DNA of 64,000 nucleotides, taken from Pyropia yezoensis. Taxonomy: Eukaryota; Rhodophyta; Bangiophyceae; Bangiales; Bangiaceae. The notes beneath the pieces are model-generated. The model was not told where the DNA came from. It saw only the letters and a list, made by a program, of their open reading frames with translations, and did not search any database. The position numbers and the translations under genes are program-made. Shown here piece by piece: positions 1 to 64,000 of the stretch (positions are counted from its first letter, which is position 1; each line of letters begins with the position of its first letter). The stretch is from positions 30,232,894 to 30,296,893 of the forward strand of contig CM020618.1 of assembly GCA_009829735.1 (NCBI GenBank), written 5' to 3'.

Positions 1-427
1 ACTTGTTCTGCAACTTCGCCGCGGCCGCCACCTTTGTCAGTTGGGCTTTGGCCGCGCGCGAGAGCGCGAGAACAGGGGGCACAACAGTTCGGGGGCTGGA
101 GCGTGGAGCGCCCTCCGCTGCTGTGGGTACTTGCGCAGGTGTGGCTGCCTCCGGTCGCGTAAGCGGCCGCACGGGCCGGTCCAGGGCCGCTTCAACAGTT
201 TCCAATGGCCCAGCCGCAGAGGCGGGCAGCGGCACCATATGCACAGGGGCGGCGGCGAGGGACGGCGGCGGTCGCGCACTGTCGTCGTCGTCCTCCTCCT
301 CGTCGGCAGGGGCCGCGGATGGGGGCGGCGGCGGTCGCACACTGTCGCCGTCGTCCTCCTCCTCGTTGGCAATCTCTTCAACAGCAGGCCCGGTCGTCGC
401 GTCCATTGCCGCGGCCGGGCTCACCAT
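1..427 (-). CDS. partial open frame with acidic and Pro-rich runs, runs off the window edge
   Basis: The minus strand from an ATG at 427 stays open to position 1, so about 142 codons are visible and the end is outside the window. The translation starts MVSPAAAMDATTG, then has two EEEDD/EEEDDDD blocks each followed by SxRPPP, then a Pro/Ala/Thr-rich stretch and a basic end (SRAAKAQLTKVAAAAKLQNK). It lies in the same frame as the Myb/SANT-like gene whose TAG is at 437-439, only 9 bases before this ATG. It may be a continuation reached by splicing around the TAG, a separate small gene, or a chance open frame in GC-rich DNA. I do not recognise any domain. Frames without stops are common at this base composition, so the call is weak. 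Confidence 0.3.
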   Translation of the reverse strand, partial: MVSPAAAMDATTGPAVEEIANEEEDDGDSVRPPPPPSAAPADEEEDDDDSARPPPSLAAAPVHMVPLPASAAGPLETVEAALDRPVRPLTRPEAATPAQVPTAAEGAPRSSPRTVVPPVLALSRAAKAQLTKVAAAAKLQNK

Positions 428-436
428 CGGGGGGGT

Positions 437-1309
437 CTAGGACTTGGCCGGCTCGGGGCCGAGAGGGATGCCGGGCGCCTTCAGCATCTGGCGCGCCTTG
501 GTGCGCATAAACAGCTTCGCCTCCTCCGTATCGCGCATGTTGGGCTGGTTGAAAAGGATAATGGCCGACCGCTCGGCCGCGGCATTTGCCACAGCCTGGA
601 GTGCTTCAGTGCTGGCCCGCACTTCCCGCGCCGCCGCAATGCCTTCCTTGCGGCCACGCTTTGCCGCTTTGGTGCCAGGTGTGCGAGGGTCAAACTTGCG
701 TGCAGGGCCCCCGACGTTGCCACTGGTGCGGGGGCCATCCGCCGGGTCGTCCGTCTCAGGGTCCTCATGCTCGCTCGTCCCGCTGCCCTCCGTGCCGCTC
801 CGGGTGCCGATTACCGCCGCGGCCGATCCAGCGGCGCCGCTCCACTTGTCCGAGTTGCGCAGCACCTTCCAGCACGGGACATATTTCTGCAGCGGGTAGT
901 ACTTGCGCTTCCCAGTCTCGGCCTCCGCCCCGTCCATACGCGCCTGATGCTTTCGGATAGCCTGGTAGATGTCCATGACCTTGCTCTGCGCCAAAGCGCC
1001 CTGGATGACCGCCTCCTCGGACGGGTTGCCTGTCAGCTTCAGGCGCTGCACAGCCAAAAACAACGATGCGAAAGCGCTGGTCCCCTTCTTGACTTTGTCC
1101 CAGGTCTTGGTGATCGATCCCACCGTGCCGTCGTTCGTCATTGGCAGCGCCCCGAGGGCGCGCACTAGGTCCAGGTCCTCGTCGCGCACCCCAGTGTAGA
1201 AGGCTGCCCCCCTCTGGTCCGTCCCCACAATGTTGTCCCGCGTCTTCACAAGCCACGCCTGCGACAAACACGTCAGCTCCACCTCCGACCACCCCGGGCC
1301 AGAGCCCAT
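437..1309 (-). CDS. Myb/SANT-like, NAM-associated C-terminal-domain protein
   Basis: From the ATG at 1309 the frame encodes 290 aa ending in GPEPAKS. Residues about 4-80 look like the Myb/SANT-like DNA-binding domain common in plant and algal proteins and in the second protein of PIF/Harbinger transposons: GPGWSEVELTCLSQAW, then a DNIVGTDQRGAAFY block, then SITKTWDKVKKGTSAF. A 'tGNpSEEAVIQGAL' segment and YVPCWKVLRNSDKW match the layout W-x-kikk-x-F ... tGn-s-ed ... cW-x-lr-x-x-KW of that family. A Lys/Arg-rich stretch (TKAAKRGRKEG) may be a nuclear signal. The C-terminal half is Ala/Glu-rich and probably helical. Likely role is sequence-specific DNA binding in the nucleus. No DDE_Tnp_4 transposase is seen nearby, so host gene versus transposon passenger cannot be decided. 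The true start may be further upstream (see the Pro-rich segment). Confidence 0.72.
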   Translation of the reverse strand: MGSGPGWSEVELTCLSQAWLVKTRDNIVGTDQRGAAFYTGVRDEDLDLVRALGALPMTNDGTVGSITKTWDKVKKGTSAFASLFLAVQRLKLTGNPSEEAVIQGALAQSKVMDIYQAIRKHQARMDGAEAETGKRKYYPLQKYVPCWKVLRNSDKWSGAAGSAAAVIGTRSGTEGSGTSEHEDPETDDPADGPRTSGNVGGPARKFDPRTPGTKAAKRGRKEGIAAAREVRASTEALQAVANAAAERSAIILFNQPNMRDTEEAKLFMRTKARQMLKAPGIPLGPEPAKS

Positions 1310-1313
1310 TGCG

Positions 1314-1997
1314 TTAGTTACGCGGAGGGCCGTGCCCGCGGTAGCCGCCACGACCACCGTGGCGCGGCAAAGGCAGTCGAGGAGTCGGCGGGCGGGGGCC
1401 GAGGTCGGCGGCAGGGGGGGGCGGCGGCGGCGGTGGCGGCCGCTGGTCGTAGAGCTCAGGAGGGCGCTCGTTGTAGGGCGGGGGCAGGCGTTCATTGTAG
1501 GGCGCGGGCTGGCGCTCGTTGTAGAGCTGGGGCATGCGCTCGTCGTGAGGCGGGGGCGGGGCGTCAGGTGAGACCCAGCGGTCGCCGCGGTCCTCCTCCC
1601 AGCCGGGACTGGGGGGGCGCCGGCGTTGGTCGTCCCGATACTGCGGTGCGCGTGTGCGGCTGCGGGGGCGCGGCGGCTCTTCCTGCTCAATGCGGGGGGG
1701 GTGGCGGCGTCCACAGCTGTCGTTGTCGCGACCGCCGTAGTGGCCGTGATGATCCCCACGCGGAGGCGTAGGTCCGCCACCATAAGTAGTCGGCGGCGGG
1801 GTGTAGGTCCAGCCAGGAGGCGGGGGCGCCGCCCCAGGGCACGGGCAAGCCCAGTGGCAGGCGCCGCGGGGCGCGCTGCTTGCCGCACGCGGCATCCAAT
1901 CAGTCGGCGGGGGCGCGGCCGGCATCCATGCGCCGTCGCGGGGAGGCAGCATCCAGGCGCCCCCCGCGGAGGGGCCACCAGCACCGCGGCTGTGCAT
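1314..1997 (-). CDS. Pro-rich N-terminal segment, probably belongs to the Myb/SANT-like gene
   Basis: From an ATG at 1997 the minus strand encodes a Pro/Tyr/Arg-rich protein ending at a TAA at 1314-1316. It contains about four imperfect octapeptide repeats of the form P-x-x-YNER-x-P (MPQLYNERQP, APYNERLP, PPYNERPP, then ELYDQRPP) at about 1455-1540. The repeat copies differ at third codon positions (AAC GAG versus AAT GAA for Asn-Glu), which suggests selection on protein. The frame differs by one from the Myb/SANT-like frame. A run of eight G at about 1418-1425 lies just between the two, so a homopolymer error or a small intron could join them. The part beyond 1997 is low-complexity and I do not call it coding. 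Confidence 0.42.
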   Translation of the reverse strand: MHSRGAGGPSAGGAWMLPPRDGAWMPAAPPPTDWMPRAASSAPRGACHWACPCPGAAPPPPGWTYTPPPTTYGGGPTPPRGDHHGHYGGRDNDSCGRRHPPRIEQEEPPRPRSRTRAPQYRDDQRRRPPSPGWEEDRGDRWVSPDAPPPPHDERMPQLYNERQPAPYNERLPPPYNERPPELYDQRPPPPPPPPPAADLGPRPPTPRLPLPRHGGRGGYRGHGPPRN

Positions 1998-2399
1998 GTC
2001 GTTACGGGCGGGGAAGGGAACGGTTGGCGTGGGCGGGGGCGGGGTAGGCCGTGCCGGCCCCAAGGCGGGAGAGGGAAAGGTGGGAGACGGAATGGTGGGT
2101 TCGGTTGGTCGGGGGCAAGCAGAGTGGCGAGCGTCGTGCGGGGCGGGGCGGGGCGAACGGTGGCGGGTGGGCGGGGTGGCGTCGACCCGGAGAGTGTTGC
2201 GACGTCCCCGCCCTCTCCCAAGAAAAACCGTCGACGGCGGGTGGAAGCGCGCCCTCCGCCAGCGCAACGCCTGCCCCCTCCCCCCCACCATTGCAGAGGA
2301 GGTGGGGAGGGTGCGTGTCCGGTCGTTGGGGCTGTTGGGAGGCCAGCCCGGATTCACGTCGTGGGGGGGGGGGGGGCCGGGGGAGGGCATAGACGGGGC

Positions 2400-2760
2400 G
2401 GGGGCGGTTTCGCGGTGTGCACCCCCCGATCCACGCGGTGTGCGGGGATTGAAGGGGGGGGGGGCGGTCAGGGCGCCGTTTGCACTGCGTCTTCGCTGTC
2501 CATGCCGTATTGGGGGGTTATGACGAGGGGCGGGGGCGTTGAGGGGCGAGCGGCCTGCACTGCACCCCCCACAGAAGCACGCTGTGGGACGGGGGTCGAC
2601 CGGGGGGGGGGGATAGGGCGGTCGGAGAGCAGTTTGCTCTGCGCCCCCGCCGTCCATCGCGAGTGGGGGGGTTGCTGCGGGGGGGGGGGGGGGGGCGCCG
2701 GGGGGCGCGCGGCGTACACTGCACCCCCGCCAAACTATTCTCAGGGAGGGGTTAGAAGGG
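2400..2760. repeat. degenerate tandem repeat with long G runs
   Basis: Four or five copies of a unit of roughly 65-80 bp are visible, each holding a core like TTGCACTGCACCCCCC (cores near 2415, 2479, 2555, 2634 and 2714) followed by G runs of 7 to 18. The neighbouring stretch 2340-2400 also has a G run of 14. It lies between the Pro-rich open frame and element A. G-quadruplex formation is likely from the sequence. Read lengths over the G runs may be wrong. Confidence 0.6.
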
Positions 2761-2851
2761 GGAGAAGGGGCTCCTGGGGGGCTGTGGGCCGTGCCGGGGC
2801 TGCAGGTGGGGGGAGGGCCGAGAAAAGGCTCTCCTGCCCCGGTTTGCTGGG

Positions 2852-3259
2852 TGTGGAATATGTGTTACCCAATAAAAGGATATGGGACCGACCGGCGCCC
2901 GGAAGGCAAAGAGGGAGCTATTACCGTAAAGGCAAAGAAGACAGACCTTTAGCTCCAGGACGTTCGATGGGGAGCAAGCCGGCCAAACGGCAGCGGCGAG
3001 CCCCCACGTCGCCTATACCGGGCGAAACAATTATGCCGGTCGAGCGACCGAGCGAAGGCCGGACGGCCGATCGCTACGAGCATAGCAAACAATACAAAAG
3101 ATCCCTCCAAAGCAAGGACAGATAAACAATGCAAAACAAAAGTAGGCCCCCAAAGGGCGAGCCACAAGCGGACCCAGACCAACAAGGCTGGGACCACCAG
3201 TCAAGGGGGCTACCTGCCCGTAAATACCGGAAATCGGTACGGTGGGCGGATATGCTACA
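2852..3259 (-). repeat. 3' LTR of element A
   Basis: This is a direct repeat of 11770-12177, both 408 bp, starting TGTGGAATATG and ending GATATGCTACA. Only about four substitutions separate the two. The target duplication CTGGG lies at 2847-2851. Because the element is on the minus strand, this right-hand copy in element terms is the 3' LTR. Confidence 0.95.
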
Positions 3260-3628
3260 TACCCCCGTTGCCAGTTTCGAGCCGTCCCGGCGAGGTCCGG
3301 CTGGGTGCAACGTAAGGGCCGCGCGCGCCCAGTTGGGCGGGGTCGTGGCGAGGCCGCCTGCAATCTTGCGGGGGGTCGCGCCAGCACCGATCGGTGTAGC
3401 TGTTGAAGCGTCGGTCCGCCGCGCGCGCGATGTGGTACCCTCTCGGGTGTGCGGCGGGGCCGCGTGGCCGGGGCGGTTACGCGGGCTCGCGTGGGCCGAC
3501 CCGTGGCTGGGCTACGCCAGCCGGTACTTGTGCCGCGGCCGGCCGGCCTCTGGCGCGTGGCGTCCGGGTGGGGGTCGGCGTTGTTGCCGTTGACCGTAGT
3601 GGTCGTCGCGTCGGGTCTCCCCTTACCT

Positions 3629-3907
3629 CCGCGCGTCGGCCGACGCGTGGGGGTCTGTGGGGTGGGCAGCCGCGTGGCTTGGTGGTCGTTGGTGCCGGTC
3701 GGCGGGGCGTCGACTAGTTGTCGTTGCCTCGGCCGGGTCGGCCTCCCGCGCGTCGGTCGACGCGCGGGTCCGGGGAGGGGAGAGGGATTGCCGGCTGGCA
3801 CTTGTGCTCCACCTTAGCCACCTGGCGTCTCGGGCCGTTTGGCATCACGCTTGAGTTGAGTCGCCCGGTGGCCAGTTGTCCATCCCGCGCGTCGGTCGAC
3901 GCGCGGG
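3629..3907. repeat. three copies of a GC-rich palindrome in the 3' region of element A
   Basis: CCCGCGCGTCG-GT-CGACGCGCGGG occurs at 3745-3768 and again at 3884-3907, with 11-bp perfect arms around a 2-bp centre. A variant (CCGCGCGTCGGCCGACGCGTGG) lies at 3629-3650. The three are spaced by about 116 and 139 bp within otherwise different sequence. They sit between the 3' LTR and the antisense open frame, so they could act in the leader of the antisense transcript or as a protein-binding site. No known family signal is recognised. Confidence 0.75.
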
Positions 3908-3965
3908 TTACCGGGCGTGTCATCCTCGGCCCGTCGGGCCGTTGCACGCGTTCGCCGGTTGGCAC

Positions 3966-4199
3966 ACTTGGCCTGTTGGCGGCCAAGGCGGCAAGGGCGG
4001 CCGAGGCGACAAGGGCGGCCAAGGCGACAAGGGCGGCCAAGGCGACAAGGGCGGCCAAAGCGGCGCGGGTGGCCAAGGCGGCGAGGGCGGCCAAGGCGAC
4101 AAGGGCGGCCAAGGCGGCGCGGGTGGCCAAGGCGACGCGGGCGGCCAAGGCGGCGCGGGTGGCCAAGGCGGCGCGGGTGGCCAAGGCGGCCAGGGCGCG
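3966..4199. repeat. minisatellite of GGC-AAG type units
   Basis: About 230 bp built from 9-bp pieces such as GGCGGCCAA, GGCGACAAG and GGCGCGGGT, arranged in higher units of 18 to 21 bp. It is just upstream of the ATG of the antisense open frame at 4244. All six frames are open through it, giving Gly-rich, Ala/Lys-rich or Arg-rich translations, so open frames here are not evidence of coding. Confidence 0.85.
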
Positions 4200-4243
4200 G
4201 TGCGGTGCCCATAAGGCTTAGCCGGTCTTAAGGTGGTGCCATT

Positions 4244-6112
4244 ATGGCCGACGAGGTGGCTCCCGCCGTGCCGGCGGCTACCCCGGAGGTGGACTGCTCG
4301 GAGACCGAGCGGCCGGTGCGCGGGTTTTACCGTAGCCCGCAGGCGACCTACATGGTCGATGGTGTCGGCTTCGTGGCAGATGCGCCGTTGTTGGAGGCGG
4401 CGCGTTCCAACCGCTTGTTGGCGCTGCAGCGCATCCGTGACGCGCGGTGGGCAGCGCTGCCTAAGTTCCGGGACGTGTCCGTTGGCGGGGCGTTTCGCGC
4501 AGGCGAGTCCGTCTCGGATGTGCACGGGGATGCCGACCTTGGCCGACAAGGCCCAAAGCGGCAGGCGTACGAGGTCTTGTTGTTGAGCAAAGAGTTGTTG
4601 CGGTACGCGTCCACCGGTGCTCTGCACGTGTATCACCGGCGCCTTTACACCTGGGCACTGCGGTTCCGGGTTGGGAGCACCGAGACCTTCGTGGTCGCTG
4701 CCAATAACTTTGGGCGGCTGCGTCGCTTATGGACGTGTGCGGTGTTCCTTGAACGCGACTTGGCCGATCGGCTGGATGTCCCGATCGCGGAGGATCCTGG
4801 CATGGAGGGGTACTTGACCATGCTGGCCGACAAGGCGTACCCCGGGAACCCTCCGCCTGACCTCGACTTTGGTCCGTCGTTGAGCGACCTCCCGCAGCCC
4901 TTCCGGGCGCCGACGACGTCCATTCGTTTCCGTCGGTCGAACGACCTCGCGTCGATTGAGCGTCGGGGCTTGCTGGCCCCTGCCTGGGCCTCGAATCTGG
5001 TCCGTGCGCGACCGTTCTTCGACTTGAAGCGTTGGCTTCCGTGTCGCCCGTCCTGGTGGACCGAGTATGGTCCATACATGGAGACGCCGGTGGCGCTGTC
5101 TTACGTTGCCACTCGGCTGACGGAGGCGGATAATGCGGCGTGGGGCATCGTTTTCGACGAGTTCTTCTGCTTCCTGCTTGCCGCGTGGGTGCACTGGTTG
5201 GTCCACGACGGACTGTTTTGCCGGTTGGGTGACCAAGTGGTCGGGTGGTTGGACGGCTTGAGCGTAAGCCACCTGGCTGACGGCCCCGGCGGTGACGAGC
5301 GTCTGTTGACGTACCAGCGTATGCGGGAGGCGCACTCCGTCTTTCCTTGGACCACCGTGGTCGCGGACGTTCGTCGTCGTGACTACCACACGAGGGCCGC
5401 TCTTGGGGTGTATGTCAAGCTTGACCCGTCGGCCAAGTATGGCTTTGCTCTTCGCCAGCCGTGCGGCTCGTTCGACTGGAAGTACGATGCCACTTCGGCG
5501 GAGTCGCCCGGTGTGGGCCGGTCGGTCGACCGTGGAGGTCGTGATGCGGGTCGTCGAGTGCGTGATCGCACTCGTTCGCCTTCGCCGCCGGCGGTTGGTG
5601 GGTCACGTGACCGTGCTGCTGAGCCGTCGACGTGCCGCGGTGGCGATGAGCCGATGTGGCCGTCCGACTGGGCTCGCGTGGGAGCGGTTGCCCTGTTGGG
5701 CGCGGAGCGCGTTGATGCCTTGGCTGGCCGTAGTGTGCCTCGCGGTGCGACGGCCGGTGCCTTGGCAGTTGCGTGGTCGCGCCAGACCGTCGAGATGGAG
5801 GACGTTATCCGTCGGGTTGGTGGTATGACCGAGTCTCAGGCGGTGGAGGAGCTTCTCCTGGCCATGTCCCGTATGGCGGACCTCTCTCGGATTCGAGACA
5901 GCGTGCTCGCTGAGCTGCGTCACGCTCCCGTGGTGGAGGCGCGGGGTGAGAGTCCTCGTCGCGTCGACGTCAGTGCCATTCTTGGCCGGCGCCGGCGGCC
6001 CGTGTCGGACGCCGAGGAGGAGCCGGCTACTCCGGCGCCGGTTCGCCACGTGCGCTCGCGCGGTCCGTCATACGACGAGGACGCGCGTGGTCGTTACCAT
6101 CGTGGTACTTGA
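4244..6112 (+). CDS. antisense open frame of element A (622 aa)
   Basis: A single open frame of 622 codons lies opposite to gag-pol, between pol and the 3' LTR. Its start MADEVAPAVPAATPEV follows the minisatellite leader. Residues about 20-110 are mixed and look folded. Residues about 279-345 hold a METPVALSY motif and a hydrophobic helical stretch (FCFLLAAWVHWLVHDGLF). Residues 420-470 are Arg/Ser/Asp-rich. A helical block rich in Glu and Leu follows at about 515-565, and the end is Arg-rich (LGRRRRPVSDAEEE ... RGRYHRGT). No signal peptide, capsid, protease or polymerase motif is seen. Size, strand, position and the PxxxxY-plus-helix core resemble the antisense proteins of elements B1 and E, though the match is weak. 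Function unknown. The frame looks whole. Confidence 0.7.
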   Translation: MADEVAPAVPAATPEVDCSETERPVRGFYRSPQATYMVDGVGFVADAPLLEAARSNRLLALQRIRDARWAALPKFRDVSVGGAFRAGESVSDVHGDADLGRQGPKRQAYEVLLLSKELLRYASTGALHVYHRRLYTWALRFRVGSTETFVVAANNFGRLRRLWTCAVFLERDLADRLDVPIAEDPGMEGYLTMLADKAYPGNPPPDLDFGPSLSDLPQPFRAPTTSIRFRRSNDLASIERRGLLAPAWASNLVRARPFFDLKRWLPCRPSWWTEYGPYMETPVALSYVATRLTEADNAAWGIVFDEFFCFLLAAWVHWLVHDGLFCRLGDQVVGWLDGLSVSHLADGPGGDERLLTYQRMREAHSVFPWTTVVADVRRRDYHTRAALGVYVKLDPSAKYGFALRQPCGSFDWKYDATSAESPGVGRSVDRGGRDAGRRVRDRTRSPSPPAVGGSRDRAAEPSTCRGGDEPMWPSDWARVGAVALLGAERVDALAGRSVPRGATAGALAVAWSRQTVEMEDVIRRVGGMTESQAVEELLLAMSRMADLSRIRDSVLAELRHAPVVEARGESPRRVDVSAILGRRRRPVSDAEEEPATPAPVRHVRSRGPSYDEDARGRYHRGT

Positions 6113-6158
6113 GGGGTTGTTTGACGATGTGTCGAGTGTTGTGCCTATTGGCGTCTTG

Positions 6159-6680
6159 TCAGTCTAGCTTTGTCTTGCCTTGCCGACAGGCGTGTTTGTT
6201 TCTTGTGCGTTTGCATTGAAAGTGGAAGGCAGTCTTTGCCCATTGTGTTGACACCGAGTCGTGGTGTGATGTCGGATTCAAGAGTATGTACTCGCAGCAA
6301 AGCCGTTTGGCCTTTGTAAACCAGGCGGCGTGTTCCCAGCGGGGAGTGACCAAGAGTGTGTCCGTTGGATTAACTTGCAGGTCTGTGACCACTTGGTCGA
6401 GGGTGTGTACTAGGGGTATTCTCAGGCGTATGCCTTTTGAGTGAGGTTGCTCAGTGGTGGTGACGCCTGTACCTGCGTGGTATACCAAGGGACCGTACTG
6501 CCGGGTGAGCTCCGGTAGCTCCCTGTGTTGGCCCCACATGGGGAAGGTGAAGATACGACTTGCCGATGGCAATGTTGCCTTCATGTAGTAGACAGGGATG
6601 CTCTCCGTAATGGAGCGGTCTACGTTGTCCCATTGGACAATAGCCTGTATCACCCCCCATGGGTCGACGTAGACCGCCAT
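6159..6680 (-). CDS. short sense open frame downstream of pol in element A
   Basis: From the ATG at 6680 the minus strand encodes about 173 aa (MAVYVDPWGVIQAIVQWDN ...). An in-frame GTG at 6710 would overlap the end of the pol frame. Composition is ordinary protein-like, with Trp, Tyr, His and Cys well represented (IFTFPMWGQHRELPEL, WEHAAWFTKAKRLCCEYILL), unlike the low-complexity shadows elsewhere. No signal peptide or membrane segment is evident and I do not recognise the family. It lies on the same strand as pol, so it could be an accessory product or a C-terminal extension. Families B1 and E have no equivalent here. Confidence 0.45.
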   Translation of the reverse strand: MAVYVDPWGVIQAIVQWDNVDRSITESIPVYYMKATLPSASRIFTFPMWGQHRELPELTRQYGPLVYHAGTGVTTTEQPHSKGIRLRIPLVHTLDQVVTDLQVNPTDTLLVTPRWEHAAWFTKAKRLCCEYILLNPTSHHDSVSTQWAKTAFHFQCKRTRNKHACRQGKTKLD

Positions 6681-6699
6681 GATGGTGGGGTCCCATGAC

Positions 6700-9600
6700 T
6701 TAGTAGTCACAGTCTTGATGTCCGCAACACTTGTTGCGAGAGTTACTCGAGCCGATGTCTTTGTGGTTTTTTCGCCACGTGTATCCTGGTATTTCTACCT
6801 TTTTGGAACGCAGGTGTCTTATCACCAATTTACGTGGCAAGTTTTCCACCGGGTCCCAGGTGTCATCCTTAGGGGTATAATCATGCCATCGGACTTTGAA
6901 TTCGTAAGAATCCCCGCACCGTCGATGGGACATGAGCTTGTCAATGACGTATTCGTCGTGGATGGTTGGCTCCGGCCGTGGTTTGTCAAACCCATCGAGA
7001 AGTGGATGTGGAGTGGACTCGTCACAGTCGTCCGGGCGCGGTGCCGCTGTGGCGTGGTCGCTGTTGATGCGCTTCTCGATGCCATCGACGTCGATGACGA
7101 ACGTAGACTCGTCAGCGTCGACGACGACGTATGGCCCTACGGCCTTGCTCTGCAGCTTGTTGGCTCGTTGGTGGTTTGTCGTATAGACATAGTCGCCGAT
7201 CTTAATCTTGCGATTGCGTTCCCCAATGTGGGCGTCGAAGTTACGCTTGTAACGTTGCTGAGTTTTGGCGACGGCCTTGACGACGGCCGGGATCTGCAAC
7301 CGCAGTCGGGCCATGAACTCGCGCTTCCTCGCGAGCGGCGAGCCGTCGTTGAGGGTTTTTCGTTGGGCTACCGACGTGCCGGGTGGCAGGTTACGGACCG
7401 ATAGGTTCGGGATGCGTCGTGGAATGACAAGTTCGAAGAGTGCTAGTCCAGTGGACCGGTGTGGTTGGCTGTTGTAAGCCATCGTGAGGACGGGCAGCAG
7501 CTCGTCCCAGCGCTTGGGGTCCTCGGTCACGTAGTGACGTAGTTGCGTCGCAATGGTACGATTGTACCGCTCGACTTGACCGTTGGTCTGAGGATGGTAC
7601 GCGGTGGTGCGTACCGTCGCCACTCCGAGCACCTTCATCACGGCAATGAAAAAGTTCCACATGAATTGGGGTCCTTCGTCGGACAAGATCTTGTCCGGTG
7701 GGCCATAGCAGGCTATCCAATGTTCAATAACAGCGGAGGATACGGAGATGGCCGTGATGGTCTTGAGTGCTATGCACTTAGTTAGCTTTGCAAAGCGGTC
7801 GGTAATGACCAAGATGAACCGGTTGCCGCTTTTGCTTGCCGGCAAGGGACCGAGGATGTCAATTGACAATTCCGTCAGCGGTTCCGACGCAGGGAACAAG
7901 GTCAGCGGCGTCCTGTGCTTACGCAACGCCAGGCGGTTCTGGGCACAAGTGGTGCAGTTGGTAATGGTGTTGTGGATATCCGATATCATGGATGGCCAGT
8001 AGAACTTTGTTCTCATTGTGAAGTACATCTTGTTCATGCCCGGGTGGGCGGCCGTGGTGGCCATGTGTTGGAGCTTCAAGATGACATCTTGTTGCGACTT
8101 GGGGATGACCAGTTGGTCTCCATACGCAGTCTTGCGACATAGCGCGTTGTTGTCATCGAGGTAGAATGACTTGTGGCCTCCGTTTACCAGGCGTTATGCT
8201 GTGGCCGAGGTACTCCACCTCGTTGGAAAACCACTTGCACTTCTCAAGATTGAGAGTCACGCCAGCCTCCCGTAGTCGGGTAAGGACCTTGTCCACATCA
8301 TGGACGTGTTGTTTGGCGTTTGCCGAGAATATGATAACGTCGTCTAAATAGACGAGGCAGACCTGCCACTTGAGTCCGGAGAGGATAATATCCAGGGCAC
8401 GGTGGAACGTCGCCGGGGCATTGGTCAAGCCAAATGGCATAGTTGTCCAGTCGAAGATGCCATAGTGCGTGGTGAACGCCGTCTTTTCTTGGTCCTCTTG
8501 CCGCAATGGAACTTGCCAGTACCCAGCGGTACAGTCGAGAGATGTGAAGACCTTGGCGTCTCCAAGGGAGTCGAGGCAGTTCTCCATGCGCGGGAGGGGG
8601 TACGCGTCCTTCTTGGTGATGCTGTTGAGCCGTCGATAATCGACGCAGAATCGGGCCTTCCCATTTTTCTTGGGGACGATGACGACCGGACTGGTCCAGT
8701 CACTGTGACTTGGTTTAATAACCTTGAGCTTCAACATCTTGTTGATTTGATCGACAATGATCGCACGTTTGAACGCGCCGGTCCGGTAGGGTTGGGCCCT
8801 TATAGAGGCAACCCCAGGTGGAGTGACGATGGCGTGCTCTGTAGCGTGGATGACCCCGAGGGTCCCGTCCCACATCTTGCCATGCTTGGCCAACATCGAC
8901 TTGATTTGCGCATGCAAATGTTGCGGTGCCCCGTCGAGGTTGATGTCATCAAGAGACGGTTTGGGTTGCTCGGTCTCCGGGTCGGATGACCCCTTATCCT
9001 CCGTCGGGGCGGCGAGGACTTGCCCAAGGTGGGGTTCGGCAAACGCGAGGACGCACCCCTTTCGCAGGATGGCCGTGTCTGGCCCGAAGTTGCACACCTT
9101 AACCAGGAATGGTTCGTCAGGCTTGACGGTGGCCAGTCCGCGGGCGACTGCCATGGTCTTGTGTCGGCACATTCGTGCGTTTGGTTGGAGAGTAACCAGT
9201 CCCGGAGTGTCACAAGTGACCATGATCAATTCCTCGGTCTTGCCCTTGAGGCGTGTTTGCTTACATGCACGGACCTTAGTCGACCCCCCGGTCCATTGAG
9301 GTTCCATAACATTGTTGTACTGGATGCCCAAGATGGGAGAGTGAGCCGTCGAACGATCGTTCGAGGATTGCCAAACGATACGTTTGAGTCGGGGCCAGAT
9401 TGACTCCACGTGCTTGCCCGTAACCTCGGTCCCGAGTATGCACTTGACCGACAGGTTGGGGGTAACGTAATAACGTTCAAAGGCCTGAACCCTCCCGGTA
9501 TTGATGAACAAGTGGATGGCTTGTAGAGCATCGATCGTTTGCCCGTTGGCATCAACAATGTGCGGTGCACTGGTTAACGTGTCGGCGTAATCGCGCCAAT

Positions 9601-9772
9601 GTGGCGGTAGGACGTCCGGCCGGATAAGGTTGACGCCAGCTCCGGTGTCAAAGATGGGTCTCATACTGCGCGTAATCGCGAGCTCCGTGCTTATACAGGC
9701 AGCGATCTCATTGTGTCGGTGAGCCTTGCTCAGTATCTTGGTGACCTTCGGTCTAGCTTGTCGGGCAGGCAA
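6700..9772 (-). pseudogene. pol: pol region of element A (protease, RT, integrase, chromodomain)
   Basis: In minus-strand order: an aspartic protease motif (FDTGAGVNLI), reverse transcriptase with FCVDYRRLN, the TMPFGLTNAPATFHRA block and the catalytic YLDD, then integrase with its HHCC zinc finger (CTTCAQNRL), the core D-D-E residues (LSIDILGPL, DEGPQF, NGQVERYNRT) and a C-terminal chromodomain (FKVRWHDYTPKDDTWDPVENLP). Such chromodomains are known to steer chromoviruses to marked chromatin. The region is broken by a small number of breaks and is treated as a fossil. It follows gag on the same strand. Confidence 0.88.
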
Positions 9773-9807
9773 GGATGCGTCGGGGAGACTGCCCGTCGGT
9801 CCTCGAC

Positions 9808-11551
9808 TTACTCGTTTTTTGGGTCGGCCTTGCCGTCGCCGGTGTCGACGCGTCCGACGTCATCGTCCTCCAAGTCCGGCAGGACTTCGTTCTCGACGAT
9901 CGCGTTGATCTGCTTGCGGACCGAGTCGTCGATGAGTGCCATTACTCGTGCCTGACGTCGTTCACGACGGGGCTTAGGGCATTGAGAGGCAAAGTGCCCG
10001 CGCTCGCTACAGTTGTCACAGATGTCGTTAGCTCGCGGGTTTGGCGTGTCCGTGCGGACAGCCTGAACGGGGTCGAATGGTCGATCGACCGTGCGCGCTT
10101 GGGGCCCCGGGGTATAGTTAACTTGACTAACCTTGATCATGGCAGGCCGGCTGGCCTTGATGGACTGCCGCAGGCGAGTGGCGCCCTCCCAAAATCCTTG
10201 GGCAGCTGCCACTGTGTCCGCCATTGGGCGACCGGGGAATTGACTGTCCAGGACGCGGACGTTTGGCTTGATGAGGTCTGAAAGACCGTTGATGAAGACG
10301 TCCTTTACGTCTTGAGCGCAGAACAGGCCGCAGAGGCGATCGCACGCCGCCTCCACGCGGGAGGCAAACACGCGCGGGACCTCCGCGTCCACTTGAGTCA
10401 TCGTAATGATGTCGTGATAGGCTGTTGCCAGGCCGGCGTGAGTTGCGTACTTCTTGAGAAGCCAGTTGACTCCTTCACCATAGGTGGTGAGCTCGTAGCG
10501 CTTGCCACTAACAATCGTGTTGGCCGCGCTGGCGAATGCGCGCTTGGCGGCTCCCGCCAGCCGGAAGGCGATCAAGGGGAACGCCCGGCCGTGGGTCAGC
10601 CATGCCGCGTCGCAAGCTCTGCGAAAGGTGGTGAGGAAGGTGAAGACACCGAGGGAGTCGCCACCGTTAAAGGTCTCTTGACCTTGGAACGCGCCGTCAA
10701 GGCGCTTGTTCATCTTGCTCGCGTCCTTCACCATGGATGGTGTGTACTTGGTGCTCCGTCGGAGCAGGAAGTAGGCCCGGTAATCCAGGAGTGACTGAAG
10801 CGGCTGTTGCCGGGTCGAATGACCAACTTTCGGTCACCCAACTCCGTGAGTCCAGCGGCGGGCGCCGGTCGGCGCCGGTGACGACGCGCACGTCGACGGT
10901 GTGCGTCCAAGCTGTTCGTAACGGACTCACTGCTCGATGAGCTTGGGCTTGACGGCGGGGAAGGGTCTCAACGACCGTCATCAGTTTCGTCCGAAGACGA
11001 GGAAGACGAGGACGACGAGTTGTCGGATGACATCCCGTCCTCAGCGGATGATGCGCCTCCCTCCCGTGCGTTTGAACGCTTAGTCGAGGCCTTGACCTTC
11101 AGGTCCTCGACTTGGCGTTCCAACACGCGGATCCGACGGTTCTTCATCTGAAGAATGCCAACAGGCAGGCTGGCGTGGGACGCCCCCGGAGCAGGTCCCC
11201 GGGCCATCTTGCCCACCGACTGTGGTTCGACGTCGTCCGTTGACGATACGCCTCATTTGAGGTTGGCTTTCTCAGCTCCTCAAGAGTGGTCACCAGCTTG
11301 GTGTTGGACTTCTCCAACTCCTTGTTGGCGGCCTTTTGGGCCTCAAGACGGGCATGAAGTGCCTCCACCACCGCCTTCAAGCTCTCCAACTTGGAGGTAG
11401 TGACATCCTCCGAGTCAGGGTTGGGGGGGGTAGCATCGGGTGCCGGACGGCGGCTTGTTCCGCTCCCTCCGCCGGGTGGCGTGTAACCCGAAGGCAGGGC
11501 AATCCCCTTACCCTTCGAGCGCCGAGCGCCATCAGGGGCTCCCGAAGCCAT
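9808..11551 (-). pseudogene. gag: gag region of element A
   Basis: The region holds a coiled-coil N-terminal part with Ser/Pro-rich surroundings (LEAQKAANKELEKSNTKL), a central helical capsid-like part with a retrotransposon-gag flavour (LTTYGEGVNWLLKKYATHAG, VFASRVEAACDRLCGLF), and a nucleocapsid zinc knuckle CDNCSERGHFASQC of the CX2CX4HX4C type near its end. It directly precedes pol. The ATG at 11551 (MASGAPDGARR) is the likely start. It is broken in one or two places. Confidence 0.8.
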
Positions 11552-11750
11552 ATCGCAACCCGGCGTACTCGCGTCGGCGCGCCCTGCGTCGCCGACTAAA
11601 GGGTCCTCGTGGCGCGACGCCCGGCGTCGTCCAGCCTTCACCGATCGGTGATGTCGCCCGGCAACACCCAATCAAGCGATCGTCAACACAACTGCCACAA
11701 GGCACCAAGGAACACGTACGAGTGTACGGCAGCGCCGCACACGAGCAGTA

Positions 11751-11768
11751 TCCCCTGCTGCTCCACCA
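11751..11768 (-). promoter_or_regulatory. primer-binding site of element A
   Basis: TGGTGGAGCAGCAGGGGA on the minus strand begins one base inside the 5' LTR, the standard place for a tRNA primer site, and opens with the TGG that pairs with a tRNA CCA end. The same 18 bases follow the 5' LTRs of families B, B' and E. I cannot assign the tRNA. Confidence 0.82.
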
Positions 11769-11769
11769 A

Positions 11770-12177
11770 TGTGGAATATGTGTTACCCAATGAAAGGATA
11801 TGGGACCGACCGGCGCCCGGAAGGCAAAGAGGGAGCTATTACCGTAAAGGCAAAGAAGACAGACCTTTAGCTCCAGGACGTTCGATGGGGAGCAAGCCGG
11901 CCAAACGGCAGCGGCGAGCCCCCACGTCGCCTATACCGGGCGAAACAATTATGCCGGTCGAGCGACCGAGCGAAGGCCGGACGGCCGATCGCTACGAGCA
12001 TAGCAAACAATATAAAAGATCCCTCCAAAGCAAGGACAGATAAACAATGCAAAACAAAAGTAGGCCCCCAAAGGGCGAGCCACGAGCGGACCCAGACCAA
12101 CAAGGCTGGGACCACCAGTCAAGGGGGCTACTTGCCCGTAAATACCGGAAATCGGTACGGTGGGCGGATATGCTACA
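11770..12177 (-). repeat. 5' LTR of element A
   Basis: This is the 408-bp direct repeat of 2852-3259, with TG and CA ends. The target duplication CTGGG follows at 12178-12182. Confidence 0.95.
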
Positions 12178-12182
12178 CTGGG

Positions 12183-14106
12183 CACTTCGTGCGGCGGAGG
12201 GTGGTGGCTGCCGCGTGAGAGTGGTGTCGGTTGTGACACAGAGCTTGGGGAAGAGGGGCCTGTGGCACACACACCCCCGTCCCCGCCTGCTGCATGCCCT
12301 GACGCAGCCGCCCCGCCCCGCCGGAAAATGTTCAGAGGGCTCGCGCGACCGCCGCGGAAGCACCACGACGTGCGCAAACTCGACTGTCCACGACATGTAT
12401 CGTGGGGAGACTGTGGCAGGGGGGAGTTGGGAAACAGGGACTGTTTGTAGGTGGCGACCTGGTGGCACAACGCCCGAACACACACCTCCCTTGCAGGCGG
12501 ATGATAAAGACCACCTCGCGTCGGCGCCATGACGGCCTCACACTCTTCCGTTACGTAATGCCCGCCACCGGTGGCGTCACACCGTGGCCTGCCGCGAGGG
12601 AGCCCCCCCCTTCTGTGTCTCGTCCTGGTGGAAAACGCTCGCCATATGGGCTCGAAAGCCATCAGAACGGTCCTCCCGCCAATCAGAACCGAGGCTTCCG
12701 GGCGAGGGGGGGGGGCGGACGTGCTGAGCGTTCAGATTCCGAGGGAAGGATGATGTGGTGTCTGCAAGAGAGGCTGTCGCGAGAGAGAGAGAAAAGAGAG
12801 ACGCAGGTGTTGCTGACCGCAAACGGACGGCTGCGGGGTCCACGCTGGTGCCACCCGAAAAATCAGGGGCTGATCAATGTACATCGTTGGCGACCCGTGG
12901 AGTCACGCGGGAAGGGAACACAGGTGACATGGTTGCCATAGGAGACACCGCGACACACCCACACTAGCACCGCCCCACCAAAACCCCCTGTATACGGGGA
13001 GAGTACGGCCAATGCGGCGGGTCAAAGCGAGTGTTCCACCCGTTTCTCCCCCCCCACGTCGCGCGGACGAGCACATAGGGGGAGATCCGAGCCAGATTGC
13101 GATGCGTGCGCCGATCGTCGAGAAAAATTGTACGGTTTGGGGGCCATTTGGGGGCCATGATTGCGATCGACAGCGTAGTTGCGCTGTACTTGTCACGTTT
13201 GATCGCCCAAGAAACGCTTCGGAAGGATACGATCGCAGGCGATCCAGGAGGCTTGGACAGTATCTCCCCCGCCAAGATACAGCGCTTCGGTGGTCCCTAT
13301 AAAATATCCTAATGGGAATGGGCTTTGGTCCGGCACGGTGTAGCAATGGCTCCGAAATTTTACGCCCGATTTTGCCGCCCTCTGACATCGTTCTACACAA
13401 GTCCTGCCCCCCCGGTTGGGGAAGCACGGTTTTGTTTGGTCGTCCAGTCACAACCCGCCACGTGCTCCCATTTCAGCCTTAAATGAAATTCGCTTGGTCT
13501 TGGTCTCACTGTTGAAGGGTCTGCTCTCAACAATGCAGAACCTCAAAAGCAAAGTAGCCCCATATGGGGGCGTAAAACCCATACAATTGAATTGGGCTTA
13601 CGCCCACCCAAATCCAGTATCCCGGGGACATACTGGTGCCGGTCTCAGGGCACCCCATTCCCGGGTGAGCCGAAGGATCCCGGCGGGACCCACCGACTGG
13701 TGGCCATGCGGATAGCCGCGTGGCCACCCAGTGAGGGCTCCACGCGTGCGTGCCTTGGCACCGGTAGCACCGTATGCCACCGTATCGCCTGGGCAGTGCC
13801 CCGGCACGAGTGTTTGGGGATCTCTTGGATCTCCAAAGTGGCGGCGGTAGTGGCGACGGCGGCGACGGTGACGGCGACGGCGGTGGTGGTGGCGGTGGCG
13901 GCGGTCAAGGTGACCGTGACGGTGACGGTGGTGGCGATGGTGTGGCGGCTGCTGTGGGACCCAATGAGGCGCCGCCGGACCCTGGGGCGGCAGCGTCGGC
14001 ACCAGTGGACAAGCAGCAGCCAGTGCGTTTGCCGGGGACAAACCCCCACGCAAGGACCCGCAGCCGGCGCAGGCTGGTGCTCCAAGCCGGACTGCCACCA
14101 CAAGAT
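12183..14106. other. unassigned DNA between element A and the nested stack
   Basis: No gene can be supported over most of this 1.9-kb stretch. The longer open frames on both strands have no recognisable domain and unstructured composition. A TATA-like CTATAAAATA sits near 13298. From 13774 to 14106 a plus-strand frame is open with a Gly/Asp-rich run (about 13840-13940) and then QPVRLPGTNPHARTRSRRR. This frame may be the interrupted beginning of the gene that resumes at 58180 on the far side of the stack. Confidence 0.5.
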
Positions 14107-14575
14107 TGTGCCAGAACTGGCCCCACGCAGAGGGCATGGTGCGCCATACTGGGGCGGGAGACAAGTTGTCTGACACGTTTCTCCCTTTTTCATTTGATCC
14201 CGAATTTCCCTAAGTCAGGGTTACTTTGCTTGATAGTAAATCCAACATGGATTTGAGGGTTTTCTGCATTTTATCGTCTTGAATTTCCGTGTGGCCCGGT
14301 GGGCAAGTGCTGGGGTGGGAGATTCTGAGTGGCGAGATTCTGAGAAGACCCTGGAGGGATAAGGGGAAGGACAGCGGGGCTTGGCCTCGCTTCCCCGTCC
14401 CGACGAAGAAACTGTTGGCCCACACACCATCACCTTGTTTACTGGTGGGGGGCTTGCCCCACAACACGGATAGCGTGTGTGCGACTTGCTCTTCTTCCAG
14501 ATCCCCCGACACGGGAGGCAGCCCTTGTGAACCGCTTCAACTCGGGTGGTGCGTGTGCGAGTGGTTTTTGCCACA
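14107..14575 (+). repeat. 5' LTR of element B'
   Basis: A 469-bp LTR starting TGTGCCAGAACTGG and ending TTGCCACA, about 7% different from 57707-58174 and sharing its central and right part with the B1 LTRs. The first 100 bp differ strongly from B1, so B' is a separate subfamily. Confidence 0.88.
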
Positions 14576-14577
14576 TT

Positions 14578-14595
14578 TGGTGGAGCAGCAGGGGA
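14578..14595 (+). promoter_or_regulatory. primer-binding site of element B'
   Basis: TGGTGGAGCAGCAGGGGA begins two bases after the LTR, identical to the sites of elements A, B1 and E. Confidence 0.82.
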
Positions 14596-14899
14596 CAGAG
14601 TTAAACTTTACCTCCGGGTGCACCCGGGTGTAGGGGGCCCTCTGTCTCAGAGGAACGGTGGTCTTGGACCGTGTCATACGGATCGTCAGCCAATATGGCT
14701 AGTTCGGACTCCCCGTCGTCCGGGGAGTACACGGGTGACGCACGTACTTCAGTGCCTTTGAATACTGGTGAGACACAGGTAGGTGTACCTGGGGTCGCAG
14801 AGGGAATGTTGGTCCCTTAAGCCAGCAGGACTGGGAGTACTGGCGGGTAGGTGGCCACCCCGACTCAGTCGGGAGTTCATTCGGGTGACACCCCCGATG

Positions 14900-16265
14900 A
14901 TGGTGCGCCGAAGTCCGGCTACCGGGTGGTAAACTAAACGGGAACGTCCCAAGGTGAGAGGACTGTCCCCGCGGGATCCCCTGGGTTGGAGCCAACTTTG
15001 GCATGGAGCCATCGACAACTAGGCTTTCAGAGGACGGCAGACCTCCGTTGGTCGATGATGCGCTCGCGCCCTTGCCCTCGGTTGAAACCCCTGAGGATCG
15101 TGGTTACCCCTCAGGTGGACTCCCGGAGGCTGACCGACACTCAACAGGAGTCGGGTACCCTCTCCTGGCGGAAACTGTACGTCGGGAGGCGACTGATTTG
15201 TTGCGGCAGGCTCGCCGGATCCGGTGGTCACGATGACAAATACCATTCTGAATCAGATTGTGGCGAGTTTGCCAGATGGTCTCAATGTCCAGGCTGGAGT
15301 GGGGCGTTCGAGCCCGCAGAAGCAGGGATCACTTCCCCCTACGTCTGCATCGGGGCATCCCAGGGATCGACCCCCGTGACTCCCAACTTGGGGGCCACAA
15401 TGACATCGGCAGGGCGAACGCCTTCTACGGGGGGGCTCCCTGCAGAAAGTCCGGGGGCTACACTCATCCCGCCGGTGCAGACGGAAGGGACGTCGGGTCA
15501 GTATACCCCTCTGCCCCAGTGGCTGTTCCCTCAACGTGCGGTGCCGCCCAAGATTCAGGTTGCCAACCGGGTCTACCAGATGATCTTTGACTATGAGACC
15601 TACGCCCTCCTCAACAAGTAGGTGGCGTATGGTCCTACACAGGCCCGAGCTATGTGCCGTGCCAAGAAGAACGTAACTCACTCTTTTGGGAACAAAGCGG
15701 AGTGGCATGGACTCCCCCCCTCCGTGTCCTTGAGTTCCTACATCGTTTTACAAAAGCCTGTGACGACAATGCTAAAAGCAAAAGGCATGGCATTTTATAT
15801 GCTACAGGAGTTCACAAAGGGCGACATCCGGACGGAGATTATGTCCGTCATGCCCAGTTCCTCGAGTGGAGGTGCTGGTGAGGTAGCATCGTACTTGGAG
15901 CTCATCACCTGGTTGCTGAGAGCTATGGTTGACGAAGCCGCGTTGGCTTCTCAAATTGAGGAGTACACGCAGGCACACCAGGAGGCGAATGAGGACGAGT
16001 TGTCCTTTGCAGAACGGGTCCGCAAGCTCAGCAATCTTTGCGGCTTTCATCACCCACAAGCTGTGGTGAAGAGTCGGTTTGTGGAAGGTCCCCATTGGTC
16101 GGTCCGTATGGAAACCCGAGAGCATAATAACTCCCGGGCGACGCAGGCCGTGCTGACCAGTTTCGCCTATCGCAGAGGTGGGGCTTACCATAAGTTGCGA
16201 AATGAACAGCGCCGGGAACGGCAGGCCGAGTTGGCCAACGAGAAGGAGGAGGCTCGCAAGGCCTG
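14900..16265 (+). pseudogene. gag: gag region of element B'
   Basis: This is collinear with the gag of B1 (18549-19955). Shared blocks include the leader with TCGGGAGTTCATTCGGGTGA, VPPKIQVAN in the capsid part, SVMPSSS, and SFAERVRKL-NLCGFHHPQAVV. Similarity to B1 stops near 16265, where element D sequence begins. It is a broken fossil with several breaks. Confidence 0.75.
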
Positions 16266-17805
16266 CACTGCCGTACAAAGGTTCACATTGCCAAGGACTG
16301 CCCAAAAAGCCAAGGGAACTGAGACCCAGAGAGCGTCTAGCGCTGGTCCCACCTCCCGATCTTGACATATCGCCCGTCTTTGATAAACCCCACTTAGGCC
16401 TCCTATGCTCCCATGGGATCGTCAATGGGGAACCTGCCAAGATTTTGTTTGATGATGGCGGCTTGACAAACTTTATTTCTTCCGCGTTTGTCAAGCGCCT
16501 GAGATTTGCCACGGACGTCGCCAGTGAAGCCGCCGTCATGCCGGACGGAGGCGCATACAACCTGACGTTAACCAAGGACCCTTTAGTGGTATGCATCCAA
16601 GACTACCAAGACAGCCTCTACTTCGCCGTTTGCCCGCTTGCCTCCTATGGCACCATCCTCCGCAAGAAGTGGCACGAAGACTACAACGTACGCAAGAAAC
16701 ACCGCACCAACGTGATCACCTTCCGCAAGGACGGTCGAGTACTGAATATCAACGCTGCTCTCGAGCTTTCCAAGACGATCTGGAATAAGCACAAATTAGC
16801 ACAACATATCACAAGACGCAACGTCGTTTTTGCGGTTCTTCTGCGACCCCAATCTCCTCAAGAGCTCTTCGAATTAAACACCATGGAAGTGGGCCAAGCC
16901 TCACGCGACAAAGACATCCAAAATGTCCTCCTCGCGTACCAAGACGTTTACCCTGACGATTTAGCAAAGGACTTTCCCCTGATCGCGGCCGACCTCGGTT
17001 CAAGATTGAATTGGCCAACGAAGCCGAACCCCGAACGAAGGGCATCTATCGCCTGTCCTAGTCAGAGAGCCAACAGCTACTTCGGCAAATCTGAGACCTG
17101 ATCGAGAAGGGCTTTGTCCAACCAAGCACGTCACCGTGGGAAGCTCCGGTACTGTTTTGCAGCCAAGAAGGACGGTGGCTTGCGCCTGTGCATAGACTAC
17201 CGAGCCCTGAACAAACAAACGGTCAATAGCTGCTGTCCCATACCTCGGATCGACGAGATTTTCGACAGCCTCCGCTACGCGTCGATCTTAAAAACCTTAG
17301 AACTTCGGTTGGGCTACCATCAGATCCGCCTCGACCCCGAGTCCATCCCTATGACAGCTTTCCGAACAAAGTACGGCCTGTCTTAGCTTTTGGTCGTACC
17401 GTTCGGCCTCACGATCGCTCCTGCAGCTTTTATGAGCTTAGTCATTGACATTCTTAGACCCTTCATCGGCAGGTTTGTTATGGCTTATCTGGATGACATC
17501 CTCATCTTCAGCAAGACTAAGGTCGAACACATACGGCACCGAAGGCAAGTGCTGGATGAGCTAAGAGAGCACATGATCTTCGCCAAGACCTGTAAGTGCA
17601 AGTTTGGCCGAACCTCTGTCGAGCTCCTTGGACACGTGGTCTCAGCAATTGGCTTTGAGATGGAGCGAGTCAAAATCGAGGTTATCCAGAGGTGGCCGAC
17701 TCCAAAGAGCAAGCGCGATGTGCAATCCTTCTTGTGAATGATGAACTTTTACCGTCGCTCTATCGAGGATATGGCTACTCTGGCGAAGCCTTTGACGGAG
17801 TTGAC
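16266..17805 (+). pseudogene. pol: element D, 5' part: protease and reverse transcriptase of another Ty3/gypsy lineage
   Basis: A retropepsin-like segment (KILFDDGGLTNFIS) is followed by reverse transcriptase with LCIDYRALNKQTV, PFGLTIAPAAFMSL, the catalytic YLDD and the thumb-region match VELLGHVVS. It belongs to a lineage clearly unlike A, B and E: sequence around the motifs differs and no related LTR was found in the window. It is cut at 17805 by B1 and continues at 27034. Gag and the left end are not visible. A broken fossil with several breaks. Confidence 0.78.
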
Positions 17806-18273
17806 TGTGGCAGTATTGACCCCCAGGTAGGGGGGCAACACGTGCCATGCAAGAGGTGGCAGGCCACTAGCCTGATCCGTTCCTCCGCCTGCATTTGGGT
17901 TCATATTTCCTAAGTTTGGGATAGTTAGCTTAATAGTAAATCCAACTTGGATTTGAGGGTTTTCTGCATTTATCGTCTTGAATTTTCGTGTGGCCCGGTG
18001 GGCAGGTGCTGGGGTGGGAGATTCTGAGTGGCGAGATTCTGAGTGGACCCTGGGGGGATAAGGGGAGGGACAGCGGGGCTTGGCCCTGCGTCCCCGTCCC
18101 GACCAAGAAACTGTTGGACCACACACCATCCTCTTGTTTGTCCGTGGGGGGTTTGCCCCACAACAGGGACAGAGTGTGTGCGACTTGCACTTCTTCCGGT
18201 TCCCCCGACACGGGAGGCAGCCCTAGCACACCGCCCCAACTTGGGTGCGTGTGTGCTAGTGGTTTTTGCCACA
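17806..18273 (+). repeat. 5' LTR of B1
   Basis: A 468-bp direct repeat of 26561-27028, starting TGTGGCAGTATTGAC and ending TTGCCACA. The target duplication TTGAC precedes it. Confidence 0.95.
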
Positions 18274-18275
18274 TT

Positions 18276-18293
18276 TGGTGGAGCAGCAGGGGA
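18276..18293 (+). promoter_or_regulatory. primer-binding site of B1
   Basis: TGGTGGAGCAGCAGGGGA begins two bases after the 5' LTR. It is the same as in the other families of this window. Confidence 0.85.
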
Positions 18294-18548
18294 CAGAGTT
18301 AAACTTTACCTCCGGGTGCACCCGGGTGTAGGGGGCCCTCTGTCTCAGAGGAACGGTGGTCTTGGACCGTGTCATACGGATCGTCAGCCAATATGGCTAG
18401 TTCGGACTCCCCGTCGTCCGGGGAGTACACGGGTGACGCACGTACTTCAGTGCCTTTGAATACTGGTGAGACACAGGTAGGTGTACCTGGGGTCGCAGAG
18501 GGAATGTTGGTCCCTTAAGCCAGCAGGACTGGGAGTACTGGCGGGTAG

Positions 18549-20339
18549 GTGGCCACCCCGACTCAGTCGGGAGTTCATTCGGGTGACACCCCCGATGATG
18601 GTGCGCCGAAGTCCGGCTACCGGGTGGTAAACTCAACGGGAACGTCCCAAGGGGTGAGGACTGTCCCCGCGGGTTCCACTCGGGTTGGAGCCAACTTTGG
18701 CTTGGAGTCGTCGCCAACTAGGCTTTCGGAGGACGGTGGACCTCCGTTGGTCGGCGATGGGCTCGCGCCCATGCCCCCGGTTGAGACCCCTGAGGAACGT
18801 GGTTACCCCTCATGTGGACTCCCGGAGGCGGGCCGAGACTCAACTGGAGTCGTCAATCCACTCCTCGCGGAAACTGTCCGTCGGGAGGCGACCAATGTGT
18901 TGCGGCAGACTTTGCCGGACCTGGTGGTCACGATGACGAATACTATTCTGAATCAGATTGTGGCGAGTTTGCCAGATGGCCTTAATGTCCAAACCGGATT
19001 GGGGCTTTCGAGCCCGCAGGCGCAGGGGGAATCCCCCCTTACGCCTATCTCTGGTCGCCCCGAACTGGGGGCGACACCTGTGACTCCCAACGAGGGAGCC
19101 ACACCATACTCGGTAGGGCGTACGCCCTTCACGGGGGAGTTCCCCCCGGAAACGCCGGCGGCTACACCAAGCGCGCCGCGCCGGACTACAGGCACTGAGA
19201 GTGAACTTACCCCAGTGCCACAGCGGCTGTTCCCTCAACGTGAGGTGCCGCCCAAGATCCAGGTAGCCAACCCGGTCTACCAGAGGATCTTTGACTGTGA
19301 GACCTACGCCCTCCACAACAAGTCGGTGGCGTATGGTCCTGACCAGGCCCGAGCCATGGGCCGTGCCAAGAAGAATGCACTTCATTCTTTTGGGCACAAA
19401 GCGGAGTGGGACGGAACTCCCCCCCTCCGTGTCCTTGAGTTCCTACGTCGTTTCACAAAAGCCTGTGACGACAATGCCATAAGTGAAGGCATGGCTTTTT
19501 ACATTCTACAGGAGTTTACGAAGGGCGACCTACGGACAGAACTTATGTCCGTCATGCCCAGCTCCTCAAGGGGAGGCGCTGGGGAGGTGACGTCCTATTT
19601 GGAGCTCGTCAACTGGTTGTTGAGTGCCATGGTTGATGAGGCAGCGTTGGCTTCTCAAGTCGAGGAGTTTACGCAAGCCCATCAGGAAGAGGCGGAGGAC
19701 GAGTTGTCCTTTGCGGAGCGAGTCCGTAAGCTCAACAATCTTTGTGGGTTTCTTCATCCACAAGCTGTGGTGAAGAGTCGATTTGTGGAGGGACTCCATT
19801 GGTCAGTCTGGATGGAGACCCGGGAGCATAACACTGCCCGGGCGACCCTGGCCGAGTTGGCCAGGTTCGCCTATCGCAGAGGCGAGGCCTACCGCAAGTT
19901 GCGGGAGGAACAACGCCAGGAGCGTCAGGCCGAGTTGGCCAAGGTACGGGAGTAGGCGCGCCAGGCCAGAGAGTTGAGAGAGGCACGCCGAATCCGCAAG
20001 GAGAGGGTGGTAGCTGCCGTGGGAACTTCCCAGGGTATCCCTTCGTCTTCCCCAGTTGGGAAGACCCCTCCCGGAACGGACCATCGGTGTTGGAACTGCA
20101 ACTCCGATGGTCACTGGGCATATGATTGCCCCAAGTTGAGTAAACGCATCCAAAAACTTGTTAGGAATGCGAGTAAAAAGTCGGCTACGAACAATGTACG
20201 TTCACGCCGCGAGGGTGGGTCTCGACCGGTCGTTGCGGTCGCCACACCCTCGGCGGAGGAAGCGGACACGTCGTCCTCGGTTTCGTCGTCTTCCTCCCCG
20301 CCCTCAGATTCGGACGCCAAGTCGGCGGGAAACGAATGA
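18549..20339 (+). pseudogene. gag: gag region of B1
   Basis: The region begins MATPTQSGVHSGDTPDDG. A long Pro/Thr/Gly-rich N-terminal part is followed by a helical capsid-like part (APLRVLEFLRRFTKACDD-type block, SVMPSSSRGGAGEV, SFAERVRKLNNLCGF). Then come an Arg/Glu-rich segment and a nucleocapsid knuckle CWNCNSDGHWAYDC (CX2CX4HX4C). The end is Ser-rich and overlaps the first bases of pol, as gag-pol junctions of the family often do. Close to whole, with about one break. Confidence 0.82.
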
Positions 20340-23300
20340 CCGTTGGGGCTGGTCGTCCGAAGCTCACAACGGCAGCCTCGGCCAAGTGGGCCAGGAGGAC
20401 GAACCAACCGTGCCGGATACTGCGGCGACCTAAGGGAGTCCGCCCACCTCGGGTAGGACTCCCCAAGAACGTAAACCCACGTCGGGTCATCGCGGTGCTG
20501 ACGGGTGAGAACATCCAGGTGGCTGGACGGGTGCAACTTGCCCCCGGCCGTGCATGCTGTACCCGTATCGTACTTGATACCGGGTCAGGAGCCTCCTTGA
20601 TACGCAAGTCGCTATTACCAAAGGAGGTGAAGCTCCAACGCTGGAGGTCCAAAGCTGACCATATGATTGACATCAATGGTGGGGTACTTCCCATCGTTGG
20701 TGCCGTGACCCTACCAACTAGGTTGGGGACCCATGATGTCGACGTGACCTATGGCGTAGTTGAGAATATATCGGTACCCCTGCTTCTGGGTACCCTTTAT
20801 GTTGTTACACAAGTGCCTTTGATTTGTGGCCCTGAGTACTGGGTCAAATTGATGAATGGGGAGACTATCCCCATCCTTGGTAAGGGAAAGTCTGTGGCTC
20901 CTGTGACAGTCTCACAGTCGAAGCCTGTTTGTTCGGTGAGGGAAGGGTTTACTGCTACCCTGCGTTGAGCCCGCAAAGTCACGTTGCCCCCCAACTCGGT
21001 GGCGCACGTTGATGTTGTAACTGATTTTACGGGGAACGGGTTGGTGCACCCTCACCCCCGTCTTGCTCGCAAGAACCAAGTGCATGTTGCCCTTGGCACG
21101 ATGGACTCCAAGGCCGGAGTCCCGTGGAGGATCCAGGTGATGAACCTGAGCCCGACGCCCAAGTACTTCAAGTCGGGAGCCAAGTTCGGCTATATCGACC
21201 AACACGAGGGACCGGTAGTAGCGGTCACCCTCAACGCGAGCGCAAGTAGCGACCCGAAGTCCGGAAAGGAGAGGCATCAAGCCAAGTCGGCCGCCTCTCC
21301 TCGACCCCATGTGAACATGGAGGGTGTCCCCCCCAGGTTGAGGGTTCAAGTTGAACGCCTCTTGGACCAATATCACAAGTTGTGGGATGGTCAATTGGGA
21401 CTCATGAGAGCCACCCAACACCGGATCGAGTTGAAGCCCGGTGCACCCCCTATACGCCAACAACCGTATAGGGGAGGACCTCGTTCAAGGGCCCTCGTTA
21501 AGGAGCAAGTTGCTCGCATGGAGGCCCTCGATGTGATCGAGGCCAGCAACGCCGAGTGGGCGAGTCCGGTGGTTATCGTCCCCAAAGTTGATGGGACCCC
21601 CCGGTTTTGTATCGACTACCGTAAGCTCAAAGAGAGCACGGTGAAGGACAGTTATCCCCTACCTAGGATGGATGACTGTCTGGACTCTCTGGGGGAGGCA
21701 AACGTGTTCTCTACCCTGGACTGTAACGCGGGGTACTGGCAAATTCCCATTGCCCCGGAGGACAGGCATAAAACTACCTTTACCTGTCACTGTGGTACCT
21801 ACCAGTGCAAGCGTCTACCGTTTGGTCTGTGTAACGCGCCGGCAACTTTCCAGCGCGCTATGGACATGATTCTGGCCGGAGTACGGTGGCAGATCTGTGT
21901 AGTGTACCTAGACGATATCATTGTGTTCTCCCGAAGTCCGGAGGAACACATTGGCCATCTTGGCCAGGTGTTCAAGCTACTTGCTGACGCCGGTGTGTCA
22001 CTGAAGGCGAGTAAGTGCCACCTCTTTACTCAAGAGGTGGAGTACTTGGGACATGTTGTCCATCCGGGGCGTCTCAGTGTTAACGAGAAGAACTTGAGGG
22101 CCATTCGTAAGGCTCAGTACCCCCGGACCCAGACCCAGATGAGGAGCTTCCTCGGGATGTGTAACGTGTACCGACGTTTCACCAAGGGCTTCGCCAAGGT
22201 GGCGAAGCCGTTGAATACGACCAACTTGGTTGTGTGTTGCTTCAGCAGCAGCCGGACAAGGAGTACTTGCCGGTGGGATACTTTAGTAAGGGGCTGAATT
22301 CGGCCGAGAAGAACTACGGATTGACCGAGTTGGAAGGACTCGCAGTGGTGTGGGCGGTGACGTCACTTCGTCACTACCAAGAGGGTGAGAAGTTCCTCAT
22401 CCGCTGTGACCACCGCGCGTTGCAGTTTATCTTCAAGACGGACTGTACGAACACTCGTCTCAACCGGTGGAGGGTGCGACTGGCACCCTTCAACTTTGAC
22501 ATTGAATACCGACCTGACAGGCAACATGCCCTTGCCGACGGCCTCTCTCGGGTACCTACCGAGGGGCTGGACACTAACCCAGTCGATGAGGTCATCCCCA
22601 TCGTGGGGGTAGTCACGCGCTCGGGTCAGGCGTTGAACCCCGAGGCGCCAGGGAACAAGAAGTACTTGCCCCTGTCCCTGGACGAGGTGGTGAAGGCCCA
22701 GGCCGAGGATCCCTTCTGCAAGTCGCAGAGGGATATACTGGATACAGTGGTAGAGACGCGTTTCTTTCTGGGAGACGATGGCCTCCTCATGAGGAGGGGG
22801 GTATTCCAGGGGACCGAACAACTTGTCGTCCCCGCATCCCGCAAGGACAGTATCCTTGAGAGGGAGCACAACGCTCCCACGGGTGGACACCTGGGGTCTA
22901 GTAAACTGTACCAGACCCTGAGGACCAGGTACTACTAGCCGTCCATGGTGGTGGACATCTACAGTTGGGTGGCTGCCTGCACAAGTTGTGCACAGAATCG
23001 TCTGATGGAACGGCGGCCTACCACGGCTATGCTATTGTTCCCGGCCAAGGAGCCCTTCGCCGCGTTGGCGATGGACATCCTTGGGCCACTGCCCGTGACC
23101 GAGGAGGGCAACCAGTACCTCCTGGTCATCTGTGACCGCTTCACGAAACTTACGCGAGCGATCCCACTGGCAGAGATCACGGCCATGTCGGTCGTGTCAG
23201 CCTTCCTAGATCACTGGGTTGCCGCGTATGGCATCCCAGATAGTACACTATCGGACAATGGACCGCAATTTGCGTCTGTACTGTTTCAGGGAGTGCTGGA

Positions 23301-24165
23301 TATGTTGGGGGTTAAGGCAAACTATGCCATCCCCTACCACCCACAAACTAATGGGCAGGTGGAGCGCTTCAACAAAACTATTGTTAGGCAGCTGCGCCAC
23401 TATGTGAGTGAGCACGTGAAGACGTGGGACCAATACATTTCTATCCTTACTACTGCCTACAATTCGCAGGTTCACTCATCTACAGGGGAAGTACCCCTCG
23501 CTTTTGTGACCCCCCGTCGTGTGCGGTCTATTGCCGTGCGGCGGTCGCTCCCAACTAGGGAGGATGGTGGCAGTACGCCTACTCCTACTGAGAGTAAGGC
23601 GGAGTTCGCCGCTAGGCTTGAAAACCTCATCCCTAAAGTCAGGGCTGAGATGGACAAAGCACAAAAGCGCTACAAGCGTACCTTTGACAAAAAGGTGCGC
23701 AATGCTAAGCATGTCCCCGAGCAGGGTGACTGGGTGCTGGTACACTCGCACACCCCAACTGGGGGTAAGCTGGTATTCCAGACGAAGGGACCGTACCAGG
23801 TCCTTCGTACTGATGGGTGCCGCTTCACCATCGAAAGTGACGATGGGGTCCGCACAGTGAACGGGCAGGACGTGGTCAAAGTTGCACCACCGCCTGCAGG
23901 CGACCCAGCTTGGGCGCGTGCGTTGGAAGCGTGGCGCCTCCCCTCACTGCCTGCGGCCAAGCAGGGCCCACAGGAGTACTTGTTCGATAAGTTCATCGAC
24001 CACGGATGCGATGAAGACACTGACCGCCTCATGTTGAGGGTGCGTTGGTTTGGCTACAAAGCCAAGGATGATACGTGGGAGTATGTGGAGGACCTTCCCG
24101 CTGAGAAGGTCCGGGCGTACTGTGCCCGGAATGAGATAGACCCTAACAGCCCTCCCTCAACGTGA
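20336..24165 (+). pseudogene. pol: pol region of B1 (protease, RT, RNase H, integrase, chromodomain)
   Basis: Domains in order: protease (VLDTGSGASLIRKS), RT with FCIDYRKLKESTVKDSYPLP, the LPFGLCNAPATFQRAMDMIL block and catalytic YLDD, RNase H (FLIRCDHRALQF with ELEGLAVVWAV), and integrase with zinc finger (CTSCAQNRL), core motifs (LAMDILGPL, DNGPQF, TNGQVERFNKT). The C-terminal chromodomain is RVRWFGYKAKDDTWEYVEDLP. The integrase and chromodomain are closely similar to those of B'. About two or three breaks in all; treated as a fossil. Confidence 0.9.
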
Positions 24166-24276
24166 GGGAAGGCCAAACAACAGTGCCAAGAGAGTGCTTC
24201 AAGTCGAAGTGGTACGCAGAGTGGCTTTTAACTACAGCCCTAACCCTCACACTCTCACAACAAAGGCAGCTACCAA

Positions 24277-26409
24277 CTAGGCACGCATGCTAGACTCTCC
24301 CACTCCACGGCCCTCGCCCTCACGTGGAGGCGAGCGGCGAGACCCACGCCGATAACGGTCTCCACTTGTTGGAGGGGGCGGCGGCTCCAAGTCGGAACCG
24401 TCCCGTCCCTCACGGTCGCGCAAGTGGCGCCGACCGTGGCCACTCTTCTGCCTGGTCTTGCGCGCAAGTTTGCGACGCAGACGCTGGACAGACTCCGTCT
24501 CCGACGGGGTAGAGGACTCCGAAACGGAGGAAGACAACTCGTCTTCCGATACGGAAGGAGAGCGCCGCGAGTGTCGGCGACGACGGCGAGGAGGCGAGTA
24601 TGCCCGGCTCTCGCGACGTTTGCCACGCCCAAGTGGGGCTGGCTGGGGCATAATAGCCCCAATGCGAGCCAACTCGGCTGTCATAAACTCCGCCACCGAC
24701 TCGCAACTCGCGGTTGCCACTGCAGTACGAACGCGCTCCTCAAGTTGAGGAGTCTCGGAACTCTGTAGGGTTTCGGTCGACGCGGCCAACCAGGAAATGG
24801 TGCGCACCAACGTGGTGATCATCATCTCTGAGGTTAGAGGCGTGGGCGGTAACACCAACTTGGGGTATGCCGTCAGGAGGGTGGCCCCCAAGTTGGGGGA
24901 CACTGGGGTGGATGACTCCACGGCCACGCTGATCGGGATATTCCCGTGAGGTTGGAAGGGAACAGGAGGAAGCGGAGGGGCCCGCCGAGGTGGCGGTACC
25001 CGAGTGTAACTGCGACCCCGACTTGGGGCCCCCGCAGTGGGTTGAGTCATATGGTCATCATAGGACGGCACGGCCATAACTATGGGCTTGTCCGGGGGTG
25101 GCGCAGTGTGGCGATCCACCCCCGGGGCATACGGGTAGTCCCCGATGCCCAACCCCTCTCGTAGGACCACACGGCCGTCGTGAAGTTCACGAGCGACCCA
25201 CACGAACTGGCGAAGTGCGCCATCGTCCTTGGGCCCACGAGTGGGGCGGCGCAACTTGTGCTCAATTCTCTCCCACTCGATAAACTTATGGAGCCGGAGC
25301 ATCTCCTCAAGTAGAGTGAGTTGTCCTGATGAGCACCCCTCAGCAACTAGCTGAGGGGTGAGCTGTTCCAAACCTTGGAGGAGCCGGAGGGGGAGATGCC
25401 AGAGCATCCCCCGCCGCTGAACACAGGACAGCCAGGTCGACATGACCTCGAGGAGCCACTGGGTGGCCAACATGGCCCACACCAGGTGATCAGGGGCAGC
25501 CGTCAACATGACGGAGCCGAAGTGGTCAAGCAACCGTGGCAACAACGCCGGGAACCCGTAGGGGACCTCAACTTGAGGCCACCACTCGGGCTTCTTCGGA
25601 TAGTACTGCTCCTTACTGGCAGCAGACTGTTGAGGAAACTCAAGTTGAGCCGACGTCACCAAGTAGGGACCTCGCCGGAAGTCTTTCTCCATCCGCACAT
25701 CAAAGTGATGAGTGTGCGGATCGGCCTCGTGGAGGTACGGTGGGCGAGTTGCCACAGCGTCCCACGTGAAGGTCGGCAAGTCGCCGGGACCCGGGATAGT
25801 TCCCCCGCGGTCCACCATGGCCTTGGCACGCTGAACGTCCTCAACCTCCTCATCGTCCAGGAAGGCAAACTGGTCCGTCCTGAAGCTGGCAGGGAACCCG
25901 ACCCTACGGGGATACTTCTCCCGTAGGCGGTCCCATACCCGGCCCATCGCTGCGCCAAGTCGGCCACAGCGAAGAACAGTCAGCCCCTCCTCATAGAGAG
26001 GCCAAACGGGGTAAAACCACCGCCCCAAGGCCTCACGCGGGACAACTTGTCCCGCCTCCGGGGGAGACCCCGCCGTCAGCCCAAAGCCGGGTGACGCGGG
26101 AGTCCCGTCCCCCGGAGCGATCGCGGAGCCCCCGCCGGAAGTCCCGGCGGGTGCTGCCCCGTAGGAGGTGTCCTCCATGCGCTCGTCAAGAGAGTCCGTC
26201 TCCACTCCCGGAGTCGCCATGGCTCTCCCCAAGTTGGGGAGAGACGCTCTGGCTATCGCAGCACGAGACCCGCCTCGAGTTGAGGGGGACTCGGATCGTG
26301 GGTATACGGGTGGCCTCCCCAGCGTGGGGCGGCCCACGGTGGAAGGTGAAGGGGAGGTGGTGGTGATGGTGAAGTGTGAACTGAGGAGAGCAAGCTGCCG
26401 AGTGGGCAA
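24277..26409 (-). CDS. antisense open frame of B1 (710 aa)
   Basis: A single open frame of 710 codons lies opposite to gag-pol, between pol and the 3' LTR; its ATG is about 150 bp inside the LTR. It starts with a Ser/Thr/Pro-rich segment, then GRWFYPVWPLYEEGLTVL at about 129-146. The conserved core at about 250-350 reads YLVTSAQLEF ... YYPKKPEWWPQVEVPYGF, followed by a hydrophobic helical stretch (WAMLATQWLLEVMSTWLSCV). A helical region at 350-430 follows, then a Pro-rich linker, a Ser/Glu block, and a strongly basic Arg-rich end (RRRRRHSRRSPS, RRKLARKTRQKSGHGRR) that could bind nucleic acid. The core matches the antisense protein of family E. No signal peptide or retroviral domain is seen. 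The frame looks whole. Confidence 0.75.
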   Translation of the reverse strand: MPTRQLALLSSHFTITTTSPSPSTVGRPTLGRPPVYPRSESPSTRGGSRAAIARASLPNLGRAMATPGVETDSLDERMEDTSYGAAPAGTSGGGSAIAPGDGTPASPGFGLTAGSPPEAGQVVPREALGRWFYPVWPLYEEGLTVLRCGRLGAAMGRVWDRLREKYPRRVGFPASFRTDQFAFLDDEEVEDVQRAKAMVDRGGTIPGPGDLPTFTWDAVATRPPYLHEADPHTHHFDVRMEKDFRRGPYLVTSAQLEFPQQSAASKEQYYPKKPEWWPQVEVPYGFPALLPRLLDHFGSVMLTAAPDHLVWAMLATQWLLEVMSTWLSCVQRRGMLWHLPLRLLQGLEQLTPQLVAEGCSSGQLTLLEEMLRLHKFIEWERIEHKLRRPTRGPKDDGALRQFVWVARELHDGRVVLREGLGIGDYPYAPGVDRHTAPPPDKPIVMAVPSYDDHMTQPTAGAPSRGRSYTRVPPPRRAPPLPPVPFQPHGNIPISVAVESSTPVSPNLGATLLTAYPKLVLPPTPLTSEMMITTLVRTISWLAASTETLQSSETPQLEERVRTAVATASCESVAEFMTAELARIGAIMPQPAPLGRGKRRESRAYSPPRRRRRHSRRSPSVSEDELSSSVSESSTPSETESVQRLRRKLARKTRQKSGHGRRHLRDREGRDGSDLEPPPPPTSGDRYRRGSRRSPPREGEGRGVGESSMRA

Positions 26410-26560
26410 GCTTAAGGAGAGGGGCGGTCAACGTGACCGCCTCCACATCCGTGTTACGTACTCGATGGGGGACAGCAAGTCGCGCCCCCAACGCCGAGAC
26501 GTGCGTTTACGCACCCCCTCACAGGGCCGACCGGGTCGGTCGGAACTGAGGAGAGGGGAG

Positions 26561-27028
26561 TGTGGCAGTATTGACCCCCAGGTAGGGGGGCAACACGTGC
26601 CATGCAAGGGGCGGCAGGCCACTAGCCTGATCCGTTCCTCCCCCTGCATTTGGGTCCATATTCCCTAAGTTTGGGATAGTTAGCTTAGTAGTAAATCCAA
26701 CTTGGATTTGAGGGTTTTCTGCATTTATCGTCTTGAATTTTCGTGTGGCCCGGTGGGCAGGTGCTGGGGTGGGAGATTCTGAGTGGCGAGATTCTGAGTG
26801 GACCCTGGGGGGATAAGGGGAGGGACAGCGGGGCTTGGCCCTGCGTCCCCGTCCCGACCAAGAAACTGTTGGACCACACACCATCCTCTTGTTTGTCCGT
26901 GGGGGGTTTGCCCCACAACAGGGACAGAGTGTGTGCGACTTGCACTTCTTCCGGTTCCCCCGACACGGGAGGCAGCCCTAGCACACCGCCCCAACTTGGG
27001 TGCGTGTGTGCTAGTGGTTCTTGCCACA
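26561..27028 (+). repeat. 3' LTR of B1
   Basis: A 468-bp copy of 17806-18273 with about seven substitutions. The polypurine tract lies just before it and the target duplication TTGAC just after. Confidence 0.95.
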
Positions 27029-27033
27029 TTGAC

Positions 27034-29292
27034 GAGTAATGTCGGCTTCGACGGGACGTCACGCCGAGAACACGCCTTCTTCGATATCAAGGGGAAGGTT
27101 CTGAGCGCTCCAGTGCTTCTTGCCTTTGATCCTGAGCTTCCGGTCGTGCTTTCCACCGACGCGAGTGGTCGGGCAGTGGGAGCTGTTTTGGAGCAGGACG
27201 AAGGAATGGGACGCCGTCCTGTTTCTTTTTCCCCAAACGCTGAACATCCGCGAGCAGTGGTACACCATCCATGAGCGAGAGCTCTTGGCGATTGTGCAAG
27301 CAATTCGACACTGGCGGTGCTACCCACACGGAGGAAGCTTCGTCTTCCGTACCGATCACGAGTCCCCGCGTTACCTGAGAACTCAAGAGAAGTTGAACGA
27401 CCGACAAGTGCGTTGGTTGGAGGATCTGGAGCAGTACGATTTCGAGATCGTGCCAGCACCGGGAACAAAGAACGCAGTAGCTGACGCACTGTCGCGAAGC
27501 ACCGAAGGAGCCGGGCCCCGCGTCGAAGCCAATGCGGAACTGCTTTCTCGCGTGCTCAAAAAAGCTATCGCGACTACCAACGAACCAAACGAACCCAAAA
27601 CTGTCCCAGAGCAACCCAAGAAAGTCAAGAAACCTGTGTTACCCAAGCAACCAAGGCAGAAAGCGACCAAAATCACTTGGTTTGCTCGTACTTAGCACGA
27701 ATCCCAAGATCAATTGTGCCACAATGGCAACCTCGCGAAAACTCAAGACCACGATGAAGGTGAAGGGATACAACCCCTCAACAACGTTTGACACCTGGAG
27801 CTGAACAAAGAAGACCAAGAAAGCTTGCTAGCCGCTTTTGATGATGAGCCCGAGTTCACCGACCTCATCAAGAACCCTGAGATTCATTTCCAACAGGATG
27901 GCCCATTCCTCATGAGGTATGCCCACGTTTGCTTCCCATGTGGCCGTTTTCGTCAGGCCATCCTCCACGACTACCATGATACTCCAAGTAAGATTCACAT
28001 GGGCGTACGCAAAACAACCAAAGACCTCGTCACCAGGGTTGACTGGAAGCCGATGCGACAAGACATCAAGGACTATGTGCAGAGCTGTGACGCCTGCCAA
28101 CGTTTTAAGAGCCCTACCCAAGCCCCCTTAGGACTGTTGCAACCACTAGATCCTCCGAGCCGGCCATGGCAAAGTATTTCCATGGCCTTCATCACGCCCC
28201 TGCCGGTGACTGCCCGTGGCCACAATGGACTGCTGGTCGTTGTGGGTCGGCTCTCAAAAATGATTAGAATGGCACCCACGGAGCCTGAGACTAGCGCAAG
28301 AGGTGTCGCGCAATTGATCCAGGACCACGTTTACAGTACCTTCGGACTTCCAGTGGACATCGTCTGCGACCGAGACCGGATTTTTATGTCACAGTTTTGG
28401 CGCGGACTACTGGACAAGATCAATGTTAAGTTTCGGCCATCCTCATCATGTCACCGCCAGATGGACAGGCCAGACCGAAGTCATGAACAAGAACATCGAA
28501 GAAATCCTCCGATGATTTGTGTACCGCCACTAGAGCAATTGGGACATGTATCGTACGAGCGTGGAATTCGCGTACAACCACTCCATCAACTCTGTGACAA
28601 CCTACTCCCCGTTCTTCCTGACGCACGGCTACAAGCCCAACGTCGTCCCGATTGACACCCTGAGAAACCCTAACGACAAAGGGCCCGCACTTGCAGAGTG
28701 GCTGATCGCTCTCCGAACCGCACGCAAGACCGCTGCTGACGCCATCCGCAAGGCCAACGGTTGTCGCTCTGCGTACGCCAACAAGTCAAGGAGGGACTGC
28801 CACATCTCTGTCGGCCACCTCGTCATGCTGAGTACAGAGAACCTCATGCCTGAGTCTTTTCAGGGGGGCAGGAAGCTCATGCCCAAATACTCCGGTCCGT
28901 ACAAGGTCACTGAGGCTGTAACACCCGTCACGCTTCGACTTGAGCTTCTTCAAGCGGTGCTGGATCACAAGGTTCACAACGCCTTCCATGCCTGCTTTCT
29001 CAAGCCCTACCAAGCCGACGCACGGTTCGGGCGTTCCCCAGACACGCCCCCTCCGACTGCTGTCGCTGACGGTTCTGAAGCGCACGAGAGCGAACGCGTG
29101 CTCCAACTTCGTACGCGTCGCGGTCGCTCGCAGTACTTGGTGAATTGCAAAGGCTACCACGACACCAAGAACTCCTGGGTCTCCGCACGAGATCTCGATG
29201 CTCCCGAGCTCCTGGCGGCCTTCCACCCCACGACACGGGTTCAAGGGGGCGGAGGTGTCAGGACTAAATCCTTACAGCCCAGTTTCTCTTGA
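27034..29292 (+). pseudogene. pol: element D, 3' part: RNase H, integrase, chromodomain-like end
   Basis: This continues element D beyond the B1 insertion. RNase H motifs (VLSTDASGRAVGAVLEQDE, EHYT-type YTIHERELLAIVQAIRHWR, FRTDHES, ADALSR) are followed by integrase with zinc finger (VQSCDACQRFKSPT), core region (HNGLLVVVGRLSKMIRMAPT, VDIVCDRDRIFMSQFW) and a C-terminal chromodomain-like segment (YLVNCKGYHDTKNSWVSARDL). The MGVRKT...W linker and overall spacing resemble classical chromoviruses. No LTR of D is identified at the right end. Several breaks; treated as a fossil. Confidence 0.8.
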
Positions 29293-30169
29293 CTCGCTCA
29301 GAATTACCCACGGACCGGCGGTGTAAATCTCAGCCGACAACCACGGTTGCCAAGATTTGCCCGTGGCGATCGGATTTCGGCGCCCATTTTTGATCCTAAA
29401 CATCCAAGGCGCAACTCCACGTGTCCCTGTGATGACAATGCACCATGACGCTGGCGGCTCGGCTTTGAGGCCAACACTGTACGTGGACACGACAACGTAG
29501 AAAGGCGGCGTGTCAATGCGGCCGACATCGAGGCGGCTTGACACCTGACGGAGAGGCCTCCATCCGGGGCCTCCATCCGAGGCCTCCATCCGGGCCCTCC
29601 ATCCGGGGCCTGCATTTGGGGCCTCCATTCGGGGCCTCCATCCGAGGCTGCCATCCGGACCAAGCCGAGAGCGCCATCCGTGGCTCCAGAGGGTCCCATG
29701 ACCACGCCAAGCACCCGTGCCGACGCCGGGTCCTCGGACGGCCATGGAACCCCTCTGAACGCGCCCTGTGAGAGAGAGGGTGACCGCCCCCGCCGATTTC
29801 GAGGCACTTGGTGCCTGACCTTTGAGGGGCTGCGCGGAGGGCCTTCTGAGAGAGGACCGAGGGTACATGTACGGAGCCAACGAGGGCGAGGGCAGAGGGA
29901 GGGGGGGGGCAGACCATCGACCATCAAACCCGAGACCCCAAGCAAAGACCACTTTACCTTCGACCACCTGCCCACCGTAGTCTAGCTCACCCCCACTGCA
30001 CAACCCCACACCCTCGACACCCTTCTTCTTCCCCGAACCCTCCACCGCTCCCCCAAGAGTACGCGACTGTCGCCCTGAGCGTGTGCTTTGTGGAGTGGGC
30101 GCGGGATCGGGGCGTGCGTGTGTGCGCGAGTGTGCACGTGCCTGCCCGCCGACTGACCTTGCACCCTGG
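29293..30169. other. non-coding stretch between element D and resumed B' sequence
   Basis: No gene is supported. The stretch holds a minisatellite at 29554-29660 and otherwise GC-rich unstructured sequence. It could include the untranslated end of element D, but no LTR terminus or target duplication is visible. Confidence 0.5.
29554..29660. repeat. minisatellite, unit about 14-15 bp
   Basis: About eight imperfect copies of GGCCTCCATCCGGG are arranged head to tail. On the minus strand this yields WRPRMEA-like peptide repeats, which I take as a by-product of the repeat. Confidence 0.85.
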
Positions 30170-31518
30170 CAGTGGACACAGTGGTGAGAGCACAGGCCGA
30201 AGATCCCTTCTGCAAGTCGTAGAGGAAGGCGCTTGATGCAGTGGCGGAGATGCGGTTCTTCGTCGGAGAGGATGGCCTCCTCTTGAGGAGAGGGGCGATC
30301 CAGGGGTTTGGACAACGTGTTGTCCCCGCATCCCTCAAGTACAGTATCCTTGAGCGAGAGCATAATGCCCCTTCAGGTGGACACCTGGGGTCTAGGAAAC
30401 CCTACCAGACCCTGAGGACCCGGTGCTACTGGCCCTGGTGGTGGACATCTACAGTTGGGTGGGTGCATGCACAAGTTGTGCGCAGAATCGCCTGATGAAA
30501 CGGCGGCCAACTACGGCCATGTTGCTGCTCCCAGCCAAGGAGGCCTGTGCCGCGTTGGCTATGGACATCCATGGACCCCGGCCAGTGCCCGAGGATCTCA
30601 ACTGGTACCTCCTGGTCATCTGCGATCGCTTCACGAATTTTACGCGAGCGATCCCCCTGGCAGAGATCACGGCCATGTCGGTCGTATCAGCCTCCCTTCG
30701 GTACTGGGTTGCCGCGTATGGCATCCCAGACAGTACTCTATCGGACGACTGACCGCAATTCGCGTCCGTCCTGTTTCAGGGAGTGCTGAATGTGTTGGGG
30801 GTTCGGGGAAACCAATGCCATCCCCTACCACCCACGAAGTAATGGGCAGGTGGAGCGCTTCAACAAAACTATTGTTCGGCAGCTGCGCCGGTATGTGAGT
30901 GAGCACGTGAAAACGTGGGACCAATACATTTTTCTTTTGACTACCGCCTACAGTTTGCAGGTTCACTCTTCTACGGGGGAAGCACCCCTCGCTCTTGTGA
31001 CTCCGCGCCGGGTGCGGTCTATTGCTGTACAGCGGCCGCTCCCAAGGGGGGAGGCCGGTGGCGGGACACTTACTCTTACTGAGAGGAAGGTGGAGTTCGC
31101 TGCTATGCTCGAGAAGCTCATCCCTAAAGACAGGGCTGAGATGGACAAAGCGCAGAAGCGCTACAAACGTACTTTTGATAAGAAGGTGCGTAACGCCAAG
31201 CACGTCCCCAAGCAGGGTGACTGGGTGCTAGAACATTTACATACCCCGACTGGGGGTAAGTGGGTGTTTCAAACGAAGGGATCCTACCAAGTCCTTCATA
31301 CAGATGGGTGGCGGTTCACCATCGAAAGTGACGATAGGATCCGTAGAGTAAACGGACAGGACGTGGCGAAAGTTGCACCACCTCCTCCAGGCGACCCGGC
31401 TTGGGCGCGTGCGCTCAAGGCGTGGCGTCTGCCTTCGCTGCCTGCGGCCAACCAACAGCCGCAAGAGCACGTGTTCGACAAATTCGTCGACCGCGGGTGG
31501 GATGAGGACACTGACCCC
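30170..31518 (+). pseudogene. pol: integrase and chromodomain remnant of element B'
   Basis: This is collinear with 22690-23990 of B1: an HHCC region (CTSCAQNRL-like), the D-D-E integrase core and the C-terminal domain up to the DEDTD that begins the chromodomain. There the family-E block is inserted (target duplication ACCCC at 31514-31518). The chromodomain continues at 55048. An older, broken fossil with several breaks. Confidence 0.8.
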
Positions 31519-32089
31519 TGTAGCATCCCTGGCCCCGACTTGGCGCCGACCCGGGACTACAACCAGAGGGCACCAGGTGCCAGAACACGCCCGCCGTGTG
31601 GTGATGGTTGGCGGCCGTGGCCCGTGCCCGGCACTGGGATGCGGTGGACTACGCTATCCACACGTGAGAGAGGGATTGCTGATGGGTTTTTGCATACTTG
31701 TGAGGGACTTGATTTGAGAGAATTTGAGTGTGAGATTAGTGAGTGGGAATAGAATTAGTAGTGATAGTGGCCCCCGACCTGACGAGGTTAGACTCGGGTC
31801 GGGGCCACTCGGGGTTATGGGGGGGCTACCTGGCCAACGTGCCGAGGCTCCCCCAGATGCACGTTAAGAGGGACAGCGAGGCGCCCTTGGCCCGCGCCCT
31901 CAGGAAAAAGACAACTGCGCGTTTGCTTTCCTGTTCCCCGTGTGCACTACCGTGCGTATCTGTTTGCTCTGCGAGCAGGCACGTGAGGCAACAGGCATAC
32001 CATTCTCGTAGTTCCCCTTTCTGTGTTACCTGTCCCTTTCCCCCGAGGGATATTGACACGTGTCTGAGAGGATCGAGTTTTATACCACA
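31519..32089 (+). repeat. 5' LTR of copy E1
   Basis: 571 bp, starting TGTAGCATCCCTGG and ending TTTTATACCACA. It contains a strong inverted repeat at 31766-31809 (AGTGGCCCCCGACC ... GGGTCGGGGCCACT). It differs from the outer right LTR 54477-55047 at about three sites. Confidence 0.94.
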
Positions 32090-32093
32090 TATT

Positions 32094-32111
32094 TGGTGGA
32101 GCAGCAGGGGA
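32094..32111 (+). promoter_or_regulatory. primer-binding site of copy E1
   Basis: TGGTGGAGCAGCAGGGGA lies four bases after the LTR, identical to the sites of A, B1 and B'. Equivalent sites follow the LTRs of E2 and E3. Confidence 0.82.
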
Positions 32112-32301
32112 TGATTGGAGTGTTTGAGAAGAAACATTTGGGAGCAGTGGTTGGGTTGTTCCTGTTCTGTCTTTTTCGGTGGTTTGGGAATTATTTGCAC
32201 CCGTTCACGGGAATCCCATTCCTGGCTCTCCAACCCCTCGCTTGTGGTCTGGCGATCTTTGGACACGCAGGCAACTGGACTGTGGCTGTCAAGAGACCAA
32301 C

Positions 32302-33966
32302 ATGGCTACCCTCCCTGGCACGACGGTGCCCGAAGGGGTAGACCCCGCGTCCCTTGACGCATCCCTGGTCACCGCGGGGGACGGTGCCCAACCCGGCGTT
32401 CTCCCTACGGGTGAAGCAGACCTGGGTGTGACATCCGGTAGCGGACTGGAGTCCACAGGCGGCCAAGCACCACCTGCTCCCGTTCCTCCGGCTGTTCCTC
32501 CTGTGGGAGCCACCCCGGGGTCAACGGCGTTTGGTTCCGCTCGCAGCAGACGTCTCCCTCCTGTCAGTTCTACTCCTCAACCTCCAGGGATAGCCCCTGG
32601 TGTGTTTACTCCTGGACACACACATGGCAGCTGGGTGTATACATCTCTTCCTGTTGGCACTAGCGATGCCAGAGGCACCGTTGTGACTGGTTCTACGGGT
32701 CTCCCTGAGACCTCGACTCCTGGGACCGGCCAAGCTTTCCCTCCCCTTGCATCCTATGGGGCGGGGAGCTCCAAGACTGGTAACCGGAGCAGCCGAAGGC
32801 GTCGGCGTCATCGCCGTCGCTCTAGCACCAGCGAGACCAGTTCCTCCAGCTCTGAGGAGGGATATGATTGGGATGCATCTCCCGGTCCCACCCGGCCCAG
32901 GCTAGTCGAGTTTGACTTCCCTGCCCACCAAGTAGGAGATGCCACCCTGAACAAGGTCACGTATTGGGGTAGCTACCGGCTGGAGAACCAAGACCAAGGT
33001 TACACCCGGAAGATGGCCAAGAAGATGACATCCCTGAACCGGCGAATGCAGCCGAGCTTCGGGGGACATCCTAAGTTTTCCGGGAAGAGACCGGCGCTTA
33101 TCTTTGCCTTCCTGCGCCGGTTTGTCAAGGCATGCAATGACAACGATGTGTCCGAGGGCAAGGCTCTCTACCTCCTGGTTAACTTCAAGAACGGAGAAGC
33201 GGAACAGCGGTTTGCACAGGTTCTACCAGACTCTGCCGGACACATTGTCGGACGTACCGTCGCGAGTTATCCGGAGGCGGTCAACTGGCTCCTGTCCAAC
33301 TACGCTGACGCGGACTCTCTGCGTAAAGCAGTCGGCAGGCTGAACCGGGCAACCATGGAAAGACAAGAGACTCCAGAGGCGTTTGCCCGTCGTGTCCGGG
33401 AGATGAGCGATGCTTGTGGCAACGTTTACGCTGAGGACCGGCTCAAGATGATCTTCTCGGAAGGGCTTCCTGAATATCTTCAAGTGGATGCGGAGAACTA
33501 CAACCAGGAACATCAAGAACATACCTTCCAGCAGTTGATGGCCTACACCCAGGGCAAGTACCGGCAAGCCAGGGCCCTCCAAGCTCCCATGGTATCAACT
33601 CCGAAGCCGTTGTCGCGAGTTCGACCCGGACCCGACAAGTATAAGGGAGGTGATAGCCCTGTACCGGTACTCGCAGTTGGCGAGGCCTCACCCGTGGGGT
33701 CAGGGGACAAGTGGGGCGGCTTCGTTTTTGAGGAGGAACCTTCCCTGGTCGCCCCCAAGCAGGTCAAGAACCAGCGGTTCCGGTCTTGTTGGCTGTGCCA
33801 GAAGGAGGATCACATGTCCTACCAGTGCCCGACCATTCCCAAGGACCTCCAGGAGAAACTCAAGCGTCAAGGACTGGTGTTTGCAAAGGCGGTCAACTGG
33901 GCTGACCGGCGAGCACCCTCCAAGATGGACCAGGCACAGGTACACGCAATCCGAGAGGCAACCTGA
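32302..33966 (+). CDS. gag: gag of copy E1 (554 aa)
   Basis: The frame begins MATLPGTTVPEGVD. A long Pro/Ser/Thr/Gly-rich N-terminal part and an Arg/Ser block (SRRRRRHRRRSSTSET) are followed by a helical capsid-like part at about 220-420 (LIFAFLRRFVKACNDNDV, TVASYPEAVNWLLSNYADA, FARRVREMSDACGNVY). A zinc knuckle CWLCQKEDHMSYQC (CX2CX4HX4C) lies near residue 500. This is the usual gag layout of Ty3/gypsy elements; the product would form the particle and bind RNA. The frame looks whole in this copy. Confidence 0.85.
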   Translation: MATLPGTTVPEGVDPASLDASLVTAGDGAQPGVLPTGEADLGVTSGSGLESTGGQAPPAPVPPAVPPVGATPGSTAFGSARSRRLPPVSSTPQPPGIAPGVFTPGHTHGSWVYTSLPVGTSDARGTVVTGSTGLPETSTPGTGQAFPPLASYGAGSSKTGNRSSRRRRRHRRRSSTSETSSSSSEEGYDWDASPGPTRPRLVEFDFPAHQVGDATLNKVTYWGSYRLENQDQGYTRKMAKKMTSLNRRMQPSFGGHPKFSGKRPALIFAFLRRFVKACNDNDVSEGKALYLLVNFKNGEAEQRFAQVLPDSAGHIVGRTVASYPEAVNWLLSNYADADSLRKAVGRLNRATMERQETPEAFARRVREMSDACGNVYAEDRLKMIFSEGLPEYLQVDAENYNQEHQEHTFQQLMAYTQGKYRQARALQAPMVSTPKPLSRVRPGPDKYKGGDSPVPVLAVGEASPVGSGDKWGGFVFEEEPSLVAPKQVKNQRFRSCWLCQKEDHMSYQCPTIPKDLQEKLKRQGLVFAKAVNWADRRAPSKMDQAQVHAIREAT

Positions 33967-34190
33967 CAGAGCATCACGGAGGCTCTGGCAAGGGAAGCTC
34001 CTACGGACTTTGACCTGGAGACCGAAACCTCTAAGGACTCCTCGGACCCGGGAAACGAGTAGGGCAGGCGCTCTCCCCAAGTGTCTTCCCGAACCTCCAA
34101 CGGCAGGGTACTTCTACCTGTTCTCCCCTTGCGTGCCGGGAGAAAGGACGGCGGTTACCTGCTCAACCGGTAGCCGCCTGGACACCCTGT

Positions 34191-37100
34191 TTGTTCAAGG
34201 GGACATTGCTCGTCCTGCGTAAGGAAAACCTCAAGATTAATGCTCGTATGCGTGTGGGGGATAGTCTCCCCCAAGCTGTTACGCCGGTGGTTGACACGGG
34301 AGCCGGACCAAGCGTCATCACTGAGAACCTGTTACCTCCGCGCTGGCGTCGACATGCCTGGAGAGCGCCTACCCGGACCCATATCGTCGACGCTTCGGGT
34401 CAAACCCTACGACCGCTTGGCCGTCTTCCTGTCGCCATCTATGTCAACAATGAACCAATGCTTTTTCCCTTTCTAGTAGTCAAGACCCTATCAGTCCCCC
34501 TCATCCTAGGCTGGGACTTCCAGAAGCAGCATGTCAAGAGCATCCTACCCGGAGAAGGGAAGGTCCAGTTCAACCATGGGTTTGTGTCACCGGTATTGGA
34601 GCATCTGGACGCCAAGGTTCGTGTAGCCAAGAGCAAGAGGGAACGCATCCCACCCTCTACCTTGACTCTCTTCAAACCGGTGCTCCTACCTCCTCGCTCG
34701 GAGACCAAGGTTCAAGTAACGACCCGGATTGCAGGTCAATGCCTGATCTACGGACGTAAGGAATTTCTGGCGAAACACCGGTTATACTTGGCCCACGGAC
34801 ATCACAAGAAGGTAGAAAGGCACACCCCGTTCTCGGTGCTAATTGTCAACGTGAGCCGGAAGCCAATAACCCTCGCCAAGGGCACCCGAGTTGGTACAGC
34901 AGAGCCTTACCGGGGATCCGCCCGTGCTATGAGCAAGGAAGACCTCCTGAACCTGCAACAAGAACTGGCATCCAACTTGACGGCCTTAGACGTACCTCCG
35001 AAGCAAGAGCAGGCTGGCAGCGCTACTACGAAACCCGAACAAGCACCACCCGGGATGCCGAAGGTCAAGCAAGAAAATGTCCCTCCCGACTTGAAGGAGG
35101 CACTGGAGAAGCTTCTCCAGGAATATCGGCACCTGTGGTCGGGAGAGCTGGGCAAGATGGACGCCACTCTACACCGGATTCAACTCAAGCCGGAAGCTAA
35201 GCCAGTGCACATGCAACCATATCGGGCCGGACCTCATCGCCGGGATGAGATTGAGAAGCAGGTTAACAAGATGCTCAAGATGGATGTTATCGAGCCGTCT
35301 GATGGCGAGTGGGCTTTCCTGGTGGTAGTCGTCCGGAAAACCGGCGGTCACTTCCGTTTCTGCGTTGACTACCGGCGCCTGAACGAGGTGACAGTCAAGG
35401 ACGTATACCCGATACCCCGGATGGATGATTGCCTCGACTTTATTGGTGATGCCACCCTCTTCTCGACGCTGGATTGCAATGCCGGGTACTGGCAGATCCC
35501 TCTGGCTGACGAGGACAAGGACAAGACCACCTTCACGTGCCACCTGGGACTATTCCGGTGCAAGCGTCTTCCTTTTGGTATCACCAATGCTCCGGCAACC
35601 TTCCAAAGAGCCATCGACATCATCCTGTCCGGGCTAAGGTGGAGAACATGTTTGGTCTACCTGGACGACATTATCGTTTTCTCCAAGACCCCAGCGGAAC
35701 ACCTGGAGCACCTTCGGGAGGTCCTGGCCCTCCTGTCCAAGGCTGGAGTTACCCTCAAGGCCGAGAAGTGCCATCTGTTTGAGACTGAGGTGGAGTATCT
35801 GGGGCATGTGCTGAGTCCGGGGAAGCTCCGAGTCAATGAGAAGAACATCAAGGCCCTCCGGCATGCACGGCAACCTAAAACCCAGACAGAACTCAAGAGC
35901 TTCCTGGGTATGTGCAACGTCTATCGCCGGTTCGTACGGGACTATGCTCTGATTGCCCGGCCACTGACCAAGCTGACCAGCAAGAAGCTTCCCGCACAAC
36001 TCCCGGTGCTCGACGAGAAGCAGACCGCGGCCTTCGAAGAGCTCAAGAAGCGCCTGACCACCACTCCAGTACTGGCGTTACCCAAGCGGGAGGGCCAGTT
36101 TGTTCTGGAGACGGATGCCTGTGGCGTCCAGGTGGGGTGCTCACTACTCCAGCAGCAACCTGATGGGCACTTCCTCCCGATAGGCTACTACAGTCGCGTC
36201 TTGACTCCAGCCGAGAAGAACTATTCCACGACGGAGCGCGAGTGCTTGGCAGTCGTCTGGGCTTGCTTCCTGTTACGGCCATATCTTGAAGGACAAGAGT
36301 TCCTCATCCGGACGGATCACGCCAGTCTTAGGTGGCTGCTATGTATGGACAGCAGTCAAGGAAGGGTCGCCTGGTGGCGCCTCCGCCTTTCGGAGTTCAA
36401 GTACAAGGTGTGCACCAGAGCAGGGAGGGAGCACCACTGCGCCGACACCATGTCCCGGCTGGAGACTCCTGCAGCCGATACCGGTCCTATCCCGGAGGAA
36501 ATACCTTGCTTCATCCTCCCACATGTCGGACGTGGCTGGCACGCTCCCCTGTATGAGACACCTGAAGCTCATCAACCGGTGACCATTCACCGGATGCTGG
36601 AGGCACAACTGACGGATCCTCAATGCTTGGAGCTTCGCCACCAAATGGACCTGAACCGGAACAGTCGTTTCTCCGAGTCTACGGACGGACTCCTAGTACG
36701 GGTGTCACCCTTCGATGGGGCCACTCAAGTCTACGTACCCCGGGGCCTACGAGCTGACATCCTACGCCTAAAGCACTCGTCTCCCCAGGCCGGACATCCT
36801 GGTATCAATCGGATGTATGCTTCCATGAGACGACACTATTACTGGGAAACCATGGCCAGTGACGTCCATAAGTACCTGGAGGCTTGTGTTTCGTGTGCAA
36901 GGAACCGGTTGTCTCAGAGGAAGAAGACTTCTAAACTACGCCTATTCCCTGCGGCGGAGCCCTTTGCAAGCTTAAGCATGGACATCCTAAGGCCCCTACC
37001 TGAAACATCCAGTGGCAACATATACCTGCTCATCATATGTGACCGGTTCTCCAAGTTCACTCGAGCAATCCCGCTGAGGACCATCACGGCTCGGGATGTC

Positions 37101-38414
37101 ACGTCAGCCTTCTGCGAGTACTGGATAGCTGCCTACGGCCCTCCAGACTCCGTCTTAACCGACAACGGTCCCCAGTTTGCATCCCTGTTCTTCCAAGGAG
37201 TCTGTGACCTGATGGGCATCAAGAACTTGTACACTACGACGTAACACCCTCAAACGAACGGCCAGGTGGAACGATTCAACCGGACCCTAGTAGACATGCT
37301 ACGGCACTACGTGGAGGAGCACCAAGAAGACTGGGACGAGCTCCTGGCTGTCCTCACTCTAGCCTACAACTCCCGAGTTCACTGGACAACGGGGGTCGCT
37401 CCACTCGACTTTGTCACCCCAAGGCGGCTGACCAACTTCTCCCTGGAAAGAATACCAGACGGTCTCCAGCCTGCACTGAAGTCAGGTCCCAAGGCAAAGG
37501 ATGAGTTCCTGAAACAACTGAAGCTCCTGCTCCCAAGAGTCAAGGAGTCAATCTCGAAGACCCAGGAGCGATACAAGCGGGGCTATGACAAGGGCGTTCG
37601 GGAAAAGAACAAGGAACTGGGTGGTGGCGACTGGGTTTTTGTGGACAACCATAGCAAGACCCGGGGGAAGCTGGACTCGAAGACGGATGGACCTTATGAG
37701 ATCCTGAATACGGACGGTTGGACCTTTCTTCTAGACGTGGATGGCTCCCCGTACCGCGTGAGCAGCGACCATGTCACCCGAGCTCCACCGCCAAGCCAAC
37801 GGGACTTGACCCGGCGCAAGCGGGCCGCAGTACCCTGGCTATCCCAAGAAGAAGGTCGGGAATATGTCTACGTCAAGTTTGTGGACCATGCCTGGAGAGA
37901 CGGACGCCTGTACCTGCGAGTACGCTGGTTCGGTTTTAACCCGGCAGATGATACCTGGGAACCCTCAAACCGGCTACCCATCGCGGATGTCTGTGCCTAC
38001 ACGCGACGGAACGGGATAGAGGGCACTCCAGTGGCCAGAGCCGGCAAGATTCTGGAGTCGGACTCGGAGGAGGACCAAGAGGATGGGGCCAACCAAGACC
38101 CTCGGACGAGCCGAGTTCATCCGCAACGGATGCGGAACAAGAGGATTGAGAAGAAGGGAACGGGTATATCAAGGAGAACACGCAATACAAGCATGGAACA
38201 ATCAAGGAAAACAAGCACCCGCTCGGGCAACCCTTCTCTCCGCCTCTTCCCTCCTCGCTTCTCCCAAGACCTTCACCCTCCTTGCCTCCAACTACTACTC
38301 CCGGCGCGGACGCTGAGCCGCGGGAGTGTCCTCCAGCGCTGCCTCCGCGGCACGACGGGAACCGGAGGAAGACGGGATGACGTAGTGCGGTGGACGCGGT
38401 GCATCCCGGTATGA
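34191..38414 (+). pseudogene. pol: pol region of copy E1
   Basis: Protease (VVDTGAGPSVITENL), RT (FCVDYRRLNEVTVKDVYPIP, LPFGITNAPATFQRAIDIIL, YLDD), RNase H (FVLETDACGVQVGCSLLQQ, FLIRTDHASLRWLL), integrase with zinc finger (CVSCARNRL), core (LSMDILRPL, DNGPQF, NGQVERFNRT) and chromodomain (RVRWFGFNPADDTWEPSNRLP) are all recognisable in order. The region sits a little downstream of gag and ends in a Lys/Arg-rich tail. Nearly whole, with about one or two breaks. Confidence 0.9.
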
Positions 38415-40253
38415 CGCCATCGGAGTAGTACCGGTAGTTGCCGGGGGCTCCCGCTCATCCAGATATGCCCGTCGGCGCCCCTGGAAGCCAGTGAAGGTTT
38501 CTGACCACTGCTGGGCCAAGCCATGCCGCGTCAAGGTCGCCAGAAGTTCGCCAACCACCGGGCTGTTCGACATCTGGCCGCTGTCCGCGCAAGCAAACAC
38601 CCGGTCGACCACGTTGTTCAAGACGCTGGCGTAAGTACCCAGCACCAGGGAGGACCCAACGCCTTCAACCTGCACCGGAAGACGACCCAGCTGGTCTTCA
38701 ATCATACCGACGTCGTACTGGTCGCATGTCGGACCACCTTGGATCAGGTACCAGTCAGGCACCCGGAAGCGGGTAAGGCGCAGAGTCGGCGCCGGAATCT
38801 CGAACCGCCCCGAGGATGACACCACCGGACGGTCCACAACGGCCCCCGAAACCGGAGTACCCAACTCCAGCGGAGGCACAGCGCCGCCGGCGTTGGAAGA
38901 AGGCGTCCGAGGCGGAGCGGCCGGAGTGGTAGGCGACCGCACGGTCACCCCCAGACTCGCCGCAGACAGGCGCGGTGCCGGAGGAGCATGAAGTGCCGGC
39001 ACAGCCGGAACAGGGCGCGAACGCGCCGGCGACGGTTCAGGCGAGGCCACCGGGGCGACAGGTGCAACAGGAGAAAGCGGAGCCGCCGCAGACGCCCGAC
39101 CGACCGCCGCGGCCCATCCCCACTCTTGCACCGGCGGCCCAACTGGCAGAAGATCAAGGGCGGCCGGGGCAGGAAAGCTGCCTAGCTGCGGCCACGCCGG
39201 AAGCGGCGTCGCCAGCTGCACCTGGGCCGGAGAAGACTGGTAGACCACCTGCGCCCAACCGAAGCCATCCCGACGCGGGCGGTTCTGGTCGGCAATCGCG
39301 TTCAAGAAGTTCCGGTCATGCACCGGCACCAGACGCCGGAAGTCAATCATCGCCCGGAAGAGCCCCTTGTACTCTTCGTCCTGGCTGCACAGGAAGTCGA
39401 CGGTCAACTTGTCGACAATCCAGACCATCAGGAGGTCAGGGAGAAACCAAAGCCGGTTGGACACCAAGACCTCGTGAAGCCAGTGGTTGGCCGCCAAGAC
39501 TGTCATCTCGGACGTGTACATCATGTACGGGATCGAGTGGAAGAAGCCCTTGATCGACGCCTGAGTCAAGGCGTCCAAGAAGTACCAGGTGAAAGGGATG
39601 CTGGAAGGAGCAAACCCGACCGGGATCTCGACTTCCTGCTGCTGCGGGATGACCTTGGGGTAGTACGCCGCCCGGTTAGCCTTATCCAGCTTCCAGAACT
39701 CCTGATGGTTGCAGCTCACGAGGAAGTCACGCTGACGCCCGCGTCGCTCACCCTGCTCCCGTGCCGGTGACAATTTGGAGTACTTCCGGGTCAGGAAAGG
39801 CGGCTCCAGAGCGACCATGCTCGGACGGGGGTCGCAGTTCAGGCTCCCCGACCCCTTGAGCGCCTCGTCCCAGACCTTGAGCGCCCGGTGGACGTACCCT
39901 TCCTCCTCCGGCCACCGGAGAACGGACGCGGACACGCGACGCTCGGTCAAGGGTAGATCCAGCACCAGCGCGAAGGGGAGATCCTCCAGACGAGCAACCC
40001 AAGAGGAACCCGAGAAGCTCTGGGAGCGGTCTTGTGCCAGGCGCATCTGGTCCGCCGTGTGAAGACGAGCCTTATCCATCTCTGTCAAGACCCCGCGCTG
40101 GAGTTCCTTGCGCCAGAGGTCCAAGCAATCCTGCTGGCACTGGGCCGCGCCGGCGTTGCCGACCACCGTGGAGTAACGCCGGGCCGCCAGAGGGTCCTGC
40201 CCAAGAAGCATCTCCGGGAGACCCACCGGGGGGGTCTCGACCGGGTGCATCAC
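38295..40253 (-). CDS. antisense open frame of copy E1 (652 aa or longer)
   Basis: A long open frame lies opposite to gag-pol, between pol and the right LTR. Its conserved core at about 178-290 reads FLVSCNHQEFWKLDKANRAA, then YYPKVIPQQQEVEIPVGF, then hydrophobic helices (MTVLAANHWLHEVLVSNRLW, LPDLLMVWIVDKL). The C-terminal half is Pro/Ala-rich, with a second helical block and an Arg-rich end (SGSRRAAEAALED, AQRPRRE). The core aligns with the B1 antisense protein at the same place (YLVTS..LEF ... YYPK ... VEVPYGF). No retroviral domain or signal peptide is seen. The start is probably further upstream, as in copy E3. Confidence 0.72.
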   Translation of the reverse strand: MMHPVETPPVGLPEMLLGQDPLAARRYSTVVGNAGAAQCQQDCLDLWRKELQRGVLTEMDKARLHTADQMRLAQDRSQSFSGSSWVARLEDLPFALVLDLPLTERRVSASVLRWPEEEGYVHRALKVWDEALKGSGSLNCDPRPSMVALEPPFLTRKYSKLSPAREQGERRGRQRDFLVSCNHQEFWKLDKANRAAYYPKVIPQQQEVEIPVGFAPSSIPFTWYFLDALTQASIKGFFHSIPYMMYTSEMTVLAANHWLHEVLVSNRLWFLPDLLMVWIVDKLTVDFLCSQDEEYKGLFRAMIDFRRLVPVHDRNFLNAIADQNRPRRDGFGWAQVVYQSSPAQVQLATPLPAWPQLGSFPAPAALDLLPVGPPVQEWGWAAAVGRASAAAPLSPVAPVAPVASPEPSPARSRPVPAVPALHAPPAPRLSAASLGVTVRSPTTPAAPPRTPSSNAGGAVPPLELGTPVSGAVVDRPVVSSSGRFEIPAPTLRLTRFRVPDWYLIQGGPTCDQYDVGMIEDQLGRLPVQVEGVGSSLVLGTYASVLNNVVDRVFACADSGQMSNSPVVGELLATLTRHGLAQQWSETFTGFQGRRRAYLDEREPPATTGTTPMASYRDAPRPPHYVIPSSSGSRRAAEAALEDTPAAQRPRRE

Positions 40254-40595
40254 AGAAGCCGGGGGAACCCGATCCGTCCCGCCGTGGCGACCGGCGCCGA
40301 CATCGACACCCGAGGAACCGGAGGCAGGAGAGGGGCGCGACTACCCGAGTTCTCCTCCGCAACACTCGCCGCCGGAACCACGGGCCCAGCTTGGATCTCG
40401 GAACTGGACATGACGTCCAGACTCCGGGGGGAACGCGAGGGCCAAGGTGAAGGAGAGAAGGGGGGCAGGAACCGGAGCAGGTGATCGTGACCAGGGTGAA
40501 GACGCTCGACCTCGGCACCGGAGTGGACGTGCTCGAGGCTGTGCACGGTGGCACCTGGTTCGGCCCGAGGACGTGCCGGACTAGGGAGGGAGCTA

Positions 40596-41016
40596 TGTAG
40601 CATCCTGGCCCCGACTTGGCGCCGACCCGGGACTACAACCAGAGGGCACCAGGTGCCAGAACACGCCCGCCGTGTGGTGATGGTTGGCGGCCGTGGCCCG
40701 TGCCCGGCACTGGGATGCGGTGGACTACGCTATCCACACGTGAGAGAGGGATTGCTGATGGGTTTTTGCATACTTGTGAGGGACTTGATTTGAGAGAATT
40801 TGAGTGTGAGATTAGTGAGTGGGAATAGAATTAGTAGTGATAGTGGCCCCCGACCTGACGAGGTTAGACTCGGGTCGGGGCCACTCGGGGTTATGGGGGG
40901 GCTACCTGGCCAACGTGCCGAGGCTCCCCCAGATGCACGTTAAGAGGGACAGCGAGGCGCCCTTGGCCCGCGCCCTCAGGAAAAAGACAACTGCGCGTTT
41001 GCTTTCCTCTTCCCCG
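40596..41016 (+). repeat. right LTR of copy E1, cut by the assembly gap
   Basis: 421 bp of a family-E LTR preceded by the polypurine tract AGGGAGGGAGCTA (40583-40595). It is nearly identical to 31519-31940 (about two differences). The rest is replaced by N. Confidence 0.92.
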
Positions 41017-41516
41017 NNNNNNNNNNNNNNNNNNNNNNNNNNNNNNNNNNNNNNNNNNNNNNNNNNNNNNNNNNNNNNNNNNNNNNNNNNNNNNNNNNNN
41101 NNNNNNNNNNNNNNNNNNNNNNNNNNNNNNNNNNNNNNNNNNNNNNNNNNNNNNNNNNNNNNNNNNNNNNNNNNNNNNNNNNNNNNNNNNNNNNNNNNNN
41201 NNNNNNNNNNNNNNNNNNNNNNNNNNNNNNNNNNNNNNNNNNNNNNNNNNNNNNNNNNNNNNNNNNNNNNNNNNNNNNNNNNNNNNNNNNNNNNNNNNNN
41301 NNNNNNNNNNNNNNNNNNNNNNNNNNNNNNNNNNNNNNNNNNNNNNNNNNNNNNNNNNNNNNNNNNNNNNNNNNNNNNNNNNNNNNNNNNNNNNNNNNNN
41401 NNNNNNNNNNNNNNNNNNNNNNNNNNNNNNNNNNNNNNNNNNNNNNNNNNNNNNNNNNNNNNNNNNNNNNNNNNNNNNNNNNNNNNNNNNNNNNNNNNNN
41501 NNNNNNNNNNNNNNNN
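41017..41516. other. assembly gap, 500 N
   Basis: Exactly 500 undetermined bases, the size often used as a placeholder. The left side is a plus-strand E LTR and the right side is minus-strand E pol sequence, so orientation flips across the gap. Confidence 0.99.
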
Positions 41517-44500
41517 AGTTGAATCCGGTGTAGAGTGGCGTCCATCTTGCCCAGCTCTCCCGACCACAGGTGCAGATATTCCTGGAGAAGCTTCTCCAGT
41601 GCCTCCTTCAAGTCGGGAGGGACATTTTCTTGCTTGACCTTCGGCATCCGGGTGGTGCTTGTTCGGGTTTCGGAGTAGCGCTGCCAGCCTGCTCTTTGTT
41701 TCGGGACGTCTACGGCCGTCAAGTTGGATGCCAGTTCTTGTTGCAGGTTCAGGAGGTCTTCCTTGCTCATAGCACGGGCGGACCCCCGGTAAGGCTCTGC
41801 TGTACCAACTCGGGTGCCCTTGGCGAGGGTTATTGGCTTCCGGCTCACGTTGACGATTAGCACCGAGAACGGGGTGTGCCTTTCTACCTTCTTGTGATGT
41901 CCGTGGGCCAAGTATAACCGGTGTTTCGCCAGAAATTCCTTACGTCCGTAGATCAGGCATTGACCTGCAATCCGGGTCGTTACTTGAACCTTGGTCTCCG
42001 AGCGAGGGGTAGGAGCACCGGTTTGAAGAGAGTCAAGGTAGAGGTGGGATGCGTTCCCTCTTGCCCTTGGCTACACGAACCTTGGCGTCCAGATGCTCCA
42101 ATACCGGTGACACAAACCCATGGTTGAACTGGACCTTCCCTTCTCCGGGTAGGATGCTCTTGACATGCTGCTTCTGGAAGTCCCAGCCTAGGATGAGGGG
42201 GACTGATAGGGTCTTGACTACCAGAAAGGGAAAAAGCATTGGTTCATTGTTGACATAGATGGCGACAGGAAGACGCCAAGCGGTCGTAGGGTTTTGACCC
42301 GAAGCGTCGACGATATGGGTCCGGGTAGGCGCTCTCCAGGCATGTCGACGCCAGCCCGGAGGTAACAGGTTCTCAGTGATGACGCTTGGTCCGGCTCCCG
42401 TGTCAACCACCGGCGTAACAGCTTGGGGGAGGCTATCCCCCCACACGCATACGAGCATTAATCTTGAGGTTTTCTTTACGCAGGACGAGCAATGTCCCCT
42501 TGAACAACAGGGTGTCCAGGCGGCTACCGGTTGAGCAGGTAACCGCCGTCCTTTCTCCCGGCACGCAAGGGGAGAACAGGTAGAAGTACCCTGCCGTCGG
42601 AGATTCGGGAAGACACTTGGGGAGAGCGCCTGCCCTACTCGTTTCCCGGGTCCGAGGAGTCCTTAGAGGTTTCGGTCTCCAGGTCGAAGTCCGTAGGAGC
42701 TTCCCTTGCCAGAGCCTCCGTGATGCTCTGTAAGGTTGCCACTCGGATTGCATGTACCTGTGCCTTGTCCATCTTGGGAGGGTGCCCACCGGTCAGCCCA
42801 GTTGACCGCCTTTGCAAACACCAGTCCTTGACGCTTGAGTTTCTCCTGGGAGGTCCTTGGGAATGGTCGGGCACTGGTAGGACATGTGATCCTCCTTCTG
42901 GCACAGCCAGCAAGACCGAAACCGCTGGTTCTTGACTTGCTTGGGGGCGACCAGGGATGGTTGCTCCTTAGAAACGAAGCCGCCCCACTTGTCCCCTGAC
43001 CCCATGGGTGAGGCCTCGCCAACTGCGAGTACCGGTACAGGGCTATCACCTCCCTTATACTTGTCGGGTCCGGGTCGAACTCGCGACAACGGCTTGGGGG
43101 TTGATACCATGGGAGCTTGGAGGGCCCTGGCTTTGCCGGTGCTTGCCCTGGGTGTAGGCCATCAACTGCTGGAAGGTATGTTCTTGATGTTCCTGGTTGT
43201 AGTTCTCCGCATCCACTTGAAGATATTCAGGAAGCCCTTCCGAGAAGATCATCTTGAGCCTGTCCTCGGGGTAAACGTTGCCACAAGCATCGCTCATTTC
43301 CCGGACACGACGGGCGAACGCCTCTGGAGTCTCTTGTCTTTCCATGGTTGCCCGGTTCAGCCTGCCGACTGCTTTACGCAGAGAGTCCGCGTCAGCGTAG
43401 TTGGACAGGAGCCAGTTGACCGCCTCCGGATAACTCGCGACGGTACGTCCGACAATGTGTCCGGCAGAGTCTGGTAGAACCTGTGCAAACCGCTGTTCCG
43501 CTTCTCCGGTCATGAAGTTAACCAGGAGGTAGAGAGCCTTGCCCTCGGACACATCGTTGTCATTGCATGCCTTGACAAACCGGCGCAGGAAGGCAAAGAT
43601 AAGCGCCGGTCTCTTCCCGGAAAACTTAGGATGTCCCCCGAAGCTCGGCTGCATTCGCCGGTTCAGGGACGCCATCTTCTTGGCCATCTTCCGGGTGTAA
43701 CCTTGGTCTTGGTTCTCCAGCCGGTAGTTACCCCAATACGTGACCTTGTTCAGGGTGGCATCTCCCACTTGGTGGGCAGGGAAGTCAAACTCGACTAGCC
43801 TGCGCCGGGTGGGACCGGGAGATGCATCCCCAATCATATCCCCCCTCCAGAGCTGGAGGAACTGGTCTCGCTGGTGCTAGAGCGACGGCGATGACGCCGA
43901 CGCCTTCGGCTGCTCCCGGTTACCGGTCTTGGAGCTCCCCGCCCCATAGGATGCAAGGGGAGGAAAAGCTTGGCCGGTCCCAGGAGTCGAGGTCTCAGGG
44001 AGACCCGTAGAACCAGTCACAACGGTGCCTCTGGCATCGCCAGTGCCCACAGGAAGAGGTGTATACACCCAACTGCCATGTGTGGGTCCAGGAGTAAACA
44101 CACCAGGGGCTATCCCTGGAGGTTGAGGAGTAGAACCGACAGGAGGGAGACGTCTGCTGCGAGCGGACTCAAACGCCGTTGACCCCGGGGTGGCTCCCAC
44201 AGGAGGAACAGCCGGAGGAACGGGAGCAGGTGGTGCTTGGCCGCCTGTGGACTCCAGTCCGCTACCAGATGTCACGCCCAGGTCTGCTTCACCCGTAGGG
44301 AGAACGCCGGGTTGGGCACCGTCCCCCGCGGTGACCAGGGATGCGTCAAGGGACGCGGGGTCTACCCCTTCGGGCACCGTCGTGCCAGGAAGGGTAGCCA
44401 TGTTGGTCTCTTGACAGCCACAGTCCAGTTGCCTGCGTGTCCAAAGATCGCCAGACCACAAGAGAGGGGTTGGAGAGCCAGGAATGGGATTCCCGTGAAC

Positions 44501-45184
44501 GGGTGCAAATAATTCCCAAACCACAGAAAAAGACAGAACAGGAACAACCCAACCGCTGCTCCCAAATGTCTCTTCCCAAACACTCCACAATCCCCTGCTG
44601 CTCCACCAAATATGTGGTATAAAACTCGATCCTCTCAGACACGTGTCAATATCCCTCGGGGGAAAGGGACAGGTAACACAGAAAGGGGAACTACGAGAAT
44701 GGTATGCCTGTTGCCTCACGTGCCTGCTCGCAGAGCAAACAGATACCACGGTAGTGCACACGGGAAGAGGAAAGCAACGCGCAGTTGTCTTTTTCCTGAG
44801 GGCGCGGGCCAAGGGCGCCTCGCTGTCCCTCTTAACGTGCATCTGGGGGAGCCTCGGCACGTTGGCCAGGTAGCCCCCCATAACCCCGAGTGGCCCCGAC
44901 CCGAGTCTAACCTCGTCAGGTCGGGGGCCACTATCACTACTAATTCTATTCCCACTCACTAATCTCACACTCCAATTCTCTCAAATCAAGTCCCTCACAA
45001 GTATGCAAAAACACCATCAGAATCCCTCTCTCGCGTGTGGATAGCGTAGTCCACCGCAGTCCCCAGTGCCGGGGCACGGGCCACGACCGCCAAACCATCA
45101 CCACACGGCGGGCGTGTACTGGCACCTGGTGCCCTCTGGTTGCAGTCCCGGGTCGGCGCCAAGTCGGGGCCAGGGATGCTTACA
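41517..45184 (-). mobile_element. inverted partial copy E2 of family E
   Basis: Minus-strand family-E sequence running from its 5' LTR (44613-45184) through the primer site (just left of 44611) and gag (ATG at 44401, zinc-knuckle region near 42900). It continues through protease (about 42400-42300) into the start of RT, where it meets the gap. It corresponds to the first 40% of E1. It has several breaks, more than E1. The outer end is followed by a family-A fragment, and no target duplication can be checked because the other end is in the gap. Confidence 0.88.
44613..45184 (-). repeat. 5' LTR of inverted copy E2
   Basis: A 572-bp family-E LTR on the minus strand, with TG/CA ends, a few percent different from the E1 and E3 LTRs. 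Confidence 0.9.
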
Positions 45185-45404
45185 ATAACACAGTAGTCCA
45201 CCCAAAGGGCGAGCCACAGCGGACCCATGCCGCAAACAAGGCTGGGGCCACCAGCCAGGGGGGCTACAAGCCAGTAAATACCGGTATTGGGACAATCCGG
45301 AATCTGGCATACCCCGTTGGCGAGCTTCGAGCCGTCCCGGCGAGGCTCCGATCCGGTGCGGCGCGGGCCCGGATGTGGCTACCTGCCCAGCGTGCGATGG
45401 AGGT
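45185..45404 (-). repeat. diverged fragment of a family-A LTR and adjoining 3' region
   Basis: The sequence from about 45196 (CCCAAAGGGCGAGCCACAGC) to about 45345 (TTCGAGCCGTCCCGGCGAGG) follows the end of the family-A LTR and the adjoining internal bases (3146-3300) in order, with many differences. It is therefore an old remnant of a family-A element, lying between the E2 and E3 LTRs. Confidence 0.7.
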
Positions 45405-45973
45405 GGTAGCATCCCTGGCCCCGACTTGGCGCCGACCCGGGACTACAACCAGAGGGCACCAGGTGCCAGAACACGCCCGCCGTGTGGTGATGGTTGGCGG
45501 TCGTGGCCCGTGCCCGGCACTGGGATGCGGTGGACTACGCTATCCACACGTGAGAGAGGGATTTCTGATGTGTTTTTGCATACTTGTGAGGGACTTGATT
45601 TGAGAGAAATTGAGTGTGAGATTAGTGAGTGGGAATAGAATTAGTAGTGATAGTGGCCCCCGACCTGACGAGGTTAGACTCGGGTCGGGGCCACTCGGGT
45701 TATGGGGGGGCTACCTGGCCAACGTGCCGAGGCTCCCCCAGATGCACGTTAAGAGGGACAGCGAGGCGCCCTTGGCCCGCGCCCTCAGGAAAAAGACAAC
45801 TGCGCGTTTGCTTTCCTCTTCCCCGTGTGCACTACCGTGCGTATCTGTTTGCTCTGCGAGCAGGCACGTGAGGCAACAGGCATACCATTCTCGTAGTTCC
45901 CCTTTCTGTGTTACCTGTCCCTTTCCCCCGAGGATATTGACACGTGTCTGAGAGGATCGAGTTTTATACCACA
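45405..45973 (+). repeat. left LTR of copy E3
   Basis: About 569 bp of family-E LTR, with an altered first few bases relative to the other copies and the usual ACCACA end. Confidence 0.9.
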
Positions 45974-46184
45974 TATTTGGTGGAGCAGCAGGGGATGATG
46001 GAGTGTTTGAGAAGAGACATTTGGGAGCAGCGGTTGGGTTGTTCCTGTTCTGTCTTTTTCGGTGGTTTGGGAATTATTTGCACCCGTTCACGGGAATCCC
46101 ATTCCTGGCTCTCCAACCCCTCTCTTGTGGTCTGGCGATCTTTGGACACGCAGGCAACTGGACTGTGGCTGTCAAGAGACCAAC

Positions 46185-47845
46185 ATGGCTACCCTCCCTG
46201 GCACGACGGTGCCCGAAGGGGTAGACCCCGCGTCCCTTGACGCATCCCTGGTCACCGCGGGGGACGGTGCCCAACCCGGCGTTCTCCCTACGGGTGAAGC
46301 AGACCTGGGGTGTGACATCCGGTAGCGGACTGGAGTCCACAGGCGGCCAAGCACCACCTGCTCCCGTTCCTCCGGCTGTTCCTCCTGTGGGAGCCACCCC
46401 GGGGTCAACGGCGTTTGGTCCGCTCGCAGCAGACGTCTCCCTCCTGTCGGTTCTACTCCTCAACCTCCAGGGATAGCCCCTGGTGTGTTTACTCCTGGAC
46501 CCACACATGGCAGTGGGTGTATACACCTCTTCCTGTTGGCACTAGCGATGCCAGAGGCACCGTTGTGACTGGTTCTACGGGTCTCCCTGAGACCTCGACT
46601 CCTGGGACCGGCCAAGCTTTTCCTCCCTTGCATCCTATGGGGCGGGGAGCTCCAAGACTGGTAACCGGAGCAGCCGAAGGCGTCGGCGTCATCGCCGTCG
46701 CTCTAGCACCAGCGAGACCAGTTCCTCCAGCTCTGAGGAGGGATATGATTGGGATGCATCTCCCGGTCCCACCCGGCCCAGGCTAGTCGAGTTTGACTTC
46801 CCTGCCCACCAAGTGGAGATGCCACCCTGAACAAGGTCACGTATTGGGGTAACTACCGGCTGGAGAACCAAGACCAAGGTTACACCCGGAAGATGGCCAA
46901 GAAGATGACATCCCTGAACCGGCGAATGCAGCCGAGCTTCGGGGGACATCCTAAGTTTTCCGGGAAGAGACCGGCGCTTATCTTTGCCTTCCTGCGCCGG
47001 TTTGTCAAGGCATGCAATGACAACGATGTGTCCGAGGGCAAGGCTCTCTACCTCCTGGTTAACTTCAAGAACGGAGAAGCGGAACAGCGGTTTGCACAGG
47101 TTCTACCAGACTCTGCCGGACACATTGTCGGACGTACCGTCGCGAGTTATCCGGAGGCGGTCAACTGGCTCCTGTCCAACTACGCTGACGCGGACTCTCT
47201 GCGTAAAGCAGTCGGCAGGCTGAACCGGGCAACCATGGAAAGACAAGAGACTCCAGAGGCGTTTGCCCGTCGTGTCCGGGAGATGAGCGATGCTTGTGGC
47301 AACGTTTACGCTGAGGACGGCTCAAGATGATCTTCTCGGAAGGGCTTCCTGAATATCTTCAAGTGGATGCGGAGAACTACAACCAGGAACATCAAGAACA
47401 TACCTTCCAGCAGTTGATGGCCTACACCCAGGGCAAGTACCGGCAAGCCAGGGCCCTCCAAGCTCCCATGGTATCAACTCCGAAGCCGTTGTCGCGAGTT
47501 CGACCCGGACCCGACAAGTATAAGGGAGGTGATAGCCCTGTACCGGTACTCGCAGTTGGCGAGGCCTCACCCGTGGGGTCAGGGGACAAGTGGGGCGGCT
47601 TCGTTTTTGAGGAGGAACCTTCCCTGGTCGCCCCCAAGCAGGTCAAGAACCAGCGGTTCCGGTCTTGTTGGCTGTGCCAGAAGGAGGATCACATGTCCTA
47701 CCAGTGCCCGACCATTCCCAAGGACCTCCAGGAGAAACTCAAGCGTCAAGGACTGGTGTTTGCAAAGGCGGTCAACTGGGCTGACCGGCGAGCACCCTCC
47801 AAGATGGACCAGGCACAGGTACACGCAATCCGAGAGGCAACCTGA
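46185..47845 (+). pseudogene. gag: gag region of copy E3
   Basis: This matches the E1 gag along its whole length, including the capsid-like helices and the CWLCQKEDHMSYQC knuckle. It has a few breaks. Confidence 0.85.
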
Positions 47846-48069
47846 CAGAGCATCACGGAGGCTCTGGCAAGGGAAGCTCCTACGGACTTTGACCTGGAGA
47901 CCGAAACCTCTAAGGACTCCTCGGACCCGGGAAACGAGTAGGGCAGGCGCTCTCCCCAAGTGTCTTCCCGAACCTCCAACGGCAGGGTACTTCTACCTGT
48001 TCTCCCCTTGCGTGCCGGGAGAAAGGACGGCGGTTACCTGCTCAACCGGTAGCCGCCTGGACACCCTGT

Positions 48070-51000
48070 TTGTTCAAGGGGACATTGCTCGTCCTGCGTA
48101 AGGAAAACCTCAAGATTAATGCTCGTATGCGTGTGGGGGATAGTCTCCCCCAAGCTGTTACGCCGGTGGTTGACACGGGAGCCGGACCAAGCGTCATCAC
48201 TGAGAACCTGTTACCTCCGCGCTGGCGTCGACATGCCTGGAGAGCGCCTACCCGGACCCATATCGTCGACGCTTCGGGTCAAACCCTACGACCGCTTGGC
48301 CGTCTTCCTGTCGCCATCTATGTCAACAATGAACCAATGCTTTTTCCCTTTCTAGTAGTCAAGACCCTATCAGTCCCCCTCATCCTAGGCTGGGACTTCC
48401 AGAAGCAGCATGTCAAGAGCATCCTACCCGGAGAAGGGAAGGTCCAGTTCAACCATGGGTTTGTGTCACCGGTATTGGAGCATCTGGACGCCAAGGTTCG
48501 TGTAGCCAAGAGCAAGAGGGAACGCATCCCACCCTCTACCTTGACTCTCTTCAAACCGGTGCTCCTACCTCCTCGCTCGGAGACCAAGGTTCAAGTAACG
48601 ACCCGGATTGCAGGTCAATGCCTGATCTACGGACGTAAGGAATTTCTGGCGAAACACCGGTTATACTTGGCCCACGGACATCACAAGAAGGTAGAAAGGC
48701 ACACCCCGTTCTCGGTGCTAATTGTCAACGTGAGCCGGAAGCCAATAACCCTCGCCAAGGGCACCCGAGTTGGTACAGCAGAGCCTTACCGGGGATCCGC
48801 CCGTGCTATGAGCAAGGAAGACCTCCTGAACCTGCAACAAGAACTGGCATCCAACTTGACGGCCTTAGACGTACCTCCGAAGCAAGAGCAGGCTGGCAGC
48901 GCTACTACGAAACCCCGAACAAGCACCACCCGGGATGCCGAAGGTCAAGCAAGAAAATGTCCCTCCCGACTTGAAGGAGGCACTGGAGAAGCTTCTCCAG
49001 GAATATCGGCACCTGTGGTCGGGAGAGCTGGGCAAGATGGACGCCACTCTACACCGGATTCAACTCAAGCCGGAAGCTAAGCCAGTGCACATGCAACCAT
49101 ATCGGGCCGGACCTCATCGCCGGGATGAGATTGAGAAGCAGGTTAACAAGATGCTCAAGATGGATGTTATCGAGCCGTCTGATGGCGAGTGGGCTTTCCT
49201 GGTGGTAGTCGTCCGGAAAACCGGCGGTCACTTCCGTTTCTGCGTTGACTACCGGCGCCTGAACGAGGTGACAGTCAAGGACGTATACCCGATACCCCGG
49301 ATGGATGATTGCCTCGACTTTATTGGTGATGCCACCCTCTTCTCGACGCTGGATTGCAATGCCGGGTACTGGCAGATCCCTCTGGCTGACGAGGACAAGG
49401 ACAAGACCACCTTCACGTGCCACCTGGGACTATTCCGGTGCAAGCGTCTTCCTTTTGGTATCACCAATGCTCCGGCAACCTTCCAAAGAGCCATCGACAT
49501 CATCCTGTCCGGGCTAAGGTGGAGAACATGTTTGGTCTACCTGGACGACATTATCGTTTTCTCCAAGACCCCAGCGGAACACCTGGAGCACCTTCGGAGG
49601 TCCTGGCCCTCCTGTCCAAGGCTGGAGTTACCCTCAAGGCCGAGAAGTGCCATCTGTTTGAGACTGAGGTGGAGTATCTGGGGCATGTGCTGAGTCCGGG
49701 GAAGCTCCGAGTCAATGAGAAGAACATCAAGGCCCTCCGGCATGCACGGCAACCTAAAACCCAGACAGAACTCAAGAGCTTCCTGGGTATGTGCAACGTC
49801 TATCGCCGGTTCGTACGGGACTATGCTCTGATTGCCCGGCCACTGACCAAGCTGACCAGCAAGAAGCTTCCCGCACAACTCCCGGTGCTCGACGAGAAGC
49901 AGACCGCGGCCTTCGAAGAGCTCAAGAAGCGCCTGACCACCACTCCAGTACTGGCGTTACCCAAGCGGGAGGGCCAGTTTGTTCTGGAGACGGATGCCTG
50001 TGGCGTCCAGGTGGGGTGCTCACTACTCCAGCAGCAACCTGATGGGCACTTCCTCCCGATAGGCTACTACAGTCGCGTCTTGACTCCAGCCGAGAAGAAC
50101 TATTCCACGACGGAGCGCGAGTGCTTGGCAGTCGTCTGGGCTTGCTTCCTGTTACGGCCATATCTTGAAGGACAAGAGTTCCTCATCCGGACGGATCACG
50201 CCAGTCTTAGGTGGCTGCTATGTATGGACAGCAGTCAAGGAAGGGTCGCCTGGTGGCGCCTCCGCCTTTCGGAGTTCAAGTACAAGGTGTGCACCAGAGC
50301 AGGGAGGGAGCACCACTGCGCCGACACCATGTCCCGGCTGGAGACTCCTGCAGCCGATACCGGTCCTATCCCGGAGGAAATACCTTGCTTCATCCTCCCA
50401 CATGTCGGACGTGGCTGGCACGCTCCCCTGTATGAGACACCTGAAGCTCATCAACCGGTGACCATTCACCGGATGCTGGAGGCACAACTGACGGATCCTC
50501 AATGCTTGGAGCTTCGCCACCAAATGGACCTGAACCGGAACAGTCGTTTCTCCGAGTCTACGGACGGACTCCTAGTACGGGTGTCACCCTTCGATGGGGC
50601 CACTCAAGTCTACGTACCCCGGGGCCTACGAGCTGACATCCTACGCCTAAAGCACTCGTCTCCCCAGGCCGGACATCCTGGTATCAATCGGATGTATGCT
50701 TCCATGAGACGACACTATTACTGGGAAACCATGGCCAGTGACGTCCATAAGTACCTGGAGGCTTGTGTTTCGTGTGCAAGGAACCGGTTGTCTCAGAGGA
50801 AGAAGACTTCTAAACTACGCCTATTCCCTGCGGCGGAGCCCTTTGCAAGCTTAAGCATGGACATCCTAAGGCCCCTACCTGAAACATCCAGTGGCAACAT
50901 ATACCTGCTCATCATATGTGACCGGTTCTCCAAGTTCACTCGAGCAATCCCGCTGAGGACCATCACGGCTCGGGATGTCACGTCAGCCTTCTGCGAGTAC

Positions 51001-52029
51001 TGGATAGCTGCCTACGGCCCTCCAGACTCCGTCTTAACCGACAACGGTCCCCAGTTTGCATCCCTGTTCTTCCAAGGAGTCTGTGACCTGATGGGCATCA
51101 AGAACTTGTACACTACGACGTAACACCCTCAAACGAACGGCCAGGTGGAACGATTCAACCGGACCCTAGTAGACATGCTACGGCACTACGTGGAGGAGCA
51201 CCAAGAAGACTGGGACGAGCTCCTGGCTGTCCTCACTCTAGCCTACAACTCCCGAGTTCACTGGACAACGGGGGTCGCTCCACTCGACTTTGTCACCCCA
51301 AGGCGGCTGACCAACTTCTCCCTGGAAAGAATACCAGACGGTCTCCAGCCTGCACTGAAGTCAGGTCCCAAGGCAAAGGATGAGTTCCTGAAACAACTGA
51401 AGCTCCTGCTCCCAAGAGTCAAGGAGTCAATCTCGAAGACCCAGGAGCGATACAAGCGGGGCTATGACAAGGGCGTTCGGGAAAAGAACAAGGAACTGGG
51501 TGGTGGCGACTGGGTTTTTGTGGACAACCATAGCAAGACCCGGGGGAAGCTGGACTCGAAGACGGATGGACCTTATGAGATCCTGAATACGGACGGTTGG
51601 ACCTTTCTTCTAGACGTGGATGGCTCCCCGTACCGCGTGAGCAGCGACCATGTCACCCGAGCTCCACCGCCAAGCCAACGGGACTTGACCCGGCGCAAGC
51701 GGGCCGCAGTACCCTGGCTATCCCAAGAAGAAGGTCGGGAATATGTCTACGTCAAGTTTGTGGACCATGCCTGGAGAGACGGACGCCTGTACCTGCGAGT
51801 ACGCTGGTTCGGTTTTAACCCGGCAGATGATACCTGGGAACCCTCAAACCGGCTACCCATCGCGGATGTCTGTGCCTACACGCGACGGAACGGGATAGAG
51901 GGCACTCCAGTGGCCAGAGCCGGCAAGATTCTGGAGTCGGACTCGGAGGAGGACCAAGAGGATGGGGCCAACCAAGACCCTCGGGACGAGCCGAGTTCAT
52001 CCGCAACGGATGCGGAACAAGAGGATTGA
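48070..52029 (+). pseudogene. pol: pol region of copy E3
   Basis: Protease, RT, RNase H, integrase and chromodomain lie in the same order and with the same motifs as in E1, nearly identical at base level. It has a few breaks. Confidence 0.88.
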
Positions 52030-52174
52030 GAAGAAGGGAACGGGTATATCAAGGAGAACACGCAATACAAGCATGGAACAATCAAGGAAAACAAGCACCC
52101 GCTCGGGCAACCCTTCTCTCCGCCTCTTCCCTCCTCGCTTCTCCCAAGACCTTCACCCTCCTTGCCTCCAACTA

Positions 52175-54292
52175 CTACTCCCGGCGCGGACGCTGAGCCG
52201 CGGGAGTGTCCTCCAGCGCTGCCTCCGCGGCACGACGGGAACCGGAGGAAGACGGGATGACGTAGTGCGGTGGACGCGGTGCATCCCGGTATGACGCCAT
52301 CGGAGTAGTACCGGTAGTTGCCGGGGGCTCCCGCTCATCCAGATATGCCCGTCGGCGCCCCTGGAAGCCAGTGAAGGTTTCTGACCACTGCTGGGCCAAG
52401 CCATGCCGCGTCAAGGTCGCCAGAAGTTCGCCAACCACCGGGCTGTTCGACATCTGGCCGCTGTCCGCGCAAGCAAACACCCGGTCGACCACGTTGTTCA
52501 AGACGCTGGCGTAAGTACCCAGCACCAGGGAGGACCCAACGCCTTCAACCTGCACCGGAAGACGACCCAGCTGGTCTTCAATCATACCGACGTCGTACTG
52601 GTCGCATGTCGGACCACCTTGGATCAGGTACCAGTCAGGCACCCGGAAGCGGGTAAGGCGCAGAGTCGGCGCCGGAATCTCGAACCGCCCCGAGGATGAC
52701 ACCACCGGACGGTCCACAACGGCCCCCGAAACCGGAGTACCCAACTCCAGCGGAGGCACAGCGCCGCCGGCGTTGGAAGAAGGCGTCCGAGGCGGAGCGG
52801 CCGGAGTGGTAGGCGACCGCACGGTCACCCCCAGACTCGCCGCAGACAGGCGCGGTGCCGGAGGAGCATGAAGTGCCGGCACAGCCGGAACAGGGCGCGA
52901 ACGCGCCGGCGACGGTTCAGGCGAGGCCACCGGGGCGACAGGTGCAACAGGAGAAAGCGGAGCCGCCGCAGACGCCCGACCGACCGCCGCGGCCCATCCC
53001 CACTCTTGCACCGGCGGCCCAACTGGCAGAAGATCAAGGGCGGCCGGGGCAGGAAAGCTGCCTAGCTGCGGCCACGCCGGAAGCGGCGTCGCCAGCTGCA
53101 CCTGGGCCGGAGAAGACTGGTAGACCACCTGCGCCCAACCGAAGCCATCCCGACGCGGGCGGTTCTGGTCGGCAATCGCGTTCAAGAAGTTCCGGTCATG
53201 CACCGGCACCAGACGCCGGAAGTCAATCATCGCCCGGAAGAGCCCCTTGTACTCTTCGTCCTGGCTGCACAGGAAGTCGACGGTCAACTTGTCGACAATC
53301 CAGACCATCAGGAGGTCAGGGAGAAACCAAAGCCGGTTGGACACCAAGACCTCGTGAAGCCAGTGGTTGGCCGCCAAGACTGTCATCTCGGACGTGTACA
53401 TCATGTACGGGATCGAGTGGAAGAAGCCCTTGATCGACGCCTGAGTCAAGGCGTCCAAGAAGTACCAGGTGAAAGGGATGCTGGAAGGAGCAAACCCGAC
53501 CGGGATCTCGACTTCCTGCTGCTGCGGGATGACCTTGGGGTAGTACGCCGCCCGGTTAGCCTTATCCAGCTTCCAGAACTCCTGATGGTTGCAGCTCACG
53601 AGGAAGTCACGCTGACGCCCGCGTCGCTCACCCTGCTCCCGTGCCGGTGACAATTTGGAGTACTTCCGGGTCAGGAAAGGCGGCTCCAGAGCGACCATGC
53701 TCGGACGGGGGTCGCAGTTCAGGCTCCCCGACCCCTTGAGCGCCTCGTCCCAGACCTTGAGCGCCCGGTGGACGTACCCTTCCTCCTCCGGCCACCGGAG
53801 AACGGACGCGGACACGCGACGCTCGGTCAAGGGTAGATCCAGCACCAGCGCGAAGGGGAGATCCTCCAGACGAGCAACCCAAGAGGAACCCGAGAAGCTC
53901 TGGGAGCGGTCTTGTGCCAGGCGCATCTGGTCCGCCGTGTGAAGACGAGCCTTATCCATCTCTGTCAAGACCCCGCGCTGGAGTTCCTTGCGCCAGAGGT
54001 CCAAGCAATCCTGCTGGCACTGGGCCGCGCCGGCGTTGCCGACCACCGTGGAGTAACGCCGGGCCGCCAGAGGGTCCTGCCCAAGAAGCATCTCCGGGAG
54101 ACCCACCGGGGGGGTCTCGACCGGGTGCATCACAGAAGCCGGGGGAACCCGATCCGTCCCCGCCGTGGCGACCGGCGCCGACATCGACACCCGAGGAACC
54201 GGAGGCAGGAGAGGGGCGCGACTACCCGAGTTCTCCTCCGCAACACTCGCCGCCGGAACCACGGGCCCAGCTTGGATCTCGGAACTGGACAT
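52175..54292 (-). CDS. antisense open frame of copy E3 (about 705 aa)
   Basis: The open frame extends upstream of the E1 version to MSSSEIQAGPVVPAA at 54292, which I take as the likely start. A longer in-frame reading into the LTR (to 54484) is possible but would place the start inside the repeat. The YYPK-VEIP-GF core, hydrophobic helices, Pro/Ala-rich linker and Arg-rich end are as in E1. The region upstream on this strand is only the polypurine tract and the LTR, so an antisense promoter would have to lie in or near the LTR. The frame looks whole. Confidence 0.74.
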   Translation of the reverse strand: MSSSEIQAGPVVPAASVAEENSGSRAPLLPPVPRVSMSAPVATAGTDRVPPASVMHPVETPPVGLPEMLLGQDPLAARRYSTVVGNAGAAQCQQDCLDLWRKELQRGVLTEMDKARLHTADQMRLAQDRSQSFSGSSWVARLEDLPFALVLDLPLTERRVSASVLRWPEEEGYVHRALKVWDEALKGSGSLNCDPRPSMVALEPPFLTRKYSKLSPAREQGERRGRQRDFLVSCNHQEFWKLDKANRAAYYPKVIPQQQEVEIPVGFAPSSIPFTWYFLDALTQASIKGFFHSIPYMMYTSEMTVLAANHWLHEVLVSNRLWFLPDLLMVWIVDKLTVDFLCSQDEEYKGLFRAMIDFRRLVPVHDRNFLNAIADQNRPRRDGFGWAQVVYQSSPAQVQLATPLPAWPQLGSFPAPAALDLLPVGPPVQEWGWAAAVGRASAAAPLSPVAPVAPVASPEPSPARSRPVPAVPALHAPPAPRLSAASLGVTVRSPTTPAAPPRTPSSNAGGAVPPLELGTPVSGAVVDRPVVSSSGRFEIPAPTLRLTRFRVPDWYLIQGGPTCDQYDVGMIEDQLGRLPVQVEGVGSSLVLGTYASVLNNVVDRVFACADSGQMSNSPVVGELLATLTRHGLAQQWSETFTGFQGRRRAYLDEREPPATTGTTPMASYRDAPRPPHYVIPSSSGSRRAAEAALEDTPAAQRPRRE

Positions 54293-54476
54293 GACGTCCA
54301 GACTCCGGGGGAACGCGAGGGCCAAGGTGAAGGAGAGAAGGGGGGCAGAGAACCGGAGCAGGTGATCGTGACCAGGGTGAAGACGCTCGACCTCGGCACC
54401 GGAGTGGACGTGCTCGAGGCTGTGCACGGTGGCACCTGGTTCGGCCCGAGGACGTGCCGGACTAGGGAGGGAGCTA

Positions 54477-55047
54477 TGTAGCATCCCTGGCCCCGACTTG
54501 GCGCCGACCCGGGACTACAACCAGAGGGCACCAGGTGCCAGAACACGCCCGCCGTGTGGTGATGGTTGGCGGCCGTGGCCCGTGCCCGGCACTGGGATGC
54601 GGTGGACTACGCTATCCACACGTGAGAGAGGGATTGCTGATGGGTTTTTGCATACTTGTGAGGGACTTGATTTGAGAGAATTTGAGTGTGAGATTAGTGA
54701 GTGCGAATAGAATTAGTAGTGATAGTGGCCCCCGACCTGACGAGGTTAGACTCGGGTCGGGGCCACTCGGGGTTATGGGGGGGCTACCTGGCCAACGTGC
54801 CGAGGCTCCCCCAGATGCACGTCAAGAGGGACAGCGAGGCGCCCTTGGCCCGCGCCCTCAGGAAAAAGACAACTGCGCGTTTGCTTTCCTCTTCCCCGTG
54901 TGCACTACCGTGCGTATCTGTTTGCTCTGCGAGCAGGCACGTGAGGCAACAGGCATACCATTCTCGTAGTTCCCCTTTCTGTGTTACCTGTCCCTTTCCC
55001 CCGAGGGATATTGACACGTGTCTGAGAGGATCGAGTTTTATACCACA
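54477..55047 (+). repeat. right LTR of copy E3 and of the family-E block
   Basis: 571 bp, TGTAGC start and ACCACA end, followed by the target duplication ACCCC (55048-55052). Confidence 0.95.
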
Positions 55048-57542
55048 ACCCCCTCATGTTGAGGGTGCACTGGTTTGGCTACCGTGTCAACGACGATACA
55101 TCGGAGTATGCGGAGGACCTCCCCGCTGAGAAGGTCCGGGCGTACTGCGACCGGAATGAAATTGACCCAGAATCCCCTTCCTCAACGTGAGGGAAGGCCA
55201 AGAGTCAGTGCCAAGAGAATGCTTCAAGTCGAAGTGGTACGCAAAGTGGCGTTTAGTTACATCCCTAACCTATCACTCTCATAACAAAGGCAGCTGCGAA
55301 CTAGGCACGCATGCTAGAAACCCCACCACCACGACCCTCGCCCTCACGTGGAGGCGAGCGGCGAGACCCCCGCCGGTGACCATCACCGCTCGTCGGTGCA
55401 GCCGACGGCTCCAAGTCGGAGTCGTCACGACCATGACGGTCACGGGTGTGACGACGACCGCGGTCACTTGCCTGCTTGGTCTTGCCCGCAAGTTGGCAGC
55501 GCAGACGACGGACCGACTCGGTCTCGGACGGAGTGGATGACTCCGACGCGGTGTAGCACTATGGATGACCGTATTGCGACCTTAATTTAGGGGGACTACT
55601 TCTAATCCTTCACTGTCAGGTTAGGAGTTCGCTTTGGTTACGGTATCATTGAGTAACTTATAACCAGACGGGCTAGCATCTTGGGGTGGAGGGTAGTTAG
55701 GGGTGTCTCCGCCGGTTTATAACGAGGGGGCCGGCGGCGAATTCACCGCCGGCCATGGTAGAACAACAAAAACCCTCCCATTTGGGCTCCCATCTTGGTC
55801 CCGTGGCGTGCGCTCCAAGGACAGCAACATGGGCCTCCCGGTGACGTTGGTGCCGACCCCCCCTTGTGAGTGTTCCCTGAGAGCGGACAAGCAACGGTTT
55901 CCTATTGTGCTACACGCGGCCAGCCATGAGATAGTACGCACCAACATGGTAATCATCATCTCTGATGTCAAAGGAGCCGACGGCAACACCAACTTGGGGT
56001 AGAAAGCTAGTAGTGTGACCCTCAAGTTGGGGGACACAGGCGTGGACGACTCGACAACAACACCGATCGGGATGTCCCTGTGCGGCTTGAAAGTAACCGG
56101 AGGAGGAGGAGGAAGAGGCCGAGTCGGCGAAGTCCGTGGGTAGCCGCAACGCCGAGTTGGGACCGCCACGGCACCTTGCGCCCGGTACTCATCGTGAGTG
56201 GCAACACCCAAGACCGAGTGCTTGTCACGGGGTGGTGCAGTGTTGCGCTCCACCCCCGGGGCGTAAGAGTAGTGCGCAATACCCACCCCCTCCTTGAGGA
56301 CGACTCGTCCGTCGTGAAGTTCAGGGCACACCCACAGGAACTGGAAAAGTGCGCCTTGATCCTTGGCCGCTTGTACGGGCCGGCGCAACTTGTGCTCAAT
56401 ACTCTCCCACTCAATGAGTCGGTGTAGCTTCAGCATCTCCTCAAGTAGAGTGAGTTGGTTTGCCGAGCTACCCTCAGCAACTTGCTGAGGGGTGAGCTGC
56501 TCCAGTCCTTGGGTCATGCGGGATGGCAGGTGCGAAAACATCCCGCGCACTTGTACACACGCCACCCAGGTCGACATGACCTCAAGTAGCCATAGTGTTG
56601 TCAACATGGCAAATACCAAATGGTCAGAGTTGGACGACAGCATTACGGAACCAAAGTGATCAATCAACCGCGGTAGTAATGCGGGGAACCCTTATGGGAC
56701 CTCAACTTGAGGCCACCATTCGGGCGTCCTAGGATACATGAGCTCCTTGGTCGCCGGCGCGTGGAACGGAAACTCAAGTTGAGCTGAGGTCACCAAGTAG
56801 AGACGTCGCCGGATGTCCTTCTCAGTCCCCACTTCAAAGTGATCAACGTGCGGACCCGACGTCCGAAGGTAGAGTGGGCGAGTTGCCACAGCGTCCTAAG
56901 TGAAGGACGGCATGTCGGCGGGGCTCTCGGTGGTACCCCCATGCTCAAGCATGTTCTTTCACCGCTGCACGTCTTCGACCTCCCCCTCGTCGAGGAAGGC
57001 GACGAGGTCCGTCTTGAACCCGCGGGGAAGCCGATCCGACGGGGAAGCTTCTCCCGTAGGCGCTCGTAGACACACTTCATGGACGACCCAACTCGAGCGT
57101 AACGTGATGAAGTCCAACAGCCCTCGTACAGCGGCAAGGGCGGGTAAAACCACATGCTCAGGTCCTTCCTTGAGATGAAAGGACCGACCTCCGGGGGATA
57201 GCCCACCGCCGACTCGTCGTCAGGCAGCGCAAGCATCCCATCCCCTGGGACAGCCCCGGAGCTCCCGCCGGAAGATCCGGCGGGTGCTGCAACGCGAAGC
57301 GTATCCTCCATACGGTCGTCGAAAGAATCTGAGTCCAACCCCGGATTCACCATGGCTCCCCCTAAGTCAGGGGGAGGCAACTCCGTTACAGCTGCCCGAG
57401 GCCGGCCTCTAGTTAAGGGGGACTTGGATCGGGGGAAGACAGGGGGCCTCCCCAGGTTGGGGTGGCCCAGGGTAAGAGGAAAAGGAAGTGTTGGTGCGCA
57501 TGTGGGGGCGGTTGGTGGTAAGGTGCGCTCAGGTGAGTGCAA
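55048..57542. pseudogene. 3' part of element B': chromodomain end and antisense frame remnant
   Basis: Positions 55048-55190 continue the B' chromodomain on the plus strand (MLRVHWFGYRVNDDTSEYAE). From about 57350 to 55310 the minus strand carries a diverged version of the B1 antisense protein, with GRWFYP-like and YPRTPEWWPQVEVP segments and the hydrophobic helices recognisable. A stretch of roughly 300 bp near 55550-55850 has no counterpart in B1. It has many breaks. Confidence 0.75.
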
Positions 57543-57706
57543 GCTGCCAAGTGGGCAAGCTTGAGGAGAGAGGAGGTCGACGTGACCGCCTCCACGTCAA
57601 CGTGACGTGCCGGGGGACAGCGAGTCGCGCCCCCGGCGACCGCAACACGCGTTCTTGTACCCCCTCGCAGGGCCGACCGGGTCGGTCGGAACTGAGGAGA
57701 GGGGAG

Positions 57707-58174
57707 TGTGGCAAAACTGGCCCCACGCAGGGGGCAGGGCGCGTCATACTGGGGCGGGAGACAACTGGTCTGACACGTTTCTCCCTTTGCATTTGATCCC
57801 GAATTTCCCTAAGTCAGGGTTACTTTGCTTAATAGTAAATCCAACATGGATTTGAGGGTTTTCTGCATTTTATCGTCTTGAATTTCCGTGTGGCCCGGTG
57901 GGCAGGTGCTGGGGTGGGAGATTCTGAGTGGCGAGATTCTGAGAGGACCCTGGAGGGATAAGGGGAGGGACTGCGGGGCTTGGCCTCGCTTCCCCGTCCC
58001 GACGAAGAAACTGTTGGCCCACACACCATCATCTTGTTTACTGGTGGGGGGATTGCCCCACAACAGGGAGAGCGAGAGTGCGACTTGCTCTTCTTCCGGT
58101 TCCCCCGACACGTGAGGCAGCCCTTGTGCACCGCCCCAACTTGGATGCTGCGTGCACGAGTGGTTTTTGCCACA
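57707..58174 (+). repeat. 3' LTR of element B'
   Basis: A 468-bp LTR preceded by the polypurine tract GAGGAGAGGGGAG (57694-57706). It is about 7% different from 14107-14575. Confidence 0.88.
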
Positions 58175-58236
58175 AATACCGACGCGGGGTGGTTGCGACG
58201 GCTCGGCGCGAGGAGCATGCTGCCTAGCAGCCGCAA

Positions 58237-59803
58237 GTGCGGGAGCGCTTTGCGGGCACTGGCGCACACAAGTGGGTCATTGACACTGCCTGTGCAGAGC
58301 TGGCTGTCGCCGTCGATGCTGCTGGTGCTGCTGGTGCCACACCTCGGCCATCATCTCTGACACCTGTGGCGGCTGCAGCTGCCAACGCGCAGCGTCGTCG
58401 TCCGCCGGCGTGGCCCCCCGAAGGCGCCATCTACGCCGTGTCGGGTGCTTCCTTTCGTGAGCGCTCCGTGGGCGGCATGATGAGTCGAGCGCAGGCTGAC
58501 GGCGCGTCAACGCGCGACGCGGAAGCGGACAAGGCCCTGCACGAGCGCGCCACGGCGACGAAGCTTAAGGTCGGGAGCGACGCGGCGTGGTGGGCTGCCG
58601 CACAGGCGGAGGTGAAGCTGCTGGACACTGCAGAGTACTTGGCGGTGGGTGGCACCGACGCGACGAGGCCGCTGCGCGAGGCGCACTGGCACCGCCATGT
58701 GCAGCGCAAGCGGTTTGCCCGCCAGTTTGCTTTGGAGCTGACGGGCATTCTCGGCCGCCGCATTGTCAACGGCCAAGTCGTGCTCGTGGCGTGGGGCGCG
58801 GCCGTCACGGGCGGAGGGGCGGTGCACCTGTTCCGGCGCACCCGGCGGTACATCTACGCGGTTCGAATCTGCGAACACAACACGTCCGCCGCGTGTGCGG
58901 GCTGCAATAGCCGGGTAGTCAACGTGTACTCGACGCCGCGCTCCCCAGCCGACCGGCGCCAGGTGACAACGGAGCGGCGCTGTAAGAGGCAAGGGCCCAG
59001 CCGCACGGGGCGGCGGCGGGAGCCATGGTCGTGGAGCCCCGGCGGGGGGCCGCCAAGTTCCGATGCGGCACCCAGAGTCGCCGCGGCGGCGCAGACCGGG
59101 ATGCGGTCAAGCGGGATAAGGCCCGGGTGCTCGACGACGTGTGGGCGGCGGAGCGGCTCGAGGCGATTGTCGCTTTCGTCAAGCGGGCGACGGGCCGTGA
59201 CGGTGCGGCCGCGTGGATGGCCCGCAAATGTGTCAGCGTGAGCTACCTAGTGACGTACTTCAACCGGGACAAGAACGCGGCGCGCAATATCCTCAAGGCC
59301 GCGTCTGCCCAGCTGTCTGAGGGCAACAAGGCACCCTTCTTTGCCGGATGCCACCTACGCCGGGCGCCGGCAGGGCCCCCGCCAGGGCCCGACTACATTG
59401 TTCAGGGGACACGGCCAAGTCCTGAGCTCAGCGGTGCCGGGGGGGGGCAGCTACGGGCGGGGCGTCGGCGGCGGGCGCCCCCGATTCTGACCACGACGGT
59501 GACGACGGGGATGAGTCGGACCAGTCGGACGCGTCGGACGAGGCCGAGGATGACCACCTGCTGGTGCCGCAACCTTTGCCGTCGACCGACACAGGGGCGG
59601 CCGCTACGGCGATGGACACCCAGGAAGCAGACAAGATGGACGTGAAGGGTGGAGGCCCCACCAGCCCCCGTCAGGCGATGACTAACCTCGACCTGTCAGG
59701 GCAGCGGGTGGTGGTCCCTCGAGGCCCACCTGCACAGCGACGAGCCGGACCACTAACGGGGCAATCGTCGCCACGTTCGTCTGTGGTACGGCGCGGCTCT
59801 TGA
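58237..59803 (+). pseudogene. TnpB/Fanzor-like RNA-guided nuclease gene, with frame changes
   Basis: The first frame (58237 to about 58995) has AIYAVSGASFRERSV, then HWHRHVQRKRFARQFALELT, then NGQVVLVAWGAAV (58768-58803), resembling the RuvC-II region. Next come RRYIYAVRICEHNTSAACAGC, matching the family's TS-x-x-C-x-x-C zinc-ribbon start (Cys codons at 58894 and 58903), and ERRC. The second frame holds KFRCGT and FNRDKNAARNI (59262-59291), the RuvC-III signature of TnpB and Fanzor proteins. A third frame from about 59445 gives an acidic tail (DSDHDGDDGDESDQSDASDE) to a stop at 59801. Both changes shift in the same direction. The second falls at a run of nine G, so base-calling errors are possible; real decay or tiny introns also fit. 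TnpB proteins cut DNA guided by a transposon-encoded RNA, and Fanzors are their eukaryotic relatives. The RuvC-I Asp is not identified. Confidence 0.5.
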
Positions 59804-60429
59804 GAGCTTCGCTACGAGCCTCCCCTCCTGGTCGAGGGGGCGGCTCCCATTGATAGAAGGCTGGACGCATTAGCCGTGAGAAACTCTCTGTTAACAACAC
59901 TGAATTACAGAGGACTGGGAGAAGCTTACGAATGTCTCCTCAAGTCGCTGTCAGTTGGTTCCGAAAGTGGCACACCTGTGGCACCTCAGTGTGTGCTCCC
60001 TTTCGAGCCACCCAGAGGCACTTGTTCTGTCAGACTCATTGAGGTCGAATGGGGCCACGGCGCTGCCCGCAGTGGCCACGGTGAGGGGGCGCTGTGGGGT
60101 GTTGCGCTCAGTGCTGCCTGGGCAGAGTGACGCCGTCATTTGAACGCCGCGTTTTGTCCAACGCCTGGCGCACAAGCACTTTGTAGCGCTGCTTTCCCTC
60201 ACCAACACCACTCGCTTCTACAAGTCAGCGACGGCGGCACCCCCTTCCCCGAACCTTTTGCAGCTCTCGTCTTGCACCGTGTGTCGTCACGAAGCTGTCT
60301 GTACCTGTGCCCCCCTGACTGGTCTTCGCCGTTGTTCTCTCTCGCCCCCGCTGTTGTACTCCCTGTTGCACGCACCTGCATCCCCCTTGCGCACGCTTGG
60401 TTATTGCTCGTCCTCTCTCTCTCCGAGCT
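59804..60429. other. intergenic stretch upstream of the coiled-coil gene
   Basis: About 600 bp without a supportable gene. Base composition drops towards C/T before the next gene (CTCTCTCTCTCCGAGCT just ahead of the ATG), as expected for a promoter or 5' leader. No TATA box is evident. Confidence 0.5.
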
Positions 60430-61365
60430 ATGTCGGCCCCTGCGAAACCTTTGGGCGCCGCCGCCGCCAGGCGGCAACGCATGATGGACGAGCTGGCGCG
60501 CAAGGTCGCTGCCGAAGGGGCTGATGCTGGTGGCGACGGCGGGGGGACCCCTGGGAGCCCTCTTCTCCCCACGGGCGCGACCTCTGTCGGCGGTGACGGT
60601 GACGTGGCCTCGCTGCGGGCGGCGCTCGCTGAGGCCCAATCGGCGTTGTCCACCGCTCGCGTCGAGATGGCGTCGCTGCGGCGGAACCACGGACATAACC
60701 TGAAGGCCATGACGCGGGAACGGGACCTGGCACTCGCTGCTGCCGCGCGAGCACAGGGCTCGGGGTCGGCAGCGGGCGGCGCGTCGGCGGGTGTTGGTGG
60801 GGGCTCCGCCGCTTCCGGCGTTGCTGCCCTCAAGGAGCAAGTGCGGGACCTCGAAGCGCAGCTGCGTGCGTCTAGGTTACGCTCTGCTGAGGTGGAGAAA
60901 GAGGCCGCAGAGCTGTCGTCAGAGGTGAAGCAGCTTCGCTTCCGTGTGCAGGCGGCAGCCACGATGGAGGCGGCCAATGGGGCTTACGATCAGATGATTG
61001 AGCAGCTGGTGGAAATGAAGCTGAAGGTAGCAGAGGGCGAAGAGGCCCGTGCCGTGGCGAGCAACAGCCTACGACAGCTGGAGCGGAGCGCCGCGGCCGC
61101 GACAGAGCGCGCAGAGGCTGCCGAGGGTGCCAAGAACGACCTCGTATGGGCTAAAATTGATCTGGAGCGCGCCGCGGCGGCAAGTACCAAGCAACTGGAG
61201 GCCGCGAACGCACGCGTTTCTGAGCTGGAGGCCGCTAACAAGGAAATGAGCGACAAGTTCATGGCGCTCAAGATTTCTTCGGACGGGGGGGACCTGCTGG
61301 AGGGAGCCGCCCCGTCGGCGCGCATTTCGATGGCGTCTAGCACCCTGCAAGAGGTCGACTTGTAG
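60430..61365 (+). CDS. Ala-rich coiled-coil protein (311 aa)
   Basis: The ATG at 60430 (MSAPAKPLGAAAARRQRMMD) is preferred over an in-frame GTG 33 bases upstream, because it follows the pyrimidine-rich leader directly. The protein has a basic N-terminus and a Gly-rich spacer. A helical segment comes at about 55-110 (VASLRAALAEAQSALSTARV), then a second Gly/Ser spacer, and a long heptad-like coiled coil at about 130-285 (LKEQVRDLEAQLRASRLRSA, KQLEAANARVSELEAANKEM). The end is short and Ser-rich. No catalytic motif, signal peptide or membrane segment is seen, so a structural or tethering role is likely but unproven. The frame is intact and uninterrupted, and the gene is convergent with CBF5, 409 bp apart. 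Not recognised as a named family. Confidence 0.72.
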   Translation: MSAPAKPLGAAAARRQRMMDELARKVAAEGADAGGDGGGTPGSPLLPTGATSVGGDGDVASLRAALAEAQSALSTARVEMASLRRNHGHNLKAMTRERDLALAAAARAQGSGSAAGGASAGVGGGSAASGVAALKEQVRDLEAQLRASRLRSAEVEKEAAELSSEVKQLRFRVQAAATMEAANGAYDQMIEQLVEMKLKVAEGEEARAVASNSLRQLERSAAAATERAEAAEGAKNDLVWAKIDLERAAAASTKQLEAANARVSELEAANKEMSDKFMALKISSDGGDLLEGAAPSARISMASSTLQEVDL

Positions 61366-61774
61366 TAGGGGAGCGACGTGGGGAGAGTTGTCGACGGGAC
61401 TCGTGACGACCGTCCAGCTGTCATTGGCTCGTGTTGGTGTGCGTAGTCCTGCGAGGCCGGGGGCTGGCTTGCGTTTTCGTTGTTGTACGTGTCGTTCCCA
61501 TCTCTTGTTGCTTTGCTCGCGACTGTCGTCAATGGGAGACACCACTGCCCCCGAAAGGTAGTCGAGTCCTCGGCTGGCGTTACGACACGGCGCAGAGGCT
61601 TGAACATGGTGACGTGGACACCTGTTCACGGTCCCGCACCGTGCCCCTGACGGGCACGGAGGTGGCGTCTGGTGCATCAGTACTGCGTTTGTTTTTGATG
61701 GGGAGGGCATTTTGGCAGGCGGAGGGAGCAAGAAAAGATAAGAGCATTGAAGGTAACCGAAAACCAGTGCGTCA
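61366..61774. other. shared 3' region of two convergent genes
   Basis: This stretch holds the 3' ends of the coiled-coil gene and of CBF5. No open frame of note is present. I see no TGTAA signal of the kind used by green algae in the first 150 bases after the coiled-coil stop, a weak hint against a chlorophyte. Confidence 0.5.
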
Positions 61775-63731
61775 CTACTCCACCATGGCGTTCTTTCCCT
61801 TCTTCTTCTTCTTCTTGTCCGACTTCTCGGCATTGCCGCCCTCTTTCGCCGCTTTTTGTGCGCTCCTCTCCGCCTTCAGGCGTTTCTTCTCCGCCTTGGC
61901 CGCCGCGTCCTTTTCGGTATCGCCCCCGGGGGCATCGGCGCCGCCCTTGGCCGCCTCCTTGGCCACTTTTTTGGCCGACTTTATCCGCTTCTTCTCCTCT
62001 TTGGAGAGCGGCGTTTCGGGCGCCGCAGCCGCCGCGGCGGTACCATTCGTAGGCGCCGCCTCGGCAGCCGCCACATCCCCCGCCGTCGCCGCCTCGGCCA
62101 CTGTGGACGCCACAACCGCCGCCGCCGCCGCGGCAGAGGCCACCGCGTCGGCACCCAGCGGCGGGACGGCTGTCCGCCAGTCGGCCGGGGTGGACTCGTT
62201 GGGCCGCCCATACTTGTCCAGCGTCCCTGCCTTGATCATCACCTTTTTCTTAGACGCCATCGGCCCGAGCCCCCACTTGCGCGGGTAAGTGTCACGCTCC
62301 ATCACAACCCGCTTGACGCGCGCCACCACCCCGTGGTCGCAGGACGCCATGACGGCGGTGGCCATCTCGGCGTAGGCGAGCGCAACGGCCTCGCCCTTGG
62401 TGGTCATGATGACCACCTCCTCCCCCACCTCAATGCCGTCCGCAAAGCGCAACAGGCCAGGGATCATGAGCTTCGCGCCATAGCACACCGCATTGACCGC
62501 GGAGTCTTTCACGACCAGCCGCTTGTGGCCGACAAGCAGAGCCTCCAGCGGCTGGACTACCCGCCGCAGGTACGCCTCGTCGCGCGCATTGTCTAGCATC
62601 CACTGTGCGTCGAGGACGTCGTGGAGGGAAACGAGCGCGGGGCCAGCCTCAGAAAAGGCGCCGGACCGCACGCGCCGAAGCTCCTGCATGTTGCCGCCGA
62701 CGCCGAGGACGTACCCGAGGTGCACACACAGGGTGCGGATGTAGGTGCCCGCCTCGCACGACACCCAAAAAACCGCTAGCCGGCGCGAAGCGTCATACTC
62801 AATGAGCTTCGAGTCGTAAATGGTGCGAACCCGCAGCTGCCGCTTGACTGCCGAGATGAGGGGCGGCCGCTGGAAAAGTGCGCCCGTCAGCAGCTCCACA
62901 CCACGTCGCACTGCCGCCTCATCCACGTCTCCGTGGAAGCGGGCCACCGCCACGTACTCCTTGCCGGCCGACTGCTGCGACTTTACCAGCCGGGTGGCCC
63001 GGTCAATGCACACAATGAGGCAGCCAGTCACCTTGGGGTCCAGTGTCCCCGAGTGGCCCGTCCGTTCCACCCGCAGAATGCGCTTGATCCATGCCACCAC
63101 CTCGTGGGAGGACGGGTTGGCTGGCTTGTCCAGGTTGATGACCCCATACCGCAGGTACTCGGCAATGGGGCGCTTGAGCGGCGAACAACCAAACGGGAGA
63201 GGCGTGAAATGGCCGGTGCGCACGTGCAGCTGGTCATAATTCTTCATCAGCAGCGGCCATTGCGAGGTGTCCAGCTTCGGCGTCTACAGACGCGGTCGTA
63301 TCCACGCAGAAGCCCAAGCAACGAAGCACAGGAAGGACGTAGCGCAGCAGGAATACCAGCAGGCCAACAAAAACAGATTGAACATCAACGACGGCGAAGG
63401 GCGGGACGCAAAGCAAACGCAAACCGGAGAGCGCAGTAAAGGGTCAGCGGACAACGCTCAGCGACAATAACCGTCTCACCCACCACAGTATTCCCGGCCA
63501 CGCACCCTCCCAACGTGGATGGACCACACCGCGCAGCGGCTCAAGGCCAAACGGGGTGGCACCCGGAATGCAAAACAGCAGGACACACAAAAACAACAAG
63601 CCCGCAATGCCCCTCTCCCCTCCCCTCGCCCCCAAGTTGACGTGCCACCCCTGCTGCCGCCCACGCGGCCATACCTTTTCGGGCTTGAGCACATAGTCCT
63701 GCTCCTCCTCCATCACCGCCGCCGACGCCAT
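61775..63731 (-). CDS. CBF5: H/ACA ribonucleoprotein pseudouridine synthase CBF5/dyskerin, two exons
   Basis: This is the catalytic subunit of H/ACA snoRNPs, which turns uridine to pseudouridine in rRNA and snRNA in the nucleolus. I read two exons, 63731-63675 (19 codons, [19 protein letters not shown]) and 63283-61775, giving 521 aa. Exon 2 opens with [19 protein letters not shown], which matches the conserved [17 protein letters not shown] of dyskerins, so starting at MKNYD (63247) would clip the protein. The dyskerin-like/TruB domain covers about 35-270, with catalytic Asp101 in [12 protein letters not shown] and [23 protein letters not shown] domain follows at about 272-347, then [13 protein letters not shown]. 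An Ala-rich linker and a Lys-rich tail (KKKKKKGKN) serve as a nuclear/nucleolar signal. Length matches the family (about 480-520). Intact. Confidence 0.95.
63284..63674 (-). other. CBF5: intron of CBF5 (391 bp)
   Basis: On the minus strand the donor is CCCGAAAAG/GTATGG at 63675/63674 and the acceptor is GTCTGTAG/ACGCCG at 63284/63283. Both exon ends lie between codons (phase 0). The frame of exon 2 has a stop (the TAG of the acceptor itself) immediately upstream, so splicing is needed to reach a start that includes the conserved LDTSQWPLL. Confidence 0.85.
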
Positions 63732-64000
63732 GATGCAAACTCCAACCGGACGACCCCGCCCCGCCACCGGCAACAGGGTAGCACCCCACACACGTGGCCA
63801 CGGTATGCGGCGCGTGCGGCCGCCGCGGGCGACGCCGGCGGCGCGGGCGGGCGGGCGACAGGTTCACCGCACCCGCAACGGCAGGCTGAGCGAGAACACG
63901 ATACAGCTCGCCCAGCGGCACTTCGTCCCGCGACGGCGGCGACGGCCACACCCGCTCCGAGGGGCGGGGTGGGGGTCTGCACCGCGGAACGCCCCTGATC
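63732..64000. other. 5' flank of CBF5
   Basis: GC-rich upstream sequence of CBF5 running to the window end. No TATA box or second gene can be supported; the open frames on both strands are compositional. Confidence 0.4.

What the first reader, a model, noticed from the sequence alone, without database searches (positions are those of the whole stretch)
4244..54292. Related antisense genes between pol and the 3' LTR in separate Ty3/gypsy families
Seen: 4244-6112 (A), 24277-26409 (B1), 38295-40253 (E1) and 52175-54292 (E3) are open frames of 620-710 codons opposite to gag-pol, always just inside the 3' LTR. A decayed relative exists in B'. The B1 and E proteins share an LV[ST]..(N)..EF block, YYPK, VE[IV]P-x-GF and following hydrophobic helices, at similar positions, although their LTRs are unrelated. 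The A protein has the same place, size and Arg-rich end but only a weak core match. Known: antisense open frames 3' of pol are described in some plant Ty3/gypsy elements such as Grande and Retand. Inference: an ancient conserved accessory protein of these elements, possibly nucleic-acid binding.
Basis: partly seen in the sequence, partly recalled or inferred. Interest (0 to 1): 0.87.

Follow-up and report, generated by a model that had tools for sequence, protein, structure and literature searches.

The report
Antisense accessory gene in algal retrotransposons
Several families of jumping DNA elements in a nori-type red alga carry, on the strand opposite to their usual genes, related copies of an extra protein-coding gene that selection has kept, which suggests that these elements use a protein whose job is still unknown.

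Summary
The window lies in the Pyropia (Neopyropia) yezoensis assembly: its three large contigs match the published scaffolds. Elements A, B1 and E3 each carry a 622-769-codon frame antisense to gag-pol, between pol and the 3' LTR; 0 of 1000 shuffles of each region reach it. E1 has the same gene with its N-terminus out of frame.

The proteins are related. B1-A and B1-E core alignments beat 10,000 of 10,000 shuffles. A profile without B sequences picks out B1 and B' among 420 window frames and 2,105 shuffles. A-E kinship runs only through B1. Of two other families inspected, F held a relative in the same place and its sister G did not.

The frame is a gene: dN/dS is 0.18-0.23 between A and a 72%-identical subfamily (96 pairs) and 0.34 between B1 and the dead copy B'. 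Pyropia vietnamensis has relatives, 52% identical over the core.

It matches no Pfam family, including the Retand antisense domain PF04195. I judge it a new protein family in a known layout. Its function, probably a nuclear regulator acting in trans, is inferred, not shown.

The parts
2852..12177 (-). Element A, Ty3/gypsy; 3' LTR 2852-3259, 5' LTR 11770-12177
   Evidence: LTR pair 408 bp, 99.0%; zinc knuckle, RT, integrase and chromodomain frames on the - strand
4244..6112 (+). Antisense gene of A, 622 codons; same start (MADEVAP) in subfamily A2
3978..4197 (.). 18-bp tandem repeat (12 copies) directly upstream of the A antisense gene; A2 has a different array with a similar GGCGGCCAAG word; none found (score 40 or more) upstream of the gene in B1, E or F
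17803..27030 (+). Element B1, Ty3/gypsy; LTRs 17803-18275 and 26558-27030
   Evidence: LTR pair 98.3%; RVT_1, RNase H, integrase
24277..26409 (-). Antisense gene of B1, 710 codons from TTG; probable ATG at 26220 (647 codons)
14104..58174 (+). Element B', older relative of B1, split by insertion of B1 and of the E cluster
   Evidence: LTRs 14104-14575 and 57704-58174, 93.0%; collinear blocks with B1
55200..57710 (-). Stretch holding the decayed antisense gene of B' (7 stops, 4 frameshifting indels against B1)
31519..41016 (+). Element E1; 3' LTR cut by the N gap 41017-41516
38295..40253 (-). Antisense gene of E1, N-terminal part out of frame; in this copy the pol frame overlaps its 3' end (stop at 38412)
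45406..55047 (+). Element E3; LTRs 45406-45973 and 54478-55047
   Evidence: LTR pair 98.6%
52175..54484 (-). Here the pol frame stops at 52027, before the antisense gene

Best explanation
Each of these red-algal Ty3/gypsy families carries a third gene, antisense to gag-pol, in the pol-3'LTR interval. SHOWN: the frame codes for a protein under purifying selection in the A and B lineages, and the proteins of A, F and B, and probably E, form one divergent family. INFERRED: the gene sat in a common ancestor of these elements and was mostly handed down with pol. INFERRED: it is translated from its own antisense mRNA, started near the inner edge of the 3' LTR or in the short upstream region, because no gag-pol transcript can encode it. 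INFERRED, weaker: the product works in trans as a nuclear regulatory protein of the element (expression, silencing escape or integration) and not as a particle or envelope protein.
For: Coding: dN/dS A vs A2 0.184-0.227 in 96 pairs; in the one pair read in six frames only this frame lacks stops. B1 vs B' 0.335, core 0.272, against a neutral minimum of 0.63 in 500 simulations. Homology: BLASTP 2e-8 and 3e-7 for single comparisons, hhalign E 1e-5 and 2e-5, 0 of 10,000 shuffles, recovery of B1 and B' by a profile without B. Prediction: antisense relative behind the pol of family F, 1 of 2 families looked at. A and F are close in both pol and antisense protein. Arrangement: 46 of 47 A-type antisense hits with a scored RT within 8 kb lie on the 3' side of an RT, on the opposite strand. 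Among the best-scoring copies, 54 of 63 (B) and 41 of 58 (E) have no stop. No membrane helix shared, so not Env-like.
Against: Nothing here shows transcription, nuclear localisation or nucleic-acid binding. E lacks the basic tail. Element G, sister of F in pol (77-84%), has no recognisable antisense gene at the one locus examined, so the gene is dispensable or replaceable there. Kinship of the antisense proteins does not clearly put B with E: B1 matches E at 1e-7 but the A-type P0011 at 2e-7 and A at 2e-6. The A-vs-A2 antisense gene is more diverged at silent sites (dS 0.95) than the neighbouring integrase (0.56), so part of its history may be exchange and not descent with pol. Within A and within A2, pN/pS is about 0.7 and not clearly below neutral.
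Confidence: 0.55

Rival explanations
1. Chance open frames in GC-rich DNA, or a shadow of coding on the gag-pol strand.
For: GC is 61-67% here, and runs of up to 527 codons arise in shuffles of these regions.
Against: 0 of 1000 shuffles reach any of the three; the gag-pol strand has runs of only 317, 191 and 213 codons. dN/dS is low in this frame, and the other five frames hold stops in the pair tested. Homologs in another species.
Confidence: 0.02
2. The antisense RNA, not the protein, is the product (double-stranded RNA control of the element).
For: Antisense transcripts of retroelements without coding capacity are described (review passages, PMC7264820).
Against: Selection acts on amino acids. 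An RNA role in addition to a protein role is not excluded.
Confidence: 0.04
3. Self-limiting factor: the protein lowers transcription or copy number of its own family, as retroviral antisense proteins may dampen sense expression (that effect is recalled).
For: Similar layout to HTLV antisense genes (mentioned in PMC11963269). A separate mRNA would allow feedback.
Against: Families B and E have many near-identical copies that keep the frame open. No domain evidence.
Confidence: 0.15
4. Particle-associated or entry-like protein (accessory capsid, Env-like).
For: Mostly helical low-confidence models; hydrophobic helices in the core.
Against: No similarity to gag of B or E (all E > 1; gag of A and F not compared). 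Membrane-helix windows (mean hydropathy 1.6 or more) in 2 of 6 proteins only, at different places. An antisense mRNA is not the usual source of particle proteins.
Confidence: 0.12
5. E's antisense protein is unrelated to A's and B's, and the shared place is convergence.
For: E matches only B1. phmmer (B1 or E as query, E up to 1) and the A+F+B profile (E up to 5) do not report the pair; E-A comparisons are at chance.
Against: B1-E BLASTP 2e-8, hhalign 2e-5, 0 of 10,000 shuffles. B and E are closest in RT among the three families of the window (50%).
Confidence: 0.1

Closest known systems
Retand-lineage plant Ty3/gypsy elements with antisense TRP28 proteins (Vicient 2025, PMC11963269; abstract, sections 3 and 12, and part 1 of 2 of section 11 read)
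   Same: Antisense gene between pol and the 3' LTR; antisense TRP28 frames in 97% of clusters; tandem repeats in the same region in about half; function unknown.
   Different: PF04195 has no match in this genome or in the proteins scanned. Retand is non-chromovirus, whereas A has an integrase chromodomain above cut-off. Host is a red alga.
Grande gene23 of maize (review passages, PMC7264820)
   Same: Antisense accessory gene in the 3' internal region; there a nuclear protein with its own promoter.
REM1 of Chlamydomonas reinhardtii (ORF3p recalled; a passage on REM1 seen in PMC2774666; the original paper is not held)
   Same: Alga; Ty3/gypsy; reverse-oriented reading frame.
   Different: By that passage REM1's reverse frame holds a truncated integrase with GPY/F module and chromodomain; here the integrase lies in the sense frame and the antisense proteins scanned hit no chromodomain or PHD finger.
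Boty of Botrytis (named in PMC7264820, passages only)
   Same: Antisense frame between pol and the 3' LTR outside plants.
   Different: Not compared by sequence.

Membership tests
Ty3/gypsy LTR retrotransposon (host elements) | Direct LTRs and order protease-RT-RNase H-integrase | tested here: met
   LTR pairs. Full order seen in E1 in one frame (residues 71-165 RVP, 433-592 RVT_1, 686-788 RNase H, 975-1064 rve). B: RT, RNase H, integrase in order, protease below cut-off. A: zinc knuckle, RT, integrase in order; no protease or RNase H hit in the frames scanned
Chromovirus | Chromodomain at the integrase C-terminus | tested here: inconclusive
   A: PF00385 33.4 bits, above the cut-off 25.1. B 20.0 and E 21.9 bits, below it. 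F not scanned
Retand antisense (TRP28) protein | Gene antisense between pol and 3' LTR | tested here: met
Retand antisense (TRP28) protein | Transposase_28 domain PF04195 | tested here: not met
   0 matches at E <= 10 in the whole genome; none in the proteins scanned. No profile-profile comparison was possible
REM1 ORF3p | PHD finger and chromodomain in the reverse frame | tested here: not met
   No such Pfam hit; the PHD feature is recalled
Grande gene23-type | Own promoter and nuclear protein | not testable with these tools
   No RNA or localisation data
Retroviral Env-like | Membrane-spanning helix, sense frame | tested here: not met
   Antisense; hydropathy windows of 1.6 or more in 2 of 6 relatives, at different places
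One red-algal antisense protein family (A, F, B, E) | Shared core by sequence | tested here: met
   A-F, A-B, F-B, B-E significant; A-E only through B

The most novel reading that the evidence does not exclude
A protein family particular to red-algal Ty3/gypsy elements, inherited with pol across deep lineages, acts as a self-recognising anti-silencing or expression factor, made from an antisense gene and, in the A lineage, reading the tandem repeats beside that gene. This would be a case parallel to, and unrelated by descent to, the antisense proteins of plant Retand elements and the VANC anti-silencing proteins of plant DNA transposons (VANC recalled, not looked up).
Probability: 0.15. Interest if true: 0.85.

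Novelty: new variant of a known kind. Interest (0 to 1): 0.6.

Why it matters
Antisense genes beside the 3' LTR are described in flowering plants and a fungus (PMC7264820, PMC11963269) and a reverse frame in a green alga (REM1, partly recalled), and their function is open. A protein without detectable likeness to these, in the same place in red algae, suggests that the place is favoured for an accessory gene with its own transcript and that different elements may have filled it independently. Copies of B and E are numerous, near-identical and largely open among those scored, so the question of what such proteins do could be tested in an alga that is grown in culture. Two relatives are annotated as 'hypothetical protein' in P. 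vietnamensis, so such genes may be counted as host genes.

Tried and rejected
Structure: two AlphaFold2 jobs (A with 9 sequences, pLDDT 36; A core with 13 sequences, pLDDT 46) were too poor for a fold search, so none was run. PDB sequence searches gave nothing credible: 9 matches at E 0.65-2.3 for the profile, none for B1. Pattern scans of viral contigs (A, B and E alignments) and prokaryote contigs (A only) confirmed no relative. The B1 and A protein searches were capped at about 8,000 scored candidates, so more relatives may exist. A shared C-terminal helical domain looked plausible by eye, but only P0011-F (z 4.9) and A-F (z 2.9) were above shuffles; pairs of B1 or E with the others gave at most z 2.4. 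An RS-dipeptide excess beyond composition was not found in any of six proteins. A methylation-type CpG decay in B' was only slight. Tandem repeats upstream of the gene are not general. The first within-family and A-A2 dN/dS run used the wrong strand for part of the loci and is discarded in favour. Within-family pN/pS for B (0.217; 0.150 in stop-free copies) and E (0.293; 0.314) rests on copies picked by protein score, which biases it down, so the A-A2 and B1-B' tests carry the argument. E-values are for small home-made databases.
Full report
WHERE. The genome search places the window at C1:30232894-30296893 of an assembly of 107.48 Mb. Its three large contigs are 43.6, 34.3 and 29.4 Mb. The published Pyropia yezoensis scaffolds are 43.6, 34.3 and 29.4 Mbp, with 48.0% of the genome predicted to be repeat elements, LTR retrotransposons predominant (PMC7423979, passages). 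I take the host to be P. yezoensis.

ANATOMY. Self-comparison of the window gives element A (2852-12177, minus strand), B1 (17803-27030) and the older B' (14104-58174), which is interrupted by B1 and by a cluster of E copies: E1, an inverted partial E2, and E3. A, B1 and E1 show Ty3/gypsy pol domains. A has an integrase chromodomain above Pfam's cut-off; those of B and E are below it.

IS THE FRAME REAL? The longest stop-free runs on the antisense strand (A 626, B1 716, E3 766 codons) exceed all of 1000 dinucleotide shuffles of each region (maxima 478, 457, 527). Position-2 GC is lowest in each. Between A and a subfamily A2 (72% protein identity), 96 pairs (8 by 12 copies, 6 of the 20 with stops) give dN/dS 0.184-0.227 with dS 0.93-1.03. 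In the one pair read in all six frames, only the antisense frame lacks stops. B1 against the dead copy B' gives 0.335 over 643 clean codons, and 0.272 in the core, although part of that divergence arose after B' died. 500 neutral simulations with the observed substitution spectrum never fell below 0.63. Among the copies scored, 54 of 63 of B and 41 of 58 of E have no stop; these lists hold only the best-scoring copies, so they are not a sample. Within A and within A2, pN/pS is about 0.7 at very small divergence, which says little.

ARE THEY RELATED? Two-sequence BLASTP gives B1-E 2e-8, B1-A 3e-7, and nothing for E-A (best 0.096). hhalign gives E 1.1e-5 (probability 81.5) for A-B, 2.3e-5 (75.8) for B-E, and 0.24 (0.3) for A-E. 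Against 10,000 shuffles, B1-E and B1-A cores have z 12.9 and 10.0, with no shuffle reaching them. A profile of five A-type proteins found the B' frame (4.4e-5) but not B1. With F added it found B1 (6.4e-6) and B' (2.6e-5), and no other of the 420 window frames or 2,105 shuffles beyond A and F themselves at E up to 5. Single-sequence phmmer did not report B1-E or B1-A, and the A+F+B profile did not report E. I therefore hold A-F-B as firm and E as probable.

A PREDICTION TESTED. A search with A's reverse transcriptase showed a family F whose RT is 53% identical. I fetched the 6 kb behind its pol, and behind that of a related element G. F has an antisense frame of 995 codons that matches the A-type protein of P. 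vietnamensis at 5e-21, A at 3e-15 and B1 at 3e-5 in a small database. G, 77-84% like F in pol, has about 2.9 kb of GC-rich repeats there and no relative. So 1 of 2 predicted places held the gene. More places could not be fetched.

DESCENT. A and F are close in integrase (55%) and in the antisense protein (1e-15). B and E are closest to each other in RT (50%, against 44% for A-B and 37.5% for A-E). In the antisense protein B1 matches E (1e-7), A-type P0011 (2e-7), A (2e-6) and F (1e-5) about equally well, so the order there is not resolved for B. The picture fits inheritance with pol but does not prove it. Against simple descent, A and A2 differ more in the antisense gene (dS 0.95) than in the adjoining integrase (0.56), and their LTR parts align at about 90% while the stretch upstream of the gene is barely alignable. 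I read that as possible exchange of the pol-3'LTR interval between sister families.

SPREAD. The A-type protein has eight database relatives: two annotated as hypothetical proteins of P. vietnamensis (52% over the query stretch 18-425; one cluster of 74 sequences) and six unnamed at 39-54%. B1 and E each have one unnamed near-identical relative (95% and 97% identity). Of 74 A-type hits in the genome, 47 have a scored RT within 8 kb, and 46 of these lie on the 3' side of an RT, on the opposite strand; 27 have none scored nearby. Conversely 39 of 62 A-type RT hits (75% identity or more) have a scored antisense hit on the expected side. Both lists are capped and contain gene pieces, so these are rough lower bounds.

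WHAT IT MAY DO. No Pfam family, PDB sequence or usable model points to a function. B1 and F carry strongly basic tails with NLS-like runs, A a weaker one, E none. There is no shared membrane helix and no likeness to the gag of B or E. An antisense gene needs its own transcript. In maize Grande the gene in this place has its own promoter and a nuclear product (PMC7264820, passages), and a regulatory role is the published guess for Retand (PMC11963269, section 12). By that analogy I favour a nuclear regulator acting in trans, and mark it as inference.

KNOWN OR NEW. The layout is known. The protein is not the Retand one by the Pfam test: PF04195 gives no match in the whole genome. Paper searches that combined red algae or Pyropia with antisense and retrotransposon words listed no description of it (a red-algal genome search; listings only). 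In the two Bangiales genome papers that I searched by term, 'antisense' does not occur in the main text. Most subscription papers are not held, so this is weak evidence of absence.

Noticed in passing
window 45185-45405: The short stretch between E2 and E3 matches the A-type 3' LTR region (3132-3299) at 80.7% over 176 bp, so an A-like LTR remnant lies inside the E cluster.
   Followed up: no
G000:C3 about 4.07-4.10 Mb: A2 elements form a tandem array with a period of about 7,836 bp in both RT and antisense hits (three of each).
   Followed up: partly
A-type RT hits at 76-84% identity: 12 of the 20 rows in this identity range carry three or four TGA stops each, as expected if a few CGA codons decay repeatedly; CpG decay in B' was only slight.
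   Followed up: partly
L060 2144-5020: Element G has GC-rich internal repeats where its sister F has the antisense gene.
   Followed up: partly
window 41017-41516: A 500-N assembly gap cuts the 3' LTR of E1 and the end of E2.
   Followed up: yes
window 61778-63283, minus strand: Dyskerin-type pseudouridine synthase gene (DKCLD, TruB_N, PUA) in one open frame.
   Followed up: no
window 440-2353, minus strand: Open frame with a NAM-associated domain (PF14303, above cut-off).
   Followed up: no
window 37245-38414 and 51124-52029: In E1 the pol frame runs on to a stop at 38412 and overlaps the antisense gene tail to tail; in E3 the frame stops at 52027, before the antisense gene, so the overlap is particular to one copy.
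   Followed up: partly
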